From: Siphonodentalium dalli
Taxonomy: Eukaryota > Mollusca > Scaphopoda > Gadilida > Siphonodentaliidae
Length of the DNA: 64,000 bases
Direction of reading: 5' to 3'
Assembly: GCA_032622095.1 (NCBI GenBank)
Contig: CP136068.1
Location: 121,773,989 to 121,837,988 of the forward strand
Made by a program: the position numbers and the translations under genes. This document shows positions 1 through 64,000 of the stretch, piece after piece. Numbering within the stretch: position 1 is the first letter of the stretch; each line of letters starts with the position of its first letter. The notes beneath the pieces were generated by a model. That model had not been told where the DNA came from, did no database searches, and saw only the letters and a list, made by a program, of their open reading frames with translations.

Positions 1-20
1 GGTGTGGGAATCAACTATCA

Positions 21-148
21 CTGCCTCCTCCAATGAGCCTACAATAAAAGAAATTACAGCAAATGTTTCTAGTTCAGAAGGTAACTACATCAAACTGCCT
101 CCTCCAATGAGCCTACAATAAAAGAAATTACAGCAAATGTTTCTAGTT
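21..148. repeat. Short tandem duplication, period 74
   Basis: The segment starting CTGCCTCCTCCAATGAGCCT at 21 recurs at 95, running through CAAATGTTTCTAGTT in both copies. Confidence 0.9.
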
Positions 149-166
149 TCTAGCATCAACATGCAT

Positions 167-611
167 CAAGTCTGAGAATAAGGTGTGATTTGCAGAATGA
201 GGTCCCCAGAGGGTGAATTTAGTGACGATATCCCACATAATGGGCTAGTATCACTAAATTCCATTCTGGGGACCTCATTCTGCTTAGGCCTCATCTTCTC
301 TGGAAAGTTTCTTTGTTATCAAATTTCTTCTTCACATAAATTCTATTTCTTTTTTTTAGTTTACTCAATATGCCCAAATTGGCAGATGGCACATTGCACA
401 ATCAAGGTTCCCAATAGGTGTACATCACAATATTCACCATTTGGGAACTTCAATCTTGAGTCTATGTCTCCCATAGCAGATGAGGCCATGTAGAATGAGG
501 TCCCCGGAGGGTTAATTTGGAGATGCTATCCCGATGTGCAGAATAGCATCACTAACTTCACCCTCTGGGGACCTCATTCTGCAAATGACAGGCACACTAA
601 ACTCAGGCTTG
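167..611. mobile_element. A-family MITE (hAT-like)
   Basis: The ends are CAAGTCTGAG and CAGGCTTG, and two internal foldbacks are built on GCAGAATGAGGTCCCC. The flanks ACATGCAT and CCCTGCAT give only a weak 8-bp TSD (6 of 8), so this copy is probably old. Confidence 0.75.
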
Positions 612-1308
612 CCCTGCATATTCACAGTCCTAGGTTAGAAGGAACTAAATAAGTAGAATTACCCTTCATTATCAAAGTGTATAATACAAGTTAAGACAGA
701 CAGACAGCCGGACTGATAGACGGACAGACAAATGATGGATGGTTGATCTGGATTTCGGCATTATGTGTATGGGTACACATACAAATACATGTATACATAA
801 TTTTAGGGTTTGAACGAGCCATGTCAGTCTCACACCTCCAATAGAAAATGGACTATTTTGTATACCCAGGTTTGAATTTTTTGATATTCTAATCATAGTG
901 ATTATAGTGAGCATATCGAAGGTCCCTGAATTCGCGGAGGTCCCCTAAAATGGTAGAAAATGATTCTATATATGTAACACTTATTGAGATGTTACCTAGT
1001 ACCCGAGGTCTATTGTTTTATTTTTTTAAATTGTTGAGTTTAACCCTAACCCTAACCCGAGTTTTAATTGTTAGCAATCAGAGGTGACACAATGCATCAT
1101 ATCATATTACCATGTTGTTTTACATCGTTCATCATCATATCATATTACAATGTTGTTTTACATTGTTCATAGAGTGCATTAGTGTATTTTCAACTCATCC
1201 CGACTCAAATTCATTCATTTGTTTCATATTTTCTGTTGAATAGAGTCTCCATTTAAATCAACCCGTTAAAGCATATGTTTGACATGCTACTGATATTACC
1301 AAGCAAGT
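612..1308. other. Unannotated stretch with simple repeats
   Basis: I see no gene here. It contains a (GACA)n run near 696, a short CCCTAACCCTAACCC block near 1042 that matches two to three telomere-type repeats, and a ~47-bp tandem duplication around TTGTTTTACAT (1095-1170). Confidence 0.6.
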
Positions 1309-1561
1309 TTAACCCATCAATGACTGGAGCTTCCAGAAACTTTGCGAAAACCCTGTGCCAATGCACTCTCTTATATATGTGAGTCTGCCATAGGGAGTCT
1401 CGCATATATAAGAGCCTAACAATATTTACCTTGACCTTGTAAGCCAGTACATTTTCTTATATATGCCAGGCTCCCTGTGGGAGACTCGCATATATAAGAG
1501 AATGCACTGGCACATGATCTTTAATGCTGCACCAGTGAAACTCCTGCCATGAAAGGGTTAA
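1309..1561. mobile_element. C3-family MITE (TTAA TSD)
   Basis: TTAA flanks both sides. The left end reads CCCATCAATGACTGGAGCTTCC; the right end reads as a degenerate complement, closing in GAAAGGG-TTAA. Two palindromic modules beginning GCCA(A)TGCA lie inside. Confidence 0.8.
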
Positions 1562-2136
1562 AATGTTCTCCGATTTAGTTGTCAGCTGCTTACTAAAGTG
1601 TATTGAAATTTTAAAGAAACCATCAAGCCATAAACTAAACATCGCCAGAAAATTGGATTCTACAAATTTCATTTACTGTTTTCACACACCCATCAGTGGT
1701 CCCATTCCTGAGGATAAGCCCAGTCCAGGGTAGTTTCCAGGCCAGTTTTGGTACCTGTAACAGGTATGGGCGCCCAAACTCCAGGCGCCCAAAAACAGTT
1801 GGAAAGAAGAAAAAATACTCAGATAATTTGTTTTTGACCATTACTACTAGAAAACAAACCCAACTAACAATAAATCATCAAATAAAACAATAAATTGTCA
1901 TTTTATGGCAGTACGTAGTTCCAGGGGGGAGCTACCCCTCCCATACGATCCCCCAACTTAGCGCTGCGGCCTTCGGATATGACATTTGCATATAAAACAG
2001 GTGTCCCCAAATAATTACTGGACACTACACTGGCCCAGTCTATATTTTTGCTCACAAAAAAATCATGAGATAGACCTCAAAGATAAGCCCACACCTATTT
2101 TTAGAACTTAGAGGGAGAGCATGCATTGATGTCAGG

Positions 2137-2395
2137 TTAACCCTTTGAGTGCCAGGGGCCGATATTATCGGCCCTAAACCTACACAATAAGTATGTTAAA
2201 GAATATAATAAAATATATTAAAATTGTAAAAATTGTAAAAAATTGTAAAAAAAAAAAATTGTTAAGCCAATGCATTCTCTTATATATGCGAGGCGACCTA
2301 TGGTCGACTCGCATATATAAGAGAATGCATTGGCACAGGGTATATGGGTTGATACAAAAATCGGACCTGGCACTCAATAGGTTAACTCTGAATCA
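2137..2395. mobile_element. C2-family MITE (TTAA TSD)
   Basis: The left end is TTAA-CCCTTTGAGTGCCAGGGGCC and the right end is GGACCTGGCACTCAATAGG-TTAA. One 67-bp palindromic module (CCAATGCATTCTCTTATATA and its complement) is inside, next to an A-rich strand. A copy in the duplicated unit lies at 5687-5945. Confidence 0.9.
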
Positions 2396-2618
2396 AGATG
2401 ACAAAAAGTTTCACAAAGTGCTATTTTGCAATATATAAGATGTTCTTTGTGTCTTATTTTAAATATTTATCTATCATAATAAAACACCAAAGCAAATTAA
2501 TTTCATTAAATAAAATAGTATACATCATGATTCATATTTAATAGCCAAACTGAGATTTTGCACGTGGGGGTCCTCGATGGTAAGCGCAGTCCAAAGTTTT
2601 TGTCAAAAAATTCACGGG

Positions 2619-2645
2619 CCCCCCCCCCCCCCCCCCCCCCCCCCC
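2619..2645. repeat. Poly-C tract (27 C)
   Basis: Uninterrupted C run after CACGGG. The copy at 6169-6192 has 24. It is one of the few differences between the duplicated units. Confidence 0.95.
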
Positions 2646-2825
2646 GGGGCTTACTGATGGGTGTATACAGTACTAGTGTCAATGTTCAGAGTAATAAACA
2701 AAACGATATTGATGTGCTACTGATGTTCCCAAGCATGTTTTAAATGTTTTCCGATTTAGGTGTCAGCTGCCTACTAAAGTGCATTGTTATAAAGTTCAAA
2801 CAAACCATTAAGCCATAAATTTAAA

Positions 2826-2975
2826 TATAACTAATGATTTTTTAGACCGGCAGATAACTTTATCAACAAAGAGAAAGAAATGATATATGGACTACTCATG
2901 AGCAAAAATATGTTTTTAATTCAAATTTCAAACTTAGCCATCCTATCAAATGTTTGTTGGTTTTATCTTAATGTG
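2826..2975. repeat. Direct repeat, copy 1
   Basis: The block around AGACCGGCAGATAACTT through GTTTGTTGGTTTTAT recurs at about 4073-4215, on the far side of the ~137-bp tandem array. Both are copied again in the second duplicate. Confidence 0.8.
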
Positions 2976-3229
2976 CATGATGATGTGTTTTTTATGCCAA
3001 ACTAAACCTTAAAATCTCTGCATACATTGTCCCTTTCAACGCAAAATAACCTGATAACACTTCTTTTTGAAATGAACTATCTCGTACATCAAGGTTATCG
3101 TGTCCTTTATTTTTACTTTTCATAATGCATCCACTAAAACATAAATGTACCACTTCTATGCAAAACATTTCATGTAGTGCTCGTAATTTTGACAGCAAGT
3201 GGTATTGAGAACAATGCTGGACGTCATAT

Positions 3230-3960
3230 TGAATTATAAAAATTACCCAAAGGGGAATTTGGATAAGTTGTTCCATGGTTTTTGCGCATATTTTAGCACC
3301 AAAGCACCTTGTTACCAATTTCTCCTGGGTCGATTCATATTTTAACATAATTTGGATGCCATCTTGAATTACATAAATTCCCCAAAGAGGATTTTTAATA
3401 TGTTGTTTTGTGGTCATTTGCACATGTTTTAGTACCAAAATCATCTTTTACCCATTTCTCATAGTTTGAGCTCATAGTTTAACATAATTTGGAAGCCATC
3501 ATGAATTACATAAATTCCCTAAATAGGATTTTTAATATGTTGTTTTGTGGTCATTTGCACATGTTTTAGTACCAAAATCATCTTTTACCCATTTCTCATA
3601 GTTTGAGCTCATTGTTTAACATAATTTGGAAGCCATCATGAATTACATAAATTCCCTAAAGAGGATTTTTAATATGTTGTTTTGTGGTCATTTGCGCATG
3701 TTTTTGTACCAAAATAACCTTGTTACCCATTTCTCCTACACAAGTGGGTTGAGCTCATATTTTTTACATAATTTGGATGCCATCTTGAATTACAAAAACT
3801 TCTAAAAGCAGATTTTGAATATGTTGTTTAGTGATCACTTGCACACGTTTTAGCATCAAAATCACCATATTACTAATTTCTTCTAGGTTGAGTAATATTT
3901 TTGACAAAGCGGATTTTAGATCACCTTATTATCCATTTATTCTAGGTTGAGTCATATTTT
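3230..3960. repeat. ~137-bp tandem repeat array, diverging at the edges
   Basis: The landmark GTTGTTTTGTGGTCATTTG recurs at about 3402, 3539 and 3677, with more diverged units on both sides. The 150-codon open frame on the minus strand here simply runs through repeat units and has no recognisable domain. The copy in the second duplicate is at 6777-7507. Confidence 0.85.
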
Positions 3961-4611
3961 GACTTTAATGACCAGACTGAAACCATTTCTCAGATAGGCG
4001 TCAGCAGCTTACTAAAGACTATTGTTATAAAGTTCAAAGAAAACATTAAGCTATAAACTTATAGATATCTAATGATATTTTTTAGACCGGCAGATAACTT
4101 ATCAACAGAGAAAAAGAAATGATATATGGACTACTCATGAGCAAAAATATGTTTTTAATTCAAATTTCAAACTTAACCATCCTATCAAATGTTTGTTGGT
4201 TTTATGTTATTGTGTATGATGATGTGTTTTTTATGCCAAAGTAAACCTTAAATTCCCCCTGTTCATTGTCTGTTCACACTCAAGATACCCAGATAACGTT
4301 TCTTTTTGAAATGAACTGTCTTGTAGATCTCGGCTGAGTGCACATGAAAGCTTTATAGGCATGATTGATATCCGTGCAATTATGAAGGTGTCAATGAATA
4401 GACAGTATGATATTATGGTAAATGCCAAAGTGTAACTTCCCTTTGCCTTTTAACCCTAGGCGTCGCTAGGTTTCACAATACAGTAATTTGCAAGGGAGTT
4501 AGTTCACTCCATACATTATTTAACATTGACGATGAGGCTGGCCCACTATGTACAATATTAACTTTCATATCCAGAGAACACTTCCAATGAATAGACAATG
4601 TGATTTTATGG

Positions 4612-4829
4612 TACAGTAATGCCCTAAATAATCAACTCCTTAACCACAACAGAATTATGGGTAACTTTTCAGGATTTAGTCGGAAATATGTTTTTTTTGC
4701 AATTCATCGGAAAGCTCTCAGTGAGAGCTTTCTGATGAATGGCAACATGCAATATTTCCGACTAAATCCTGAAAAGTTACCCATAATTCTGCTGTGGTTA
4801 TGTAGTCGATTATTTAGGGCATTACTGTA
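4612..4829. mobile_element. B-family foldback MITE (TA TSD)
   Basis: TA-CAGTAATGCCCTAAATAATC at left and its complement at right give almost a perfect hairpin, ~105 bp per arm, with centre GCTCTCAGTGAGAGC. TA target and CAGT ends suggest a Tc1/mariner-driven element. Confidence 0.92.
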
Positions 4830-5041
4830 AATGCCAAAGCGTAACTTCCCTCTGATTTAACCCTAGTCATAGCTCTTGGTTTATTCTTTCATCAAGTGAA
4901 ATATCTGAAGGCACGTGGCACGTTTCTCAAAACAGTAATTTGCAAGGGAGTTAAGCTCACAGGTTTTTAGATTGGTCTAATTTGGGTACATCAGGGTGAA
5001 ATATGGTTTGTCCTAGTTGGGGGAATATGAAGGCCTTTTAG

Positions 5042-5288
5042 CAAGCCTTGAAATAGGGTGTCTGTCATTTTCAGAATGAGGTCCCCAGAGGGTGAATTTA
5101 GTGATGCTACCCCCGCATAGTGGGCTAGCATCACCAAATTCACCTCTGGGAACCTCATTCTGCTGAGGTGTAAGCAGAATGAGGTCCCCAGAGGGTGAAT
5201 TTGGTGATGCTAGCCCACTATGCGGGGTATCATCACTAAATTCACCCTCTGGGGACCTCATTCTGCAAATGACAGACACCCTATTTCA
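5042..5288. mobile_element. A-family MITE, right end cut by the duplication
   Basis: It starts CAAGCCTTGAAATAGGGTG. The inner palindromes on GCAGAATGAGG are present. The last few bases of the right TIR are replaced by the second unit at the duplication junction. Confidence 0.9.
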
Positions 5289-5686
5289 AGGCCAGTTTTG
5301 GTACCTGTAACAGGTATGGGCGCCCAAACTCCAGGCGCCCAAAAACAGTTGGAAAGAAGAAAAAATACTCAGATAATTTGTTTTTGACCATTACTACTAG
5401 AAAACAAACCCAACTAACAATAAATCATCAAATAAAACAATAAATTGTCATTTTATGGCAGTACGTAGTTCCAGGGGGGAGCTACCCCTCCCATACGATC
5501 CCCCAACTTAGCGCTGCGGCCTTCGGATATGACATTTGCATATAAAACAGGTGTCCCCAAATAATTACTGGACACTACACTGGCCCAGTCTATATTTTTG
5601 CTCACAAAAAAATCATGAGATAGACCTCAAAGATAAGCCCACACCTATTTTTAGAACTTAGAGGGAGAGCATGCATTGATGTCAGG

Positions 5687-5945
5687 TTAACCCTTTGAGT
5701 GCCAGGGGCCGATATTATCGGCCCTAAACCTACACAATAAGTATGTTAAAGAATATAATAAAATATATTAAAATTGTAAAAATTGTAAAAAATTGTAAAA
5801 AAAAAAAATTGTTAAGCCAATGCATTCTCTTATATATGCGAGGCGACCTATGGTCGACTCGCATATATAAGAGAATGCATTGGCACAGGGTATATGGGTT
5901 GATACAAAAATCGGACCTGGCACTCAATAGGTTAACTCTGAATCA
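5687..5945. mobile_element. C2-family MITE (duplicate of 2137-2395)
   Basis: Same TTAA ends and palindrome as the first copy, at an offset of 3550. Confidence 0.9.
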
Positions 5946-6776
5946 AGATGACAAAAAGTTTCACAAAGTGCTATTTTGCAATATATAAGATGTTCTTTGT
6001 GTCTTATTTTAAATATTTATCTATCATAATAAAACACCAAAGCAAATTAATTTCATTAAATAAAATAGTATACATCATGATTCATATTTAATAGCCAAAC
6101 TGAGATTTTGCACGTGGGGGTCCTCGATGGTAAGCGCAGTCCAAAGTTTTTGTCAAAAAATTCACGGGCCCCCCCCCCCCCCCCCCCCCCCCGGGGCTTA
6201 CTGATGGGTGTATACAGTACTAGTGTCAATGTTCAGAGTAATAAACAAAACGATATTGATGTGCTACTGATGTTCCCAAGCATGTTTTAAATGTTTTCCG
6301 ATTTAGGTGTCAGCTGCCTACTAAAGTGCATTGTTATAAAGTTCAAACAAACCATTAAGCCATAAATTTAAATATAACTAATGATTTTTTAGACCGGCAG
6401 ATAACTTTATCAACAAAGAGAAAGAAATGATATATGGACTACTCATGAGCAAAAATATGTTTTTAATTCAAATTTCAAACTTAGCCATCCTATCAAATGT
6501 TTGTTGGTTTTATCTTAATGTGCATGATGATGTGTTTTTTATGCCAAACTAAACCTTAAAATCTCTGCATACATTGTCCCTTTCAACGCAAAATAACCTG
6601 ATAACACTTCTTTTTGAAATGAACTATCTCGTACATCAAGGTTATCGTGTCCTTTATTTTTACTTTTCATAATGCATCCACTAAAACATAAATGTACCAC
6701 TTCTATGCAAAACATTTCATGTAGTGCTCGTAATTTTGACAGCAAGTGGTATTGAGAACAATGCTGGACGTCATAT

Positions 6777-7507
6777 TGAATTATAAAAATTACCCAAAGG
6801 GGAATTTGGATAAGTTGTTCCATGGTTTTTGCGCATATTTTAGCACCAAAGCACCTTGTTACCAATTTCTCCTGGGTCGATTCATATTTTAACATAATTT
6901 GGATGCCATCTTGAATTACATAAATTCCCCAAAGAGGATTTTTAATATGTTGTTTTGTGGTCATTTGCACATGTTTTAGTACCAAAATCATCTTTTACCC
7001 ATTTCTCATAGTTTGAGCTCATAGTTTAACATAATTTGGAAGCCATCATGAATTACATAAATTCCCTAAATAGGATTTTTAATATGTTGTTTTGTGGTCA
7101 TTTGCACATGTTTTAGTACCAAAATCATCTTTTACCCATTTCTCATAGTTTGAGCTCATTGTTTAACATAATTTGGAAGCCATCATGAATTACATAAATT
7201 CCCTAAAGAGGATTTTTAATATGTTGTTTTGTGGTCATTTGCGCATGTTTTTGTACCAAAATAACCTTGTTACCCATTTCTCCTACACAAGTGGGTTGAG
7301 CTCATATTTTTTACATAATTTGGATGCCATCTTGAATTACAAAAACTTCTAAAAGCAGATTTTGAATATGTTGTTTAGTGATCACTTGCACACGTTTTAG
7401 CATCAAAATCACCATATTACTAATTTCTTCTAGGTTGAGTAATATTTTTGACAAAGCGGATTTTAGATCACCTTATTATCCATTTATTCTAGGTTGAGTC
7501 ATATTTT
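6777..7507. repeat. ~137-bp tandem array (duplicate copy)
   Basis: Second copy of the array at 3230-3960, offset 3547. Confidence 0.85.
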
Positions 7508-8158
7508 GACTTTAATGACCAGACTGAAACCATTTCTCAGATAGGCGTCAGCAGCTTACTAAAGACTATTGTTATAAAGTTCAAAGAAAACATTAAGCTA
7601 TAAACTTATAGATATCTAATGATATTTTTTAGACCGGCAGATAACTTATCAACAGAGAAAAAGAAATGATATATGGACTACTCATGAGCAAAAATATGTT
7701 TTTAATTCAAATTTCAAACTTAACCATCCTATCAAATGTTTGTTGGTTTTATGTTATTGTGTATGATGATGTGTTTTTTATGCCAAAGTAAACCTTAAAT
7801 TCCCCCTGTTCATTGTCTGTTCACACTCAAGATACCCAGATAACGTTTCTTTTTGAAATGAACTGTCTTGTAGATCTCGGCTGAGTGCACATGAAAGCTT
7901 TATAGGCATGATTGATATCCGTGCAATTATGAAGGTGTCAATGAATAGACAGTATGATATTATGGTAAATGCCAAAGTGTAACTTCCCTTTGCCTTTTAA
8001 CCCTAGGCGTCGCTAGGTTTCACAATACAGTAATTTGCAAGGGAGTTAGTTCACTCCATACATTATTTAACATTGACGATGAGGCTGGCCCACTATGTAC
8101 AATATTAACTTTCATATCCAGAGAACACTTCCAATGAATAGACAATGTGATTTTATGG

Positions 8159-8376
8159 TACAGTAATGCCCTAAATAATCAACTCCTTAACCACAACAGA
8201 ATTATGGGTAACTTTTCAGGATTTAGTCGGAAATATGTTTTTTTTGCAATTCATCGGAAAGCTCTCAGTGAGAGCTTTCTGATGAATGGCAACATGCAAT
8301 ATTTCCGACTAAATCCTGAAAAGTTACCCATAATTCTGCTGTGGTTATGTAGTCGATTATTTAGGGCATTACTGTA
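8159..8376. mobile_element. B-family foldback MITE (duplicate of 4612-4829)
   Basis: Same TA-CAGTAATGCC hairpin at an offset of 3547. Confidence 0.92.
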
Positions 8377-8588
8377 AATGCCAAAGCGTAACTTCCCTCT
8401 GATTTAACCCTAGTCATAGCTCTTGGTTTATTCTTTCATCAAGTGAAATATCTGAAGGCACGTGGCACGTTTCTCAAAACAGTAATTTGCAAGGGAGTTA
8501 AGCTCACAGGTTTTTAGATTGGTCTAATTTGGGTACATCAGGGTGAAATATGGTTTGTCCTAGTTGGGGGAATATGAAGGCCTTTTAG

Positions 8589-8841
8589 CAAGCCTTGAAA
8601 TAGGGTGTCTGTCATTTTCAGAATGAGGTCCCCAGAGGGTGAATTTAGTGATGCTACCCCGCATAGTGGGCTAGCATCACCAAATTCACCTCTGGGAACC
8701 TCATTCTGCTGAGGTGTAAGCAGAATGAGGTCCCCAGAGGGTGAATTTGGTGATGCTAGCCCACTATGCGGGGTATCATCACTAAATTCACCCTCTGGGG
8801 ACCTCATTCTGCAAATGACAGACACCCTATTTCAAGGCTTG
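8589..8841. mobile_element. A-family MITE, complete
   Basis: It runs from CAAGCCTTGAAATAGGG to CCCTATTTCAAGGCTTG. The flanks CCTTTTAG and CCTGTTAG match at 7 of 8 positions, which is an 8-bp TSD as in hAT elements. Confidence 0.92.
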
Positions 8842-8913
8842 CCTGTTAGCTCACTCCAATAGTTAATTTCGACACTGAGGAAAATTTATCAATTCATACA
8901 ATATTTAACCTTG

Positions 8914-9234
8914 ATATTGAGGCAAACATGTCCACTCTACACAATATTTGGGATGACAGTAGCCAAAATATTCAATAGTTGGAAATTCATTCCTGGAACA
9001 GCTGTCCGTAGTTTCGGACTGAAAACAGGTTGAGCTTATTCTGATTGTTTCATTTTCCAATAAAAATTTAGTGTAAAATGGGTTGTTTTAAGAAGAAAAA
9101 ATTAAAAAATTTCTACTTTCAGTAAAATTTTAGACTAAAATGTTTTTAAATTTCCAAAAACATAAAGAGATGTATGGTTGAAATGAAATGATGATTTGTT
9201 GCTTTTTAATTCTGGCTATAGCTCTCGGTTTATA
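8914..9234. repeat. ~315-bp direct repeat, copy 1
   Basis: GGGATGACAGTAGCCAAA through GCTATAGCTCTCGG recurs at about 9547-9825. A C3 element separates the copies. No coding signal. Confidence 0.8.
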
Positions 9235-9487
9235 AACCCTTACCTGACTGGAGCTTCCAGAAATTTTGCAAAACCCTGTGCCAATGTATTCTCTTACATA
9301 TGCGAGTCTCCCATAGGGATCCTCGCATATATAAGAGAATACATTGGCCTAACAAAATTTACCTTGACAGCCAGTGTATTCTCTTATAAATGTGAGGCCC
9401 TCTATGGGAGACTCACATATATAAGAGAATGCGCTAGCACAGGATCTTCAATGCTGCACCAGTTCAGTTCCGTCATGAAAGGGTTAA
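9233..9487. mobile_element. C3-family MITE
   Basis: Its right end is CATGAAAGGG-TTAA; the left flank is mutated (TAAACCC). Two palindromic modules (CCAATGTATTCTC and complement) are visible, the first with GAGTCTCCC-ATA-GGGA at its centre. Confidence 0.75.
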
Positions 9488-9514
9488 CTTTGACATTGAG
9501 GATAACGTACCCTT

Positions 9515-9835
9515 GATATTGAGGCAAACATCTCCACCGTATACAATAATTGGGATGACAGTAGCCAAATTATTCAATAGTTGGAAATTAATTCTTGGAA
9601 CAGCAGTCCGTAGTTTCAGACCGAAAATAGGTTGAGATTGTTTCATTTTCCAATCAACATTTAGTGTAAAATGTGTTGTTTTTTAGAGAAAAAGTTGAAA
9701 AAAATTCTACTTTCTGTAAACTTTTAGACCAACTGGCTATCAGTTTTTTAATATCCGAAAACATATTGAGATGTAAGGTTGAAATGAAATGATGATATGT
9801 TGCTTTTTAATTGTGGCTATAGCTCTCAGTTAATT
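9515..9835. repeat. ~315-bp direct repeat, copy 2
   Basis: Diverged copy of 8914-9234. Confidence 0.8.
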
Positions 9836-9988
9836 TATTCAACAAGTGAACAGCAATGTTTAAACAATAGAGAAATTTGCAAGTAACAGCTCAATATTAG
9901 CCAGAGGAGTTAGCTAGATGATGGAGTGTTATTGTGATGATTAAATGGGAGGAGTTTTTATATTGATGATGGATGGGTGGAGGGTTTA

Positions 9989-10200
9989 TTTAACCCTTCC
10001 ATGACTGTATCTTCCAGAAACTTTGCGAAAACCCTGTTCCAAAGGGAACCTCGCACATGTAAGAGAATACATTGGTCTAACAAAATTTATCTTGACCTTG
10101 TAAACCAGTGTATTCTCTTATATATGTGAGGCTCCCTATGGGAGACTCGCATATATAAGAGAATGCACTGGCACAGGATTTTTAATGCTCGCTTGGCTCC
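9989..10200. mobile_element. C3-family MITE, right end lost
   Basis: It starts TTAA-CCCTTCCATGACTG, keeps one full palindrome near 10100-10170 and fades out near 10200 without the closing TIR. The first palindrome is reduced to one half. Confidence 0.65.
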
Positions 10201-10634
10201 AAATGACCACTGCACCATATCCCTCAATAAAACACTCACTACATTCATTTCTTATATTTATATAGGTTTTGATGATTTATCCCCATAAAAAAGCTGAAAG
10301 CATCCTTATTTATTTTCACAAAATCTGCCTAAAACATGAGACTAGCCCATGCAGCACTGTACGTCAGCCCAACAAAAGCTTGAGTTTCACCAGTGAATTA
10401 TCAATCACTTTTTTGGTGATATTATGTGAACTGCAGGAAAAAATGACAAGTTTCTGTTTCAGTATTTTCTTCAAATAGTGGATCGTTGTCGTCTTGTCAT
10501 TTCAAAATTTTGAAACATAAAGTTTGGATGGAAGATGGTTCCCGATCAATATTGTTTAGTTACACAGAAAATAGAAGAAGATGGATTGAAGGATTAAAGG
10601 ATAGAAGGCGGTATAACAAACTATTATATATTAC
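10201..10634. other. Intron of the Ig gene, no feature recognised
   Basis: This lies immediately downstream (in gene direction) of the last visible Ig exon. The open frames on the plus strand here have no recognisable domain. Confidence 0.5.
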
Positions 10635-10790
10635 CAGTGTTGTTTGGTTCCACAATGAGTTGAATAATATGCTCGGATGTTCTGTTGATGCGACTCAGAG
10701 GGTTTGAGATAATACATCGATATTCTCCCTGATCTTGGAAGCTTGTTGTCTTTATCAAAAGATTACCAGACATCAGAATCTCATAGTTAT
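10635..10790 (-). CDS. Ig-domain exon (second half of second Ig domain)
   Basis: This 156-base exon has acceptor TTCTTTGTAG and donor GTAATA, with phase 1 at both ends. It completes the second Ig domain: SGNLLIKTTSFQDQGEYRC supplies the D/E strands, the tyrosine-corner DxGxYxC motif and the second cysteine. The G strand reads NRTSEHIIQLIVEP, which includes an N-glycosylation sequon. The NxTSxxIxLxVE pattern is one that I recall from the second Ig domain of vertebrate Sidekick proteins. The next exon must lie at lower coordinates. I find no further Ig exon before position 1, so the gene probably leaves the window. Confidence 0.85.
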
Positions 10791-11060
10791 CTACAAAGAA
10801 GATCAATTAGTAATTTCAATGCTATGAATAAAAGTACGAATCAGTACCATTACGGAAAAATCACAAGAAACAAGGGGTCAACTATAGTCAGCAAATGTTT
10901 TATCAGGAATATCTATAATTTCAGTGACTAACAGTGAATTCAGTGCCAACAGCATTTGTTGTTAGTTTTTAATCAATTTGACTGCGACCATTTTTGAGCT
11001 TGCTATCTACTAAATTATGATCATTTCACCATTGTTAGCTACAACTCATTTAGTTTGAGC

Positions 11061-11149
11061 TTAACCCTTTAATGACAAGAGCTGCGCTGATGCAGCATTA
11101 AAGATCCTGTACCAGTGCATTGAGAAAGCTCCAGTCATGGAAGGGTTAA
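11061..11149. mobile_element. C3-family MITE, 89-bp deletion derivative
   Basis: Both TTAA flanks and both ends are kept (CCCTTTAATGAC and GTCATGGAAGGG), but the palindromes are deleted down to GTGCATTGAGAAAGC. Confidence 0.75.
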
Positions 11150-11229
11150 ACGTATTTCAGGGAAGAATTACAACAAGATCTCGTGTGTAGCTATGAACTA
11201 TTGGCACTGAATCCTTTTGTATAATACCT

Positions 11230-11391
11230 ATTGGATGAAAAAAGGGAGATGATTGAACTTCAGCCATTGTTACTTCTCCCCGATAACTGGCCACTTCTCC
11301 CTAATTTTAATAACCAAACAGGGAGAAGTGACATTTCCTAATTTGAAACCTCTTGGCTGGTCCCCGCCTGTTATAATTTAAAATGATCATG
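11230..11391. mobile_element. Partial M-family element
   Basis: AGAAGTGACATTTCCTAATT through GGCTGGTCCC matches the right end of the M element at 43897-44760, which carries AGAAGTGACTTCTCC and GGCTGTCCCTGA. Confidence 0.5.
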
Positions 11392-11401
11392 AAACCTGTC
11401 C

Positions 11402-11618
11402 TACAGTAATGCCCTAAATAATCGACTCCTTAACTACAGCAGAATTATGGATAATTTTTCAAGATTTAGTCGGAGATATGGCTTGTTACCATTCATCGTA
11501 AAGCTCTCACTCATAGCTTTCTGATGAATGGCAACAAGTCATATTTCCGACTAAATCCTGAAAAATTACCCATAATTCTGCTGTGGTTGAGGAGTCGATT
11601 ATTTAGGGCATTACTATA
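11402..11618. mobile_element. B-family foldback MITE
   Basis: It starts TA-CAGTAATGCCCTAAATAA, and the right end GGGCATTACTATA has decayed from CTGTA. It lies about 30 bp beyond the second Ig exon, inside the following intron. Confidence 0.88.
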
Positions 11619-11646
11619 TATTAGGGAGATTTAAATAAATACTAAC

Positions 11647-11793
11647 CAGGAGATGTATCGAGTAGGGTACCATTAATAGTATATGTAACAACGGGAGTCG
11701 GCTGACCGTCTGCATGCTGACACGGTATGGTTGTGGTCCCGCGATCAACCACTCTAATCACTGTGTCATTTTTATCAGTAAAGTCCCCTAGAA
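11647..11793 (-). CDS. Ig-domain exon (first half of second Ig domain)
   Basis: This 147-base exon is bounded by TTCTTTACAG and GTTAGT. It accepts phase 1 from the exon at 14680-14958 and leaves phase 1. It encodes the linker LGDF and strands A-D of a second Ig domain, with the B-strand cysteine in TTTIPCQHADG. The position normally held by tryptophan reads VVTYTINGT, so no canonical Trp is present. NGT is a possible N-glycosylation site. Splitting one Ig domain over two exons by a phase-1 intron near its middle is common in this superfamily. A LINE remnant on the same strand fills much of the intron upstream. Confidence 0.85.
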
Positions 11794-11975
11794 CTGTAAA
11801 GAATAAATAAAACAAATTAGTACATTCAGAGAAGAATACCTTGTGAGTAGGACTCTCAATATGGTGCCGGACATTTGCAGAATGAGAAGCTTTTTTTATT
11901 CCCTTATGAAATGTCAAATTTGTTGAACTTATTATCCAAACATTTCCCATCAATGAATATGAATTCTGCACTTCA

Positions 11976-13320
11976 AATCAATCAATCAATCAATCTTCAT
12001 TGGAAAAATCCCATGTTAAAACATGTTTTCGTTATTCAATTACAGACAAATAAATACATTTTGAACATATATCTGGAGCATAACAAATATAATATACATG
12101 TAGCTGTATTTAGACATACAGAATTACTATCGGACAAGAATGAGCTCATATTAGTGTCCTTATCTACTTTCTTCTTTCATAATTGAAATGCACGTTTAAT
12201 AAAATCACAGAAAAAATCATGTTTTGTATCCCAATAGGTTGTTGGATTTAAAATAGATTCAGTTGATATTTCCTCCGCGCTATTAAATACAGATCCATAA
12301 TTTTCCCTCAAGCTAATGTATAGTGTACATTCTTGAATAAAATGTTCTTCATTTTCAACTTTTTTTTGGCAATTTGGACAAAACGCTCATCATAATCTTT
12401 AATTGGTTTATAACATTTTCCAACCTCGCTCATACCGGTAAGTGGATGTGCACTTATACAAATTTTTGTCAATGCAGAACGTTTATACAAGGGTAAGTTG
12501 AAAGTGAGATAATTTTGAAGTCTGAAACCTTCAACTAACTTAGAATAAAATCTGAGTTTACCAGAATTTGCTAATTTTATTTTTATCTAATTCATTATTG
12601 ACTTTATCTTTATAAAATGTTCTTACAACTTCGTCAAATTTATTTACAGTGAGATCCAATGATGGCAGTTTAATCTTGCATTGAAATTCTATTAATTTGA
12701 CTAGTCCATGCTATATTTCCACTTTCATGAGCTATTCTGTTGGATCGATACGCTGCTTTAAGTATTGTATATAAATTTGTAGTGAAGTTTTTATCTATAT
12801 CTTCAAGTCTTTTGTTAAATTTGTTCGTAACTTTTAACCCTTTACCCAACAAACCGGCCAAAACCGGCCAAATAAAGCTTCAACAGCCTAAAATATCTTC
12901 GGTCTGTCTCAATAGAACCATACAAATATGGATATCATTGGAACCGGCTCCTTGACCACATTGTGATAGTTACAGTTATGCCATGTGCCAATGCATTCTC
13001 TTATATATGCGAGTCGACCATAGGTCGCCTCGCATATATAAGAGAATGCATTGGCCTAAAAAAAAATTTTTTTACCATTTTTTCTTACATTCTTTAACAA
13101 TTTTATAATTTTTAATGTGTTAAGCCAATGCATTCTCTTATATATGCGAGGCGACCTATGGTCGACTCGCATATATAAGAGAATGCATTGGCACAGGACC
13201 CTTCTGTTGGGTAAAGGGTTAACATACATAGGAGAGCAACCAAGTTCCATGTGTATAGCCAAATTAGATGCTTTACCATGAACACCAATGAATAAATGAA
13301 TAATAGACCATTTCAATGTA
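11976..13320 (-). pseudogene. LINE 3' fragment (C-terminal part of a non-LTR retrotransposon ORF)
   Basis: On the minus strand, pieces in shifting frames read like the region after the reverse transcriptase in many metazoan LINEs. They include GVHGKASNLAIHMELGCSP near 13270, KLRFYSKLVEGFRLQNYL near 12530, LPLYKRSALTKICISAHPL near 12470, and a zinc-knuckle-like C-x2-C-x11-H-x4-C in FCPNCQKKVENEEHFIQEC near 12350. The 3' end carries a (TGAT)n tail at about 11976-11995, typical of some LINE clades. At least one frameshift is present. A C1 element (12833-13222) sits inside it at a TTAA, so the LINE is older. It lies in a host intron, sense to the Ig gene. Confidence 0.8.
12833..13222. mobile_element. 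C1-family MITE inserted in the LINE
   Basis: TTAA-CCCTTTACCCAACAAACC at left and GTTGGGTAAAGGG-TTAA at right. Two 66-bp palindromic modules face each other across an AT-rich spacer. The LINE reading frame resumes on both sides, so the site was TTAA in the LINE. Confidence 0.93.
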
Positions 13321-13368
13321 TACTTTTATAACAGAATGGAAGAATCCATTTAGTAAAGAAAAGGTTAA
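13285..13368. mobile_element. C4-family right-end fragment
   Basis: TGTATACTTTTATAACAGAATGG through GAATCCATTTAGTAAAG ends in GG-TTAA, as in other C4 right ends. Confidence 0.6.
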
Positions 13369-13395
13369 ACCAGAGCACTTATGTGTGGTACATAT

Positions 13396-13650
13396 CCCTT
13401 TCAATACAGGAGTTGCGCTGGTGCAGCATTAAAGATCATGCCCCAGTGCATTCTCTTATATATGCGAGTTACCCATGGGGAGCCTAGCATATATAAGAGA
13501 ATGCACTGGCTTACAAAGTTAAGGTAAATATTGTTAGGCCAATGTATTCTCTTATATATGCGAGGCTCCCTATGGGAGACTCACATATATAAGAGAATGC
13601 ATTGGCACAAGAGTTTTCGCAAAATTTCAAGAAGCTCCAGTCATGAAAGG
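13396..13650. mobile_element. C3-family MITE, decayed flanks
   Basis: CCCTTTCAATACAGGAGTTG at left and GCTCCAGTCATGAAAGG at right surround two palindromes. The TTAA flanks are not preserved on either side. Confidence 0.75.
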
Positions 13651-13910
13651 AATATGGCTGTGCCATGTGTAGCACGTTTGATCTTTTACAGGACCGGAAA
13701 GCACACATGTAATCAGGCTGAGTTAGAGCACAAGAAGCGGAAATCTTCTCGCCACTCACTTTGCATGTTTACCTCTAGTTATGTTCGGTTGCATTTTAAA
13801 GGCACGGTGTACAAGTGCAAAAGAATTCATATTGATTGGTGGGAAATGTTTAGATAATAAATATGGTCCTTTTGTTGAAATTATTATCTGAACATTTTCT
13901 AAGGGAACTA

Positions 13911-14030
13911 AAAGTAATGCCCTAAATAATCGACTCCTTAACCACAGCAGAATTATGGGTAACTTTTCAGGATTTAGTCGGAAATATGGCTTGCTGCCAT
14001 TCATCGGAAAGCTCTCAGTGAGAGAGGTTA
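13911..14030. mobile_element. B-family half element (one arm)
   Basis: One arm from AGTAATGCCCTAAATAATC to the centre GCTCTCAGTGAGAG; the other arm is absent. Confidence 0.8.
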
Positions 14031-14075
14031 ACCAGGGCTGAATTGCGTGTTATTAAATTGTCACGCCTTTGTCAT

Positions 14076-14512
14076 AAAGCCTGCAAATAGTGTGTCTGAC
14101 ATTTGCTGAATGAGGTCCTCAGAGGGTGAATTTAGTGATGATATCCAGCGCAGCGGGCTAGAATCACCAAATTCACCCTCTGGGGACCTCATTCTGCTTA
14201 GGCCTCATCTTCTCTGGAAAGTTTCTTTATTATCAAATTTCTATAGAAACTTCTTCACATAGATTTAGTTTCTCTATATCCCCAAATTGGCAGATGACAC
14301 AAATGTTGCATAATCGAGGTTCCCAATGGGTGTACATCACAATATTCACCATTTGGGAACTTCACTCTGAGTATATGTCTCCTATAGCAGATGAGGCCAT
14401 GCAGAATGAGGTCCCCGGAGGGTGAATTTGCTGATGCAGGCCCGCTATGCAGGATAGCATCACTAAATTCTCCCTCTGGGGACCTCATTCTGCAAAAGAA
14501 TTTGCAGGCTTG
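14076..14512. mobile_element. A-family MITE with exact 8-bp TSD
   Basis: TTTGTCAT (14068-14075 and 14513-14520) flanks AAGCCTGCAAATAGTGTG and GAATTTGCAGGCTTG. Two GCAGAATGAGG palindromes inside are separated by a unique centre. Confidence 0.95.
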
Positions 14513-14679
14513 TTTGTCATTTTCATCAGAGGTATTTTAGCCAGCAGACAATAACAAGGAATGAAACAACTCTTTTTTCTGGAGCATGAATAAAAATCAC
14601 TTTGGCACAGCAATGAGATAATTGTATTCCTGCTGTTCAATCGGCAAACAATTTTAGCACAATCTCAAAAGCCACTTAC

Positions 14680-14958
14680 ATGTTCTGGACAGCATAGCTC
14701 GGGAACTGATAATTGACCCTGAGGTTGTTCTGGCCATGCATTGATAACTGCCCTGATGAATTCGATGGCGGAATTTCTTCACCACTAAATCAGAACCTTT
14801 CACATGAAGCCCTTTAGATGTATTAAAGTTAATATAGTCATCGTTGAACATCCACCTGACGACAGCACTAGGAGGAGAAACTTGACAGCGAAGTCGCACT
14901 GAGGAGTGATGAGCTATCACTGCTGACTCAGGTTCAACGAGAAATTCTGGTATTTTAT
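14680..14958 (-). CDS. Ig-domain exon (first Ig domain), Sidekick-like receptor
   Basis: This exon of 279 bases is preceded by a pyrimidine tract and TTTTTCAG and followed by GTAAGTG. It encodes one whole Ig domain: an A-strand motif (IPEFLVEP), the B-strand cysteine in VRLRCQV, the core tryptophan in VVRWMFND and the F-strand cysteine in GSYQCMAR. It ends with SRT in phase 1. From memory of the family, the opening and the linker into the next exon (then LGDF) resemble the first Ig domain of Sidekick homophilic adhesion receptors at synapses and cell vertices. PTK7/off-track and other receptors with N-terminal Ig domains remain possible. The product would be extracellular. Confidence 0.85.
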
Positions 14959-15013
14959 CTGAAAAATAGAAATAGAATTTTGAACATCATAGGTCATCAC
15001 TTTTAGGTTTGCT

Positions 15014-15288
15014 TTAACCCTTTCAGTGCCAGGGGCCGATCTCATCGGCCCTAATTTACGGTCTGTAAAATCGGCCCTAAAAAAATAAAAAAAATTTTTA
15101 TTTTTTTTAGATTTTTAAAAAATTATTAAAATTGTAAAAAATAATAACAAATGATGAAAAATTGTTAGGCCAATGCATTCTCTTATATATGCGAGGCGAC
15201 CTATGGTCGACTCGCATATATAAGAAAATGCATTGGCACAGGGTATATGGGTTGATACAAAAATCGGACTTGGCACTGAAAGGGTTAA
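15014..15288. mobile_element. C2-family MITE
   Basis: TTAA-CCCTTTCAGTGCCAGG at left and TTGGCACTGAAAGGG-TTAA at right, one palindromic module inside. The right TTAA (15285-15288) is shared with the abutting C4 element. Confidence 0.92.
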
Positions 15289-15761
15289 TGCTTTCTATAC
15301 CGAATGGATTCATTGATTCTCCCACCCAGGTATAAAGTTATACATTGGAACGGTCTATTATTCATATGGAGGGTTGTTTTAGAAAAAATAAGCAGACAAC
15401 AGATAATGAAAGAGCAGAAAGATTCCAATTTATTGGACGAAAATGTTCAGATAATAAGTTCAACCTATGGTAATTTGTTGAACCTATTATCTGACCATTT
15501 CCTAAGAGATAACTACAGTAATGCCCTAATTAATCGACTCTTTAACCACAGCAGAATTATGGGTAACTTTTCAGGATTTAGTCGGAAATATGGCTTGCCA
15601 TTCATCAGAAAGCTTTCGGGGAGAGCTTTCCGATGAATGGCAACAGGCCATATTTCCGACTAAATCCTGAAAAGTTACCCATAATTCTGATGCGGTTAAG
15701 GAGTCGATTAATTAGGGCATAACTGTACTCATCAATGAGTATTTAGTATAGAAAGGATTAA
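15285..15761. mobile_element. C4-family element carrying a nested B element
   Basis: The left end is TTAA-TGCTTTCTATACCG and the right end is GTATTTAGTATAGAAAGGA-TTAA. A B hairpin (15514-15727) is inserted in its right part. Confidence 0.75.
15514..15727. mobile_element. B-family foldback MITE, nested
   Basis: TA-CAGTAATGCCCTAATTAATC and a decayed right end (ATAACTG-TA), with centre GCTTTCGGGGAGAGC. Confidence 0.92.
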
Positions 15762-15984
15762 ACAATATTTATGAACCCCAACCCTCCAATATTTAAGGTC
15801 TTGAAAACAACAGCAACAATATTTCCTATTTGAACTCTGTTTATTCTGATTAAAAATTTAAATTATATTTGTCATGATATTAAAGCATGAACAGAAGTCA
15901 AAATACCGTTATTTATCACCAACCAAACATATAAAATAGTTTAACCAAGTTGCAGGGATTGATGATGCATAATTGGAATAGGGC

Positions 15985-16424
15985 CAATAGTGTCTGTCAT
16001 TTGCAGAATGAGGTCCCCATAGGGTGAACTTAGTAATGCTATCCCGCACAGTGGGCTAGTATCACCAAATTTACCCTCTGGAGACCTCATTCTGCTTAGG
16101 CCCCATCTTCTGGGAAGTATCTATAGTCTCAAACTAACATTGTTTTAGTTATGTTTTCCCTTCTGGGAAGTTTCTATATCCCCTAATTTGCAGAAGATAA
16201 AATGTATAATCAAGGTGACTAACGGGTGAACATCACCAACTCATATATCAACTGGGGAACTTCAATCTGATCCTAGTTCTACCATAGCAGTTGAGGGCCT
16301 AAGCAGAATGAGGTTCCTAGAGGGTGAACTTGGTGATGCTAGCCAGCTGTGCAGGATAGCATCACCAAATTCACCCTCTAGCGACCTCATTCTGCAAATG
16401 ACAGACGCACTATTTGCAGGCTTG
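15985..16424. mobile_element. A-family MITE with exact 8-bp TSD
   Basis: AATAGGGC flanks both sides (15977-15984 and 16425-16432). The left TIR has lost about eight bases (CAA-TAGTG); the right end is CACTATTTGCAGGCTTG. Confidence 0.93.
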
Positions 16425-16431
16425 AATAGGG

Positions 16432-17332
16432 CTGTGCAATTCATCAAAATCAAATTTCGATTCTCGATTCAGTCTCCCAATTTTCGATTTTGTATTGTCA
16501 CAGTCTCGATTCAATTCAGAGTATATGAACTCCAATTTTTCTTTTCTTTCTTCTGCCATTTTCATTCATTGTAACATTCTGAGATGTTTCCTCCTCTGTT
16601 TCAGCTCTGCCAGGTAGTTCACGATGTCTGGGTAACAAAATGTCCGGTAGATTTTTGTTATCATGAGTCCACACATCTTTGTTGATTTCATTCTGGTCTG
16701 TTTTCTCAATAAACTTTTAACTTATCTCTTCTTCAAAATATCGTTCAAAGTGTCTTATATTCTTCATAATTTCTGCTGCTTCCATGCCATTGCTGACAAA
16801 CACGCACAAATAGATATAAAGCCAACTAGCTCGATGAAAACCAAGAAAATCACTTTCGATTTCATTAGGGTGTGCCTAACAAAATGGCTGCCAAGGGGAG
16901 TTACTCTGTGTATGCTGTTAGCGAATAGCATCTATATTCTTGCCGAATTATCGTCTACCAAACCTTCAAAGCATGAAAATAAAAGACCTTAATCCACAGT
17001 CACCATATTTTCTATTGTTCTCCCTTGCACAATATCCAGCCGATTGCCCACTGGTAACAATAGCTGTGGATTATTTAAACAATAAGTGTGCATTATTTTA
17101 ACAATAACTGTGGAATATTAAAATATTCCCCAGGTATTGTCATAACAATCGCAAGTCATTGTTTGCTGTGTTCTCCACTTGCTGACACACCGGAATGTAA
17201 AATTGGTGTGACCAATCAATCAATCAAATAAGAAACTGAACAGTCTTAGGTGATTATAATGATCATAGGGATACTAAGAAAGACGGTGGGTGGAATTTGT
17301 TTAATGTAATAACAACAATTTTACATCAATGT
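16432..17332. other. Unassigned; possible hAT left end near 16432
   Basis: GGGCTGTGCAATTCATC followed by repeated TTTCGATTCTCGATTC looks like the GATTCGA-rich end seen in element G, but no partner end was found. A minus-strand frame around 16600-16800 has no recognisable domain. (CAAT)n occurs at 17208-17225. Confidence 0.35.
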
Positions 17333-17560
17333 TAGACAATTCGGACTAGAAAAATATATATCACCCCTGGTCAAGTGGTCCAGCAATATACTGAATTATG
17401 ATCTAGTTATGTGTTAATTTATTGTACTATTAATATGTGTATTATAAATAAAATTATCCTATCCTATCCTATCTGATATGATGCGATTGGGTCCTGCTGA
17501 ATTGCTCTGATGATGGTAGGGCAAACTGATGCTGTTAACAAATAGTACCGTGAGTTCCAC
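17333..17560. repeat. Direct-repeat partner of 18282-18415
   Basis: GACAATTCGGACTAGAAAAA, GTCAAGTGGTCC and GATGGTAGGGCAAACTGATG recur at 18282-18415. Here they are separated by ~100 extra bases that include (CCTAT)n at 17457-17473. Confidence 0.75.
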
Positions 17561-17865
17561 AACGAATTAAAACAATGTACAAGCTAAAATTGAAGTCTGC
17601 TCTTGTGTGAGTTTGGACAATATGCATAGCAAATGCATTGCTCAACGCCACATATGCTAAGTCAGTGTCGTAATTTGGTTGCGAACAAACAATATATTTA
17701 TTAGATTTATTATTTAAGTTACCAGTGTGATTATGGGAATAAGTGGTTTGAAGGTCTAAATTATGCTCGCGTTTGTTATATTCGTATAAGGCCTCTGTAT
17801 GCCGCACATAGCCTAGTTCAAGAGATTGAATTGAGAAAGTTCGGTTCCCCATTTTCTTTGGCATT

Positions 17866-18716
17866 GAACAATAAAGAGCGTTCCTTGTTAATACATTCCT
17901 GGTGTGGTATGAATAAAGAGCGTTTTTCTCTCACTTGTGTGCGAACTATTTAAAACAGCTGAAAAATATATGTTATATTAACATTTATTTTCAGAGCACA
18001 CAAAGCCGGTATATCACTGGGGCTCTCATCGCCTTTGTCGATTATGCAGAAGCTTGGAAGCTTCAAGTCAATACAAAAACAAATAATAATAATGATTTTC
18101 ACGAAGAAATGGTCGAAAAATCTCCCCACATTCAAGTATGGAGGCTGTAGCCTAGAAATAGTTAAAGAATTCACTTATTTGGGGGGGGGGGGGGGTAAAT
18201 TATTTTATAATCGTCGATTCCGCCAGAACATAAAGAAAACAGTTACAAACCGGAATGTGAAATTGTTAATTTCGGAATTAGACAATTCGGACTAGAAAAA
18301 ATATATTCCACCCCGGTCAAGTGGTCCTGCTAATCTGCTATGATGCGGTTGGGTCCTACTGAATTTCTCTGATGATGTTAGGGCAAACTGATGCTGATAA
18401 CAAATACTACAATTAAATATTTTTTAATTTGTCTTTTTCGCGGTGTTGCGATAATCTGAACATATCCACGAAAAGCCATTATGCGTATCAAACATTCAAA
18501 AGATATTTATTGCGAAATATGTTTAATACTGGTTGTATTAGTTGTTGAAATTCGACTATATTTTCGTACGATGGTGTACGTAAACACACACAAGTTGTGC
18601 TCTGCTTACATAACACAGAGCAATTCGATTGGTTATTCATACACAATGATATAAACGCTCTTTATTATTTCCATATCAGGAAAACAGTAATAAATAACGC
18701 TCTTTATGTTTACCAT
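17866..18716. mobile_element. Inverted-repeat unit with paired AAAGAGCGTT motifs
   Basis: The left arm (17866-17930) carries ATAAAGAGCGTT twice, ~45 bp apart; the right arm (18655-18716) carries the complement with the same spacing and good overall match. A related single arm lies at 32048-32100. The LINE RT fragment lies between the arms. Whether this is one transposon is unproven. Confidence 0.45.
18000..18300 (+). pseudogene. LINE reverse-transcriptase fragment
   Basis: Two frames joined by a shift near 18080 give WKLQVNTKT followed by KNLPTFKYGGCSLEIVKEF and TYLG. This is the classic stretch downstream of the YADD catalytic motif in non-LTR reverse transcriptases. A poly-G run at 18181-18195 then interrupts the frame before NIKKTVTNRNVK. 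No catalytic motif, endonuclease or full ORF remains. The fragment lies between inverted copies of an AAAGAGCGTT-containing repeat (17866-17930 and 18655-18716). Confidence 0.6.
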
Positions 18717-19977
18717 ATCCGGATCTAAACAAAAGCCAGAAAACGTAACATGTTTTGCTTTTGTTTACATGCCAAAGGGGAAGAAATCGACAATAACATA
18801 CTGCTTATGTCATATTTCTGATTGCTATAAGAACAAAGTCTGTCTATATTTCACTATTTATGGCGGTTTTTGACGGATGGGAATATTTTAACAGCATACC
18901 CACCGCCAACACCGCCCGTATCTTTAACGACACATTTGCATTGTATTTGAGACTTGTTCTAATAATGAAAAACTTACGAAGGTGGAGCCTTCTTATAACA
19001 CGGAATCACTCGCACGATATAATTTTCTGGTAAATGCTAAATATTTAAATGTTGATAATCCAAATCAGTTCGTAATGTCGGGTACACCACACTATAACTT
19101 AAGTGGATTAGTTACGTTGATTACATGGATTTTAATAAAATGTTAAGAATTTGATGTCAAAATGCTGAAATTGAAGATCGTTTTATACGGGTAACGACTA
19201 CTATATATTTATAGTAAATAAACCTCATTCGATAACTTACGTTGGTCAAGAACTCCTTGTAAATCCAACTTCGAATTCATGGAAATAAATCAGATAAACA
19301 GTACAATACGAAAACGACTCATCGAAAGATTTTTTTATTCCAATATTAACGGAAAACATCAGTTTGATCATCGGCTGGATTGTCATTTACCTCCGGGTGC
19401 TTGTGATGTTTATTTCGCTTATAAAATGAACGCCATGCTGATAACATATAACTATGTAATATCCATTTAGATAACGTCGACACAGAAAGTTTAGAAAATT
19501 ACTTCATTCCCTGTTCGAATGCGGAGTTTGTTCACGTCACGTTTTACTGACAAAAATCACTCTTCTCACATTCAATTTACAAATGCGCCCGAGAACGACG
19601 TGTTAATTAATTAGATTAAAGCGTGTGGTAAGCTAATCGGCGACAAAGGCAATATCATGTTTGGGGCTACCTATAACTGATATCCCGATAACCACTCATC
19701 ATAACTGGATTGTCAACGCGGCTCAGTGCAGACCAACTCAATGCGACAATTTTGATTTGTGACAATGCAGCGAGGACGAGCAGTATCAGGCCAAGCAAAA
19801 TAAATGTTTGTTGTAACTGGAAGGTGTCCATGCACATATGCACTGGTGTAAATTAGACTTCCGCCCATGTGTTATCTGAGATATAACATAATGTGAGTCA
19901 AAAATATTGTGTTCATATTGGTTTATAAATGCACAGCTAAGTAGGATATATAGCAGGATTGGCCATATTTCATGGGG
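18717..19977. other. No gene recognised
   Basis: Plus-strand frames (for example around 18775-18835 and 19279-19470) are broken by stops and have no domain I can name. Codon-like stretches could be a dead transposon ORF, but this is not supported. Confidence 0.4.

Positions 19978-20018
<41 letters not shown>
19978..20018. repeat. Poly-G tract (~41 G)
   Basis: The longest homopolymer in the window, ending in GTGGCG. Poly-G/C tracts also occur at 2619, 6169, 18181, 53528, 53612, 54740, 56909 and 57086. Confidence 0.9.
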
Positions 20019-20019
<1 letters not shown>

Positions 20020-20285
20020 GGCGATTGACACATTTTTAATGACAATTTTAATTCCAAATCTCCAGATCACTATTTAAAGTGGCAACTGAATTTGCGTACA
20101 AATCTTTATTTGTCTGACAGATTCGGAAATTGTTTAATGGTCATGTTCACATTTTTTGTTAAAACTTTTATTGACTTTTAGTTGAATATATCATACATTG
20201 TAATGTCATTGACAAATTTCAAAGTAATACTATAGGTAAAATTAAATTTCGTCTTGTTATTCTTTAAATACTGAGGATTAAGCCA

Positions 20286-20381
20286 GATATTCCCCTCGCT
20301 GTCGGCCATTCGTCCAAATAACCACCTCGGCTTCGCCTCGGTGAATTATTTCTCCGAATGCCCGACAGCTCGGGGAATATC
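20286..20381. mobile_element. Small foldback MITE
   Basis: GATATTCCCCTCGCTGTCGG at left pairs with CGACAGCTCGGGGAATATC at right around a GC-rich centre (CCTCGGCTTCGCCTCGG). Confidence 0.75.
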
Positions 20382-21087
20382 CTATACATAATTTTTATAA
20401 AAGAATTTCATCATAGATTTGAATCATCTACAACATTGCCCCATCAAAGTGCACGTACAACCTTTTAATTCGACTTCAAACATAGTCATAGACTCAAAAT
20501 TACTTGCGATGACCTATCATAAAGTCAATGCACTATTTATGATAACACAATATGAAGCTCTCGGCCAAATGAGTTCTTAAATTCATTGTGCTTGCATATT
20601 TATTCAAATTATTGGGGATATAACATTGCATGTCCACACACAAATGCTGCATTTATTTTTGCCACAACATACTTCAGAAGACTCACATATGAGTTAGGAC
20701 TCGTAAACGCGGACATTTCAGATTTGTAAATTTCAGTGGTAGACGGCTGATTTTACTGTCGCAAATACAATATACACATTTTTTATTTAAAGGTACATGT
20801 AGCAATACACAATTTCCAACAAGTTTAGCCAAAAAAGGTGTTAGTGTATCAGTGTACATGTACTTCTGATCTATGCTGAGCAATTGGCATAAAGCCCTAT
20901 GAATCATTTTTTGTTACAGACAGCAATGATTGGCTTTTACAAATGTCTGCTCTTTGTTTTGTTTGCACCATTAATCACTGACTTATAGCACTTGATTTTC
21001 ACACACAAAACGTCTGATCTTAACCATTTTTTTACCAAAAATTTACCATTTTCAACCAAAAAGCAGACCATGACCAAGCGAATGTCA
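20382..21087. other. No feature recognised
   Basis: AT-rich DNA without repeats or coding signal that I can identify. Confidence 0.5.
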
Positions 21088-21520
21088 TTAACCCTTTACC
21101 CAACAACCCGGCCAAAAACGCCCAAATAAAGCTTCAACAGCCTAAAATATCTTCGGTCTGTCTCAATAACACCATACAAATATGGATATCATTGGAATCG
21201 GTTCATTGACCACATTGTGATGGTTACAGTTATGCCCTGTGCCAATGCATTCTCTTATATATGCGAGTCGACCATAGGTCGCCTCGCATATATAAGAGAA
21301 TGCATTGGCCTAACAAATTATTTTTTTAACACTTTTTACCATTTTTTCTTACATTCTTTAACAATTTTAGAATTTTTTCTTACATTTTTTAACAATTTTT
21401 ATAATATTTTTCTACATTCTTTGACAATTTTAGAATTTTTAATATGTGTTAAGCCAATGCATTCTCTTATATATAAGAGAATGCATTGGCACAGGGCCGT
21501 TCTGTTGGGTAAAGGGTTAA
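21088..21520. mobile_element. C1-family MITE
   Basis: TTAA-CCCTTTACCCAACAACCC and TTGGGTAAAGGG-TTAA. The second palindromic module has lost its central ~24 bp (CTTATATATAAGAG), giving a shortened but still perfect palindrome. Confidence 0.92.
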
Positions 21521-22423
21521 ATAAACTTCTTCTACCCAATAGAGCTATGGTAGAACAGAGAAATATTTTAAATATTAAAAAAGTTCTCGTAGCAATTTAA
21601 AAAAGATTGTCTTGTAAGAGCAGATGACAAAGACACAGAGTTGGCCGGCGCTGAATATCATGTTATCCTTCCCCACAGGCCCCTGGGAAAAAAATAGCAG
21701 CGAAACATGTGTGTATATATTATACCAGTGACAAGGTTCACAAGTCCGATTTTCTGAAAAAAACTCACCATCTTTCGTATTTCTCATAGATTCTCAAAAT
21801 CGTTCCAACTCAGTCACAATATAATTCAGTGTGTCTTATTGGCCATGAAATTTCCTTTCTTTTGGGTGTATTATTACGTAGAATCAAATGAAGGGAAGTC
21901 GAGACATGGTACCGAAAACACAATATGTACAGGAAATTTGGGAGTAAAACAGGTCGTCAGTCTCCCTGTCCACCTAATATCCTGAATAATTCTAAAACAT
22001 TGTCAACTCAGCCAAAATATGCCCAAGTGTTTGTTATAGGGCATAAAATTTTCTTTCGTTAGATATATAACTTGACGAAGTCAATTTAAGCAACGTCGAC
22101 ATATAGTATGGGAAATTCACAAGTTTGGCAATTGCGATTGTAATAATTGAATTGTATCTGTGTATAGATAGATAGATAGATAATTTTTTAATGGCATTAA
22201 AAGATGCAAAATTTGCAGACATGAGCATAAGCATATATACAAAAGTGTAAACACAGAGTGTGACATTCATATAGAATAAATATAATAAGTATAGATATAT
22301 AAATATAACAAGAGTGCAGCTTGACAGTTCTGTAGAGGGACAAGATAGTGAATAAACCTAGCTTAGTAATGACTACTAAATGGATACTCATACCTGTATA
22401 TATATATATACAACATGAAAAAT

Positions 22424-22966
22424 CAACCCGTTTCGATATGAAATGAGAATTTGTTCACGCAAATATGAAGCAATGAACACTCATACTGAGTTCGTGCCTC
22501 CATAACTCTGACATATATATATACGCCAGTACAAGTAATCGTATGGTCACAGATGCAATTTCGGAGGAAGTGCATTGCCATGTTTCCAGAATGGCAGATC
22601 AAGAATTTCGAAGGCAGTGGGTTCGAACCCATGTCCAGACTGATACGCTTCCTAACTCTCGGTGAAAGGGCTTCCTTTTTAAGGATGTCCCCGTAGCCGA
22701 GGTGGTTAGGTCGTGGATACGATCATCACAGTCTGGGCTAGATGAGGTTGGCGCGGGTTCGAACTGCGGTATGGATGAAAATCGGTACCGGTTTTCACGC
22801 TTGATTTGGTTTGAGGAACATCTCAATGTACCATTCTGATCGACACATGGCCATTTCGATAAGAAATGAGAATTTGTTCACGCAAATATGAAGCAATGAA
22901 CACTCATACTGAGTCCGTGCCTCCATAACTCTGACATATATATATACAACATGAAAAATCAACCCG
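22424..22966 (+). repeat. tRNA-derived SINE-like unit flanked by ~95-bp direct repeats
   Basis: The stretch at about 22685-22770 has an A-box-like TAGCCGAGGTGGTTAGG and a B box GGGTTCGAAC at tRNA-like spacing, but it does not fold into a convincing tRNA. A second B-box-like GGGTTCGAACCC lies near 22619. The block is bracketed by two nearly identical ~95-bp copies (about 22430-22520 and 22855-22945) containing GAGAATTTGTTCACGC. Both edges carry (TA)n and the sequence CAACATGAAAAATCAACCCG. A tRNA-headed SINE in a dimeric arrangement is the simplest reading. It lies inside long-TIR element O. Confidence 0.5.
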
Positions 22967-23867
22967 TGCTATCCCACCCTCCTCCCTCAACAGGACTGTC
23001 ATGTTGCCTATTAAAGAGATACATGTACTAGTAATAGAACCAACAGCTCTTCGCCACCTGCATATACACACTGCTGCCATGTATGGCCGGCTTTAGACTG
23101 GCATGTCCATGACCGAAAGATGGAATCCCTAAATACAGGCAGCAGTGACAATATATGCAGCTGGCCAAGTACTGTCATCGTACATAGAAAGATAGAGAGG
23201 AAAATAGAGTAGTAGAAGAGAAATATACATATGAATAAGCTCGTCTGACAAGTCATGCCATCGATGGCCATCAAGGAGCGCACAGGAAAGCAAGCCAAAG
23301 CTTGCTTATTTCCACTGTGGTCCTTAATGGTAACCGACCACATGACTGACCAGGCCACAGCACAAGTTCTCATAAGGTCATACGGTATTATTAATAGCAT
23401 GATTCACACCATTAATAATATACAAAGTCAGATTCCTCAGTACCTAAAATTTTATCGAATAATTCCTGTTTTATTAGGTGATTCCATGTAGCCAAGTTGC
23501 AGTTAGGTTCAATATATTTTACATAATTATTCCACAATGTGATTCCTGTGTAGAAAAAGCTATTGTAACCAAATACCCTAACATGAGGCACAGATAATCT
23601 AAAGATCACTACTTACTGGACAGGGAAACTGACGACAGCTTTTCTTCAGTAGATTTTGCTAGTTTTCATTACGATCTCTCAACTTCCCTTCGTTTGATAC
23701 TATCGAATTATATATCAAAAGAAAGGAAATTTCATGGCCAATAAGACACAATGAAATATATTGCGACTGAGATGAAAGATCTTGAGAATCTATGAGGAAT
23801 ATGACAGATGGTGTGTTTTTCCAAAAATCGGACTTGTGAACCTTGTCACTGTTATAGTATATATTGG

Positions 23868-24083
23868 TACAGTAATGCTCTAATTAATCGACCTCTTAAC
23901 CAAAGCAGAATTATGGGTAACTTTTCAGGATTTAGTCGGAAATATGGCTTGTTGCCATTCATCGGAAAGCTCTCCCGAGAGCTTTCCGATGAATGGCAAC
24001 AAGCCATATTTCCGACTAAATCCTGAAAAGTTACCCATAATTCTGCTTTGGTTAAGAGGTCGATTAATTAGAGCATTACTGTA
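23868..24083. mobile_element. B-family foldback MITE nested in element O
   Basis: TA-CAGTAATGCTCTAATTAATC and its complement. The centre is nearly perfect, GCTCTCCCGAGAGC. Confidence 0.93.
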
Positions 24084-24149
24084 TATCTGGTAATTTCCCC
24101 CAGGGGCCTGTGATGCTTGCCAATTTATTACTATATTGTGAACTTTCAC

Positions 24150-24242
24150 GACTCCTTACGGGAGACTCGCATATATAAGAGAATGCACTGGCACAGGATC
24201 TTTAATGCTGCACAAGCGAGGCTCCTATCATGAAAGGGTTAA
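24150..24242. mobile_element. C3-family right-end fragment
   Basis: Half a palindrome (GGGAGACTCGCATATATAAG) followed by ATCATGAAAGGG-TTAA. Confidence 0.7.
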
Positions 24243-24261
24243 CACAGGCTATACCAGCAGT

Positions 24262-24651
24262 TTAACCCTTTACCCAACAAACCGGCCAAATAAAGCTGCA
24301 ACAGCCTAAATTATCTTGGGTCTGTCTCAATAAAACCATACAAATATGGATATCATTGGAACCGGCTCATTGATCACATTGTGATGGTTACAGTTATGCC
24401 CTGTGCCAATGCATTCTCTTATATATGCGAGTCGACCATAGGTCGCCTCGCATATATAAGAGAATGCATTGGCCTAAAAAAAATCTTTTTTTAACACTTT
24501 TTACCATTTTTTCTTACATTCTTTAACAATTTTATAAATTTTAATGTGTTAAGCCAATACATTCTCTTATATATGCGAGGCGACCTATGGTCGACTTGCA
24601 TATATAAGAGAATGCATTGGCACAGGGCCGTTCTGTTGGGTAAAGGGTTAA
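24262..24651. mobile_element. C1-family MITE
   Basis: TTAA-CCCTTTACCCAACA and TGTTGGGTAAAGGG-TTAA, with two palindromic modules. Confidence 0.93.
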
Positions 24652-24723
24652 TCCCCCCTCCGCCAATATTTATTTAACTATTTTCAGCCATCCTACAACC
24701 CTTTGAAATTATGTTCAGCTACC

Positions 24724-24885
24724 TACAGTAATGTCCTAAATAATTTACCCCTAAAGCACAGCAGAATTATTGGAAATTTTTCAGGATTTAGTCATAAATA
24801 TGGCTTGTTGCCATTCATCGGAAAGCTCTCGGTGAAATATGGCTTGTTGCCATTCATCGGAAAGCTCTCAGGCATTATACGATAA
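24724..24885. mobile_element. B-family half element with internal repeat
   Basis: One arm starting TA-CAGTAATGTCC, in which GGCTTGTTGCCATTCATCGG occurs twice in tandem (from 24802 and 24841). The second arm is missing. Confidence 0.75.
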
Positions 24886-25396
24886 ATTTGTGCAGTAAAA
24901 CCAATGATCTAACGCTGAAAATTAGTGAAACATGAGACAGTTATCCCTCCCCTAACTGAATATCTTCAGCTCACTGTAATTAGCATTGGCTATTTCATTA
25001 CATTCTGACTTCACTTCAACAATTTTATCATATTACAAAATAAATATGGTAGTACAAGTATCAATATACAATTAGCTTACACAATACTGCTATCAGACAT
25101 GTGTTTTTATAGCATGTGCTTCATTATAGGGAAAGGCTTTGTTTATGATAGTATTTGTGAAACCTTAGACTGATGGAAAAGGCAAATGCCTTAATATTAT
25201 AACCTCTGTTCTGATTCGTGACTAGAAAACAGGGGATGAATTCTGACAAGACGCAGATTCATAATTCTCATTTTGATTCTCACCAATTTTCTCAACTTCT
25301 TGTTCTTCTGTGTTGAATTCTAATGTTGATTGTTCAAAAATATAGAAATTTAAAGACCTGAGAGTCTTCTTTAATGAGTTTCAAATTTATTATTTT
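24886..25396. other. No feature recognised
   Basis: AT-rich DNA with no repeat or gene that I can identify. Confidence 0.45.
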
Positions 25397-25650
25397 AGTT
25401 TCAGCGATTATTTGGAGGCAAAAGCAGAACAAATATTATATTCCTCAAATTATATTTGGAATTTTCAAACAAAATTATATAATATAAAACACAATTTCAC
25501 CTGTACATCAACAGTTCACAAGTTATGAGGTGTTTGCTAAAACTTCCTGCTATTTGGTTGATCAGCTCACATCATAAAGGTACATGTATTCATGAAACGC
25601 TTATCATATGCATCTTCCATCATACTCGCATAGGAATATTCCACTGACAG
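25397..25650. repeat. Dispersed repeat J, copy 1
   Basis: TTTCAGCGATTATTTGGAGG through CATACTCGCATAGGAATATT recurs at 26159-26470 and 30470-30790. Each copy lies close to a C4 element, suggesting that they moved or were duplicated together. Confidence 0.75.
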
Positions 25651-25772
25651 AGATAGATTTACGAATCCGGTTATACTCTCCCTTTTGTGAGTCACAAATG
25701 CACACTTATTGGAATTAGATCCAGCTTTGGTATAGCTCGACACCTTATAATGACCTAATATTCCATTCAACT

Positions 25773-26038
25773 TTAACCCTTTTCTAACCATTAAATACTC
25801 TTTGACGAACAGTTCCTGTTCAGATAATAAGTTCAAGAAATGTTGTTGAACTTATTATCTGAACATTCCCCTCCAATAAATATGACTTCTTCTTGTACTT
25901 TTATCATCTGTCGTCTGCTTATTTTTGCTGAGAACCCCTCCAGTTGAATCAATTAGAATAGCTGTAATTTTTAGCAAAAATACCAATATATACTTTTATA
26001 AGAAAAAAGGAAAATCCATTTAGTATAGAAACAGTTAA
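25773..26038. mobile_element. C4-family element
   Basis: TTAA-CCCTTTTCTAACCATTAAAT and CATTTAGTATAGAAACAG-TTAA. The interior carries a TTCAGATAATAAGTTCAA / TTGAACTTATTATCTGAA inverted pair. Confidence 0.75.
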
Positions 26039-26158
26039 ATACTGGGCCACTCCTCATATCTTTTGAGACATTCAACTTATTGAACAATGGAACAGAAATT
26101 TTTCAAAATATTAAAATTTATCAACCCAATATTTTGGTCGTTTCTGGGAATTATTTTG

Positions 26159-26470
26159 AGTTTCAGCGATTATTTAGATTAAAGGCAAGGGAAAATACTA
26201 CATTCCTTAGATTATATTTGGAATATTTCAAACAGAATAACAAACGTATATAAATCATTATATCACCTGTACATCAAGAGTTCACAAGATATGAGATGTT
26301 TGCTAAAAATTCCTGCTATTTCTCATCATCTCAGCTGATCATCTCGATTTTATTGTTGTTCATAGGAATACATGTATATATATTCCACTGGCCAGTCGTC
26401 AGTTCATCATGTTTGCCAAAAGACAGAGATAGATATACAAATGTGGTTACTCTCCCTTTGCGTGAATCAC
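26159..26470. repeat. Dispersed repeat J, copy 2
   Basis: Same unit as 25397-25650, closer in sequence to the copy at 30470. Confidence 0.75.
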
Positions 26471-26554
26471 AAATCCACACTTATTGGAATATGAACATGC
26501 TTTGCTATTGCTCAATGCCTTATTATATATAATGACCTAATGTGCCATTCACCT

Positions 26555-28946
26555 TTAACCCTTTACCCAACAAAACGGCCAAAACAAGCTTCAACAGCCT
26601 AAAATATCTTCGGTCTGTCTCAATAGAACCATACAAATATGGATATCATTGGAACCGGCTCATTGACCACATTGTGATGGTTATAGTTATACCCTGTGCC
26701 AATGCATTCTCTTATATATGCGAGTCGACCATAGGTCGCCTCGCATATATAAGAGAATGCATTGGCCTAAAAAAAAACTTTTTTAACACTTTTTACCATT
26801 TTTTCTTACATTCTTTAACAATTTTATAATTTTTAATGTGTTAAGCCAATGCATTCTCTTATATATGGGTCAAAATCTCAAAAGTGACAATTTTCACGTA
26901 ACACCCAGAATCATTGGTAGAAAATTAAAACAGTGCTTAGCTGTGGTTATATTTCTATTTTTATTGATAGCTGAGGTTACATTGAGATATTAAAATGCAC
27001 GCGTTTTATTATAATCATTATATTATTCTTGCTCCAGCCTTCCAAACATTGCAACACCTGTAAAAATGCCATGTAACAGATGGGATTTCCAAACTTTGAG
27101 TATAATTTCTTTAAAAACTACCAAATGTAATTGATATAATTTTCTCGAAAAAGTATACATAAAACTAGATAATTATTCTGAACGTGTAATTATATCTAGT
27201 ATGTAAAAGGTGTTTCTGAATTTCAGCTGTTTCTGTGTGTAACACTTTTTATGTCATTCCTGTTACCATATAACAAAAACTGCAGTTAGCAGTTATGAGG
27301 ATGCGGACATAGATGGCTATTTGAGCCTAAGTGATAGGACATGTGATGGCAATGTATGTGAAAGTAAACATGTATGCATTTAAGAAGCTGTTTTTCGATG
27401 CTGAAGCGATTAAGTTGTTACTTGTAGGGAGTATGTTAATTCGGTGTCATTCCTGTTACCACAATATAGCAAGAAAATATAATTAAATCAGTATCCGCTT
27501 TATTTTTTTAGTTTACTTTACAAAAGTTCTTTAAAACTAAAATAAAATGGATTTATCTCTCTGGTTATTTCAAACTGAAAAATCTCATCAAAAATAAAAA
27601 TGTCATTCCTGTTGCTGTCATCCCTGTTACTTGAACCAATAAAAAGTAACAGATATGACTAATAGTAACAGGAATGACAAACATATATCAGTTGATAGGA
27701 TTTCTAAAATAAGAACAGCAAACATTATCAAACCTGTATTTTCTGTTGTGGTGTGTACACAATTTACGTTGTCAGGTAGGATATCTGTGTTGGGTTGCAA
27801 TCTTGGGATTGGGTGTTGCCCGAGTTTTCGTACCTACATTATATCTTGCAGGTGGGTTAATATGGGGTAGGGAAGGATGGCATTGCGAACGGACCTCGTG
27901 ATATTGATGAGAGTTCATTCAACATTAATTTTCATAACTTCAGAACATTTAGCTGGACAAGTGGGCTACTAGTAGTATATTTGTCTAAGGTTGGATGGAT
28001 AGCCAAAGTTAAATATTTTCAAGGAACGGTTTGGGTGCTGTGCACATTACTTGGACCGAATAAGTGGGTACATTGGTTGGGTTAAATGGATAGGACACAA
28101 AATCTTGCTTGCACCTATCACCACTACATGTAGCATATTGTCATTGGAAACAAAATTTTCCCCATCAATCTTCATCAGCATATTTGTTATTCATGGTGTA
28201 ATGGAATTAATTCTGCTATTCTTGCTGTAGTGTAATTCTAGCTGCTTAGAATATATTAAACATACAGATACTGATATCTAGAGTTTCATTACTTTTACCG
28301 TTGTGTCATTCATGTTACCGGCAAGTCATTCCTGTTACCATGTACATATAGTTTTGCAAAAAATATCTACAAAAATAGTTCAAAAACAATACTGATCATG
28401 TTGTTTAGTCTGGACACAGCAAACATTCTAACATATAATTAATAAATGAGGTATCATTTTTTTAGAATCTACAGGAGCAAGCAAGCAATATTTTTTGGGG
28501 TTTTACATGGAATGAGCATTAGAATGATGTAAAAGTTATTTGTATGTTGGGATATTCCATTGTATGCTTTATATTATGTTTGGGTAATTTTGTTTATGCA
28601 GTGGTCATAATATGGGCTTCAATAGTATGTATTTGATAGTTAACTGGATCTATTTTTGTTAGTAACAGGAATGACAAGCAGAAAAGCACCAAAGAGAAAC
28701 AATGCGTTGCTATGGCAACGGGATCTTGAATCCAGCTCTGCTGAGACACGTAGGATGTCCCCTGTGGACTCACCTTCCATATTAAATGAATAAACACTCT
28801 CACTATGAATGTTCTAAATTTCACAAAATGGAACCCCAAAATGTGCACTTTTGAGATTTTGACCCATATGCAAGGCGACCTATGGTCGACTCGCATATAT
28901 AAGAGAATGCATTGGCACAGGGCGCTTCTGTTGGGTAAAGGGTTAA
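26555..28946. mobile_element. C1-family MITE split by element P
   Basis: TTAA-CCCTTTACCCAACAAAACG at left and TTGGGTAAAGGG-TTAA at right. The second palindromic module is interrupted after CTTATATAT by the ~2-kb element P. The right TTAA (28943-28946) is shared with the following C2 element. Confidence 0.92.
26877..28865. mobile_element. Element P: TIR transposon with 4-bp TSD, superfamily unassigned
   Basis: The ends are GGGTCAAAATCTCAAAAGTG and GTGCACTTTTGAGATTTTGACCC. Comparison with intact palindromes of the host C1 family shows that CTTATATATGC became CTTATATAT-element-ATATGC, a duplication of ATAT. The motif GTCATTCCTGTTACC or close variants occurs about eight times inside, in both orientations (27254, 27446, 27601, 27616, 27665 rc, 28304, 28326, 28662 rc). 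No transposase was recognised; the frames inside are short. A 4-bp TSD is known for Sola and Chapaev groups, but the ends do not let me choose. Confidence 0.8.
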
Positions 28947-29136
28947 CCCTTTCAGTGCCAAGTCCGTTTTTTGTATCAACCCATATTTCCTTGATCATTT
29001 TTCAAATTTATTTATAATAAAAATGTGATACATGCTCTTTCCATCAATGTATCACATTATTATAATCAATAAATTGAAAAATGATCAAGGAAATATGGGT
29101 TGGTACAAAAATCTGACTTGGCACTGAAAGGGTTAA
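28943..29136. mobile_element. C2-family foldback MITE
   Basis: TTAA-CCCTTTCAGTGCCAAGTCC and ACTTGGCACTGAAAGGG-TTAA. The arms continue through ATTTCCTTGATCATTTTTCA and its complement. This variant lacks the 66-bp palindrome. Confidence 0.92.
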
Positions 29137-29260
29137 TTAAAGAGTTGTGGAACTTATTATCTGAATATTTCCCTCCAATAAATAAGACTCCTTCTGTTAA
29201 ATCTGTACTTTTATGATCTGTTGCTGCTTATTTTTGCTGAAAAACCCTCAAGATGAATAA

Positions 29261-30257
29261 GGCCAAACTTTTTTATTTTTCTGCTTTACGGATTTTTTTA
29301 ACCTTGTTTTGGTAGGGTCGGTCGGAAAAAAAATAAAAATAAAAATGTTCGAATCATTTTTTTTTTTTTGGACATTCGCTAAGGTTGTAACTATGTCTTT
29401 ATAATTCTCTGTCAGTCATTTATAGAGAAAACTTTTCGGATGTATATCATAAAATTCAAATCCAGTACTATTATTTGAAACATAGCTCAGATTATTGAAT
29501 AATATTGAAAAAATCCAGAAATAAAGGGTTTGTTTTTGTTTAGCATTTTAATTATTGAATAAATGGACTCCCCCATTCAGTTATAATGTATACATTGAAA
29601 TAGTCCATTATTCATCTGGATGGATGTCATGGAAAAATAAGTAGCCGACAGATAATATATTTGCAGAAGGATTCCTATTAGTTGGTGGGAAATGTTCACA
29701 TAATAAGTTTAGAACTTGTTGAACTTATTATTTGAACCTTTTTTTCCTAAGGAATCTACTTGTCTGGTCAATGAGTATTTAGTATAGAGAGGTTAATAAA
29801 CACATGGGAATGGTGAGATTAGTGGTACCGGTAGTGATAAATAGTGAATGTGCAACTTGAGAAAACCCACATACTCTTCAGTCTTCAGTCATAAAGATCA
29901 CCGTAAATTCCCAGGAATACAAAATGTATTCTAAAGGCCATTTAAAGTTTTAAAGAGATGTCAAGATTTATAGAAAGCAAACAGGTATCTTGGTGGCCAA
30001 CACATATAAACTCAAGCTGACTTCTCAGTTTTCATGGATGTAGTTAAAAGTAATTAAAGCCAGAGATATCTATAGTTGGTGTGTCCTATGCATCTTTAAT
30101 CAGTGAAATGTGGTTAGATAATTTGTTACTGATAAGCAGAAACAGCTGTCCGCTGTGAAAATAAAAATAAAAATTATATTTGATTTTTATTTCCTTGTCG
30201 GGCCATATAAAACAGGGTCAGCAGATCCGTAAAGCAGGAAAATAAAAAAGTTTGGCC
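29261..30257. mobile_element. Element K: PIF/Harbinger-like, TAA TSD
   Basis: GGCCAAACTTTTTTATTTTT with TCTGCTTTACGGAT at left is mirrored by ATCCGTAAAGCAGG through AAGTTTGGCC at right (~34-bp TIR). Flanking TAA on both sides, and the C4 host sequence GAATAATAGAC as the empty site, give a 3-bp TSD. TWA targets and GG-C ends fit PIF/Harbinger. The interior contains another C4 copy and no transposase. Confidence 0.75.
29548..29796. mobile_element. C4-family element nested in K
   Basis: TTAA-TTATTGAATAAATGGAC and GTATTTAGTATAGAGAGG-TTAA, with a GTATACATTG / TTCATCTGG interior as in other C4 copies. Confidence 0.55.
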
Positions 30258-30469
30258 TAATAGACAATTCCAAAATATACTTTTATAACTGAGTGGGAAA
30301 ATCCATTTAGTATAGAAAAAGTTAAACACTGTCATATTTAATACTGGGCCACTCCTCATATCTTTTGAGACATTCACCTCATTCAACAATTATGGAACAG
30401 AAATTTTCTAAATATTTAAAATTTATCAACCCAATATTTTTGTCTTTTCAGAGAAGTGTTTTGTGTTTC

Positions 30470-30790
30470 TGCGATTATTTAGATTAAAGGCAAGGGAAAA
30501 TACTACATTCCTTAGATTATATTTGGAATATTTAAAACAGAACAACAAACGTATATAAATCACTATTTCACCTGTACATCAAAAGTTCACAAGTTATGAG
30601 GTGTTTGGCTGTTTGCTAACTATTCCAGCTATTTCTCATCATCTAGATTTTTTTGGCTGTTCAGCTCACATCATACGTTTAGTAAAGGTATTCATGAAAT
30701 GCTTATCATATGCATCTTCCATCATACTCGCATAGGAATATTCCACTGGCCAGTCGGCAGTTCATCATGTTTGCCAAAAGATGGAGACTG
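30470..30790. repeat. Dispersed repeat J, copy 3
   Basis: GCGATTATTTAGATTAAAGG through TTCATCATGTTTGCCAAAAG matches 26165-26430. Confidence 0.75.
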
Positions 30791-30894
30791 TAATTATTTC
30801 TAAACACGTGCATTTTCCATTATCCCGATATCGGGTTATTTTTTCCACAGCATGATACTTCTTACTTTTGTTTAGCACCTAAATATTGCTTGTT

Positions 30895-31105
30895 AATTGC
30901 CGCTGTTGAAAGAAGATTTTTCGGTAATGTTGCTTCCATTACAAGACTCCATTATTATGGCATTTCAGAATTGAAATAGAATAGATTTTTTTTCTCACCA
31001 AGAATGCTGGCAGATATTTCTCTCTTACTGCGTGAAAAGTTATCACAAAGAGCACAACTGCTGACAGCTTTATGTTAACCCCCAACACTCAACCAAATGT
31101 TGTGT
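30895..31105. repeat. ~210-bp direct repeat, copy 1
   Basis: GCTGTTGAAAGAAGATTTTT through CTCAACCAAATGTTGT is repeated at 32150-32360. The LINE fragment and a foldback lie between. Confidence 0.8.
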
Positions 31106-31122
31106 GACTCATCAAAAACAAT

Positions 31123-31284
31123 ACTGCGTGTTTTATGAGTTGTTGTAAACAATTTTTATTCCGCAATACAAAAATATTAATATTTAACATAATACTAGGA
31201 TGATTATCCTAGCATTTTGTTAAAAATATTAATCTTTTTTGTATTGCGAAAAATACTGTTTACACCAACTCATAAAACATGCAG
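31123..31284. mobile_element. Foldback MITE
   Basis: ACTGCGTGTTTTATGAGTTG at left pairs with CAACTCATAAAACATGCAGT at right, with an AT-rich inner stem (ACAAAAATATTAATATTTAAC). The second copy of the surrounding repeat, near 32366-32385, lacks it. Confidence 0.75.
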
Positions 31285-31589
31285 TATTTTATGAGTTCTT
31301 AAGATGCCAAGTCCATCAACCTGGCATAATTGGTTTATTCAACCAAACCATGAAAACCATGAATTGTTTTTCCACTGCATACAACATGGTCGTTGAGTAG
31401 TAAAATAAGAACATTTGGTCAGCTGATTTGGTAAGGATTTTTAGTTATTTCAACACACTATCCTTGGTAATAGTAAATACTGACCTATTTTGCGATTGAC
31501 ATATTAATATTAAACTAATCAGTATTTATTCATATTAAAGGCCCATATAATTTTCATGCCAAAAGATAAACCAGTAGTAAATTATCACT

Positions 31590-31870
31590 TTGTGACACTC
31601 TGGTGATCAAAACCTGATAGGAAAGACAGGCAATGCTCACTGTGTAACATTATGGAAGATGAAGAACATTTCTTATTATTTTGTCGGAAACATACTGAGC
31701 ATTGAGCAACCCTTTGGAATAAGCTGGGATTAATCAGATTTTATTTTTCTGCAGGATCAACAGATGCAGGTGACAGGTCAAACAATTGAAATATTTTTAA
31801 ATCTGAATAATGCAAAAGATAGGAAGCTGATATGTGAAATCATAATGTAAAAGTATGCATGGAATGAGAT
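31590..31870 (+). pseudogene. LINE C-terminal fragment
   Basis: One plus-strand frame reads QCSLCNIMEDEEHFLLFC, the C-x2-C-H-C knuckle found at the end of many LINE ORFs, followed after a stop by LWNKLGLI. Stops and short length show it is dead. It lies between the direct repeats 30895-31105 and 32146-32360. It is related in kind to the remnant at 11976-13320, but I cannot say that they are the same family. Confidence 0.55.
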
Positions 31871-32047
31871 AACACACTCCTCAGTACCATCAATTCAAGG
31901 AATAACACCTTTTTTAACATACATGTAAAAAAAAAATTAAAAAAATTGATACAAAAATTTGATACCAAAATTACCAAAATTTAATACCAAAATTACTTGA
32001 ACTAAAATACCAAATTTATCCACTGTTTTCAACTTTCTGCATGGAGT

Positions 32048-32100
32048 GATATAAACGCTCTTTTTTGTTACAATATTTTAAAAAGATTAACGCTCTATAT
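32048..32100 (-). repeat. Solo AAAGAGCGTT arm
   Basis: GTGATATAAACGCTCTTTT and TAACGCTCT, ~35 bp apart, match the right arm at 18648-18716. Confidence 0.5.
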
Positions 32101-32149
32101 TGTTGTGCAAAGGATTCTGGGTTAAAACAGTTTTTTTCCCACTGTTGAC

Positions 32150-32360
32150 AGCTGTTGAAAGAAGATTTTTCTGTAATATTGCTTCCATTACAAGACGTCA
32201 TTATTATGGCATTTCAGAATTGAAATAGAACAGAATTTGTGTTTTCTTACAAAGAATGCTGGCAGATATTTCTATTTCTCTCTTATTCTGCTTATTTTTT
32301 TAAAGGAGCAAATACTGACAGCCTTATGTTCACCCCCAAACGCTCAACCAAATGTTGTAT
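32150..32360. repeat. ~210-bp direct repeat, copy 2
   Basis: Partner of 30895-31105. Confidence 0.8.
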
Positions 32361-32514
32361 GTATACAATACTATGTATTTTATGAGTTCTACCATATACA
32401 TGTATCGCATTTGTGCCATTCTGGTGATCAATAATTATATTTGATTCATTAATGCATGGATTTTATATACAATGAAAATAATTTTTGGCATCACATATCA
32501 TGCTTACAGTAATA

Positions 32515-32711
32515 CCCAAAGTATATGACCCTTTAACCACAGCAGAATTATGGGAAATTTTTCAGGATTTAGTCAGAATTATGGCTTGTTGCCATTCACC
32601 GAGAGCTTTCCGATGAATGGCTGCAAGCCATATATATTTTTGACTAAATCCTGAAATATTTCCCATAATTCTGCTTTGGTTTAGGGGTTGATTATTTAGG
32701 ACATTACTGTA
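32515..32711. mobile_element. B-family foldback MITE
   Basis: TA-CAGTAATACCCAAAGTATA left and GACATTACTG-TA right. This is the variant with TATATGACCCTTTAACCAC in one arm. Confidence 0.88.
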
Positions 32712-32809
32712 CATCACTCTCATGACCATTCCTGTGTATATGTGTATAATTATATAACTGCTGGGAGAATCGATTTAAGAAAGGGTTAATGTTATGTTTG
32801 AATCTGTTG

Positions 32810-33026
32810 TACAGTAATGCTCTAATTAATCGACTCCTTAAACACAGCATAATTATGGGTAATTTTTCAGGATTTAGTCGGAAATATGGCTTGTTGCCAT
32901 TCATCGGAAAGCTCTCGGGGAGAGCTTTCCGATGAATGGCAACAAGCCATATTTCCGACTAAATCCTGAAAAGTTACCCATAATTCTGCTGTGTTTAAGG
33001 AGTCGATTAATTAGAGCATTACTGTA
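32810..33026. mobile_element. B-family foldback MITE
   Basis: TA-CAGTAATGCTCTAATTAATC and complement, nearly perfect arms, centre GCTCTCGGGGAGAGC. Confidence 0.94.
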
Positions 33027-33682
33027 GGTGTGAATGCCCTCTTTGTTATCGAGGTAATGATTGTTCGGAGCTGAACTTCTGCCTGCTGGGCACCTGTCCT
33101 GATGGAGCGTCTTGTACAAGCATCATTGATGGATTTGAATGTGAGTTGTATGATTTGTTCATATTCTAGTCTTAAAGGATTGCTATCCTGATGAAAACTA
33201 GCTACATGTACAATCCCATATGGAGCCGAATATTCGCAAAAATAATAACAATAAGTCAAATAAATAATGGACCAGTTTAGATTTTAAAACTTCCAACTTC
33301 GCCTATCAAGAATCAACAAACTATTCCATATAGTGTGACGGGAGATCATGTACATACTCAGAACAGTATGTTATTAACTGTTTTGATGACAAATGCGCAT
33401 TATTGTGAATTATCCGGTCGATGCCAAATATGCATAATGGCAAAAAATTCCCAGCTTATTTCGATTTTGTAGCACTGGGACGTCCTATTGTGGTGCTGGG
33501 TGGTATCAAAAGAGTTAATGGGTTTGTTGATACGGCATTGCATGGACGGATAGATCAAGAGGCCCAGCCTCGAGTTCTATCCTTCCACGATGACACAAGT
33601 GTCGTATCGACAAACCCATTAACACATGTGTAGTTCTGTGTTTATTACACGCCACCTGTCCTATAATCCATGAATAAATAAA

Positions 33683-36600
33683 ATGAAAGTGTCAATGACA
33701 CTGTAGCTCAACTTGGAAAGGGAATAATTTAATGTATTACAGTCAATGGAGCCATTAGGAATGTGGAAAGTTGAATATCTAATACATGTTTACAGACATG
33801 AAGAGAAAAGTAAAATCCAAGATGGCTGCTGGCGGCCATGTTTTCGGCCGAATGACCCCAAAATGAGTCGTTCCCATCTACATGTCATCGTTAACATCCA
33901 TGACAAATTTTATGACGATCAGACTAAATGTACGACCTGTAGCCCGCGCTAAAGAATTTAGTCATACAAAGAGTAAAATCCAAGATGGCTGCTGGCGGCC
34001 ATTTTTTGGGCCGAATGACCCCAAAATTACTCGTTCCCATCTACATGTCAATATTATCATCCATGACAAATTTCATGATCATCAGACGAACAGTACGACC
34101 TGTGGCCCGTGCTAATGGATTAAATTTTTAAATCCAAGATGGCCGCTGGCGGCCATGTTTTTTGTCCGAATGACCCCAAAATGACTTGTTCCCATCTACA
34201 TTCCAATTTCAACAACAATGACAAATTTTATGATGATCAGACTAAAGGTATGACCTGTAGCCCATGCTAAAGGATTTAGTCATACAAAGAGTAAAATCCA
34301 AGATGGCTGCTGGCGGCCATGTTTTTCGGCCGAATGACCTCAAAATGACTCGTTCCCATCTACATGTCATTATTAACATTCATGATAAATTTCATGATGA
34401 TCAGACTAAAGGTACAACCTGTAGCCCGTGCTAAAGGATTTAGTCATACAAAGAGTAAAATCCAAGATGGCTGCTGGCGTCCAGGTTTTTTGGCCGAATG
34501 ACCCCAAAATTACTCGTTCCCATCTACATGTCATTGTTAACATCCATGACACATTTTATGATGATCAGACTAAAGGTACGACCTGCAGCCCGTGCTAAAG
34601 AATTTAGTCATACAAAGAGTAAAATCCAAGATGGCTGCTGGCGGCCATGTTTTTGGGCCGAATGACCCCAAAATTACTCGTTCCCATCTACATGTCAATA
34701 TTATCATCCATGACAAATTTCATGATGATCAGAAGAACAGTACGACCTGTGGCCCGTGCTAATGGATTAAATTTTTAAACCCAATATGGCCGCTGGCGGC
34801 CATGTTTTTTGTCCGAATGACCCCAAAATGACTCGTTCCCATCTACATTCCAATTTCAACAACCATGACAAATTTTATGATGATCAGACTAAAGGTACGA
34901 CCTGTAGCCCGTGCTAAAGGATTTAGTCATACAAAGAGTAAAATCCAAGATGGCTGCTGGCGGCCATGTTTTTCGGCCGAATGACCTCAAAATGACTCGT
35001 TCCCATCTACATGTCATTATTAACATTCATGATAAATTTTATGATGATCAGAATAAAAGTAGGACCTGTAGCCCGTGCTAAAGGATTTAGTCATACAAAG
35101 AGTAAAATCCAAGATGGCTGCTGGCGACCATGTTTTTTAGCCGAATGACCCCAAAATTACTCGTTCCCATCTACATGTCATTGTTAATATCCATGACAAA
35201 TTTTATGATGATCAGACTAAAGGTACGACCTGCAGCCCGTGCTAAAGAATTTAGTCATACAAAGAGTAAAATCGAAGATGGCTGCTGGCGGCCATGTTTA
35301 TTGGCCGAATGACCCCAAAATTACTCGTTCCCATCTACATGTCAATATTATCATCCATGAAAAATTTCATGGTGATCAGACGAACAGTACGACCTGTGGC
35401 CCGTGCTAATGGATTAAATTTTGAAATCCAAGATGGCTGCTGGCGGCCATGTTTTTTGTCCGAATGACCCCAAAATGACTCGTTCCCATCTACATTCCAA
35501 TTTCAACAGCCATGACAAATTTTATGATGATCAGACTAAAGGTACGACCTGTAGCCCGTGCTAAAGGATTTAGTCATACAAAGAGTAAAATCCAAGATGG
35601 CTGCTGGCGGCCATGTTTTTTGGCCGAATGACCATAAAACGACTCGTTCCCATCTACATGTCATTATTAACATTCTTGACAAATTTTATGATGATCAGAC
35701 TAAAAGTAGGACCTGTAGCCCGTGCTAAAGGATTTAGTCATACAAAGAGTAAAATCCAAGATGGCTGCTGGCGACCATGTTTTTTAGCCAAATGACCCCA
35801 AAATTACTCGTTCCCATCTACATGTCATTGTTAATATCCATGACAAATTTTATGATGATCCGACTAAAGGTACGACCTGCAGCCCGTGCTAAAGAATTTA
35901 GTCATACAAAGAGTAAAATCGAAGATGGCTGCTGGCGGCCATGTTTATTGGCCGAATGACCCCAAAATTACTCGTTGCCATCTACATGTCAATATTATCA
36001 TCCATGACAAATTTCATGGTGATCAGACGAACAGTACGACCTGTGGCCCGTGCTAATGGATTAAATTTTGAAATCCAAGATGGCTGCTGGCGGCCATGTT
36101 TTTTGTCCGAATGACCCCAAAATGACTCGTTCCCATCTGCATTCCAATTTCAACAGCCATGACAAATTTTATGATGATCAGACTAAAGGTACGACCTGTA
36201 GCCCGTGCTAAAGGATTTAGTCATACAAAGAGTAAAATCCAGGATGGCTGCTGGCGGCCATGTTTTTTGGCCGAATGACCCCAAAATGACTCGTTCCCAT
36301 CTACATGTCATTATTAACATTCTTGACAAAATTTATGATGATCAGACTAAAAGTACGACCTGTAGCCCGTGCTAAAGAATTTAGTCATACAAAGAGTAAA
36401 ATCCAAGATGGCTGCTGGCGGCCATGTTTTTGGGCCGAATGACCCCAAAATTACTCGTTCCCATCTACATGTCAATATTAACATCCATGACAAATTTCAT
36501 GAAGATCAGACAAACAGTACGGCCTTTAGCCCGTGCTAATGGATTGAATTTTGAAATCCAATATGGCCACTGGCGGCCATGTTTTTTTTCCGAATGACCC

Positions 36601-36801
36601 CAAAATTAATTATTCTGGTCTAAATGTTGATGTCAACAGCTATGACAAATTTCATAATGATCCGTCGAAAGGTACGACCTGTAGCCTGCATTGTTGACGC
36701 CTTACGTACACACGTACACACGTACACACGTACACACGGACGACGGACGACAAAGCCATGGCAATAGCTCAAACTTTACAAAGTAAAGTTGAGCTAAAAA
36801 T
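33683..36801 (+). mobile_element. Helentron-type non-autonomous element with tandem core (copy 1)
   Basis: The left end has TAGCTCAACTTGG, matched inversely near the right end by AAGTTGAGCTA. The right end holds a (CACACGTA)n microsatellite at 36708-36738, ATGGCAATAGCTCA, and a hairpin AACTTTAC-AAA-GTAAAGTT just before GAGCTAAAAAT. Between them lie about 18 copies of a ~163-bp unit. Sub-terminal inverted repeats, 3' microsatellite, 3' hairpin and core tandem repeats are the established features of Helentron-associated elements, including the 'pearl' elements of bivalves. No Rep/helicase coding sequence is present. Confidence 0.8.
33800..36700 (+). repeat. ~163-bp tandem core repeats in a four-unit higher order
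   Basis: The landmark AAGATGGCTGCTGGCGGCCA recurs every 155-167 bp from 33820 to 36560. Variant landmarks such as GGCCCGTGCTAATGG recur only at 34103, 34751, 35398 and 36043, and CTACATTCCAATTTCAAC at about 34196, 34844, 35490 and 36137. Four monomers (~647 bp) are therefore the unit of the latest amplification. Short open frames across units are by-products. Confidence 0.9.
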
Positions 36802-36978
36802 ACAAGGTTTATTCAGGGACATACAGGGCTTGTTTTGTTGTGCTTTTACATTTCTGGATTCAAGGTTGAGGCGAACGTCATTTACATCATGTAAGGTCAA
36901 CGGAATGAGTATGCCACATGCGGGTAACAGCAATATGGCACAGCAAACACTCTAATTCTAGGAACAAGCGTGTAATAA

Positions 36979-38211
36979 TATGTGACCCGCCATATCAAAT
37001 CCAGTCGTAAGTCGGGATTTTTTTACCCTGTGCCAATGCATTCTCTTATATATGCGAGTCGACCATAGGTCGCCTCGCATATATAAGAGAATGCATTGGC
37101 CTAACAATTTTTTATAATTTTAATAATTTTTTCTTTAACAATTTTATAATTTCACCCATACAGAGCCCCAGACAAACATGAGCAGACGACACTCTTCTAT
37201 ATGCTTCTATATATGTGTGGGGCTCCCTGCAGGGTAATGGATGTTTTTTTATTTTATGTCCTAATGAAAGTGTCAATGACACTGTAGCTCAACTTGGAAA
37301 GGGAATAATTTAATGTGTTACTGTCGATGGAGTGATTAGGAATGTGGAAAGTTGAATGTCTAACACTAGTTTATCAACATGAAGAGATATATATATACAT
37401 GTATATAAAAGTAAAATCTAAAATGGTTGCTGGCGGCTATGTTTTCCAACAATTCAAAAACATTTGATAGCTTTAGTCATGCAAAGAGTAGAATCCAAGA
37501 TGGCCACTGGCAGCCATGTTTTAATGCCGAATAACCCCAAAATGACTCGTTTCCATCTACATGTCAATTTCAACAGCCATGACAAATATCATGATGATCC
37601 GACCAAAGGTACGACCTGTAGCCCGTGTCAAAGGATTTAGTCATGCAAAGAGTAAAATCTAAGATGGCTGCCGGCGGCCATGTTTTTTGGCCGAATGACC
37701 CCAAAATGACTCATTCCCATCTACATGTCAATATTAACATCCATGACAAATTTCATGACAATAAAACGAACAGTACGGCCTGTAGCCCGTGCTAATGGAT
37801 TGAATTTTGAAATCCAAGATGGCCGCTGGCAGCCATGTTTTTTTTCCAAATGACCCCAAAATGACTCGTTCCCATCTACATGTCAATGTCAACATCCATG
37901 ACAAATTTCATAATAATCGGACCAAAGGTACAAACTGTAGCCCGTGCTAAAGGAAATTGTTGACGAATCACGCACGCACACACACACACACGCACGACGG
38001 ATACCAAGCCATGGCAATAGCTCAAACTTTACAAAGTAAAGTTGAGCTAAAAATTGTAAGAAACATTTATTTAAAAATAATGATAAAAAATTGTTAGGCC
38101 AATGCATTCTCTTATATATGCGAGGCGACCTATGGCATATATAAGAGAATGCATTGGCACAGGGTAAAAAATTCCCGACTTACGACTGGATTTGATATGG
38201 CGGGTCACATA
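36979..38211. mobile_element. D-family element (TA TSD) split by a Helentron-type copy
   Basis: TA-TGTGACCCGCCATATCAAATC and GATTTGATATGGCGGGTCACA-TA. It carries the 66-bp palindromic module near each end (the right one shortened in its centre). Its interior is interrupted at TTATGTCCTA by 37264-38053. The uninterrupted paralogue is at 61849-62299. Confidence 0.9.
37264..38053 (+). mobile_element. Helentron-type non-autonomous element (copy 2, nested)
   Basis: Same left end (ATGAAAGTGTCAATGACACTG) and right hairpin end as 33683-36801. It has only three to four core units (AAGATGGC at about 37496, 37660 and 37813), and the microsatellite is (CA)n. The unoccupied paralogue shows no obvious target duplication. 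Confidence 0.82.
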
Positions 38212-38216
38212 TTGTA

Positions 38217-40071
38217 GTTAAACTACAATTGGTTGATCCGCAAAAAACTGAATGTGCTTTTTGTGCACAAGTTGCGGTCTCATTTAATACTGACTATTAT
38301 ATGATATGTTTCGTGTCCATGAGATGGGTGCAATTGCTCTCGTACCTGTCTGCTCTCGTTATTTGGGTTTCACGGGAGCAACTAATTGCTCTCGTTCATC
38401 CAACGACCAAGTGACTCCAAACCTACTGTGAAATGAAAGCTTTCAAATGGTGTTATAATTTTCACTTAATGACTTAATCATTTAGCCAATTATATTATAT
38501 TAAGAAATTGATTTGAAGATTTATCACATCATATCTTTGGAATTGTTTTTGTGCAATTTTCTCTTGTCAATGAAATCGCGAGAGAAAATTGTTGCTCTTG
38601 CACCATTCCACCCGTGTAAAGGACTGTGGCGACTAATTAAACCTCTGTGGAGTGTTGCATGGATTTTGTTTAGAAATGGATTATGGCTGTCTTACTATTG
38701 GATAATATTTTCCTGCTGCAGGCACAGAGAATTATAGTCTAAAGCTCTTAACTGTCACAAAAATACTAACCTTCAAAGGCCATACAAACATACACACAGC
38801 CTGTCCAAAGAATGATCCCAAATCTCCACATGATCACTCTGTCAATCAATCAATATATCGCACATCCTCTGTATAAAATTCTGTGAATCCTGAAAGAAAA
38901 TCAGACATATATTATTCAATTGTGAAACAATACACTACATGTATATCATACCCAGTCTGTTCAAGAAATAAATACACTGCACAGCGACCATGTTTCGTAC
39001 AATTTGATCACCAAGAAACTGATTGTAGAACGACCCGAAGCGGATTCCTACAATCAGTTTCTGTCGTCAAATTTGAATATACACGCCAACGTGCAGTTTA
39101 TTTATTTCTATTGTAATTTGACTGTATATTTTTGTTGATTTTGTAGTGACAGATGAGCAACCTGCTATATAATAGCCCAGTTTTATCCCCGCATAGTATG
39201 ATTTTCTACCAAACCGATCTCTTCTTCGAACTGTAATGTCAAACATGACGTCAACGGCGACCTCATTTCGTTGCCTAACTGGCAAAATTTTCTATCTAAA
39301 ATAAAATTAGTATTAGTAGGTAGCCATTACATGTCTCTTTCTCGAGACTATATCATGATATTAATCAATTCACATGGGATTTGAATATTGAGCGTTCTAA
39401 AAGTTGAGGCATTGGCAGCATAGCACTGATTGTGTAGTACAATTCAGAATATCTGGAATTGTACCACAAAACTATGTGCATGTATCCATGGGAATACAGG
39501 CTCCTGACCAATCAGGACGAGTCTTGTATGCAGGTTTAGGCAAGGTCGTATTACAAAATAATATATACTCAGATTCCTACTGGTACTTATAATTAGTCTA
39601 TCATATTCCCGCTAACTTTTCATTTCTTGGAACACTTGCGGTCTTTGGACACTTTTAGTTATCTTAGTGCTACTAATAGTGAGTTCTGATTGGCACTACG
39701 GATGTAGTATCCCGCGGTTCGGGAAATATAAAGGCTTATGACAAGTAATCCGACTAACTATTTATATGAGACCTATATGAGCTAACTTCGCTTCATCACT
39801 ATAACAAGTTTTCATGAATAACAAATTGGAGATGGTCCCAATTGGACTATTAAAGAAAATTCTCCCACAGTGAACTTGGGCTACATATGGGGCAGTCATG
39901 TTAAAGTATTTTGAGGTCGAAAATTTACAATAATCTCAATGAGTCTGAATGATTTCACAATTGCAGGGGAACACACAGGTTCTCAAAGTGGTTAAAAATT
40001 TGCCTGATTTCAAAACAAATGACACAGAAATAAAGAAATAAAAGCCTGGACAAAATTATGTATATTGCGTA
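38217..40071. other. No gene recognised; one strong hairpin
   Basis: Mostly unique AT-rich DNA. AGAAACTGATTGTAG at 39013 and its complement CTACAATCAGTTTCT at 39048 form a 15-bp stem with a ~20-base loop. An ORF at 38513-38737 (+) has no known domain. Confidence 0.5.
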
Positions 40072-40232
40072 TACAGTAATGCCCGAAGTATATGACCCTT
40101 TAACCACAGCAGAATTATGGGAAATTTTCAGGATTTAGTCGGAAATATGGCTTGATGAATGGCAGCAAGCCATATTTCCAACTAAATCCTGAAAAATCAT
40201 GACTGGGGTCGATTATTTAGGACATTACTGTA
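40072..40232. mobile_element. B-family MITE, shortened
   Basis: TA-CAGTAATGCCCGAAGTATA and GACATTACTG-TA; one arm has internal deletions. Confidence 0.82.
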
Positions 40233-40436
40233 CGTTGAAAAAGGCTGATGACTGTACTGAGATAAGTCCAAATGAACTCATGCTTAATAGCAAGTGCACA
40301 AGTTCCAATGTTAATAAACATCTGTGCCAATCTGTGCCAATTTTACAAACAGTTTGTAAGAAAATGAAGGAAGATTAGCTCAGACAATGATGCAATGCAT
40401 ACTGTGATAGAGGTTGGACAGACAAGTTGATTCGAG

Positions 40437-40613
40437 TGCAGTAATGCCCTAAGTAATCGACTCCTTAAACACAGCAGAATTATGGGTAACTTTTCAGGAT
40501 TAAGTCGGAAATATGGCTTGTTGCCATTCATCGGAAAGCTCTCCGACTAAATCCTGAAAAGTTACCCATAATTCTTCTGTGTTTAAGGAGTCAATTATTA
40601 GGGCATTACTGTA
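40437..40613. mobile_element. B-family MITE, shortened
   Basis: CAGTAATGCCCTAAGTAATC and GGGCATTACTG-TA, with part of the second arm deleted after GGAAAGCTCTCC. The left TA is mutated to TG. Confidence 0.82.
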
Positions 40614-40682
40614 CATTCCCAACCAGTACATAATTTGTGGACAATATTAATATGAACAATATCCCAATAGATAGTATCCCAG

Positions 40683-41087
40683 CAAGGCTTGAAACAGTGT
40701 GTCTGTCATTTGCAGAATGAGGTCCCCAGAGGGTGAATATAGTGACGCTATCCCACATGATGGGCTAGCATCACCAAATTCATTCTGCGAACCTCATTCT
40801 GCTGAGGCCTCAGATTGAAGTTCCCCAGTTGAAGTTGGTGATATCCACCCATTAGTCACGTTGATTATGCAATTTAACTTCTGCAAATTAGGGGATATAA
40901 AAACTGAACCGAAGAAAAAAGCAACAAAAAACAATGTTAATTTGAGAGTATAGATACTTCCAAGAATATGAGGCCTAAGCAGAAAGGGTGAATTTAGTGA
41001 TACTATCCCGATGTTTGGGGTAGAGTCACTAAAATCACCCTCTGGTGGCCTCATTCTACAAATGACAGATGAACTATTTCAAGCCTA
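40683..41087. mobile_element. A-family MITE with exact 8-bp TSD
   Basis: TATCCCAG flanks both sides (40675-40682 and 41088-41095). The ends are CAAGGCTTGAAACAGTG and CTATTTCAAGCC. Confidence 0.94.
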
Positions 41088-41194
41088 TATCCCAGATAAG
41101 CAATATTCCTGATCCCTAATAGATACAGGTAATATCTCAGATAGGCTTGGCTGTCATATCCAGAACACATATAAACAAAAACAGAAATTGTCAA

Positions 41195-41430
41195 TTGACC
41201 CTTTCATCATGGAAGCTGTGCTGGTGCAGCATTAAGATCCTGTGCCAGTGCATTATTTGATATATGCGAGTATCTGATAGGGAGCCTCGCATATATAAGA
41301 GATAACCACTGGTTTACAAGGTCAAGGTAAATATTGTAAAGCCAATGCATTCTCTTATATATAAGAGAATGCATTAATTGGCACATGGTTTTCGCAAAAT
41401 TGCAGGAAGCTCCAGTAATGGAAGGGTTAA
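41195..41430. mobile_element. C3-family MITE
   Basis: TTGA-CCCTTTCATCATGG at left (TTAA mutated) and CCAGTAATGGAAGGG-TTAA at right. The second palindrome has lost its centre. It abuts the next C3 at a shared TTAA. Confidence 0.8.
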
Positions 41431-41666
41431 CTCATGACTGGAGCTTCCTGAATTTTGGGGAGAACCCTGTGCCAATGCGTTCTCTTATATATGCAAGTCG
41501 CCCATAGGGTGCCTCACATATATAAGAGAATGCATTGGCCTAACATTATTTACCTTGATCTTGTAAGCCAGTGCATTCTCTTATATATATGAGGCTCCCT
41601 ATGGGAGACTCGCATATATAAGAGTATGCAGTGCTGCACCAAGAAGCTCCAGTCATGGAAAGGTTA
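41427..41666. mobile_element. C3-family MITE
   Basis: TTAA-CTCATGACTGGAGCTTCC and GCTCCAGTCATGGAAAGG-TTAA, with two palindromic modules. Confidence 0.85.
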
Positions 41667-42244
41667 AAATGGCATATTATGATTGCACATACAATGACAC
41701 AAGCTTCAATGACATGCTTACAGTGTGCACACATGTTCAAAAACAAGGATGCTTATGAAATCAGAATGGTTTATTGACAGAAGTACAGTGTTGTATGTAA
41801 GTTCAAATTGGTAGCATTACATTAGGGACCTGCGAATTGGATATTTTGATCGAATCGAATTTCGAATCGAATTCACAAAATCGAATCGAATATAGAATCG
41901 AATATCGAATCGAATCATATATGTGTGTTGCTTCTCAATTAGGCATGCTTTGTTAACGATTAGACGATTTGTGAAACGTTCTATGAACTACATGCATGAA
42001 GTTCCATCACAACTTATGTGGTGATGAACCGTCGTTTGAGATACTATTAACTTCGATTTATAATTGTCGAGAAAAAAAAACAAATTAAAACGTCCATGCT
42101 GCCATCACAGCAATTAATATATTACCACTAAACGGATTATCGGAACTAAAATCACGCAAAATTTATATAGTCTGCATGTACATGCAAAATTGCAATTCAG
42201 CATTCGGAAACACTCGTTGTTATAAACTTGAAGACGCAACAACA

Positions 42245-42912
42245 GTCGCAGGGTAGATGATTCCATAGATGGGTAGTTGTCCCAGATGCTTGCGTTTTAT
42301 ACACCATGTTGCATTCATCACACGTGTAAGTCCCTGTACTGCCTGAAGCTTTATCATGTTTAAAGGTACTCAATCCGAACAGAGGGTCCCCATCTCAACA
42401 GATTCCAACAACAACAATCCGATCAGAGGGTCCTATATTACTATTTCTTTGGCTTTGGGGGTAAAACATATTTGATTCGAGTCGAGGAACCCATCAAACA
42501 AAGCTCATAGTTATTAGATATTGATTTTTGAAATTTGTTATTTACTCGAGATGAGTACTAATAATTTTTTTAATTTGTTATTTACTCGAGATGAGTACTA
42601 ATAATTGCCTTCAACTGCCGTAATCTGCTCGGGATGTGTACACCAAAATCTATTCAAACAGACAAGGATGGATAACTCTAAAATCAAGTGGTAATAATAA
42701 CGCAATTTTGACTGAGTTCTGGGCCAGAAAGTATTCCCGATAATGAAAAATAATAGATTTCTAAAATCGATATCTAACAAATCTGAGCTTTGATGGGTGA
42801 CTTCCTCGACTCGAATCAAATATTTTTGACCTCCGAAGCCATTGAAATAGTAATTGAGAGGAGTTTTATCGGATTGAGTACCTTTAAAATAAACATGAAT
42901 GACTGTCGACAT
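42245..42912 (-). pseudogene. BED zinc-finger segment of a hAT transposase, interrupted
   Basis: An ATG at 42912 opens MSTVIHVYFK, which stops at the insertion of element E (42364-42883). The frame resumes on the other side with TYTCDECNMVYK and ends TTTHLWNHL. C-x2-C followed ~20 residues later by H-x4-H is the BED DNA-binding finger typical of hAT transposases. Removing E with one TTAA keeps the frame, so E landed in coding sequence. Nothing like the RNase-H catalytic core or the C-terminal dimerisation region follows. Confidence 0.8.
42364..42883. mobile_element. E-family element (TTAA TSD), Kolobok- or piggyBac-like
   Basis: TTAA-AGGTACTCAATCCGA and TCGGATTGAGTACCT-TTAA are exact inverted ends. 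A ~35-bp direct repeat (TTTGTTATTTACTCGAGATG) occurs at about 42535 and 42575. TTAA targets with AG ends are known for Kolobok. A second copy is at 49562-50250. Confidence 0.85.
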
Positions 42913-43537
42913 TTTGTCCAGTATAAACGAAAGCTCCGAAACTGAAAGACAACTTCAAAAGAAAACGCCGCCAAAATGCTCTTTTCAACACCGGCAACAC
43001 GTGTTGTTTACAGTCTCAACGATATTACATAACGCGGAATCTGAGACGGATAGACGATGGATACCGCTATCGGTTGCTCAGTCTCATAGCAACCGATAGC
43101 TACTCGCGTCGTCGGTCCATCGGCAATCTCCGAGCTTTTGCTACCATTTTAAAGTTTTTATTCCCGTCGTATTTAGTCGTCCTATAGTGGCTAATTGCTG
43201 GCTATAATTATATTTAATAGCATGCGAACATCCGCGATGTAGAATAAGAATAATTAGGTGTATATATACATAATTTTCTGGAATTAAATGCCACAAAAAC
43301 AGCTAAGATCGACATGTGTACTTGTCCGTAAACAGCTTACGTTTGGAACCGTCAAAGTATATTCGAAATTTCGAGTTGGCAATTTCGACTCGAATTCGAA
43401 TCGAATTTGACTTTCGAATCGAATCTCGAATCGAATATCGAATATTCGCAGGAGCCTACATTACATAATAGAGATATGATTAACATGGTGCCTATTAAAG
43501 TAATAAAAGGTGCATATGGTGATTATGTATCAAGATA

Positions 43538-43892
43538 TACAGTAATGCCCTAAGTAATTGACTCCTTAACCCTTTCAGTGCCAAGTACGATTTTTGTATC
43601 AACCTATATTTCCTTGATCATTTTTCAAATTTATTGATTATAATAATGTGATACATTGATGGAAAGAGCTCTTAGGTTGATACAAAAATTTGACTTGGCA
43701 CTGAAAGGGTTAACCACAGCAGAATTATGGGTAACGTTTCAGGATTTAGTTGGAAATATGGCTTGTTGCCATTCATCGGAAAGCTCTCGGGGTTTCGATG
43801 AATGGCAACAAGCCATATTTCCGACTAAATCCTGAAAAGTTACCCATAATTCTGCTGTGGTTAAGGAGTCGATTACGTAGGGCATTACTGTA
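43538..43892. mobile_element. B-family foldback MITE split by a C2 element
   Basis: TA-CAGTAATGCCCTAAGTAAT and GGGCATTACTG-TA. The arm sequence GACTCC-TTAA-CCACAGCAG is interrupted exactly at its TTAA. Confidence 0.93.
43566..43713. mobile_element. C2-family MITE nested in a B element
   Basis: TTAA-CCCTTTCAGTGCCAAG and TTGGCACTGAAAGGG-TTAA. The surrounding B family provides the empty site, proving a TTAA duplication with nothing else added. Confidence 0.95.
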
Positions 43893-43896
43893 GGTA

Positions 43897-44760
43897 TCAG
43901 GGACTAGCCGAGAGGGCAATTTGGTAGATCATGGCATGAATCTCCTTTCTCAGCAACGCACGTAGAGATCATATTCCACCAGTACAAAACCTTGGAACTT
44001 TTTTAAGTTTTGACAGGGAACCACATAAAGTCGAAAAAATAAGGTGGGGAATATATTTCTTTGTTATGATCTGTTCCTTGATAATGTACATCATTGTAGA
44101 TAAAGGAGCCAACTTGAAATTTCATGATTTAAGTGACTTTGCATCATGTTCAATTATGGAATTTCTCTTGGGTAATTAATTCAATGTTTATTTTGCTCGC
44201 AAAAGTCACAGAAAAACATTCAATTTCGAGTTGGGACTTTCACCTCAGTGAAGTATATTATTAAGGAACAGATTATAACTAAGAAATATATTCCCTGAGT
44301 TATTTTTTCAACTTTATAAGGTTCCCTGTCAAAACTTCAAAAAATTCCCAGGTTTTGTACTGGTGGAATATGATCTCTACGGGTGTTAGCCAGAGTAGAG
44401 ATTCATGGCATGGTCTACCAATTTGGGAGATATCTTCTCCCAAAATTGTGTCTCATCTCTCTATTTTTGTCCAAGGGGCAAGTGACTTCTCTCTCATATA
44501 CCTGTATGCATGTCTCTACACTAGTCTACAGAGTATTTAAATTGTGTTTTCTAATTATAATGGTGTCCTTACTTATTATAATCATTTTATAAATTGGCTA
44601 TGTATTTGCATAATACTAATTGGATCATAGAATATTTATGTCGGGGCGTAAACTAAACTTCAACCATTATGACTTTTCCTTGGTAACAGTCCACTTCCCT
44701 CTAATAATCTAATATGGAGAAGTGACTTCTCCTAATTTGAAACCTATAGGCTGTCCCTGA
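43897..44760. mobile_element. Element M: foldback with 6-bp TSD
   Basis: TAGGTA flanks TCAGGGAC at left and GTCCCTGA at right. Inner inverted stretches include ATTTGGTAGATCATGGCATG and GTAGAGATCATATTCCACCA with complements near 44360-44430. No coding sequence. The superfamily is uncertain. Confidence 0.65.
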
Positions 44761-44766
44761 TAGGTA

Positions 44767-45489
44767 AATAATAAAAAAATTATGAAGTTTCCCAAAGAAT
44801 ATATTGCAGTCAGGTACTTACTAGTATGTAGGGGATGATGTAGCTTAAAGTGCTGTCTTCCCAAGATCCTGTGTAAAGATTATTCATTATGAATACAGCT
44901 TTAATTGGAATCACAAGATTGCGAAAGGTCTGATCTATATTAGTTTTGTAATTGTTAATATCATTATAACATGTTGAAAATTATGTCAGAACAAGAAACG
45001 GGTTACCCATTATAAATATTTGTGACACCCCACCCTTCCCAACCCCCTCATATAGATGTGTGATCCAACCCATTTTTCATAAATGTGTGAACTCCTCCCC
45101 CCTCCACCAACATTTTTTGCCAGAGCACATGTCCTATGTTATGCTGGCAGTGTTATAATCATCACTTGTATAAGTTACCGCACTTCACTCACACTGGTAT
45201 CAAATCATTGACAGGCATGAATTTAGAATCATAAAAACAGCATTGAGAAATTGAAGCTGGTAGCACAGTTTTAAAGCATAGTATTATCATCAGGCACACA
45301 GGTATTCAAACATTTTATCCAATTATACCAAAGTGAGGGCAGCTAGTGCAGCCATATGAAAGATATTTATAGACTGTGGAAGAGAAACAGGCCACTAAGC
45401 TGGAATCTCTTATGAAATTTGAGCTCACAACACTGCCAACAAGATAACAAATCTGCTGGGCAGAATGCATACAGTACCAATTTGAAATG
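44767..45489. other. No feature recognised
   Basis: AT-rich DNA without a repeat or coding signal that I can identify. Confidence 0.45.
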
Positions 45490-46405
45490 AAGATATGTTT
45501 TGGGACATGTGAATATTACACATGTATGAATCACTAACTACATTTAGTAAACATAACTTTGACCTGGAAATATTCAAAATCATAACAAATTTTATTCCAA
45601 CAATGTGGTTGTATTTTGTTTTAAATATCATATCCAAAGAAAAATTTGGCATTTGCGAGAATATGTTTTGGAACATTATAATAGTATACAGGTATGAATC
45701 AGTTCTTAGCATCTAGTAACATTCAATTGATCTGAAAAGCATTCAAAACCATAAAAATAACTATTTATTTTAAAAATGTGGTTAAAAATCTCTTCTAAAA
45801 TATTAGATAGTAAGAAACATTTTTACGTTTGTGAGTACATGTATATATTGTCTAATTCACACAATTTTGGACATGTGAATATTACACACGTTTGAATCAC
45901 TTCCTAGCATTAAGTAAACATAAATATAAGCAAAAAAACTTTTATAATAATTTGTTTATTTGAACAATGAGATTTAAAAAATTTAAAATAATATACCTAG
46001 TATAATACTCAGAAGAAAAAAATTGGTATTTGTGGGCAAATGAAAACTAATTCACATATTTAGGGACATATGAATAGTATATACAGATATGAATTAATTC
46101 CTAGCATCTAGTAAATATAAATAACATTAAAAACCTTCAATAAAAATATGCATTTATTTAAAACATATGGTTGAAAAGTTGTGAAGTAATATTCAATGAA
46201 CATTTTAGTTTACACAGACCAATTCACATGTTTTGGAACTTGTGAGTAATACACATGTTTTTATTTGAATACTGTTCAATGAAATTTTTAAATAATTTTG
46301 TTCAAAGAAAAAAATCGGCATTTGTGAGTACCGGTATATATAGACCAACTCAAATGTCATAGGACAAATTAATAGTACACATGTATGATGTTTCTGCATT
46401 TATTT
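45490..46405. repeat. Old, diverged tandem array (~170-195-bp unit, ~5 units)
   Basis: TTTTGGGACATGTGAATATT followed by CACATGTATGAATCA and CATTTAGTAAACATAA recurs in diverged form at about 45498, 45668, 45867, 46057 and 46229. Lengths and bases have drifted, unlike the uniform Helentron core. Confidence 0.8.
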
Positions 46406-46441
46406 TTGTACAGAAAAGCAAATTGTATAATATATCCAGAG

Positions 46442-46765
46442 TACAGTAATGCCCTAAATAATCGACTCCTTAACCACAGCAGAATTATGAGTAACTTTTC
46501 AGGATTTAGTCGGAAGAGCTTTCCGATGAATGGCAACAAGCCATATATCCAGAGTACAGTAATGCCCTAAATAATCGACTCCTTAACCACAGCAGAATTA
46601 TGGGTAACTTTTCAGGATTTAGTCGGAAATATGGCTTGTTGCCATTCATCGGAAAGCTCTCATTGAGAGCTTTCCAATGAATGGCAACAAGCCATATTTC
46701 CGACTAAATCCAGAAAAGTTACCCATAATTCTGATGTGGAGTCGATTATTTAGAGCATTACAGTA
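46442..46765. mobile_element. B-family MITE with partial tandem copy
   Basis: A truncated B arm (46442-46535) ends in CATATATCCAGAGTACAG, which also precedes the full hairpin that follows, so flank plus arm was duplicated (~113 bp). The right end decays to GCATTACAG-TA. Confidence 0.85.
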
Positions 46766-46989
46766 TTTTGCACAATAATTGCACACAGGTCTTTAATAGT
46801 TAACCAACTTTAGAGCAATGACACAAAAATGTCAATACAATTATGCATGTCAAGTTTGTTATCAACTAACCATATTGACATAATAGTATTTGATTTATCC
46901 CATATATTGATATTTGAGATTTGTATGTGGCATATATTCAACATTGATTGTAGTTTGCCATATATTTTTTGTTCATTCAATATATATTT

Positions 46990-47236
46990 TTAACTGTTCC
47001 ATGACAGGAGATTCCTGAAATTGTATGAAAACCTTGTGCCAATGCATTCTCTTATAAAAGCGAGTCTCCCATAGGGAGCCTCACATATAAAAGAGAATAT
47101 ATTGGCCAACAATATTTACCTTGACCTTGTAAGCCAGTGCATTCCCCCTGTGGGAGACTCACATTTATATGAGAAAATGCACTGGCACAGGGTCTTTGAT
47201 GCTCGACAAGAGTAGATCCCTTCATCAAAGGATTAA
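46990..47236. mobile_element. C3-family MITE
   Basis: TTAA-CTGTTCCATGACAGGAG and CCCTTCATCAAAGGA-TTAA, with one intact and one shortened palindrome. Confidence 0.75.
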
Positions 47237-47302
47237 CCAAAAGTTTAACCCAATGGCCACCAATATGCACCCCTCCCTCCCCTTATTATGTTCGGCATCA
47301 TC

Positions 47303-47400
47303 TACAGTAATGCCCGAAGTATATGACCCTTTAACCACAGCAGAATCATGGGAAATTTTTCAGGATTTAGTCAGAAATGTGGCTTGCTGCCATTAAAATA
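47303..47400. mobile_element. B-family half element
   Basis: One arm from TA-CAGTAATGCCCGAAGTATA to GTGGCTTGCTGCCATT. Confidence 0.75.
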
Positions 47401-47491
47401 ACGGTTCATTGTTTGTGAAATAATGTACAATTTCGGCAATAACCATCCGTTATCATATAAACTGAACATGTTTAACTATGATAGCCATATT

Positions 47492-47642
47492 TTAACCCTT
47501 TACTAAAGCATCATGGATGAGTAGTTATCAAATAGAAAATGTTCAGATAATAAGTTCAACAACCATATGAACAAATTAACTGCATATTTCCCAAGGGAAC
47601 TACTTGCAATGAGTATGTTGTATACATGTAGAAAGGATTATA
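47492..47642. mobile_element. C4-family element, short
   Basis: TTAA-CCCTTTACTAAAGC and GTAGAAAGGATTA, with the GTTCAGATAATAAGTTCAAC interior typical of C4. Confidence 0.55.
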
Positions 47643-47656
47643 GTGATTGTAGGCAG

Positions 47657-48055
47657 GCCTCAAAATATGGTGCTGGACATTTGCAGAATGAGGTCCCCAG
47701 AGGGTGAATTTAGTGATGCTAGCCCACTGTGAACCTCATTCTGCTTAGGACTCAACTTATCTGGAAAGTATTTTTATTATCAAATTAACAAGTTTTTTTA
47801 GTTTCTTTAGAAATTTCTTTAGAAGATACTTTTTCTTTTTTAGTTTAGTTTCACTATATCCCCAAATTGGCAGATGACACAATGCTTAATCAAGATGCCC
47901 AATGGATGCCCATCACCATCTTGGAATTTGAATATGTAGCTAGGCCTCCCATAGCAAATGAGAGGCCATGCAGAATGAGGTCCCCAGAGGATAAATTTGC
48001 TGATGCCAGCCCACCGGGGACCCTCATTCTGAAAATGTCCCGCACCATAGTTTGA
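47657..48055. mobile_element. A-related MITE with divergent ends
   Basis: CTCAAAATATGGTGCTGGAC at left and GTCCCGCACCATAGTTTGAG at right replace the usual A ends, while the inner GCAGAATGAGGTCCCC foldbacks are kept. A TSD was not resolved. A short piece of the same end is at 11855-11885. Confidence 0.7.
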
Positions 48056-48139
48056 GAGCTGGATTCAGCATATATACATGATCAACACAAATATGTGAGT
48101 CAGTCTGTGGCCAGGAAAAAAAAGATGAAAACTTATGTC

Positions 48140-48540
48140 TTAACCCTTTACCCAACAAACCGGCCAAAACCGGCCAAATAAAGCTTCAACAGCCTAAAAT
48201 ATCTTCGGTCTGTCTCAATAGAACCATACAAATATGGATATCATTGGAACCGGCTCCTTGACCACATTGTGATAGTTACAGTTATGCCCTGTGCCAATGC
48301 ATTCTCTTATATATGCGAGTCGACCATAGGTCGCCTCGCATATATAAGAGAATGCATTGGCCTAAAAATAAATAAAAATTTAACACTTTTTACCATTTTT
48401 TCTTACATTCTTTAACAATTTTATAATTTTTAATGTGTTAAGCCAATGCATTCTCTTATATATGCGAGGCGACCTATGGTCGACTCGCATATATAAGAGA
48501 ATGCATTGGCACAGGGCCCTTCTGTTGGGTAAAGGGTTAA
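48140..48540. mobile_element. C1-family MITE
   Basis: TTAA-CCCTTTACCCAACAAACC and TTGGGTAAAGGG-TTAA, with two complete palindromic modules. Confidence 0.95.
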
Positions 48541-48678
48541 AATAACATCCTCTGTGTAATTTTCAAATGCCAAAGGTAGGTGATATACTATCATTTTCAA
48601 CATACTAACCAGCCTTGTAACAGAATTTAACAACTGCTACAAAGAAAAGAATGCTTGAATGATAATGGAATTTGAACT

Positions 48679-48939
48679 TTAACTCCTTCATGACGGGAGT
48701 TGCATTGATGCAGCATTAAAGACCCTGTGCCAGTGCATTCTATTATATATGCAAGTCTCCCACAGGGAGCCTTGTATATATAAGAGAATGCACTGGCTTA
48801 CAAGATCAAGGTATTATTGTTAGGCCAATGCATTCTCTTAAATATGCGAGGCGCCCTATGGCAACTCGCATATATAAGAGAATACAATGGCACAGAGTAT
48901 TCGAAAAAATTCAGGAAGCTCCAGTCATGAAAGGGCTAA
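48679..48939. mobile_element. C3-family MITE
   Basis: TTAA-CTCCTTCATGACGGGAG and GCTCCAGTCATGAAAGGG-CTAA (right flank mutated), two palindromes. Confidence 0.8.
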
Positions 48940-49000
48940 ATACTCATAAAGAGGAAATGTGCCCCACACATTTTTTTCACCAGTTATGGGTACATCATAG

Positions 49001-49227
49001 TACAGTAATGTCCTACATAATCGACCCCTAAACCACAGCAGAATTATGGGAAATTTTTCGGGATTTAGTTGGAAATATGGTTTGCTCAACTTTGCTGCCA
49101 TTCATCGGAAAGCTCTCGGTGAGAGCTTTCCTATGAATGGCAAAAAGCCATATTTCCAACTGAATCCTGAAAAATTTCCCATAATTCTGCTGTGGTTAAA
49201 GGGTCATATACTTCGGGCATTACTGTA
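49001..49227. mobile_element. B-family foldback MITE
   Basis: TA-CAGTAATGTCCTACATAATC and CTTCGGGCATTACTG-TA, centre GCTCTCGGTGAGAGC. Confidence 0.92.
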
Positions 49228-49561
49228 ATATTGTATCTAATAGTTTTTTTTAATATACTGCCATATTATGAATCTAGTCCTCCTCCAATATGACTGCCAA
49301 AACCACCCAAAGTGCACTATATTAAACCTATTTTTTCTTCAAAATGTTCCCTGGTGAGCATGGCCCAGGACCCCCTGGCGTACTTCAATGTACTTGTGCC
49401 AGCTGCACTCGGGTGTGTCACACTAATCTTTTGATAGTGACACCAAGTCTGGATCACATTAGTATATGTTGACGCCACAGACTTTTCTGTTTATTGTAAA
49501 CCCAATGAATATGTACCTGTACTGAAATACCAATGCGGGGCGTGTGTCACGATAATCTAAG
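49228..49561. other. No feature recognised
   Basis: No gene or repeat was recognised between the B element and the E copy. Confidence 0.4.
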
Positions 49562-50250
49562 TATAAAGGTACTCAATCCGATTTGATGGTCCCCATATAA
49601 TCAGATTCCAACAACAACATTTTATAAATGCCCCTTCAGTTATCAGAATTGATTAAGTGCCCAAAAATAATGCTAACCACTGTCAACTACATGTATAGTA
49701 TAAACTTTCCCGAAATGTGTTATTTATCAACATGTTGTTTGACGAAATTTGGCCTTATTACCAACAGAAAGCCTCTTGATTTTAGAGTTATCCATCTTCA
49801 TCTGCAATTTGGTCCGAGACTGTCGGCTCGAATATTGTTTACTGGGCCACGAATAATTCTCGATGGTGAAAAATACTAGATGTCAAAAATTGATATCTAA
49901 TAACTCTGAGCTTTGATAGGTATGTTCCTCGACTCAAATCAGATATTTTTTACCCCCAAATCCAAATAAATAGTAATTGACGGGTGCTTAACCCTTTGAG
50001 TGCCAGGGGCCGATCTAATCGGCCCTAAACCTACACAATAAGTCTGTTAAAGAATATAATAAAATATATTAAAATTGTTAAAAAGTCTAAAAAAAAAAAA
50101 AAAAATTGTTAGGCCAATGCATTCTCTTATATATGCGAGGCGACCTATGGTCGACTCGCATATATAAGAGAATGCATTGGCACAGGGTATATGGGTTGAT
50201 ACAAAAATCGACCTGGCACTCAAAGGGTTAATCAGATTATGCACCTTTAA
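49562..50250. mobile_element. E-family element (copy 2) with nested C2
   Basis: TATAAAGGTACTCAATCCGA at left and TCAGATTATGCACCTTTAAA at right are diverged E ends. The inner CAGATTCCAACAACAACA also matches E copy 1. A C2 element interrupts it near the right end. Confidence 0.75.
49988..50231. mobile_element. C2-family MITE nested in E
   Basis: TTAA-CCCTTTGAGTGCCAGGGG and CCTGGCACTCAAAGGG-TTAA, with one palindromic module. Confidence 0.93.
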
Positions 50251-50284
50251 AGGATGGATCATATCTTCCTGAAAATGTTTTAAA

Positions 50285-50402
50285 TACAGTAATGCCCTAA
50301 TTAATCAACTTCTTAACCACAGGAGAATTATGGGTAACTTTTCAGGATTTAGTTGGAAATATGGCTTGTTGCCATTCATCGGAAAGCTCTCACCGAGAGC
50401 TA
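50285..50402. mobile_element. B-family half element
   Basis: TA-CAGTAATGCCCTAATTAATC to the centre GCTCTCACCGAGAGCT; the second arm is replaced by the minisatellite. Confidence 0.82.
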
Positions 50403-50600
50403 CTGGGATGATTTTGGTGGGTCCTGCTACGTTCTACTGGTTTAGCCATGATGTTGGTGTGTCCAGCTTTTACATATGTAGCTACTGGGATGATGTTGGT
50501 GGGTCCTGCTATGATGTTGGTGGGTCCTGCTATGATGTTGGTAGGTTCTACTGGTTCAGCTATGATGTCCGTGTGTTCTACTGATTTAGCTATTATATCT
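50403..50600. repeat. ~21-bp minisatellite
   Basis: GATGTTGGTGGGTCCTGCTAT and variants repeat about six times. A related block in inverse orientation lies at 52376-52437 (CCAACATCATAG...). Confidence 0.75.
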
Positions 50601-50804
50601 ATAGCGGGGCAAAGCAATACTGTTAAAAAAGTACCATTAAAAGTACCATTATTTTTCCGAACGATTCTGAACAATTCGAGAAAAAGCCACTGACTGCAGG
50701 ATAACTAAAAAAAATAGATTTTGAAATACTACGTTGGTTGTTGGAAAACTATTTAAAGAGCAATTCAAATTGTTATCGGTTTGCAATAGTTCTGACAGCC
50801 CTTG

Positions 50805-51815
50805 TTAAAGGGACCCAAGGCACTCGAAGTGGGTATAATAAGTGCATAAGATATAAATGTGTGTAAAAACAATACCACAAAGAAGAAAATGAAGAAATAG
50901 AAAAACATTCTTATATTCATTATTGATAGTTCACACATGATGAAATGTCGTGTGTTGATACCATTGTTATGTAAACAGAACAGATACAGCTCATCACCGA
51001 GTAAGTTCAAATATTTTATTCTAAACTGGTCTGAACCTGATTTCAGAATATTTTTCAATGCTTTGACCTTTTCCAATGTTTACTGTCAAGTTTTGATTAA
51101 ACTGTGGTATCTAATTGGTTTTTGATCGGTAATCATACATCAATCACTGTGACAGTAATATTTAAATAACAATGGTTTCAATATGCGTAATCTCATTATA
51201 CAAGAGTTAGTAATAATGAAAATAAGAATGAAATTGATAAATTTTTACATATTACTTGTAGCAAGCCTGATTATAGTGTGTCGGTCATTTGCAGAATGAG
51301 GTCCCCAGAAGGTGAATTTAGTGACACTCTCCCGCATAGCGGGCTAACATCACTAAATTCACCCTCTGGGGACCTCATTCTGCTTAGGCCTCATTTCCCT
51401 GGAAAGTTTCTTTATTATCAAATTTCTATAGGAACTTCTTCACATAGATTCTATTTCTTTTTTAGTTTAGTTTCTCTGTATCCCCAAATTGGCAGACGAC
51501 ACATTGCTTAATCGAGGTTCCCAATTGGTGTACATCACAATATTCACCATTTGGGAACTGCAATCTGAGTCCATGTTTCCCACAGCAGATGAAGCCATGC
51601 GGAATGAGGTCCCAAGAGTTTGAATTTGATGATGCTAGCCCACTATGCGGGATAGCATCACTAAATTCACCCTCTTGGGTCCTGAGACCTCATTCTGCAA
51701 ATGATAGGCACAATAAACTCAGGCTTAACTTGTTGATGATAGTTGTTTTATAGACTTTCATAAAAGTTATGTTATTTTACATGAACCCCACTTCAAAGCC
51801 TTTGGGTCCCTTTAA
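50805..51815. mobile_element. F-family element (TTAA TSD) with nested A element
   Basis: TTAA-AGGGACCCAAGGCACTCG at left and GCCTTTGGGTCCCT-TTAA at right. It shares interior sequence with the F copy at 58018-58844. An A element is inserted at 51262. Confidence 0.8.
51262..51727. mobile_element. A-family MITE, 8-bp TSD, nested in F
   Basis: ACTTGTAG and ACTTGTTG flank CAAGCCTGATTATAGTGTG and AAACTCAGGCTTA. Confidence 0.92.
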
Positions 51816-52046
51816 AATATATTCAGATATACATGTATGTGTACCATTGGCAGGGCCAGGATTTCCCTGACATAGGGGCTATTATCCCCTGACAGGGAGG
51901 GGACTATAGCTACCAGACTAACCATTTCAGATCTCCCCGATGAGAGGGGGGGGCTAACCATCCCTGACAGGGGGCTGTATCCCCCTGACCCCTCCCCTTG
52001 GGCCACCCCTGATGTGTACCTAAATACTTCCTGCAGATAATGGCAT

Positions 52047-52286
52047 TTAATCCGTTGAGTGCCAGGGGCCGATATTATCGGCCCTAAACCTACACAATAA
52101 GTCTGTTAAAGAATATAATAAAATATATTAAAATTGTAAAAAATTGTAAAAAAAAAAAAATGTTAGGCCAATGCATTCTCTTATATATGCGAGGCGACCT
52201 ATGGTCGACTCGCATATATAAGAGAATGCATTGGCACAGGGTATATGGGTTGATACAAAAATCGGACCTGGCACTCAAAGGGTTAA
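52047..52286. mobile_element. C2-family MITE
   Basis: TTAA-TCCGTTGAGTGCCAGGGG and CTGGCACTCAAAGGG-TTAA, one palindromic module. Confidence 0.92.
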
Positions 52287-55200
52287 ACCTGTGAAAGATT
52301 TCGACAATGACAATTTTTGAAAAATAAACAATAATTTTTAATAACAGCAAATTAATAACATCATCACTTTGCCTACCAACATCAGAGCAGTACCCACCAA
52401 CATCATAGCTATACAACATACCAACATCATAAATATACAGCAATACCACTTGACAAAGTGTGCTTCCATTTGGACATTCAACACTGTTTGGTCAGCTTCA
52501 CAAAGTAACCCAATATAATGGCAGCATGGAGATTCAGAGGAAATAATGGCACCATGCATTCAAACACAATGAACAATATGTATTAAAATATATCAAATAT
52601 CTATAATACAAACTATTACAAGTATAAACACCCCCTTGTGCTGGATAGTGTAGGTAAAAATGAAGCATTTTATTGTTAACACACATAAAAGTGTGAGAAT
52701 AGAACTCCTATCCTCACCTTGAGTCCGGACATAAAATCCATCAAAATATGAAAATATGATGCGGCACATCAACAAATCTCCTTCTGCCGTGGCTCGTACA
52801 ACAAGAAACAACCATCATTGTGTACACTTAAAACAGTTCCCTGCCATACATCCATGAGAAATAATCAAGTTTAATCACAAATTTAAACAGTACTTTATAG
52901 CATGTCCTAGAATTCCATGAGTAAATAAAGGCTGTTCCATTCTTTAGCACCACTGCATGGTCTTTGATCCTGACCTTATATTTGTTATTAGACAAACTGG
53001 ATGAAGGAATTCGCCAGAGAAACTGTTATCTTATTGGTGTAGGCATGGGGCATAACTGAAGACTACAGCTGCTGGCATACTTCATCATAACACATACTAC
53101 TCTTGCATGCCAGTAGCAGACAACCATGAAGCCGCGCAAGTCAGCCCAAATTATATCTAAACAGATCCATTGCCGAATTCCCCTTAAATATTATAAACAT
53201 AACAAAAAAACAACAAGCTTTTAACATGATGCTCACACGCCTTACATGAGTAGTTGCAGGCCATAAGATATATATATATTATTTAGGGGAATTCTATCAA
53301 GATTATGGCATGGGAAATTTACCATTGTCGGAATGGGAGATGTTACTATCAGGGATGTAGTTAGATTGGACTTGGTAAATAGGAAGGTGGGGTAGGGTGG
53401 GTCGCCCAACTTGGAATTTCCAACAGCACCCCCACCTCATTAGAAATCTCAACTTCATTTGGAATTTTTTTCCAACTGAATCCTAAAAGTTCTCTACCAC
53501 TGGTTGGAAAATTAACACCCTTTATGCTAACACCCCCCCCCCCCCCCCCCACACAACATGTGGTTGAAATATGTCAAACTGATGGTTGGTCTAAAAGGGC
53601 CATGCGAATCAGGGGGGGGGGGGTCGCGGAAATTTTTTACATATATGGGGCGAAAAAAATGTTTTTGCCCCACTCGGGGACCCACCACCCCTCTACCAGG
53701 TTAGTATGATTTATAATTTATATCATATTAGTCATGTTTATATTCTAGCTTTATGTTGCATATGGAATAAGTTGAGACTTTAATACCAAAAGCTACTTTT
53801 ATAGTTACATTGCTCTATCCTGCTATATCCTAAATTGAATATCAAAGCAACCAATAATAAACAAGCAACTAATAATTACAATACCATATGTATTGGCAGT
53901 CAAATAACTGGAACTCCAGATATACTACCTTACTACATGTATCTGTACAGTACGTAACTGCTTAGACTTGTGAATAATAACTGTGGTTGAATTAATAACA
54001 CAAAAGGCTAAGCTTTCATATTGTTATCCAAATAGTATGAACTTTTTGTATGAGTTATTTTGTTTTATAGTTTTAACCCAGTGGAATATAGTGGAATTGT
54101 TATTTTTGTTTGTATCATCAAGTTTATCTTGATAACAAATAATATCCATTATGTGGATTAAGAACAGAAGATGGTAATCATTTCATAATTATGCTTATAT
54201 GCAAGCATTGTTGACTGATCGTGTCTGAGCATATAATTATGTTATAACAGTAAACAAATTTGTCAAAAGTAATTGCAAAATTCATCACAGAATTCATCAA
54301 TATAAACTCAGCTTTATATTTTGTTCAAACCCTTAAAGGGATACACATGTGTATATATATAGCTATAACATACACTTTGACGTCCAATTGAAAGGCTATC
54401 TTGGATATGCATATTATAAATGTTTGTTCTTGTGTTTTAATGTTTGTTATATGATTTGTTTATATATATATAATATATCTTTCATCCGTCGAAATCTGGT
54501 ACATTAAATTAATTTTGACATACATCATCATACATACACCCCTAAATGGTAGTTAGTTCTGGTTAGTATGTTTTAAATAGCCTAGTGTGTCATATGGTTG
54601 ATATTAACAGATTACATGAGCACAAAAACAGTGATTTTAAGTGGAGGAAAAAATTCGCATTTTTTGTCATTTACGCATTTTTTTCGGGTCCAAATGACCC
54701 ACCCACCCCTGCCCTATATATGGAATTTTTGTGCGCTATCCCCCCCACCCCCCCCCCCCCCCCTGTGCGAATCAGGAATTTACAATCAAATAAAATCTCA
54801 AATTGAATCAGGGATGAGTTTCTAGAATGGAAACGAATCTCAAATTAAATATAAGCCTACACGTATATGAGCCAAAGCTGGGTATCAGTTTCAGCGAATC
54901 GTGATAACATAATGCCAGTTTTGTGAAACTGGGAAGTTTAGTGATCAATACCATGCGACCAATTCAGCACAAGGGCACTGGATGGGTGATGGAACGTGCA
55001 TGTTACAACATATACGACCCTCTGGCAAACCGCTAACAGTTTCAGTGAGAAAAATCTTCTTTCTTAAATAAAACTTGGTACAGTTTGTGTTTCAAAATCA
55101 TGAAAATTGTAAGTCTGCAAATAAATTTCAAGAATACCTGGATGTACAAGTCCCTGATTAATCAAGATTGTTCACATTCATAAAATGTTTTCGATATTTC

Positions 55201-55606
55201 CAATGACTCCCTACATTGACATGATCGGGTGAGAAATACACTGTATAACTGTTACGTCATTGGGAGGCATGGTTAAAATCAATCCAGCAAAACAAAAATA
55301 GTGATAGGCTAAAATTTTAGGCGTTACTACTATAGATTGACCTGTAGTTATTAAATTTGAAATTTTGAATAACACATCTTCAACCCCATGGTCTTTTTCA
55401 CCCAAATGAAAGCCAAGGAGAGTGATTCGAAATTCCTATGATCAAATCAAATTGAATCGAATCGGCAGCCAGATTCGCAAATCGATCGAATCTCGAAGCT
55501 TCACAGGGTCTAAAGATATTTTCGGACTGAAATTTCCAACTTTTGAAAAATTTGAACAAACCCTGGGTCTGCAACAGACTTTGCTAATAGTAAGGACTAC
55601 AAGACA
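52287..55606. other. Mostly unannotated, with poly-C/G runs
   Basis: No exon or TIR element was recognised. Homopolymer C or G runs lie at about 53528, 53612 and 54740. Proline- or glycine-rich frames crossing them are artefacts. A GAATCGA-type hAT end may lie at 55430-55515 (TCGAATCTCGAAGCTTCACA), with no partner found. Confidence 0.5.
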
Positions 55607-55823
55607 TACAGTAATGTCCTAAATAATCGAACCCTAAACCACAGCAGAATTATGGGAAATTTTTCAGGATTTAGTCGGAAATATGGCTTGCTGCCATTCA
55701 CCGGAAAGCTCTCGATGAGAGCTTTCCGATGAATGGCAACAAGCCATATTTCCGACTAAATCTTGAAAAATTTCCCATAATTCTGTTGTGGTTAAAGAGT
55801 CATATACTTTGGGCATTACTGTA
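55607..55823. mobile_element. B-family foldback MITE
   Basis: TA-CAGTAATGTCCTAAATAATC and GGGCATTACTG-TA, arms nearly complete. Confidence 0.93.
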
Positions 55824-56583
55824 TTACTTACTATTCGCTTAAGAACACCAAATCAGCTGCCAATGTTAAATTCCTATAAACTTCTTGAATTATGTCTGAT
55901 TAACAGGGATTTGACTGGGTTCAGACACATTTTTTTCAATATTTTATTAAATATAATCAGAAGGCTCTCTACTTGAGCAAATCACGCCAATTCCGAGGAA
56001 TATTGGTTTAAAAAAAAACAATGTTATTGTGTCATATTTTCTTGATGTTAGTTTTGAAGAATAATGTCAATGGTGAAAGTATGGTTATCATAGTTGTGAA
56101 TAATTTGAAAAGAAAAAAGTGCTGTTTAAAGACAATTTCCACACAAGTGGTGAGATATGCCTGTACAGCAAAGTAGGGACCCTTCAAATAATTTATTTTT
56201 AAAAATGTTCCCAGGCCTCTGTAGTCTGCGTCAATAGCTCATTACCCGAAAAGCTCAGGCTTCAAACACAAATTACACAAAGGCAAATGATTTCAAACTG
56301 TAACTAATTAGCTTCAAAATAGAGTAAATGGTTCTAATTTGAAAACTGCAATCTTAGTTTGCTTAGCATTGTTGCCAGGCCTGAGATAAGTTGGAGAAAT
56401 AAGATTTATTAAGGAGGTGTCCCCGCTGAGAACAATGCTTAAGAACTCCCTTTTGTTTGATAGGCATGTCCCTATCTTCCTTTGAAAAGCATTTATAGCT
56501 CAGGAATGAATGTAGACAAGATTTCACCCCTCATAAGAATTTATGTGACTTGCATTTTCAAAGGAAAAAAAAATACTCAAGTG
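55824..56583. other. No feature recognised
   Basis: AT-rich sequence without clear repeats or coding potential. Confidence 0.45.
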
Positions 56584-56776
56584 TTAACCCTTGCATCACT
56601 GGAACTTCCTGAAATTTAGCGAAAAAATCCTGTGATAATGCATTCTTTTTATTACATGTGTTAGTCTCCCACAGTGAGCCTCGCATATATAAGAGTATAC
56701 ACTGGCCTAACAATATTTACCTTGACTTTGTAAGCCAGTGAATTCTCTTATATATGCGAAACTCCCTACGGGTCTC
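56584..56776. mobile_element. C3-family MITE, right part lost
   Basis: TTAA-CCCTTGCATCACTGGAAC, one decayed palindrome and half of the second, stopping at CTCCCTACGGG. Confidence 0.7.
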
Positions 56777-57153
56777 TCTCAAGCCTGCACATAGTAAATT
56801 CTGATAAACTCTATACGATGTGTGAACAGCATCAGGTAACATCTACCAGTATTCTGTCCCCTCCTCATGCCACACAAATGAGCACGGTCCTGTATTTTAT
56901 ACCATAACACCCCCCCCCCCCCCCCCCCCCCACCACCCCACAGACCAGCCTTATCAAATATAAAAAAAATCGTCGGTTAGGCTCAATCAATATATGCAAT
57001 TGAAAACAATACAGGATTTTGTCCGATTTTTAACGGCCATTGCAGGCAGTCAAACTGTGTCCCCTAACCATATGCTCCCTATATCCCCCCCCCCCGAACT
57101 ACTTTGCTTTAATTGTGTTAAATTGAGTTCAGTCAAATGCACTGATCAGCAGT

Positions 57154-57316
57154 TACAGTAATGCCCTAAATAATCGACTCCTTAACCACAGCAGAATTAT
57201 GAGTAACTTTTCAGGATTTAGTCGGAAATATGGCTTGTCACCATATTTCCGACTAAATCCTGAAAAGTTACCCATAATTCTGCTGTGGTGAGTCGATTAT
57301 TTAGGACATTACTGTA
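57154..57316. mobile_element. B-family foldback MITE, centre deleted
   Basis: TA-CAGTAATGCCCTAAATAATC and GGACATTACTG-TA. The hairpin centre is cut to ATGGCTTGTCACCATATT. Confidence 0.88.
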
Positions 57317-57405
57317 TTATATAAACTGCTGATAGGTTTCTTTTATGTTTTCCCGAGTCATAAGGAAAAAAGATCATGTTTTCATCCTTTGAGAAACACG
57401 TTCTA

Positions 57406-57815
57406 CAAGCCTGCAAATAGTGTCTGTAATTTGCAGAATGAGGTCCCCAAACGGTGAATTTAGTGAAGCTATCCCGCACAACGGGCTAGAATCACCAAAT
57501 TCACCTTCTGGGGACCATTCTGCTTAGGCCTTGTGTTTTGGTAAGTATCTATAGTCTCAAATTAACATTGTTTTTAGTTACTTTTTCCCTTCTGGGAAGT
57601 TTCTAATCCATTAATTTTAAAATGAATAATCGAGGTGAATAATGAGTGAACATCACCCACTTCAACTGGGGAACTTCAATCTAAACCTAGCTTCCTAGCA
57701 GAATGAGGTTCCCAGAGGGTGAATTTGGTGATGCCAGCCATGCGGGATAGTGTCACTAAATTCACCATATGGGGACCTCATTCTGCAAATGACAGACACA
57801 ATATTTGCAGGTTTG
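57406..57815. mobile_element. A-family MITE with exact 8-bp TSD
   Basis: ACGTTCTA flanks both sides (57398-57405 and 57816-57823). The ends are CAAGCCTGCAAATAGTG and ATATTTGCAGGTTTG. Confidence 0.95.
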
Positions 57816-57861
57816 ACGTTCTATCTCAGGCTTTCTTTGACCAATCTGTGTGAAACATGGT

Positions 57862-57987
57862 GTAAGGTCTCCTTGACCACATCAGAATTATGGGAAACTT
57901 TTCAGGATTTGGTCGGAAATATGGCTTGTTGCCATTCACCATAATGCTGCTGTGGTTAAGGAGTCGATTATTTAGGGCATTACTGTA
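57862..57987. mobile_element. B-family half element with shortened second arm
   Basis: CAGAATTATGGGAAACTTTT through TTGCCATTCACC is joined directly to the last ~40 bp of the other arm, ending GGGCATTACTG-TA. Confidence 0.78.
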
Positions 57988-58017
57988 CTCATCAATGATG
58001 CTCTAGTAAAGAAATGA

Positions 58018-58844
58018 TTAAAGGGACTCAAGGCCTTCGAAGTGGGTTCATGGAAAATAACATAAAAGTCTGTAAAACAACTATCATTAACAAGTACAGT
58101 AATGCTCTAATTAATCGACTCCTTAAACACAGCAGAATTATGGGTAACTTTTCAGGATTTTGACGGAAATATGGCTTGTTGCCATTCATCGGATGAATGG
58201 CAACATATAATTTCATCGGAAAGCTCTCCCCGAGAGCTTTCCGATGAATGGCAACAAGCCATATTTCCGACTAAATCCTGAAAAGTTACCCATAATTTTG
58301 CGGTGTTTAAGGAGTCGATTAATTAGAGCATTACTGTACATGGAAAAATAGATTCGCTTCAGTTCACTTTGTTCTTGTTTTAATTATTAATATATCTCCA
58401 TTTAATAATGAGATTTTCCATATTGAAACCATTGTTATGTAAACATTAGTGTTCAGGTAAAATTACTAATAAAACTCCAATTTGTCCAATAAGATACCAA
58501 AGTATAATCAAAATTTGATGGTCAACATTGGAAAAGGTTAAAGCATTGTCAAATATTCTGAAAACCATATTCAGACTAAAATATTTGAACTTACATGATT
58601 AGCGATGTTTATTGACAAATCACTGTGATGGTTTTGTTTACATAAAAATGGTTTTAACACGTGAAATTGCGTTATTGAAGAACTATCAAATTGATAGTTC
58701 TTCAATAACGCAATTTCACGTATCAATAATGAATATAAGAACGAAGTTTATCTATTTCTCCATGTTCTTCTTAGTGGTGATGTTTTTACAGACTTTTATA
58801 TATTTTACACATTCACAGCCTGGGAGTACTTTGGGTCCCTTTAA
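58018..58844. mobile_element. F-family element (copy 2) with nested B element and a perfect palindrome
   Basis: TTAA-AGGGACTCAAGGCCTTCG and TACTTTGGGTCCCT-TTAA. Interior AACCATTGTTATGTAAAC matches F copy 1. A 63-bp near-perfect palindrome (58659-58721) lies in its right half. Confidence 0.8.
58095..58338. mobile_element. B-family foldback MITE nested in F
   Basis: TA-CAGTAATGCTCTAATTAATC and GAGCATTACTG-TA, with a ~25-bp insertion near the centre. Confidence 0.92.
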
Positions 58845-58908
58845 GTGCCATTTTATCAGGGGGACAGAAACAATTAAGGGCAACAACTTCAGAAGGACAC
58901 TTTGTAAA

Positions 58909-59349
58909 CAAGCCTGCAAATATTGTGTCTGTCATTTGCTGAATGAGGTTCCCAGAGGGTGAATTTAATAGTGATGCTATCCTGCACAGCGGGCTAGCAT
59001 CACCAAATTCAACCTCTTGGAACCTCATTTTGCTTAGGCCTCAACTGCTTTGGGAGACCTTGTCTCAGATTGAAGTTCCCTAGTTGAAGTTGGTGATGCT
59101 CACCCATTAGTCACCTCGATTATGCATTTTATCTTCTGCAAATTAGGGGATATAGAAACTTCCCAGAAGGCAGAAAGAGAAAAAGTACCTAAAACATTAT
59201 GTTAATTTGAGACTATAGATACTTCTCATAAGATGAGGTCCCAATAGGGTGAATTTGGTGATGCTAACCCACTGTGCGGGATAGCATCACTAAATTCACC
59301 CTCTGAGGACCTCATTCTGCAAATGACAGACACACTATTTGCAGACTTG
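58909..59349. mobile_element. A-family MITE, 8-bp TSD
   Basis: TTTGTAAA and TTTGTAAC flank CAAGCCTGCAAATATTGTG and CTATTTGCAGACTTG. Confidence 0.92.
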
Positions 59350-59416
59350 TTTGTAACTTATGCATTTGTACAAATGTCAGCCTGTGTTGAGGGCAAGGTT
59401 GCAAGTTCACAAGGTG

Positions 59417-59657
59417 TTAACCCTTTGAGTGCCTGGTCAATTTTTGTATCAACCCATATACCCTGTGCCAATGCATTCTCTTATATATGCGAGTCGACCA
59501 TAGGTCGCCTCGCATATATAAGAGAATGCATTGGCTTAAATTTTTTTTTTTTTTTTTTGGATTTTACAATTTTAATAATTTATTCTTATATTCTTTAACA
59601 GACTTATTTTGCAGGTTTAGGGCCGATGAGATCGACCCCTGGCACTCAAAGGGTTAA
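59417..59657. mobile_element. C2-family MITE
   Basis: TTAA-CCCTTTGAGTGCCTGG and CTGGCACTCAAAGGG-TTAA, in the opposite orientation to most C2 copies; one palindromic module. Confidence 0.93.
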
Positions 59658-59847
59658 TCCGCATCGACACCAAATCTGATTCAAATATTTATGAATATCC
59701 AATTTATCCCCATCATTGTCACAATGTTGCGATTTTAACACATGATGATAATGAAACAGTTTTGATAGATGCATCTATGATATTTGTTGCAACACACATA
59801 TTGTGTTAAAATACAAATGATGGTTCATTATATATGCAACCTAAAAT

Positions 59848-60101
59848 CAAGACTTCAAATAGGGTGTCTGTCATTTGCAGAATGAGGTCCCCAGAGGGTG
59901 AATTTAGTGATGCTACCCCGCATAGCGGGCTAGCATCACCAAATTCACCCTCTGGGGACCTCATTCTGCTTACACCTCAGCAGAATGAGGTTCCCAGAGG
60001 GTGAATTTGGTGATGCTAGCCCGCTATGCGGGGTAGCATCACTAAATTCACCCTCTGGGGACCTCATTCTGCAAATGACAGACACCCTATTTCAAGGCTT
60101 G
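59848..60101. mobile_element. A-family MITE with exact 8-bp TSD
   Basis: CCTAAAAT flanks both sides (59840-59847 and 60102-60109). The two inner hairpins are nearly perfect, so this is one of the youngest A copies. Confidence 0.95.
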
Positions 60102-60194
60102 CCTAAAATTCGCGAGAGATGTGATGTCATAAAGGCATACTGGTAATATTTTATGATCAATCATTTAATTGCTGGTTAATTGCATTATCGGATG

Positions 60195-60370
60195 GGTATC
60201 AACGTAATTCTTCGATTGATCTATGAAAGTATAGATGCATCAGTAGACGAACAACATATTGTATCATTCTGCATTGCGGAATTACACTTTGCAGAATTAT
60301 AATATAGTTATTAATATAGTTGTTCGTCTACTAATACATCTACACACTCATAGATCAATCGAAAAATGAA
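60195..60370. mobile_element. Unclassified foldback
   Basis: TTCGATTGATCTATGAAAGT and GTAGACGAACAAC at left are mirrored by GTTGTTCGTCTAC and TCATAGATCAATCGAA at right. The TSD was not resolved. Confidence 0.65.
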
Positions 60371-61035
60371 GTTGATGGCTTATCATTACAACGAAAATAC
60401 TTTATTTTCAACTATCTACTATTAATCCATCCCTGAAAATAAATTGACAAAACAGGATTTTCCGTTGGACAATCTCCAAATCTGGTTGATGGGGCGAAAA
60501 TAAATTGGCAACGACCGAGCGAAACTTTCAGAAAATAAGCACACCTGAACATAAATTTTCTTCAATAAACTATTCATGATCAAGAAAATACTTCTCGTTT
60601 GCCTACCATTTACGTTTAAATACGCGAAACGTCTTAATAATTATCAACACACAGAGACTCAAATTTGTAGCGATGGTCCCTGACTGGTTAGTGATCTCCA
60701 GTGATATTGATAACATCCGATGTAAACAAATGCCATGGTCAGATATAATGTTCTCATGACAAATGATATACATCATTATCTATGGTATGAAGTAGACATT
60801 TTTTTAATATGGTTGTAATCGGGTAACACATTTTATTTATTTCCAATAAAATTATCCATGTTCATTTGACTTCATCAGCCCATTGATCATTGTGTTTCAT
60901 TATTTTTCGCACTAACTATACATTGTCATGGACGTTTTTCTGAAAATTGGGCAAATAAAAATGTGGCACAAATTTTGAGCATTCAGTCGAGTGTTGCAAA
61001 AACATGAACATGGCTGAAATGCAATGACAGAAGTA
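60371..61035. other. No feature recognised
   Basis: Unique AT-rich DNA. Confidence 0.45.
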
Positions 61036-61138
61036 TATGGTAATGCCCTAAATAATCGACTCCTTAACCGACTAAATCCTGAAAAATTACCCATAATTTT
61101 GCTGTGGTTAAGGAGTCGACTAATTAGAGCATTACTGC
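61036..61138. mobile_element. B-family MITE, internal deletion derivative
   Basis: GGTAATGCCCTAAATAATCG is joined through CTTAACCGACTAAATCCTGA to AGAGCATTACTG; both end motifs are kept. Confidence 0.8.
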
Positions 61139-61848
61139 ATTGTACAATCCGTAAGGAACAGAAACATGCAATATAATCATCAACTACTTTGTCAAGCGTT
61201 TCTAGCATTGAGTTTTCAAGATGTTTTTTCACAACGAACGATTCCACTGGAATACTTGTTCAACGCTTTTGTGTCATCCGTGATGTCATGGGGGGCTACG
61301 GTTAGACCAGCCCATATTTTCTTGGAGTATAACTATGCAAGGTGACTCGTCCACTGCAATATCTATACACTGGTAGATCAGGTCGTGTACTAGCCTCTCA
61401 ACCAATCAAATGCACATATTTCAATGAAATCAAAAGTAGTTATAATTATATCTGTAAACATATTTATGTCTATGTGCCTTATTTTCTATTTTCGCAAACT
61501 ACACGATGTGGATGTAAAGGTTTAAAGTGATGATGTAGGAATGCAGAATTAACTTATTATTTTTATATCCAAATTGTCAGCACGCTTTTCATTCTTATAT
61601 ATTAATTATATATATGCAGCGACTTTCATTGGAGGAATCATTGCCGCTTGTTTATTGGCAAAAATTAATCCCGAATTAAGGAATAAATGTTTACGTTGCG
61701 CATAGTTCAGACGTTATGTTTTCTGAAATGCTAAGACCAGTGCAGTTGGAATTTTCAAAAATATTTGTCGAATGATACATTCTTTCAGAGGGCAAAGTGC
61801 CCTGGTATTCATTAATCAGTTTGATTCACTGAAATGAGTACATAATAT
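61139..61848. other. No feature recognised
   Basis: No coding or repeat signal that I can support. Confidence 0.45.
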
Positions 61849-62299
61849 GTGACCCGCCATATCAAATCCAGTCGGGATTTTTTTACCCTGTGCCAATGCA
61901 TTCTCTTATATATGCGAGTCGACCATAGGTCGCCTCGCATATATAAGAGAATGCATTGGCCTAACAATTTTTTACAATTTTAATAATTTTTTCTTGTATT
62001 CTTTAACAATTTTATAATTTCACCCATACAGAGCCCCAGACAAACATGAGCAGACAAAACTCTTCTATATGCTTCTATATATGTGTGGGGCTCCCTGCAG
62101 GGTAATGGATGTTTTTTATTTTATGTCCTAAAAATTTTAAGAAACATTTATTTAAAAAAAATGATAAAATATTGTTAGGCCAATGCATTCTCTTATATAT
62201 GCGAGGCGACCTATGGTCGACTCGCATATATAAGAGAATGCATTGGCACAGGGTAAAAAAAATCCCGACTTACAACTGGATTTGATATGGCGGGTCACA
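61849..62299. mobile_element. D-family element (TA TSD), uninterrupted
   Basis: TA-TGTGACCCGCCATATCAAATC and GATTTGATATGGCGGGTCACA-TA, with one complete palindromic module near each end and GGGGCTCCCTGCAGGGTAAT between. Confidence 0.92.
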
Positions 62300-62306
62300 T
62301 ATGACA

Positions 62307-62946
62307 TTAACCCTTTCTATACTAAATACTCATTGACGAGTAGTTCACTTAGGAAATGTTCAGATAATAAAGGCAACAAATAGCTATCTTAACCTTTCCC
62401 ACCAATGAATATAAATCATTCAGTACTTTCATAATATGTTGTCTGCTTTTATTACATGAACATTCCTCCAAATGAATAATAAACCATTGCAATATATTTA
62501 CATACACCTGATATCTCTTCCGATTTCCCCATAGCGTTACGGTAGACACGCCCCGTATTCAATGCGTTCATAAGCCTATGAACGTAACGTGACGTCACTT
62601 TCAATGTCGTTCATAGGTTTATGAACACATAAATAGCGAAATAGGGCGAAATAGGGCGAAATATAGAGCGAATATATAGAAATAGGAAACTATTTTTATA
62701 AACGAAATAACGGACATATTTGGAAAAGTGTTTTAAAGAGCGTAAGTATATAAATATAAATAATAAACGGCCGATTCAACGTGGTCATGTGTTTTGACCG
62801 CGATAAAAAAATCAGCAAACTCTGCATGAACCCCGAAGAATTTTTCTCGCGGTCAAAATCCCATGACCACATTGAAACCGCCGTTCATTTCTTATGTATA
62901 CTTCTATAACTGTGTGGAAGAATCTATTTAGTATTGAAATGGTTAA
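62307..62946. mobile_element. C4-family element, longest copy (640 bp)
   Basis: TTAA-CCCTTTCTATACTAAATAC at left and TCTATTTAGTATTGAAATGG-TTAA at right. The interior has a ~30-bp inverted pair (GTGGTCATG...GACCGCG at 62779 and CGCGGTC...CATGACCAC at 62850), repeated AGGGCGAAAT, and TGACGTCA at 62590. Confidence 0.7.
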
Positions 62947-63166
62947 AAATGCTATTCGATTGGCACTTTAGTGCTTCTCCTCTAACAAAAATGCACTTCA
63001 TAGAAGTTTTGTCCTGTCTCCCCCCTTTGCCCTTGGTTACTTCCTTCAACCCTATGAACGTGTTCATACACCTATAAACATGTGACATAAATTACAAATA
63101 GGCAAAAAGGCAAAAAGAAAGTTTAATTCATGTTATGGTCATAAATATAAAGTATTTAAATCTTAC

Positions 63167-63255
63167 CTAGAAGCAGTTTGTAGAATAGAAAAGCCAAACA
63201 AAGAAAACACAAAAATCCATATGGACTGCATATCAGAGTGTTGATTTAAATGCAT
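63167..63255 (-). CDS. Candidate first coding exon with signal peptide
   Basis: Read on the minus strand, two in-frame ATGs (at 63255 and 63231) lead into a strongly hydrophobic stretch, MQSIWIFVFSLFGFSILQTA, that looks like a secretory signal peptide. It ends in AG followed by GTAAG, a near-consensus splice donor. An in-frame TAG lies upstream of the first ATG. A signal exon is what the Ig exons further along the same strand (14958 down to 10635) lack. However, the donor leaves two bases (phase 2), while the first Ig exon needs one, and direct joining would give an immediate stop. So at least one exon of 3n+2 bases is missing from my annotation, or this exon belongs to another transcript. 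Confidence 0.42.
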
Positions 63256-63912
63256 TTGCCGAACACAGAACTATATAGTAATCCTCTCAACCAATATTAA
63301 AGTTAAAAATACAAACAATACCATTGGAATTTGAGCGGAGTATGTCACACTGAATATCACCTAACAATTTCACTCATATCTGCCAAGCAATACCAACAAA
63401 ACATTATGCGAAACTTCACACCATCTCGACACGCATACTTTGATTTCACGCCAAACTTGAGATTTGAATGCCTTCAGTGAAAAGCCAATTCTCAACAATA
63501 GGTTGTGGGTTTTCTAAAGGCGAGTGTACTATCACAATGATTACAGGCCTCTAGCAGGGAGTTTTGAGCAAACCAGCCAATCCTAGTGTAGGAAGACTAT
63601 ATGATTGAAAAGCTAGATAAAGGGGCATACTTCTATTGCTTTACCTTCTTAGATAATATAATTTTAAGTTGGCGATTTTTACCCAATTTTGTTAAAACTT
63701 ACAGCATCGGAGAGGTGTACACAGTCACGGACAAGGAGTGTAATTTCATGAATCATTTCACGCATATAAATTGGGACAAATGCAACAATTAAAGGTGACT
63801 AATATCACCATGCATTGACTGTAAATATTAACAAACCACAGATATTATATTCTATCCCTTGTATATGGGAAATACATACATGTATATGATGAATCAGGGA
63901 CAAGCCTGGACA
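63256..63912. other. Region upstream of the candidate first exon (minus-strand gene)
   Basis: If 63167-63255 is a first exon, its 5' UTR and promoter would lie here. ACTATATAGT at 63270 is TATA-like but too close to the ATG to be decisive. The plus-strand frame at 63601-63792 has no recognisable domain. Confidence 0.3.
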
Positions 63913-64000
63913 TTTTACCCTTTCAGTGCCGAGTCCGATTTTTGTATCAACCCATATTTCCTTGATCATTTTTCAAATTTATTTATTATAATAATGTGAT
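63913..64000. mobile_element. C2-family MITE, cut by the window edge
   Basis: TTTA-CCCTTTCAGTGCCGAGTCC followed by CCTTGATCATTTTTCA, as in the copy at 28943; it continues beyond 64000. Confidence 0.85.

Follow-up and report, generated by a model that had tools for sequence, protein, structure and literature searches.

Elements carrying the palindrome

The window, i.e. the whole 64-kb stretch of DNA that was analysed, contains copies of four element families, C1, C2, C3 and D, which are best explained as non-autonomous DNA transposons (MITEs), and of C2', a hairpin MITE (Table 1). The four families have a long palindrome in common, which occurs twice per element in C1, C3 and D and once in C2, in agreement with the sequence-only reading of this DNA. 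The copies span positions 1358 to 62246; the start at 12833 proposed in that reading is too far to the right.

The paired length of the palindrome is 69 bp, consisting of 67 bp and one further pair per side, with arms of 34 bp and two mismatches. For the arm CCAATGCATTCTCTTATATA, 70 matches with at most three mismatches were found in the 64-kb window, compared to 0.02 expected from dinucleotide shuffles. We scored 37 units with coordinates set by hand: nine in C1, six in C2 (one of them in a tandem-duplicate copy), four in D, and 18 in C3. Left unscored were the right palindrome of C1 at 26555, which is split, the left palindrome of C3 at 9990, most of which is deleted, and two lone arms with five mismatches (26512 and 40392), regarded as chance matches.

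The palindromes of C1, C2 and D are one sequence, with 3 substitutions in 1,167 bases; those of C1 were counted unit by unit, because one copy has a 31-bp deletion. The C3 version is 15% diverged (168 differences in 1,121 bases), so that the "same ~66-bp palindrome" claimed for all four families is the same in three of them. Similarly, of the proposed embedding CCCTGTG...CCTAACAA, the outer motif is exact in 17 of the 19 C1, C2 and D units but variable in C3, and the inner CCTAACAA shows variants among the scored units.

Table 1. Positions of the elements in the window, with related copies lacking the palindrome
Family	Positions	Strand	Features
C1	12834..13222	+	TTAA at both ends; palindromes 12988-13054, 13125-13191
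C1	21088..21520	+	Palindromes 21242-21308, 21454-21489 (latter with 31-bp central deletion)
C1	24262..24651	+	Palindromes 24406-24472, 24554-24620
C1	26555..28946	+	Right palindrome split by ~2.0-kb TIR element (about 26867-28866)
C1	48140..48540	+	Palindromes 48294-48360, 48443-48509; left 147 bp identical to copy at 12834
C2	2137..2385	-	Palindrome 2267-2333; tandem duplication gave copy at 5687-5935
C2	15014..15288	-	Palindrome-proximal end 98% identical to module-less C2' over 44 bp
C2	49988..50231	-	Flanks have uninterrupted homologue at 42802-42888
C2	52047..52286	-	Palindrome 52168-52234
C2	59417..59657	+	Palindrome 59468-59534
D	36979..38211	+	TA flanks; palindromes 37033-37099, 38099-38157 (latter with 8-bp deletion); 164-bp satellite units inside (37472-37954)
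D	61846..62301	+	TA flanks; palindromes 61893-61959, 62180-62246
C3	1309..1561	+	Diverged palindrome version; TTAA at both ends; uninterrupted homologue of flanks at 2709-2816
C3	9234..9487	+	Two palindromes
C3	9990..10192	+	Right side truncated; most of left palindrome deleted
C3	13389..13655	-	Two palindromes
C3	24112..24242	+	Fragment with right palindrome
C3 pair	41195..41668	.	Abutting, one TTAA in common: 41195-41430 (minus), 41427-41668 (plus)
C3	46992..47236	+	Two palindromes
C3	48674..48939	-	Two palindromes
C3	56584..56790	+	Right side truncated
C3	11061..11149	-	Deletion derivative: both ends kept, palindrome absent
C2'	28943..29136	.	Hairpin MITE without module; C2 palindrome-proximal end at each tip
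C2'	43566..43713	.	Without module; interrupts a mariner-like MITE at TTAA, other copies of this MITE being uninterrupted at the site
C2'	63914..64000	+	Without module; cut by window end

Ends and target sites

The tips of C1, C2 and C3 all start with TTAACCCTTT or are one mismatch away from it, and they show the terminal motif CC[C/T]T given in the available text of PMC2872659; judged by sequence, these ends are of the piggyBac type. The TIRs of the three families differ, as the sequence-only reading had stated, but with this common beginning C1 to C3 are less unrelated than was claimed there. TTAA is found at both ends of all five C1 copies, of all six C2 copies (one being the duplicate), and of three of the ten C3 copies; the other seven are mutated or truncated at one end or both. 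The two D copies have the tip TGTGACCC, are flanked by TA, and lack a TTAA target duplication, which supports the reading that the families have different targets.

Insertion took place at TTAA. When 17 joined flank pairs were compared with the window, three had uninterrupted homologues: many for C2' at 43566 and one for C3 at 1309, both with TTAA at the site, and one for C2 at 49988 (79% identity over 87 bp), which reads TTAT there.

The shared block and its boundary

C1, C2 and D have in common a block made up of CCCTGTG, the palindrome, CCTAACA, and an AT-rich tail, always in the same orientation; we estimate the length of this half-module at 120-140 bp. The likeness of the three families ends abruptly at CCCTGTG, directly outside which only 1-7 of 15 positions are identical. 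On the inner side, the AT-rich tails of D, C2 and C1 are alike: for seven of nine tail pairs, none of 500 shuffles reached the score, and for the remaining two 6 of 500 did so; the tails of D and C2 are 95% identical over 39 bp. All six end types meet the module at CCCTGTG or at most one base from there. The distance from tip to module is 42, 45, 45 and 47 in four of them and 24 and 147 in the others, a similarity that hints at a constraint. A comparison of the end types (15 pairs, first 10 nt dropped) gave clear significance only for the left and right ends of C3 (1 of 500 shuffles); the likeness of the two C1 ends (29/500) and of the right C2 end and D (34/500) is nominal.

These observations bear on two explanations that we consider improbable. 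The sequence-only reading had named as its own counter-explanation the descent of all families from one ancestral element by gradual TIR change. The common TTAACCCTTT and the surviving likeness of the two C3 ends are in line with such a descent. However, C1, C2 and D have the same palindrome and CCCTGTG and yet unrelated sequence a few bases outside, and D has a different tip and a different target. Because likeness drops from identity to none in one step, gradual change is disfavoured, and we give it hardly any credence. According to the second explanation, also raised in that reading, the palindrome unit is a small mobile hairpin element, which inserted into the ancestor of each family. It would explain why six differing outer sequences terminate at almost one base. 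On the other hand, none of the 37 scored units in the 64 kb stands outside the four families, so that the standalone copies with a target duplication, a check set beforehand, did not turn up; no target duplication was seen at the edges of the palindrome, and the adjoining AT tail is common to the families as well. Moreover, C2 cannot have arisen from C2' by simple insertion, as the C2' interior is missing on the far side. A mobile hairpin is therefore very unlikely.

Divergence of the palindrome

The palindrome is about eightfold less substituted than the flanks of the same copies, with 3 substitutions in 907 bases compared to 32 in 1,163 (Fisher p 7e-6, with cells that are not independent). 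The left-flank count of C1 takes in a short ambiguous repeat near position 20-40, and the totals exclude the AT-rich interiors (22/390 in C1, 50/613 in C2), which are more variable and poorly alignable. Counting events by eye gave changes in 22 of 169 flank columns and 4 of 201 palindrome columns (Fisher p 4.6e-5).

Changes on both sides of a pair were found at 6 of 31 pairs, corresponding to 15 cells; the cell count was reached in none of 500 shuffles and the pair count in 32. Two of the six pairs coincide with CpG sites; for three, a single inherited event may be the source. Self-correction of the hairpin as the source of this symmetry was rejected, since all 13 aligned units have the same T.C mismatch (columns 27/41). 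Gene conversion as an automatic outcome of nearby inverted palindromes is doubtful, since the left and right palindromes of C3, about 30 bp apart, still differ from each other in one base pair (columns 4/64).

The palindrome might also have been retained because its hairpin RNA yields small RNAs directed at related transposons or genes. Folding of a single unit as RNA gave -55.1 kcal/mol (z -14.9); in length and fold it resembles a miRNA precursor, being a stable hairpin in the range of 60-90 nt, and four of the six symmetric pairs are not CpG transitions. Such folding is, however, expected of any palindrome of this kind, and the fixed orientation relative to the tips is left unaccounted for. 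Searching the window with Rfam at gathering thresholds and for tRNAs gave nothing. We regard a role of hairpin RNA as highly improbable.

A further alternative is a selected subterminal site, bound by the C-terminal domain of a transposase or by a host factor, with the tip serving as cleavage signal and the intervening TIR free to vary. According to the accessible part of PMC11707139, piggyBac ends contain identical 19-bp palindromes, which are bound by two cysteine-rich domains, and the authors of the coral CMITE study proposed, in the text at hand, the same role for the conserved CMITE interior (PMC2872659). The low divergence, the fixed orientation, the similar spacing in four of six end types and the symmetric changes would suit such a site, although the pairs at CpG sites and the possible inherited events lessen the weight of the last. 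Against it, C2' elements, whose end is that of C2, have moved in the absence of a palindrome, C2 has one at a single end only, D has the same palindrome sequence despite its other target, and 67-69 bp far exceeds the piggyBac site. Selection for such a site is thus possible but unlikely. Still less probable is a portable cis-acting module, which would boost the mobility of any host MITE via a host factor or cruciform DNA instead of a single transposase, and which would for that reason have been recruited by, and preserved almost unaltered in, elements of different transposase superfamilies (TTAA and TA).

Proposed origin as composite elements

The outer end of C2 is 86-98% identical over 44 bp to C2' (copy at 28943), which continues from CATAT with another interior. 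Because a module-less element carries its outer end, C2 looks chimeric. We favour the reading, with a probability of about 0.58, that the families are composites: a single core came to be attached to different transposon ends, and the products were later spread by transposases reading these ends. One half-module would have joined several unrelated ends, C2 receiving a single copy and C1 and D two copies in inverted arrangement, making these three families the chimeras. The palindrome would have no mobility of its own; the composites would have spread via transposases that read the ends only, presumably a piggyBac-type enzyme for the families with TTAACCCTTT and another for the TA-targeting D. 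Template switching between elements, or abortive gap repair, may have brought about the joining, and palindromes, as likely sites of breakage or stalling, could have favoured it.

That unrelated elements acquired one cassette, as first proposed, is consistent with the different ends and targets, the single cassette and its sharp edges; it has to be qualified for C1 to C3 with their TTAACCCTTT ends, and the part of D in the case rests on two copies. The joining of all six end types near CCCTGTG speaks against random end replacement, except if this boundary was passed on by descent or was a preferred one, and the low palindrome divergence is not accounted for by end replacement alone. Apart from C2', the window revealed no donor, no autonomous partner and no intermediate.

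Comparison with known systems

The closest known system are the CMITE families of Acropora corals. The available sections of PMC2872659 describe them as TTAA-flanked MITEs of ~100 bp with CCCTTT-type tips and a 75-bp interior; several families have different TIRs and a common interior more conserved than these, whose origin was left unexplained, and one family was tied to a piggyBac-like element. Conservation of the interior across families beyond the TIRs holds likewise for C1, C2 and D, with C3 15% diverged. Unlike the CMITEs, whose target in that text is TTAA, the present elements have a long palindromic core, include D with its TA target, and occur together with C2', which shares an end with C2 but has no module. 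When 24 bases of the published CMITE 60-mer were searched for in the window with up to three mismatches, no match was obtained.

The TTAA transposons piggyBac and piggyBat likewise have palindromes internal to their tips (PMC11707139); there the palindrome is 19 bp long or, in piggyBat, shorter and is bound by a known transposase, whereas here it measures 67-69 bp and no transposase was found in the 20 scanned reading frames. Galileo of Drosophila mojavensis has chimeric copies that combine the TIRs of one subfamily with the interior of another, attributed to exchange; according to PMC3573991, a single element is involved there, with TIRs as long as hundreds of bases, whereas here the exchange would have been between element types with different targets. 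In Pack-TIRs (FoSTeST), template switching inserts foreign sequence between transposon ends, and some products spread; the captures described in the available portion of PMC8277862 are non-TE sequence, in contrast to a core common to several MITE families. Galileo and Pack-TIRs can both serve as precedents for the proposed joining of a core to other ends.

A palindromic core and sharing across TTAA and TA elements are unusual, and a literature search, with subscription papers mostly outside its reach, yielded no earlier report of one palindrome common to TTAA and TA MITEs. How MITE families arise, and why interiors are shared between different ends, was left open in the available CMITE text. 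One window here offers composites, the module-less C2', uninterrupted sites and a sharer with another target, which makes models of end replacement and of a selected module directly testable within one genome.

Sequence searches

Matches were sought in collections of viruses, phages, plasmids and prokaryotes, where absence says little. In viral contigs, 17-mers from the palindrome edge and the D TIR gave seven and two matches, and a 16-mer from the palindrome core gave 11, the neighbouring bases never continuing the element; the C2 TIR gave none. Two scans of genome contigs gave zero and three matches, the latter without continuation, and phage records contained no match to one C1 element. Pfam detected no transposase in 20 of the 47 stop-to-stop open reading frames of at least 90 aa. 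The same 20 frames contain one immunoglobulin exon, and weak matches to zf-CCCH_AtC3H23 and MINT_RAM7 lie below the curated cut-off.

Palindrome copies and their arrangement

At ≤3 mismatches, the palindrome arm matched 70 times in the window, as compared to 0.02 expected matches. We scored 37 units, i.e. copies of the 67-bp palindrome: 9 in C1, 6 in C2 and 18 in C3, which are non-autonomous MITE families with TTAA target, and 4 in the TA-target family D; one C2 unit is a copy from the ~3.55-kb tandem duplication. The count leaves out two damaged palindromes (the right one of the C1 element at 26555, which is split, and the left one of the C3 element at 9990, most of which is deleted) and two single 5-mismatch arms (26512, 40392), which we took for chance matches. 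All 37 units lie inside elements of the four families, whose listed copies make up ~12% of the window. That none stands alone speaks against a self-mobile hairpin, which the sequence-only reading had raised as one option (a nested hairpin MITE without its own TSD), although 64 kb are a small sample.

From the nearer tip inwards, the order is CCCTGTG, CCAATGCATTCTCTTATATATGCGAGTCGACCATAGGTCGCCTCGCATATATAAGAGAATGCATTGG, CCTAACAA, and the strand of each unit was assigned from the flanks CCCTGTG and CCTAACAA. The arms comprise 34 bp, if one extra paired base per end is counted. The palindrome itself is slightly asymmetric; with the strand set by the flanks, its T.C mismatch (columns 27/41) points the same way in all 13 full-length aligned units (10 of the 18 C3 units, 3 of the 19 C1/C2/D units), and its orientation is also constant in the 17 of 19 C1/C2/D units which keep the centre. 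Inverted pairs occur in C1 (separated by about 70-145 bp), C3 (about 30 bp) and D; C2 has a single unit close to one end. Central deletions, one of 31 bp and one of 8 bp, affect two C1/C2/D units. An identical 31-bp deletion covers the same aligned columns at 21454-21489 (C1) and 41342-41381 (C3), which may reflect recurrent loss between TATATA repeats or else an exchange of sequence among families.

Sequence conservation

Compared with one consensus (duplicate C2 copy omitted), substitutions number 2/572 bases in C1, 1/335 in C2 and 0/260 in D. The C3 units differ from it at 168 of 1,121 bases; thus, the claim that all four families contain the same palindrome holds for C1, C2 and D, whereas C3 has a 15% diverged version. 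The block common to C1, C2 and D continues into the AT-rich tail. For D versus C2 (four copies) and D versus C1 (two copies), none of 500 dinucleotide shuffles reached the tail score in any of the six pairs; for three C2-C1 pairs it was reached by 0, 6 and 6 of 500, and for D versus C3, where the likeness is weak, by 94 and 17.

Within the C1 and C2 copies, 3 of 907 compared palindrome bases are substituted versus 32 of 1,163 in these elements' own non-AT flanks (Fisher p 7e-6; borderline for C2 by itself, p 0.047), and counting events by eye gave 4/201 versus 22/169 columns (p 4.6e-5); these p-values are guides, since copies share descent and number only five for C1 and, counted independently, five for C2. 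The low divergence could stem from constraint acting in the source elements or from palindromes homogenising one another. Among the 13 aligned units, two-sided changes affect 6 of 31 pairs (15 cells); the observed number of cells was reached by none of 500 shuffles, that of pairs by 32 and that of pair types by 142. We read columns 23/45 and 24/44 as CpG transitions, and each of the changes at 4/64, 29/39 and 30/38 may have arisen once and been inherited. Overall, there is modest support for a symmetry kept at the DNA or RNA level.

Outer ends and the module boundary

Outside CCCTGTG and past the first 10 bases, the six end types show no clear likeness except for the left and right ends of C3 (score reached by 1 of 500 shuffles); the values for the two C1 ends (29/500) and for C2R-D (34/500) are at a level that the 15 pairwise trials may give. 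The tips of C1, C2 and C3 all begin with TTAACCCTTT, matching the piggyBac pattern described in PMC2872659. The two copies of D have TA flanks and begin with TGTGACCC. Different ends and targets around one cassette, as proposed from the sequence alone, are borne out. The step-like boundary at CCCTGTG speaks against gradual TIR change between families.

Counting TTAA or TA, one representative per end type gave tip-to-CCCTGTG distances of 147 and 24 bp (C1), 45 bp (C2), 42 and 45 bp (C3) and 47 bp (D); a deletion shortens one D end. Three features argue against a pure passenger: the boundary with the module common to all end types, the spacing, which is alike in four of the six, and the low palindrome divergence. 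They would fit a subterminal binding site like that of piggyBac, whose palindromes are bound by paired cysteine-rich domains (excerpt of PMC11707139).

Elements without the module and insertion sites

C2' elements have the palindrome-proximal end of C2 and lack the module (CCCTGTG, palindrome, inner flank, AT-rich tail). The first 44 bp of the one at 28943 are 86-98% identical to the six C2 copies, the best being that at 15014. At the switch point, C2 reads CCCATAT/ACCCTGTG and C2' CCCATAT/TTCCTTGATC. C2 cannot be C2' plus a simple insertion: the interior of C2' is not picked up again on the far side.

The C2' element at 43566 sits at a TTAA inside one copy of a mariner-like MITE; the remaining copies have no interruption at this position. 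Uninterrupted homologues also exist for the flanks of C2 at 49988 (79% over 87 bp, TTAT at the site) and of C3 at 1309 (83% over 108 columns, with TTAA); none was found in the window for the remaining 14 of 17 joined sites. These homologues show that insertion of the TTAA families took place at TTAA and that an element with C2's end was able to move without the module.

Origin of the shared core

End replacement is the best account of the shared palindrome: one core would have been placed in several coats, i.e. different transposon ends, each read by its own transposase. According to excerpts of the respective papers, Galileo copies combine TIRs from one subfamily with the interior of another (PMC3573991), and template switching is a route to fill transposon ends in Pack-TIRs (PMC8277862). 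Under a mixed account, the palindrome may have been gained by exchange and then retained as useful.

Coral CMITEs are likewise TTAA MITE families having different TIRs around a common interior, which their authors could not explain (PMC2872659). A shared interior under different TIRs was already known; added here are a core of different sequence that is palindromic, an element that has the same end but no module (C2'), and a sharer with another target (D), the latter resting on two copies.

Features of the window
Feature	Position	Strand	Remarks
C2', palindrome-less	28943-29136		
C2', palindrome-less	43566-43713		
C2', palindrome-less	63914 to window end		
Mariner-like MITE (TACAGTAATGCCC...)	43566-43713 and about 20 sites		long hairpin, abundant
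About 2.0-kb element, short TIRs (GGGTCAAAATCTCAAAAGTG)	26867-28866		inserted into a C1 palindrome at its TATATAT; ATAT or TA duplicated at the target; lacks any ORF >75 aa wholly within
Further TTAACCCTTT-like ends (CTATACTAAATACTC... and similar)	15761, 25773, 47492, 62307, 62946		palindrome absent
Hairpin with TGTTCAGATAATAAGTTCAA	15441, 25817		close to the CTATACTAAATACTC-type ends
Tandem duplication	about 2137-8840		spacing about 3.55 kb; whole C2 (2137 and 5687) and surroundings copied
164-bp satellite array	33809-36686		164/319-bp higher-order pattern
Three more satellite units	37472-37954		inside D element 36979-38211
Ig-domain exon-like ORF	14654-14986	minus	Pfam Ig_3, E 9.5e-9; nearest solved chain contactin-2

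The Ig-domain ORF has AG and GT at its edges, and the window probably lies within introns of an animal cell-adhesion-type gene.
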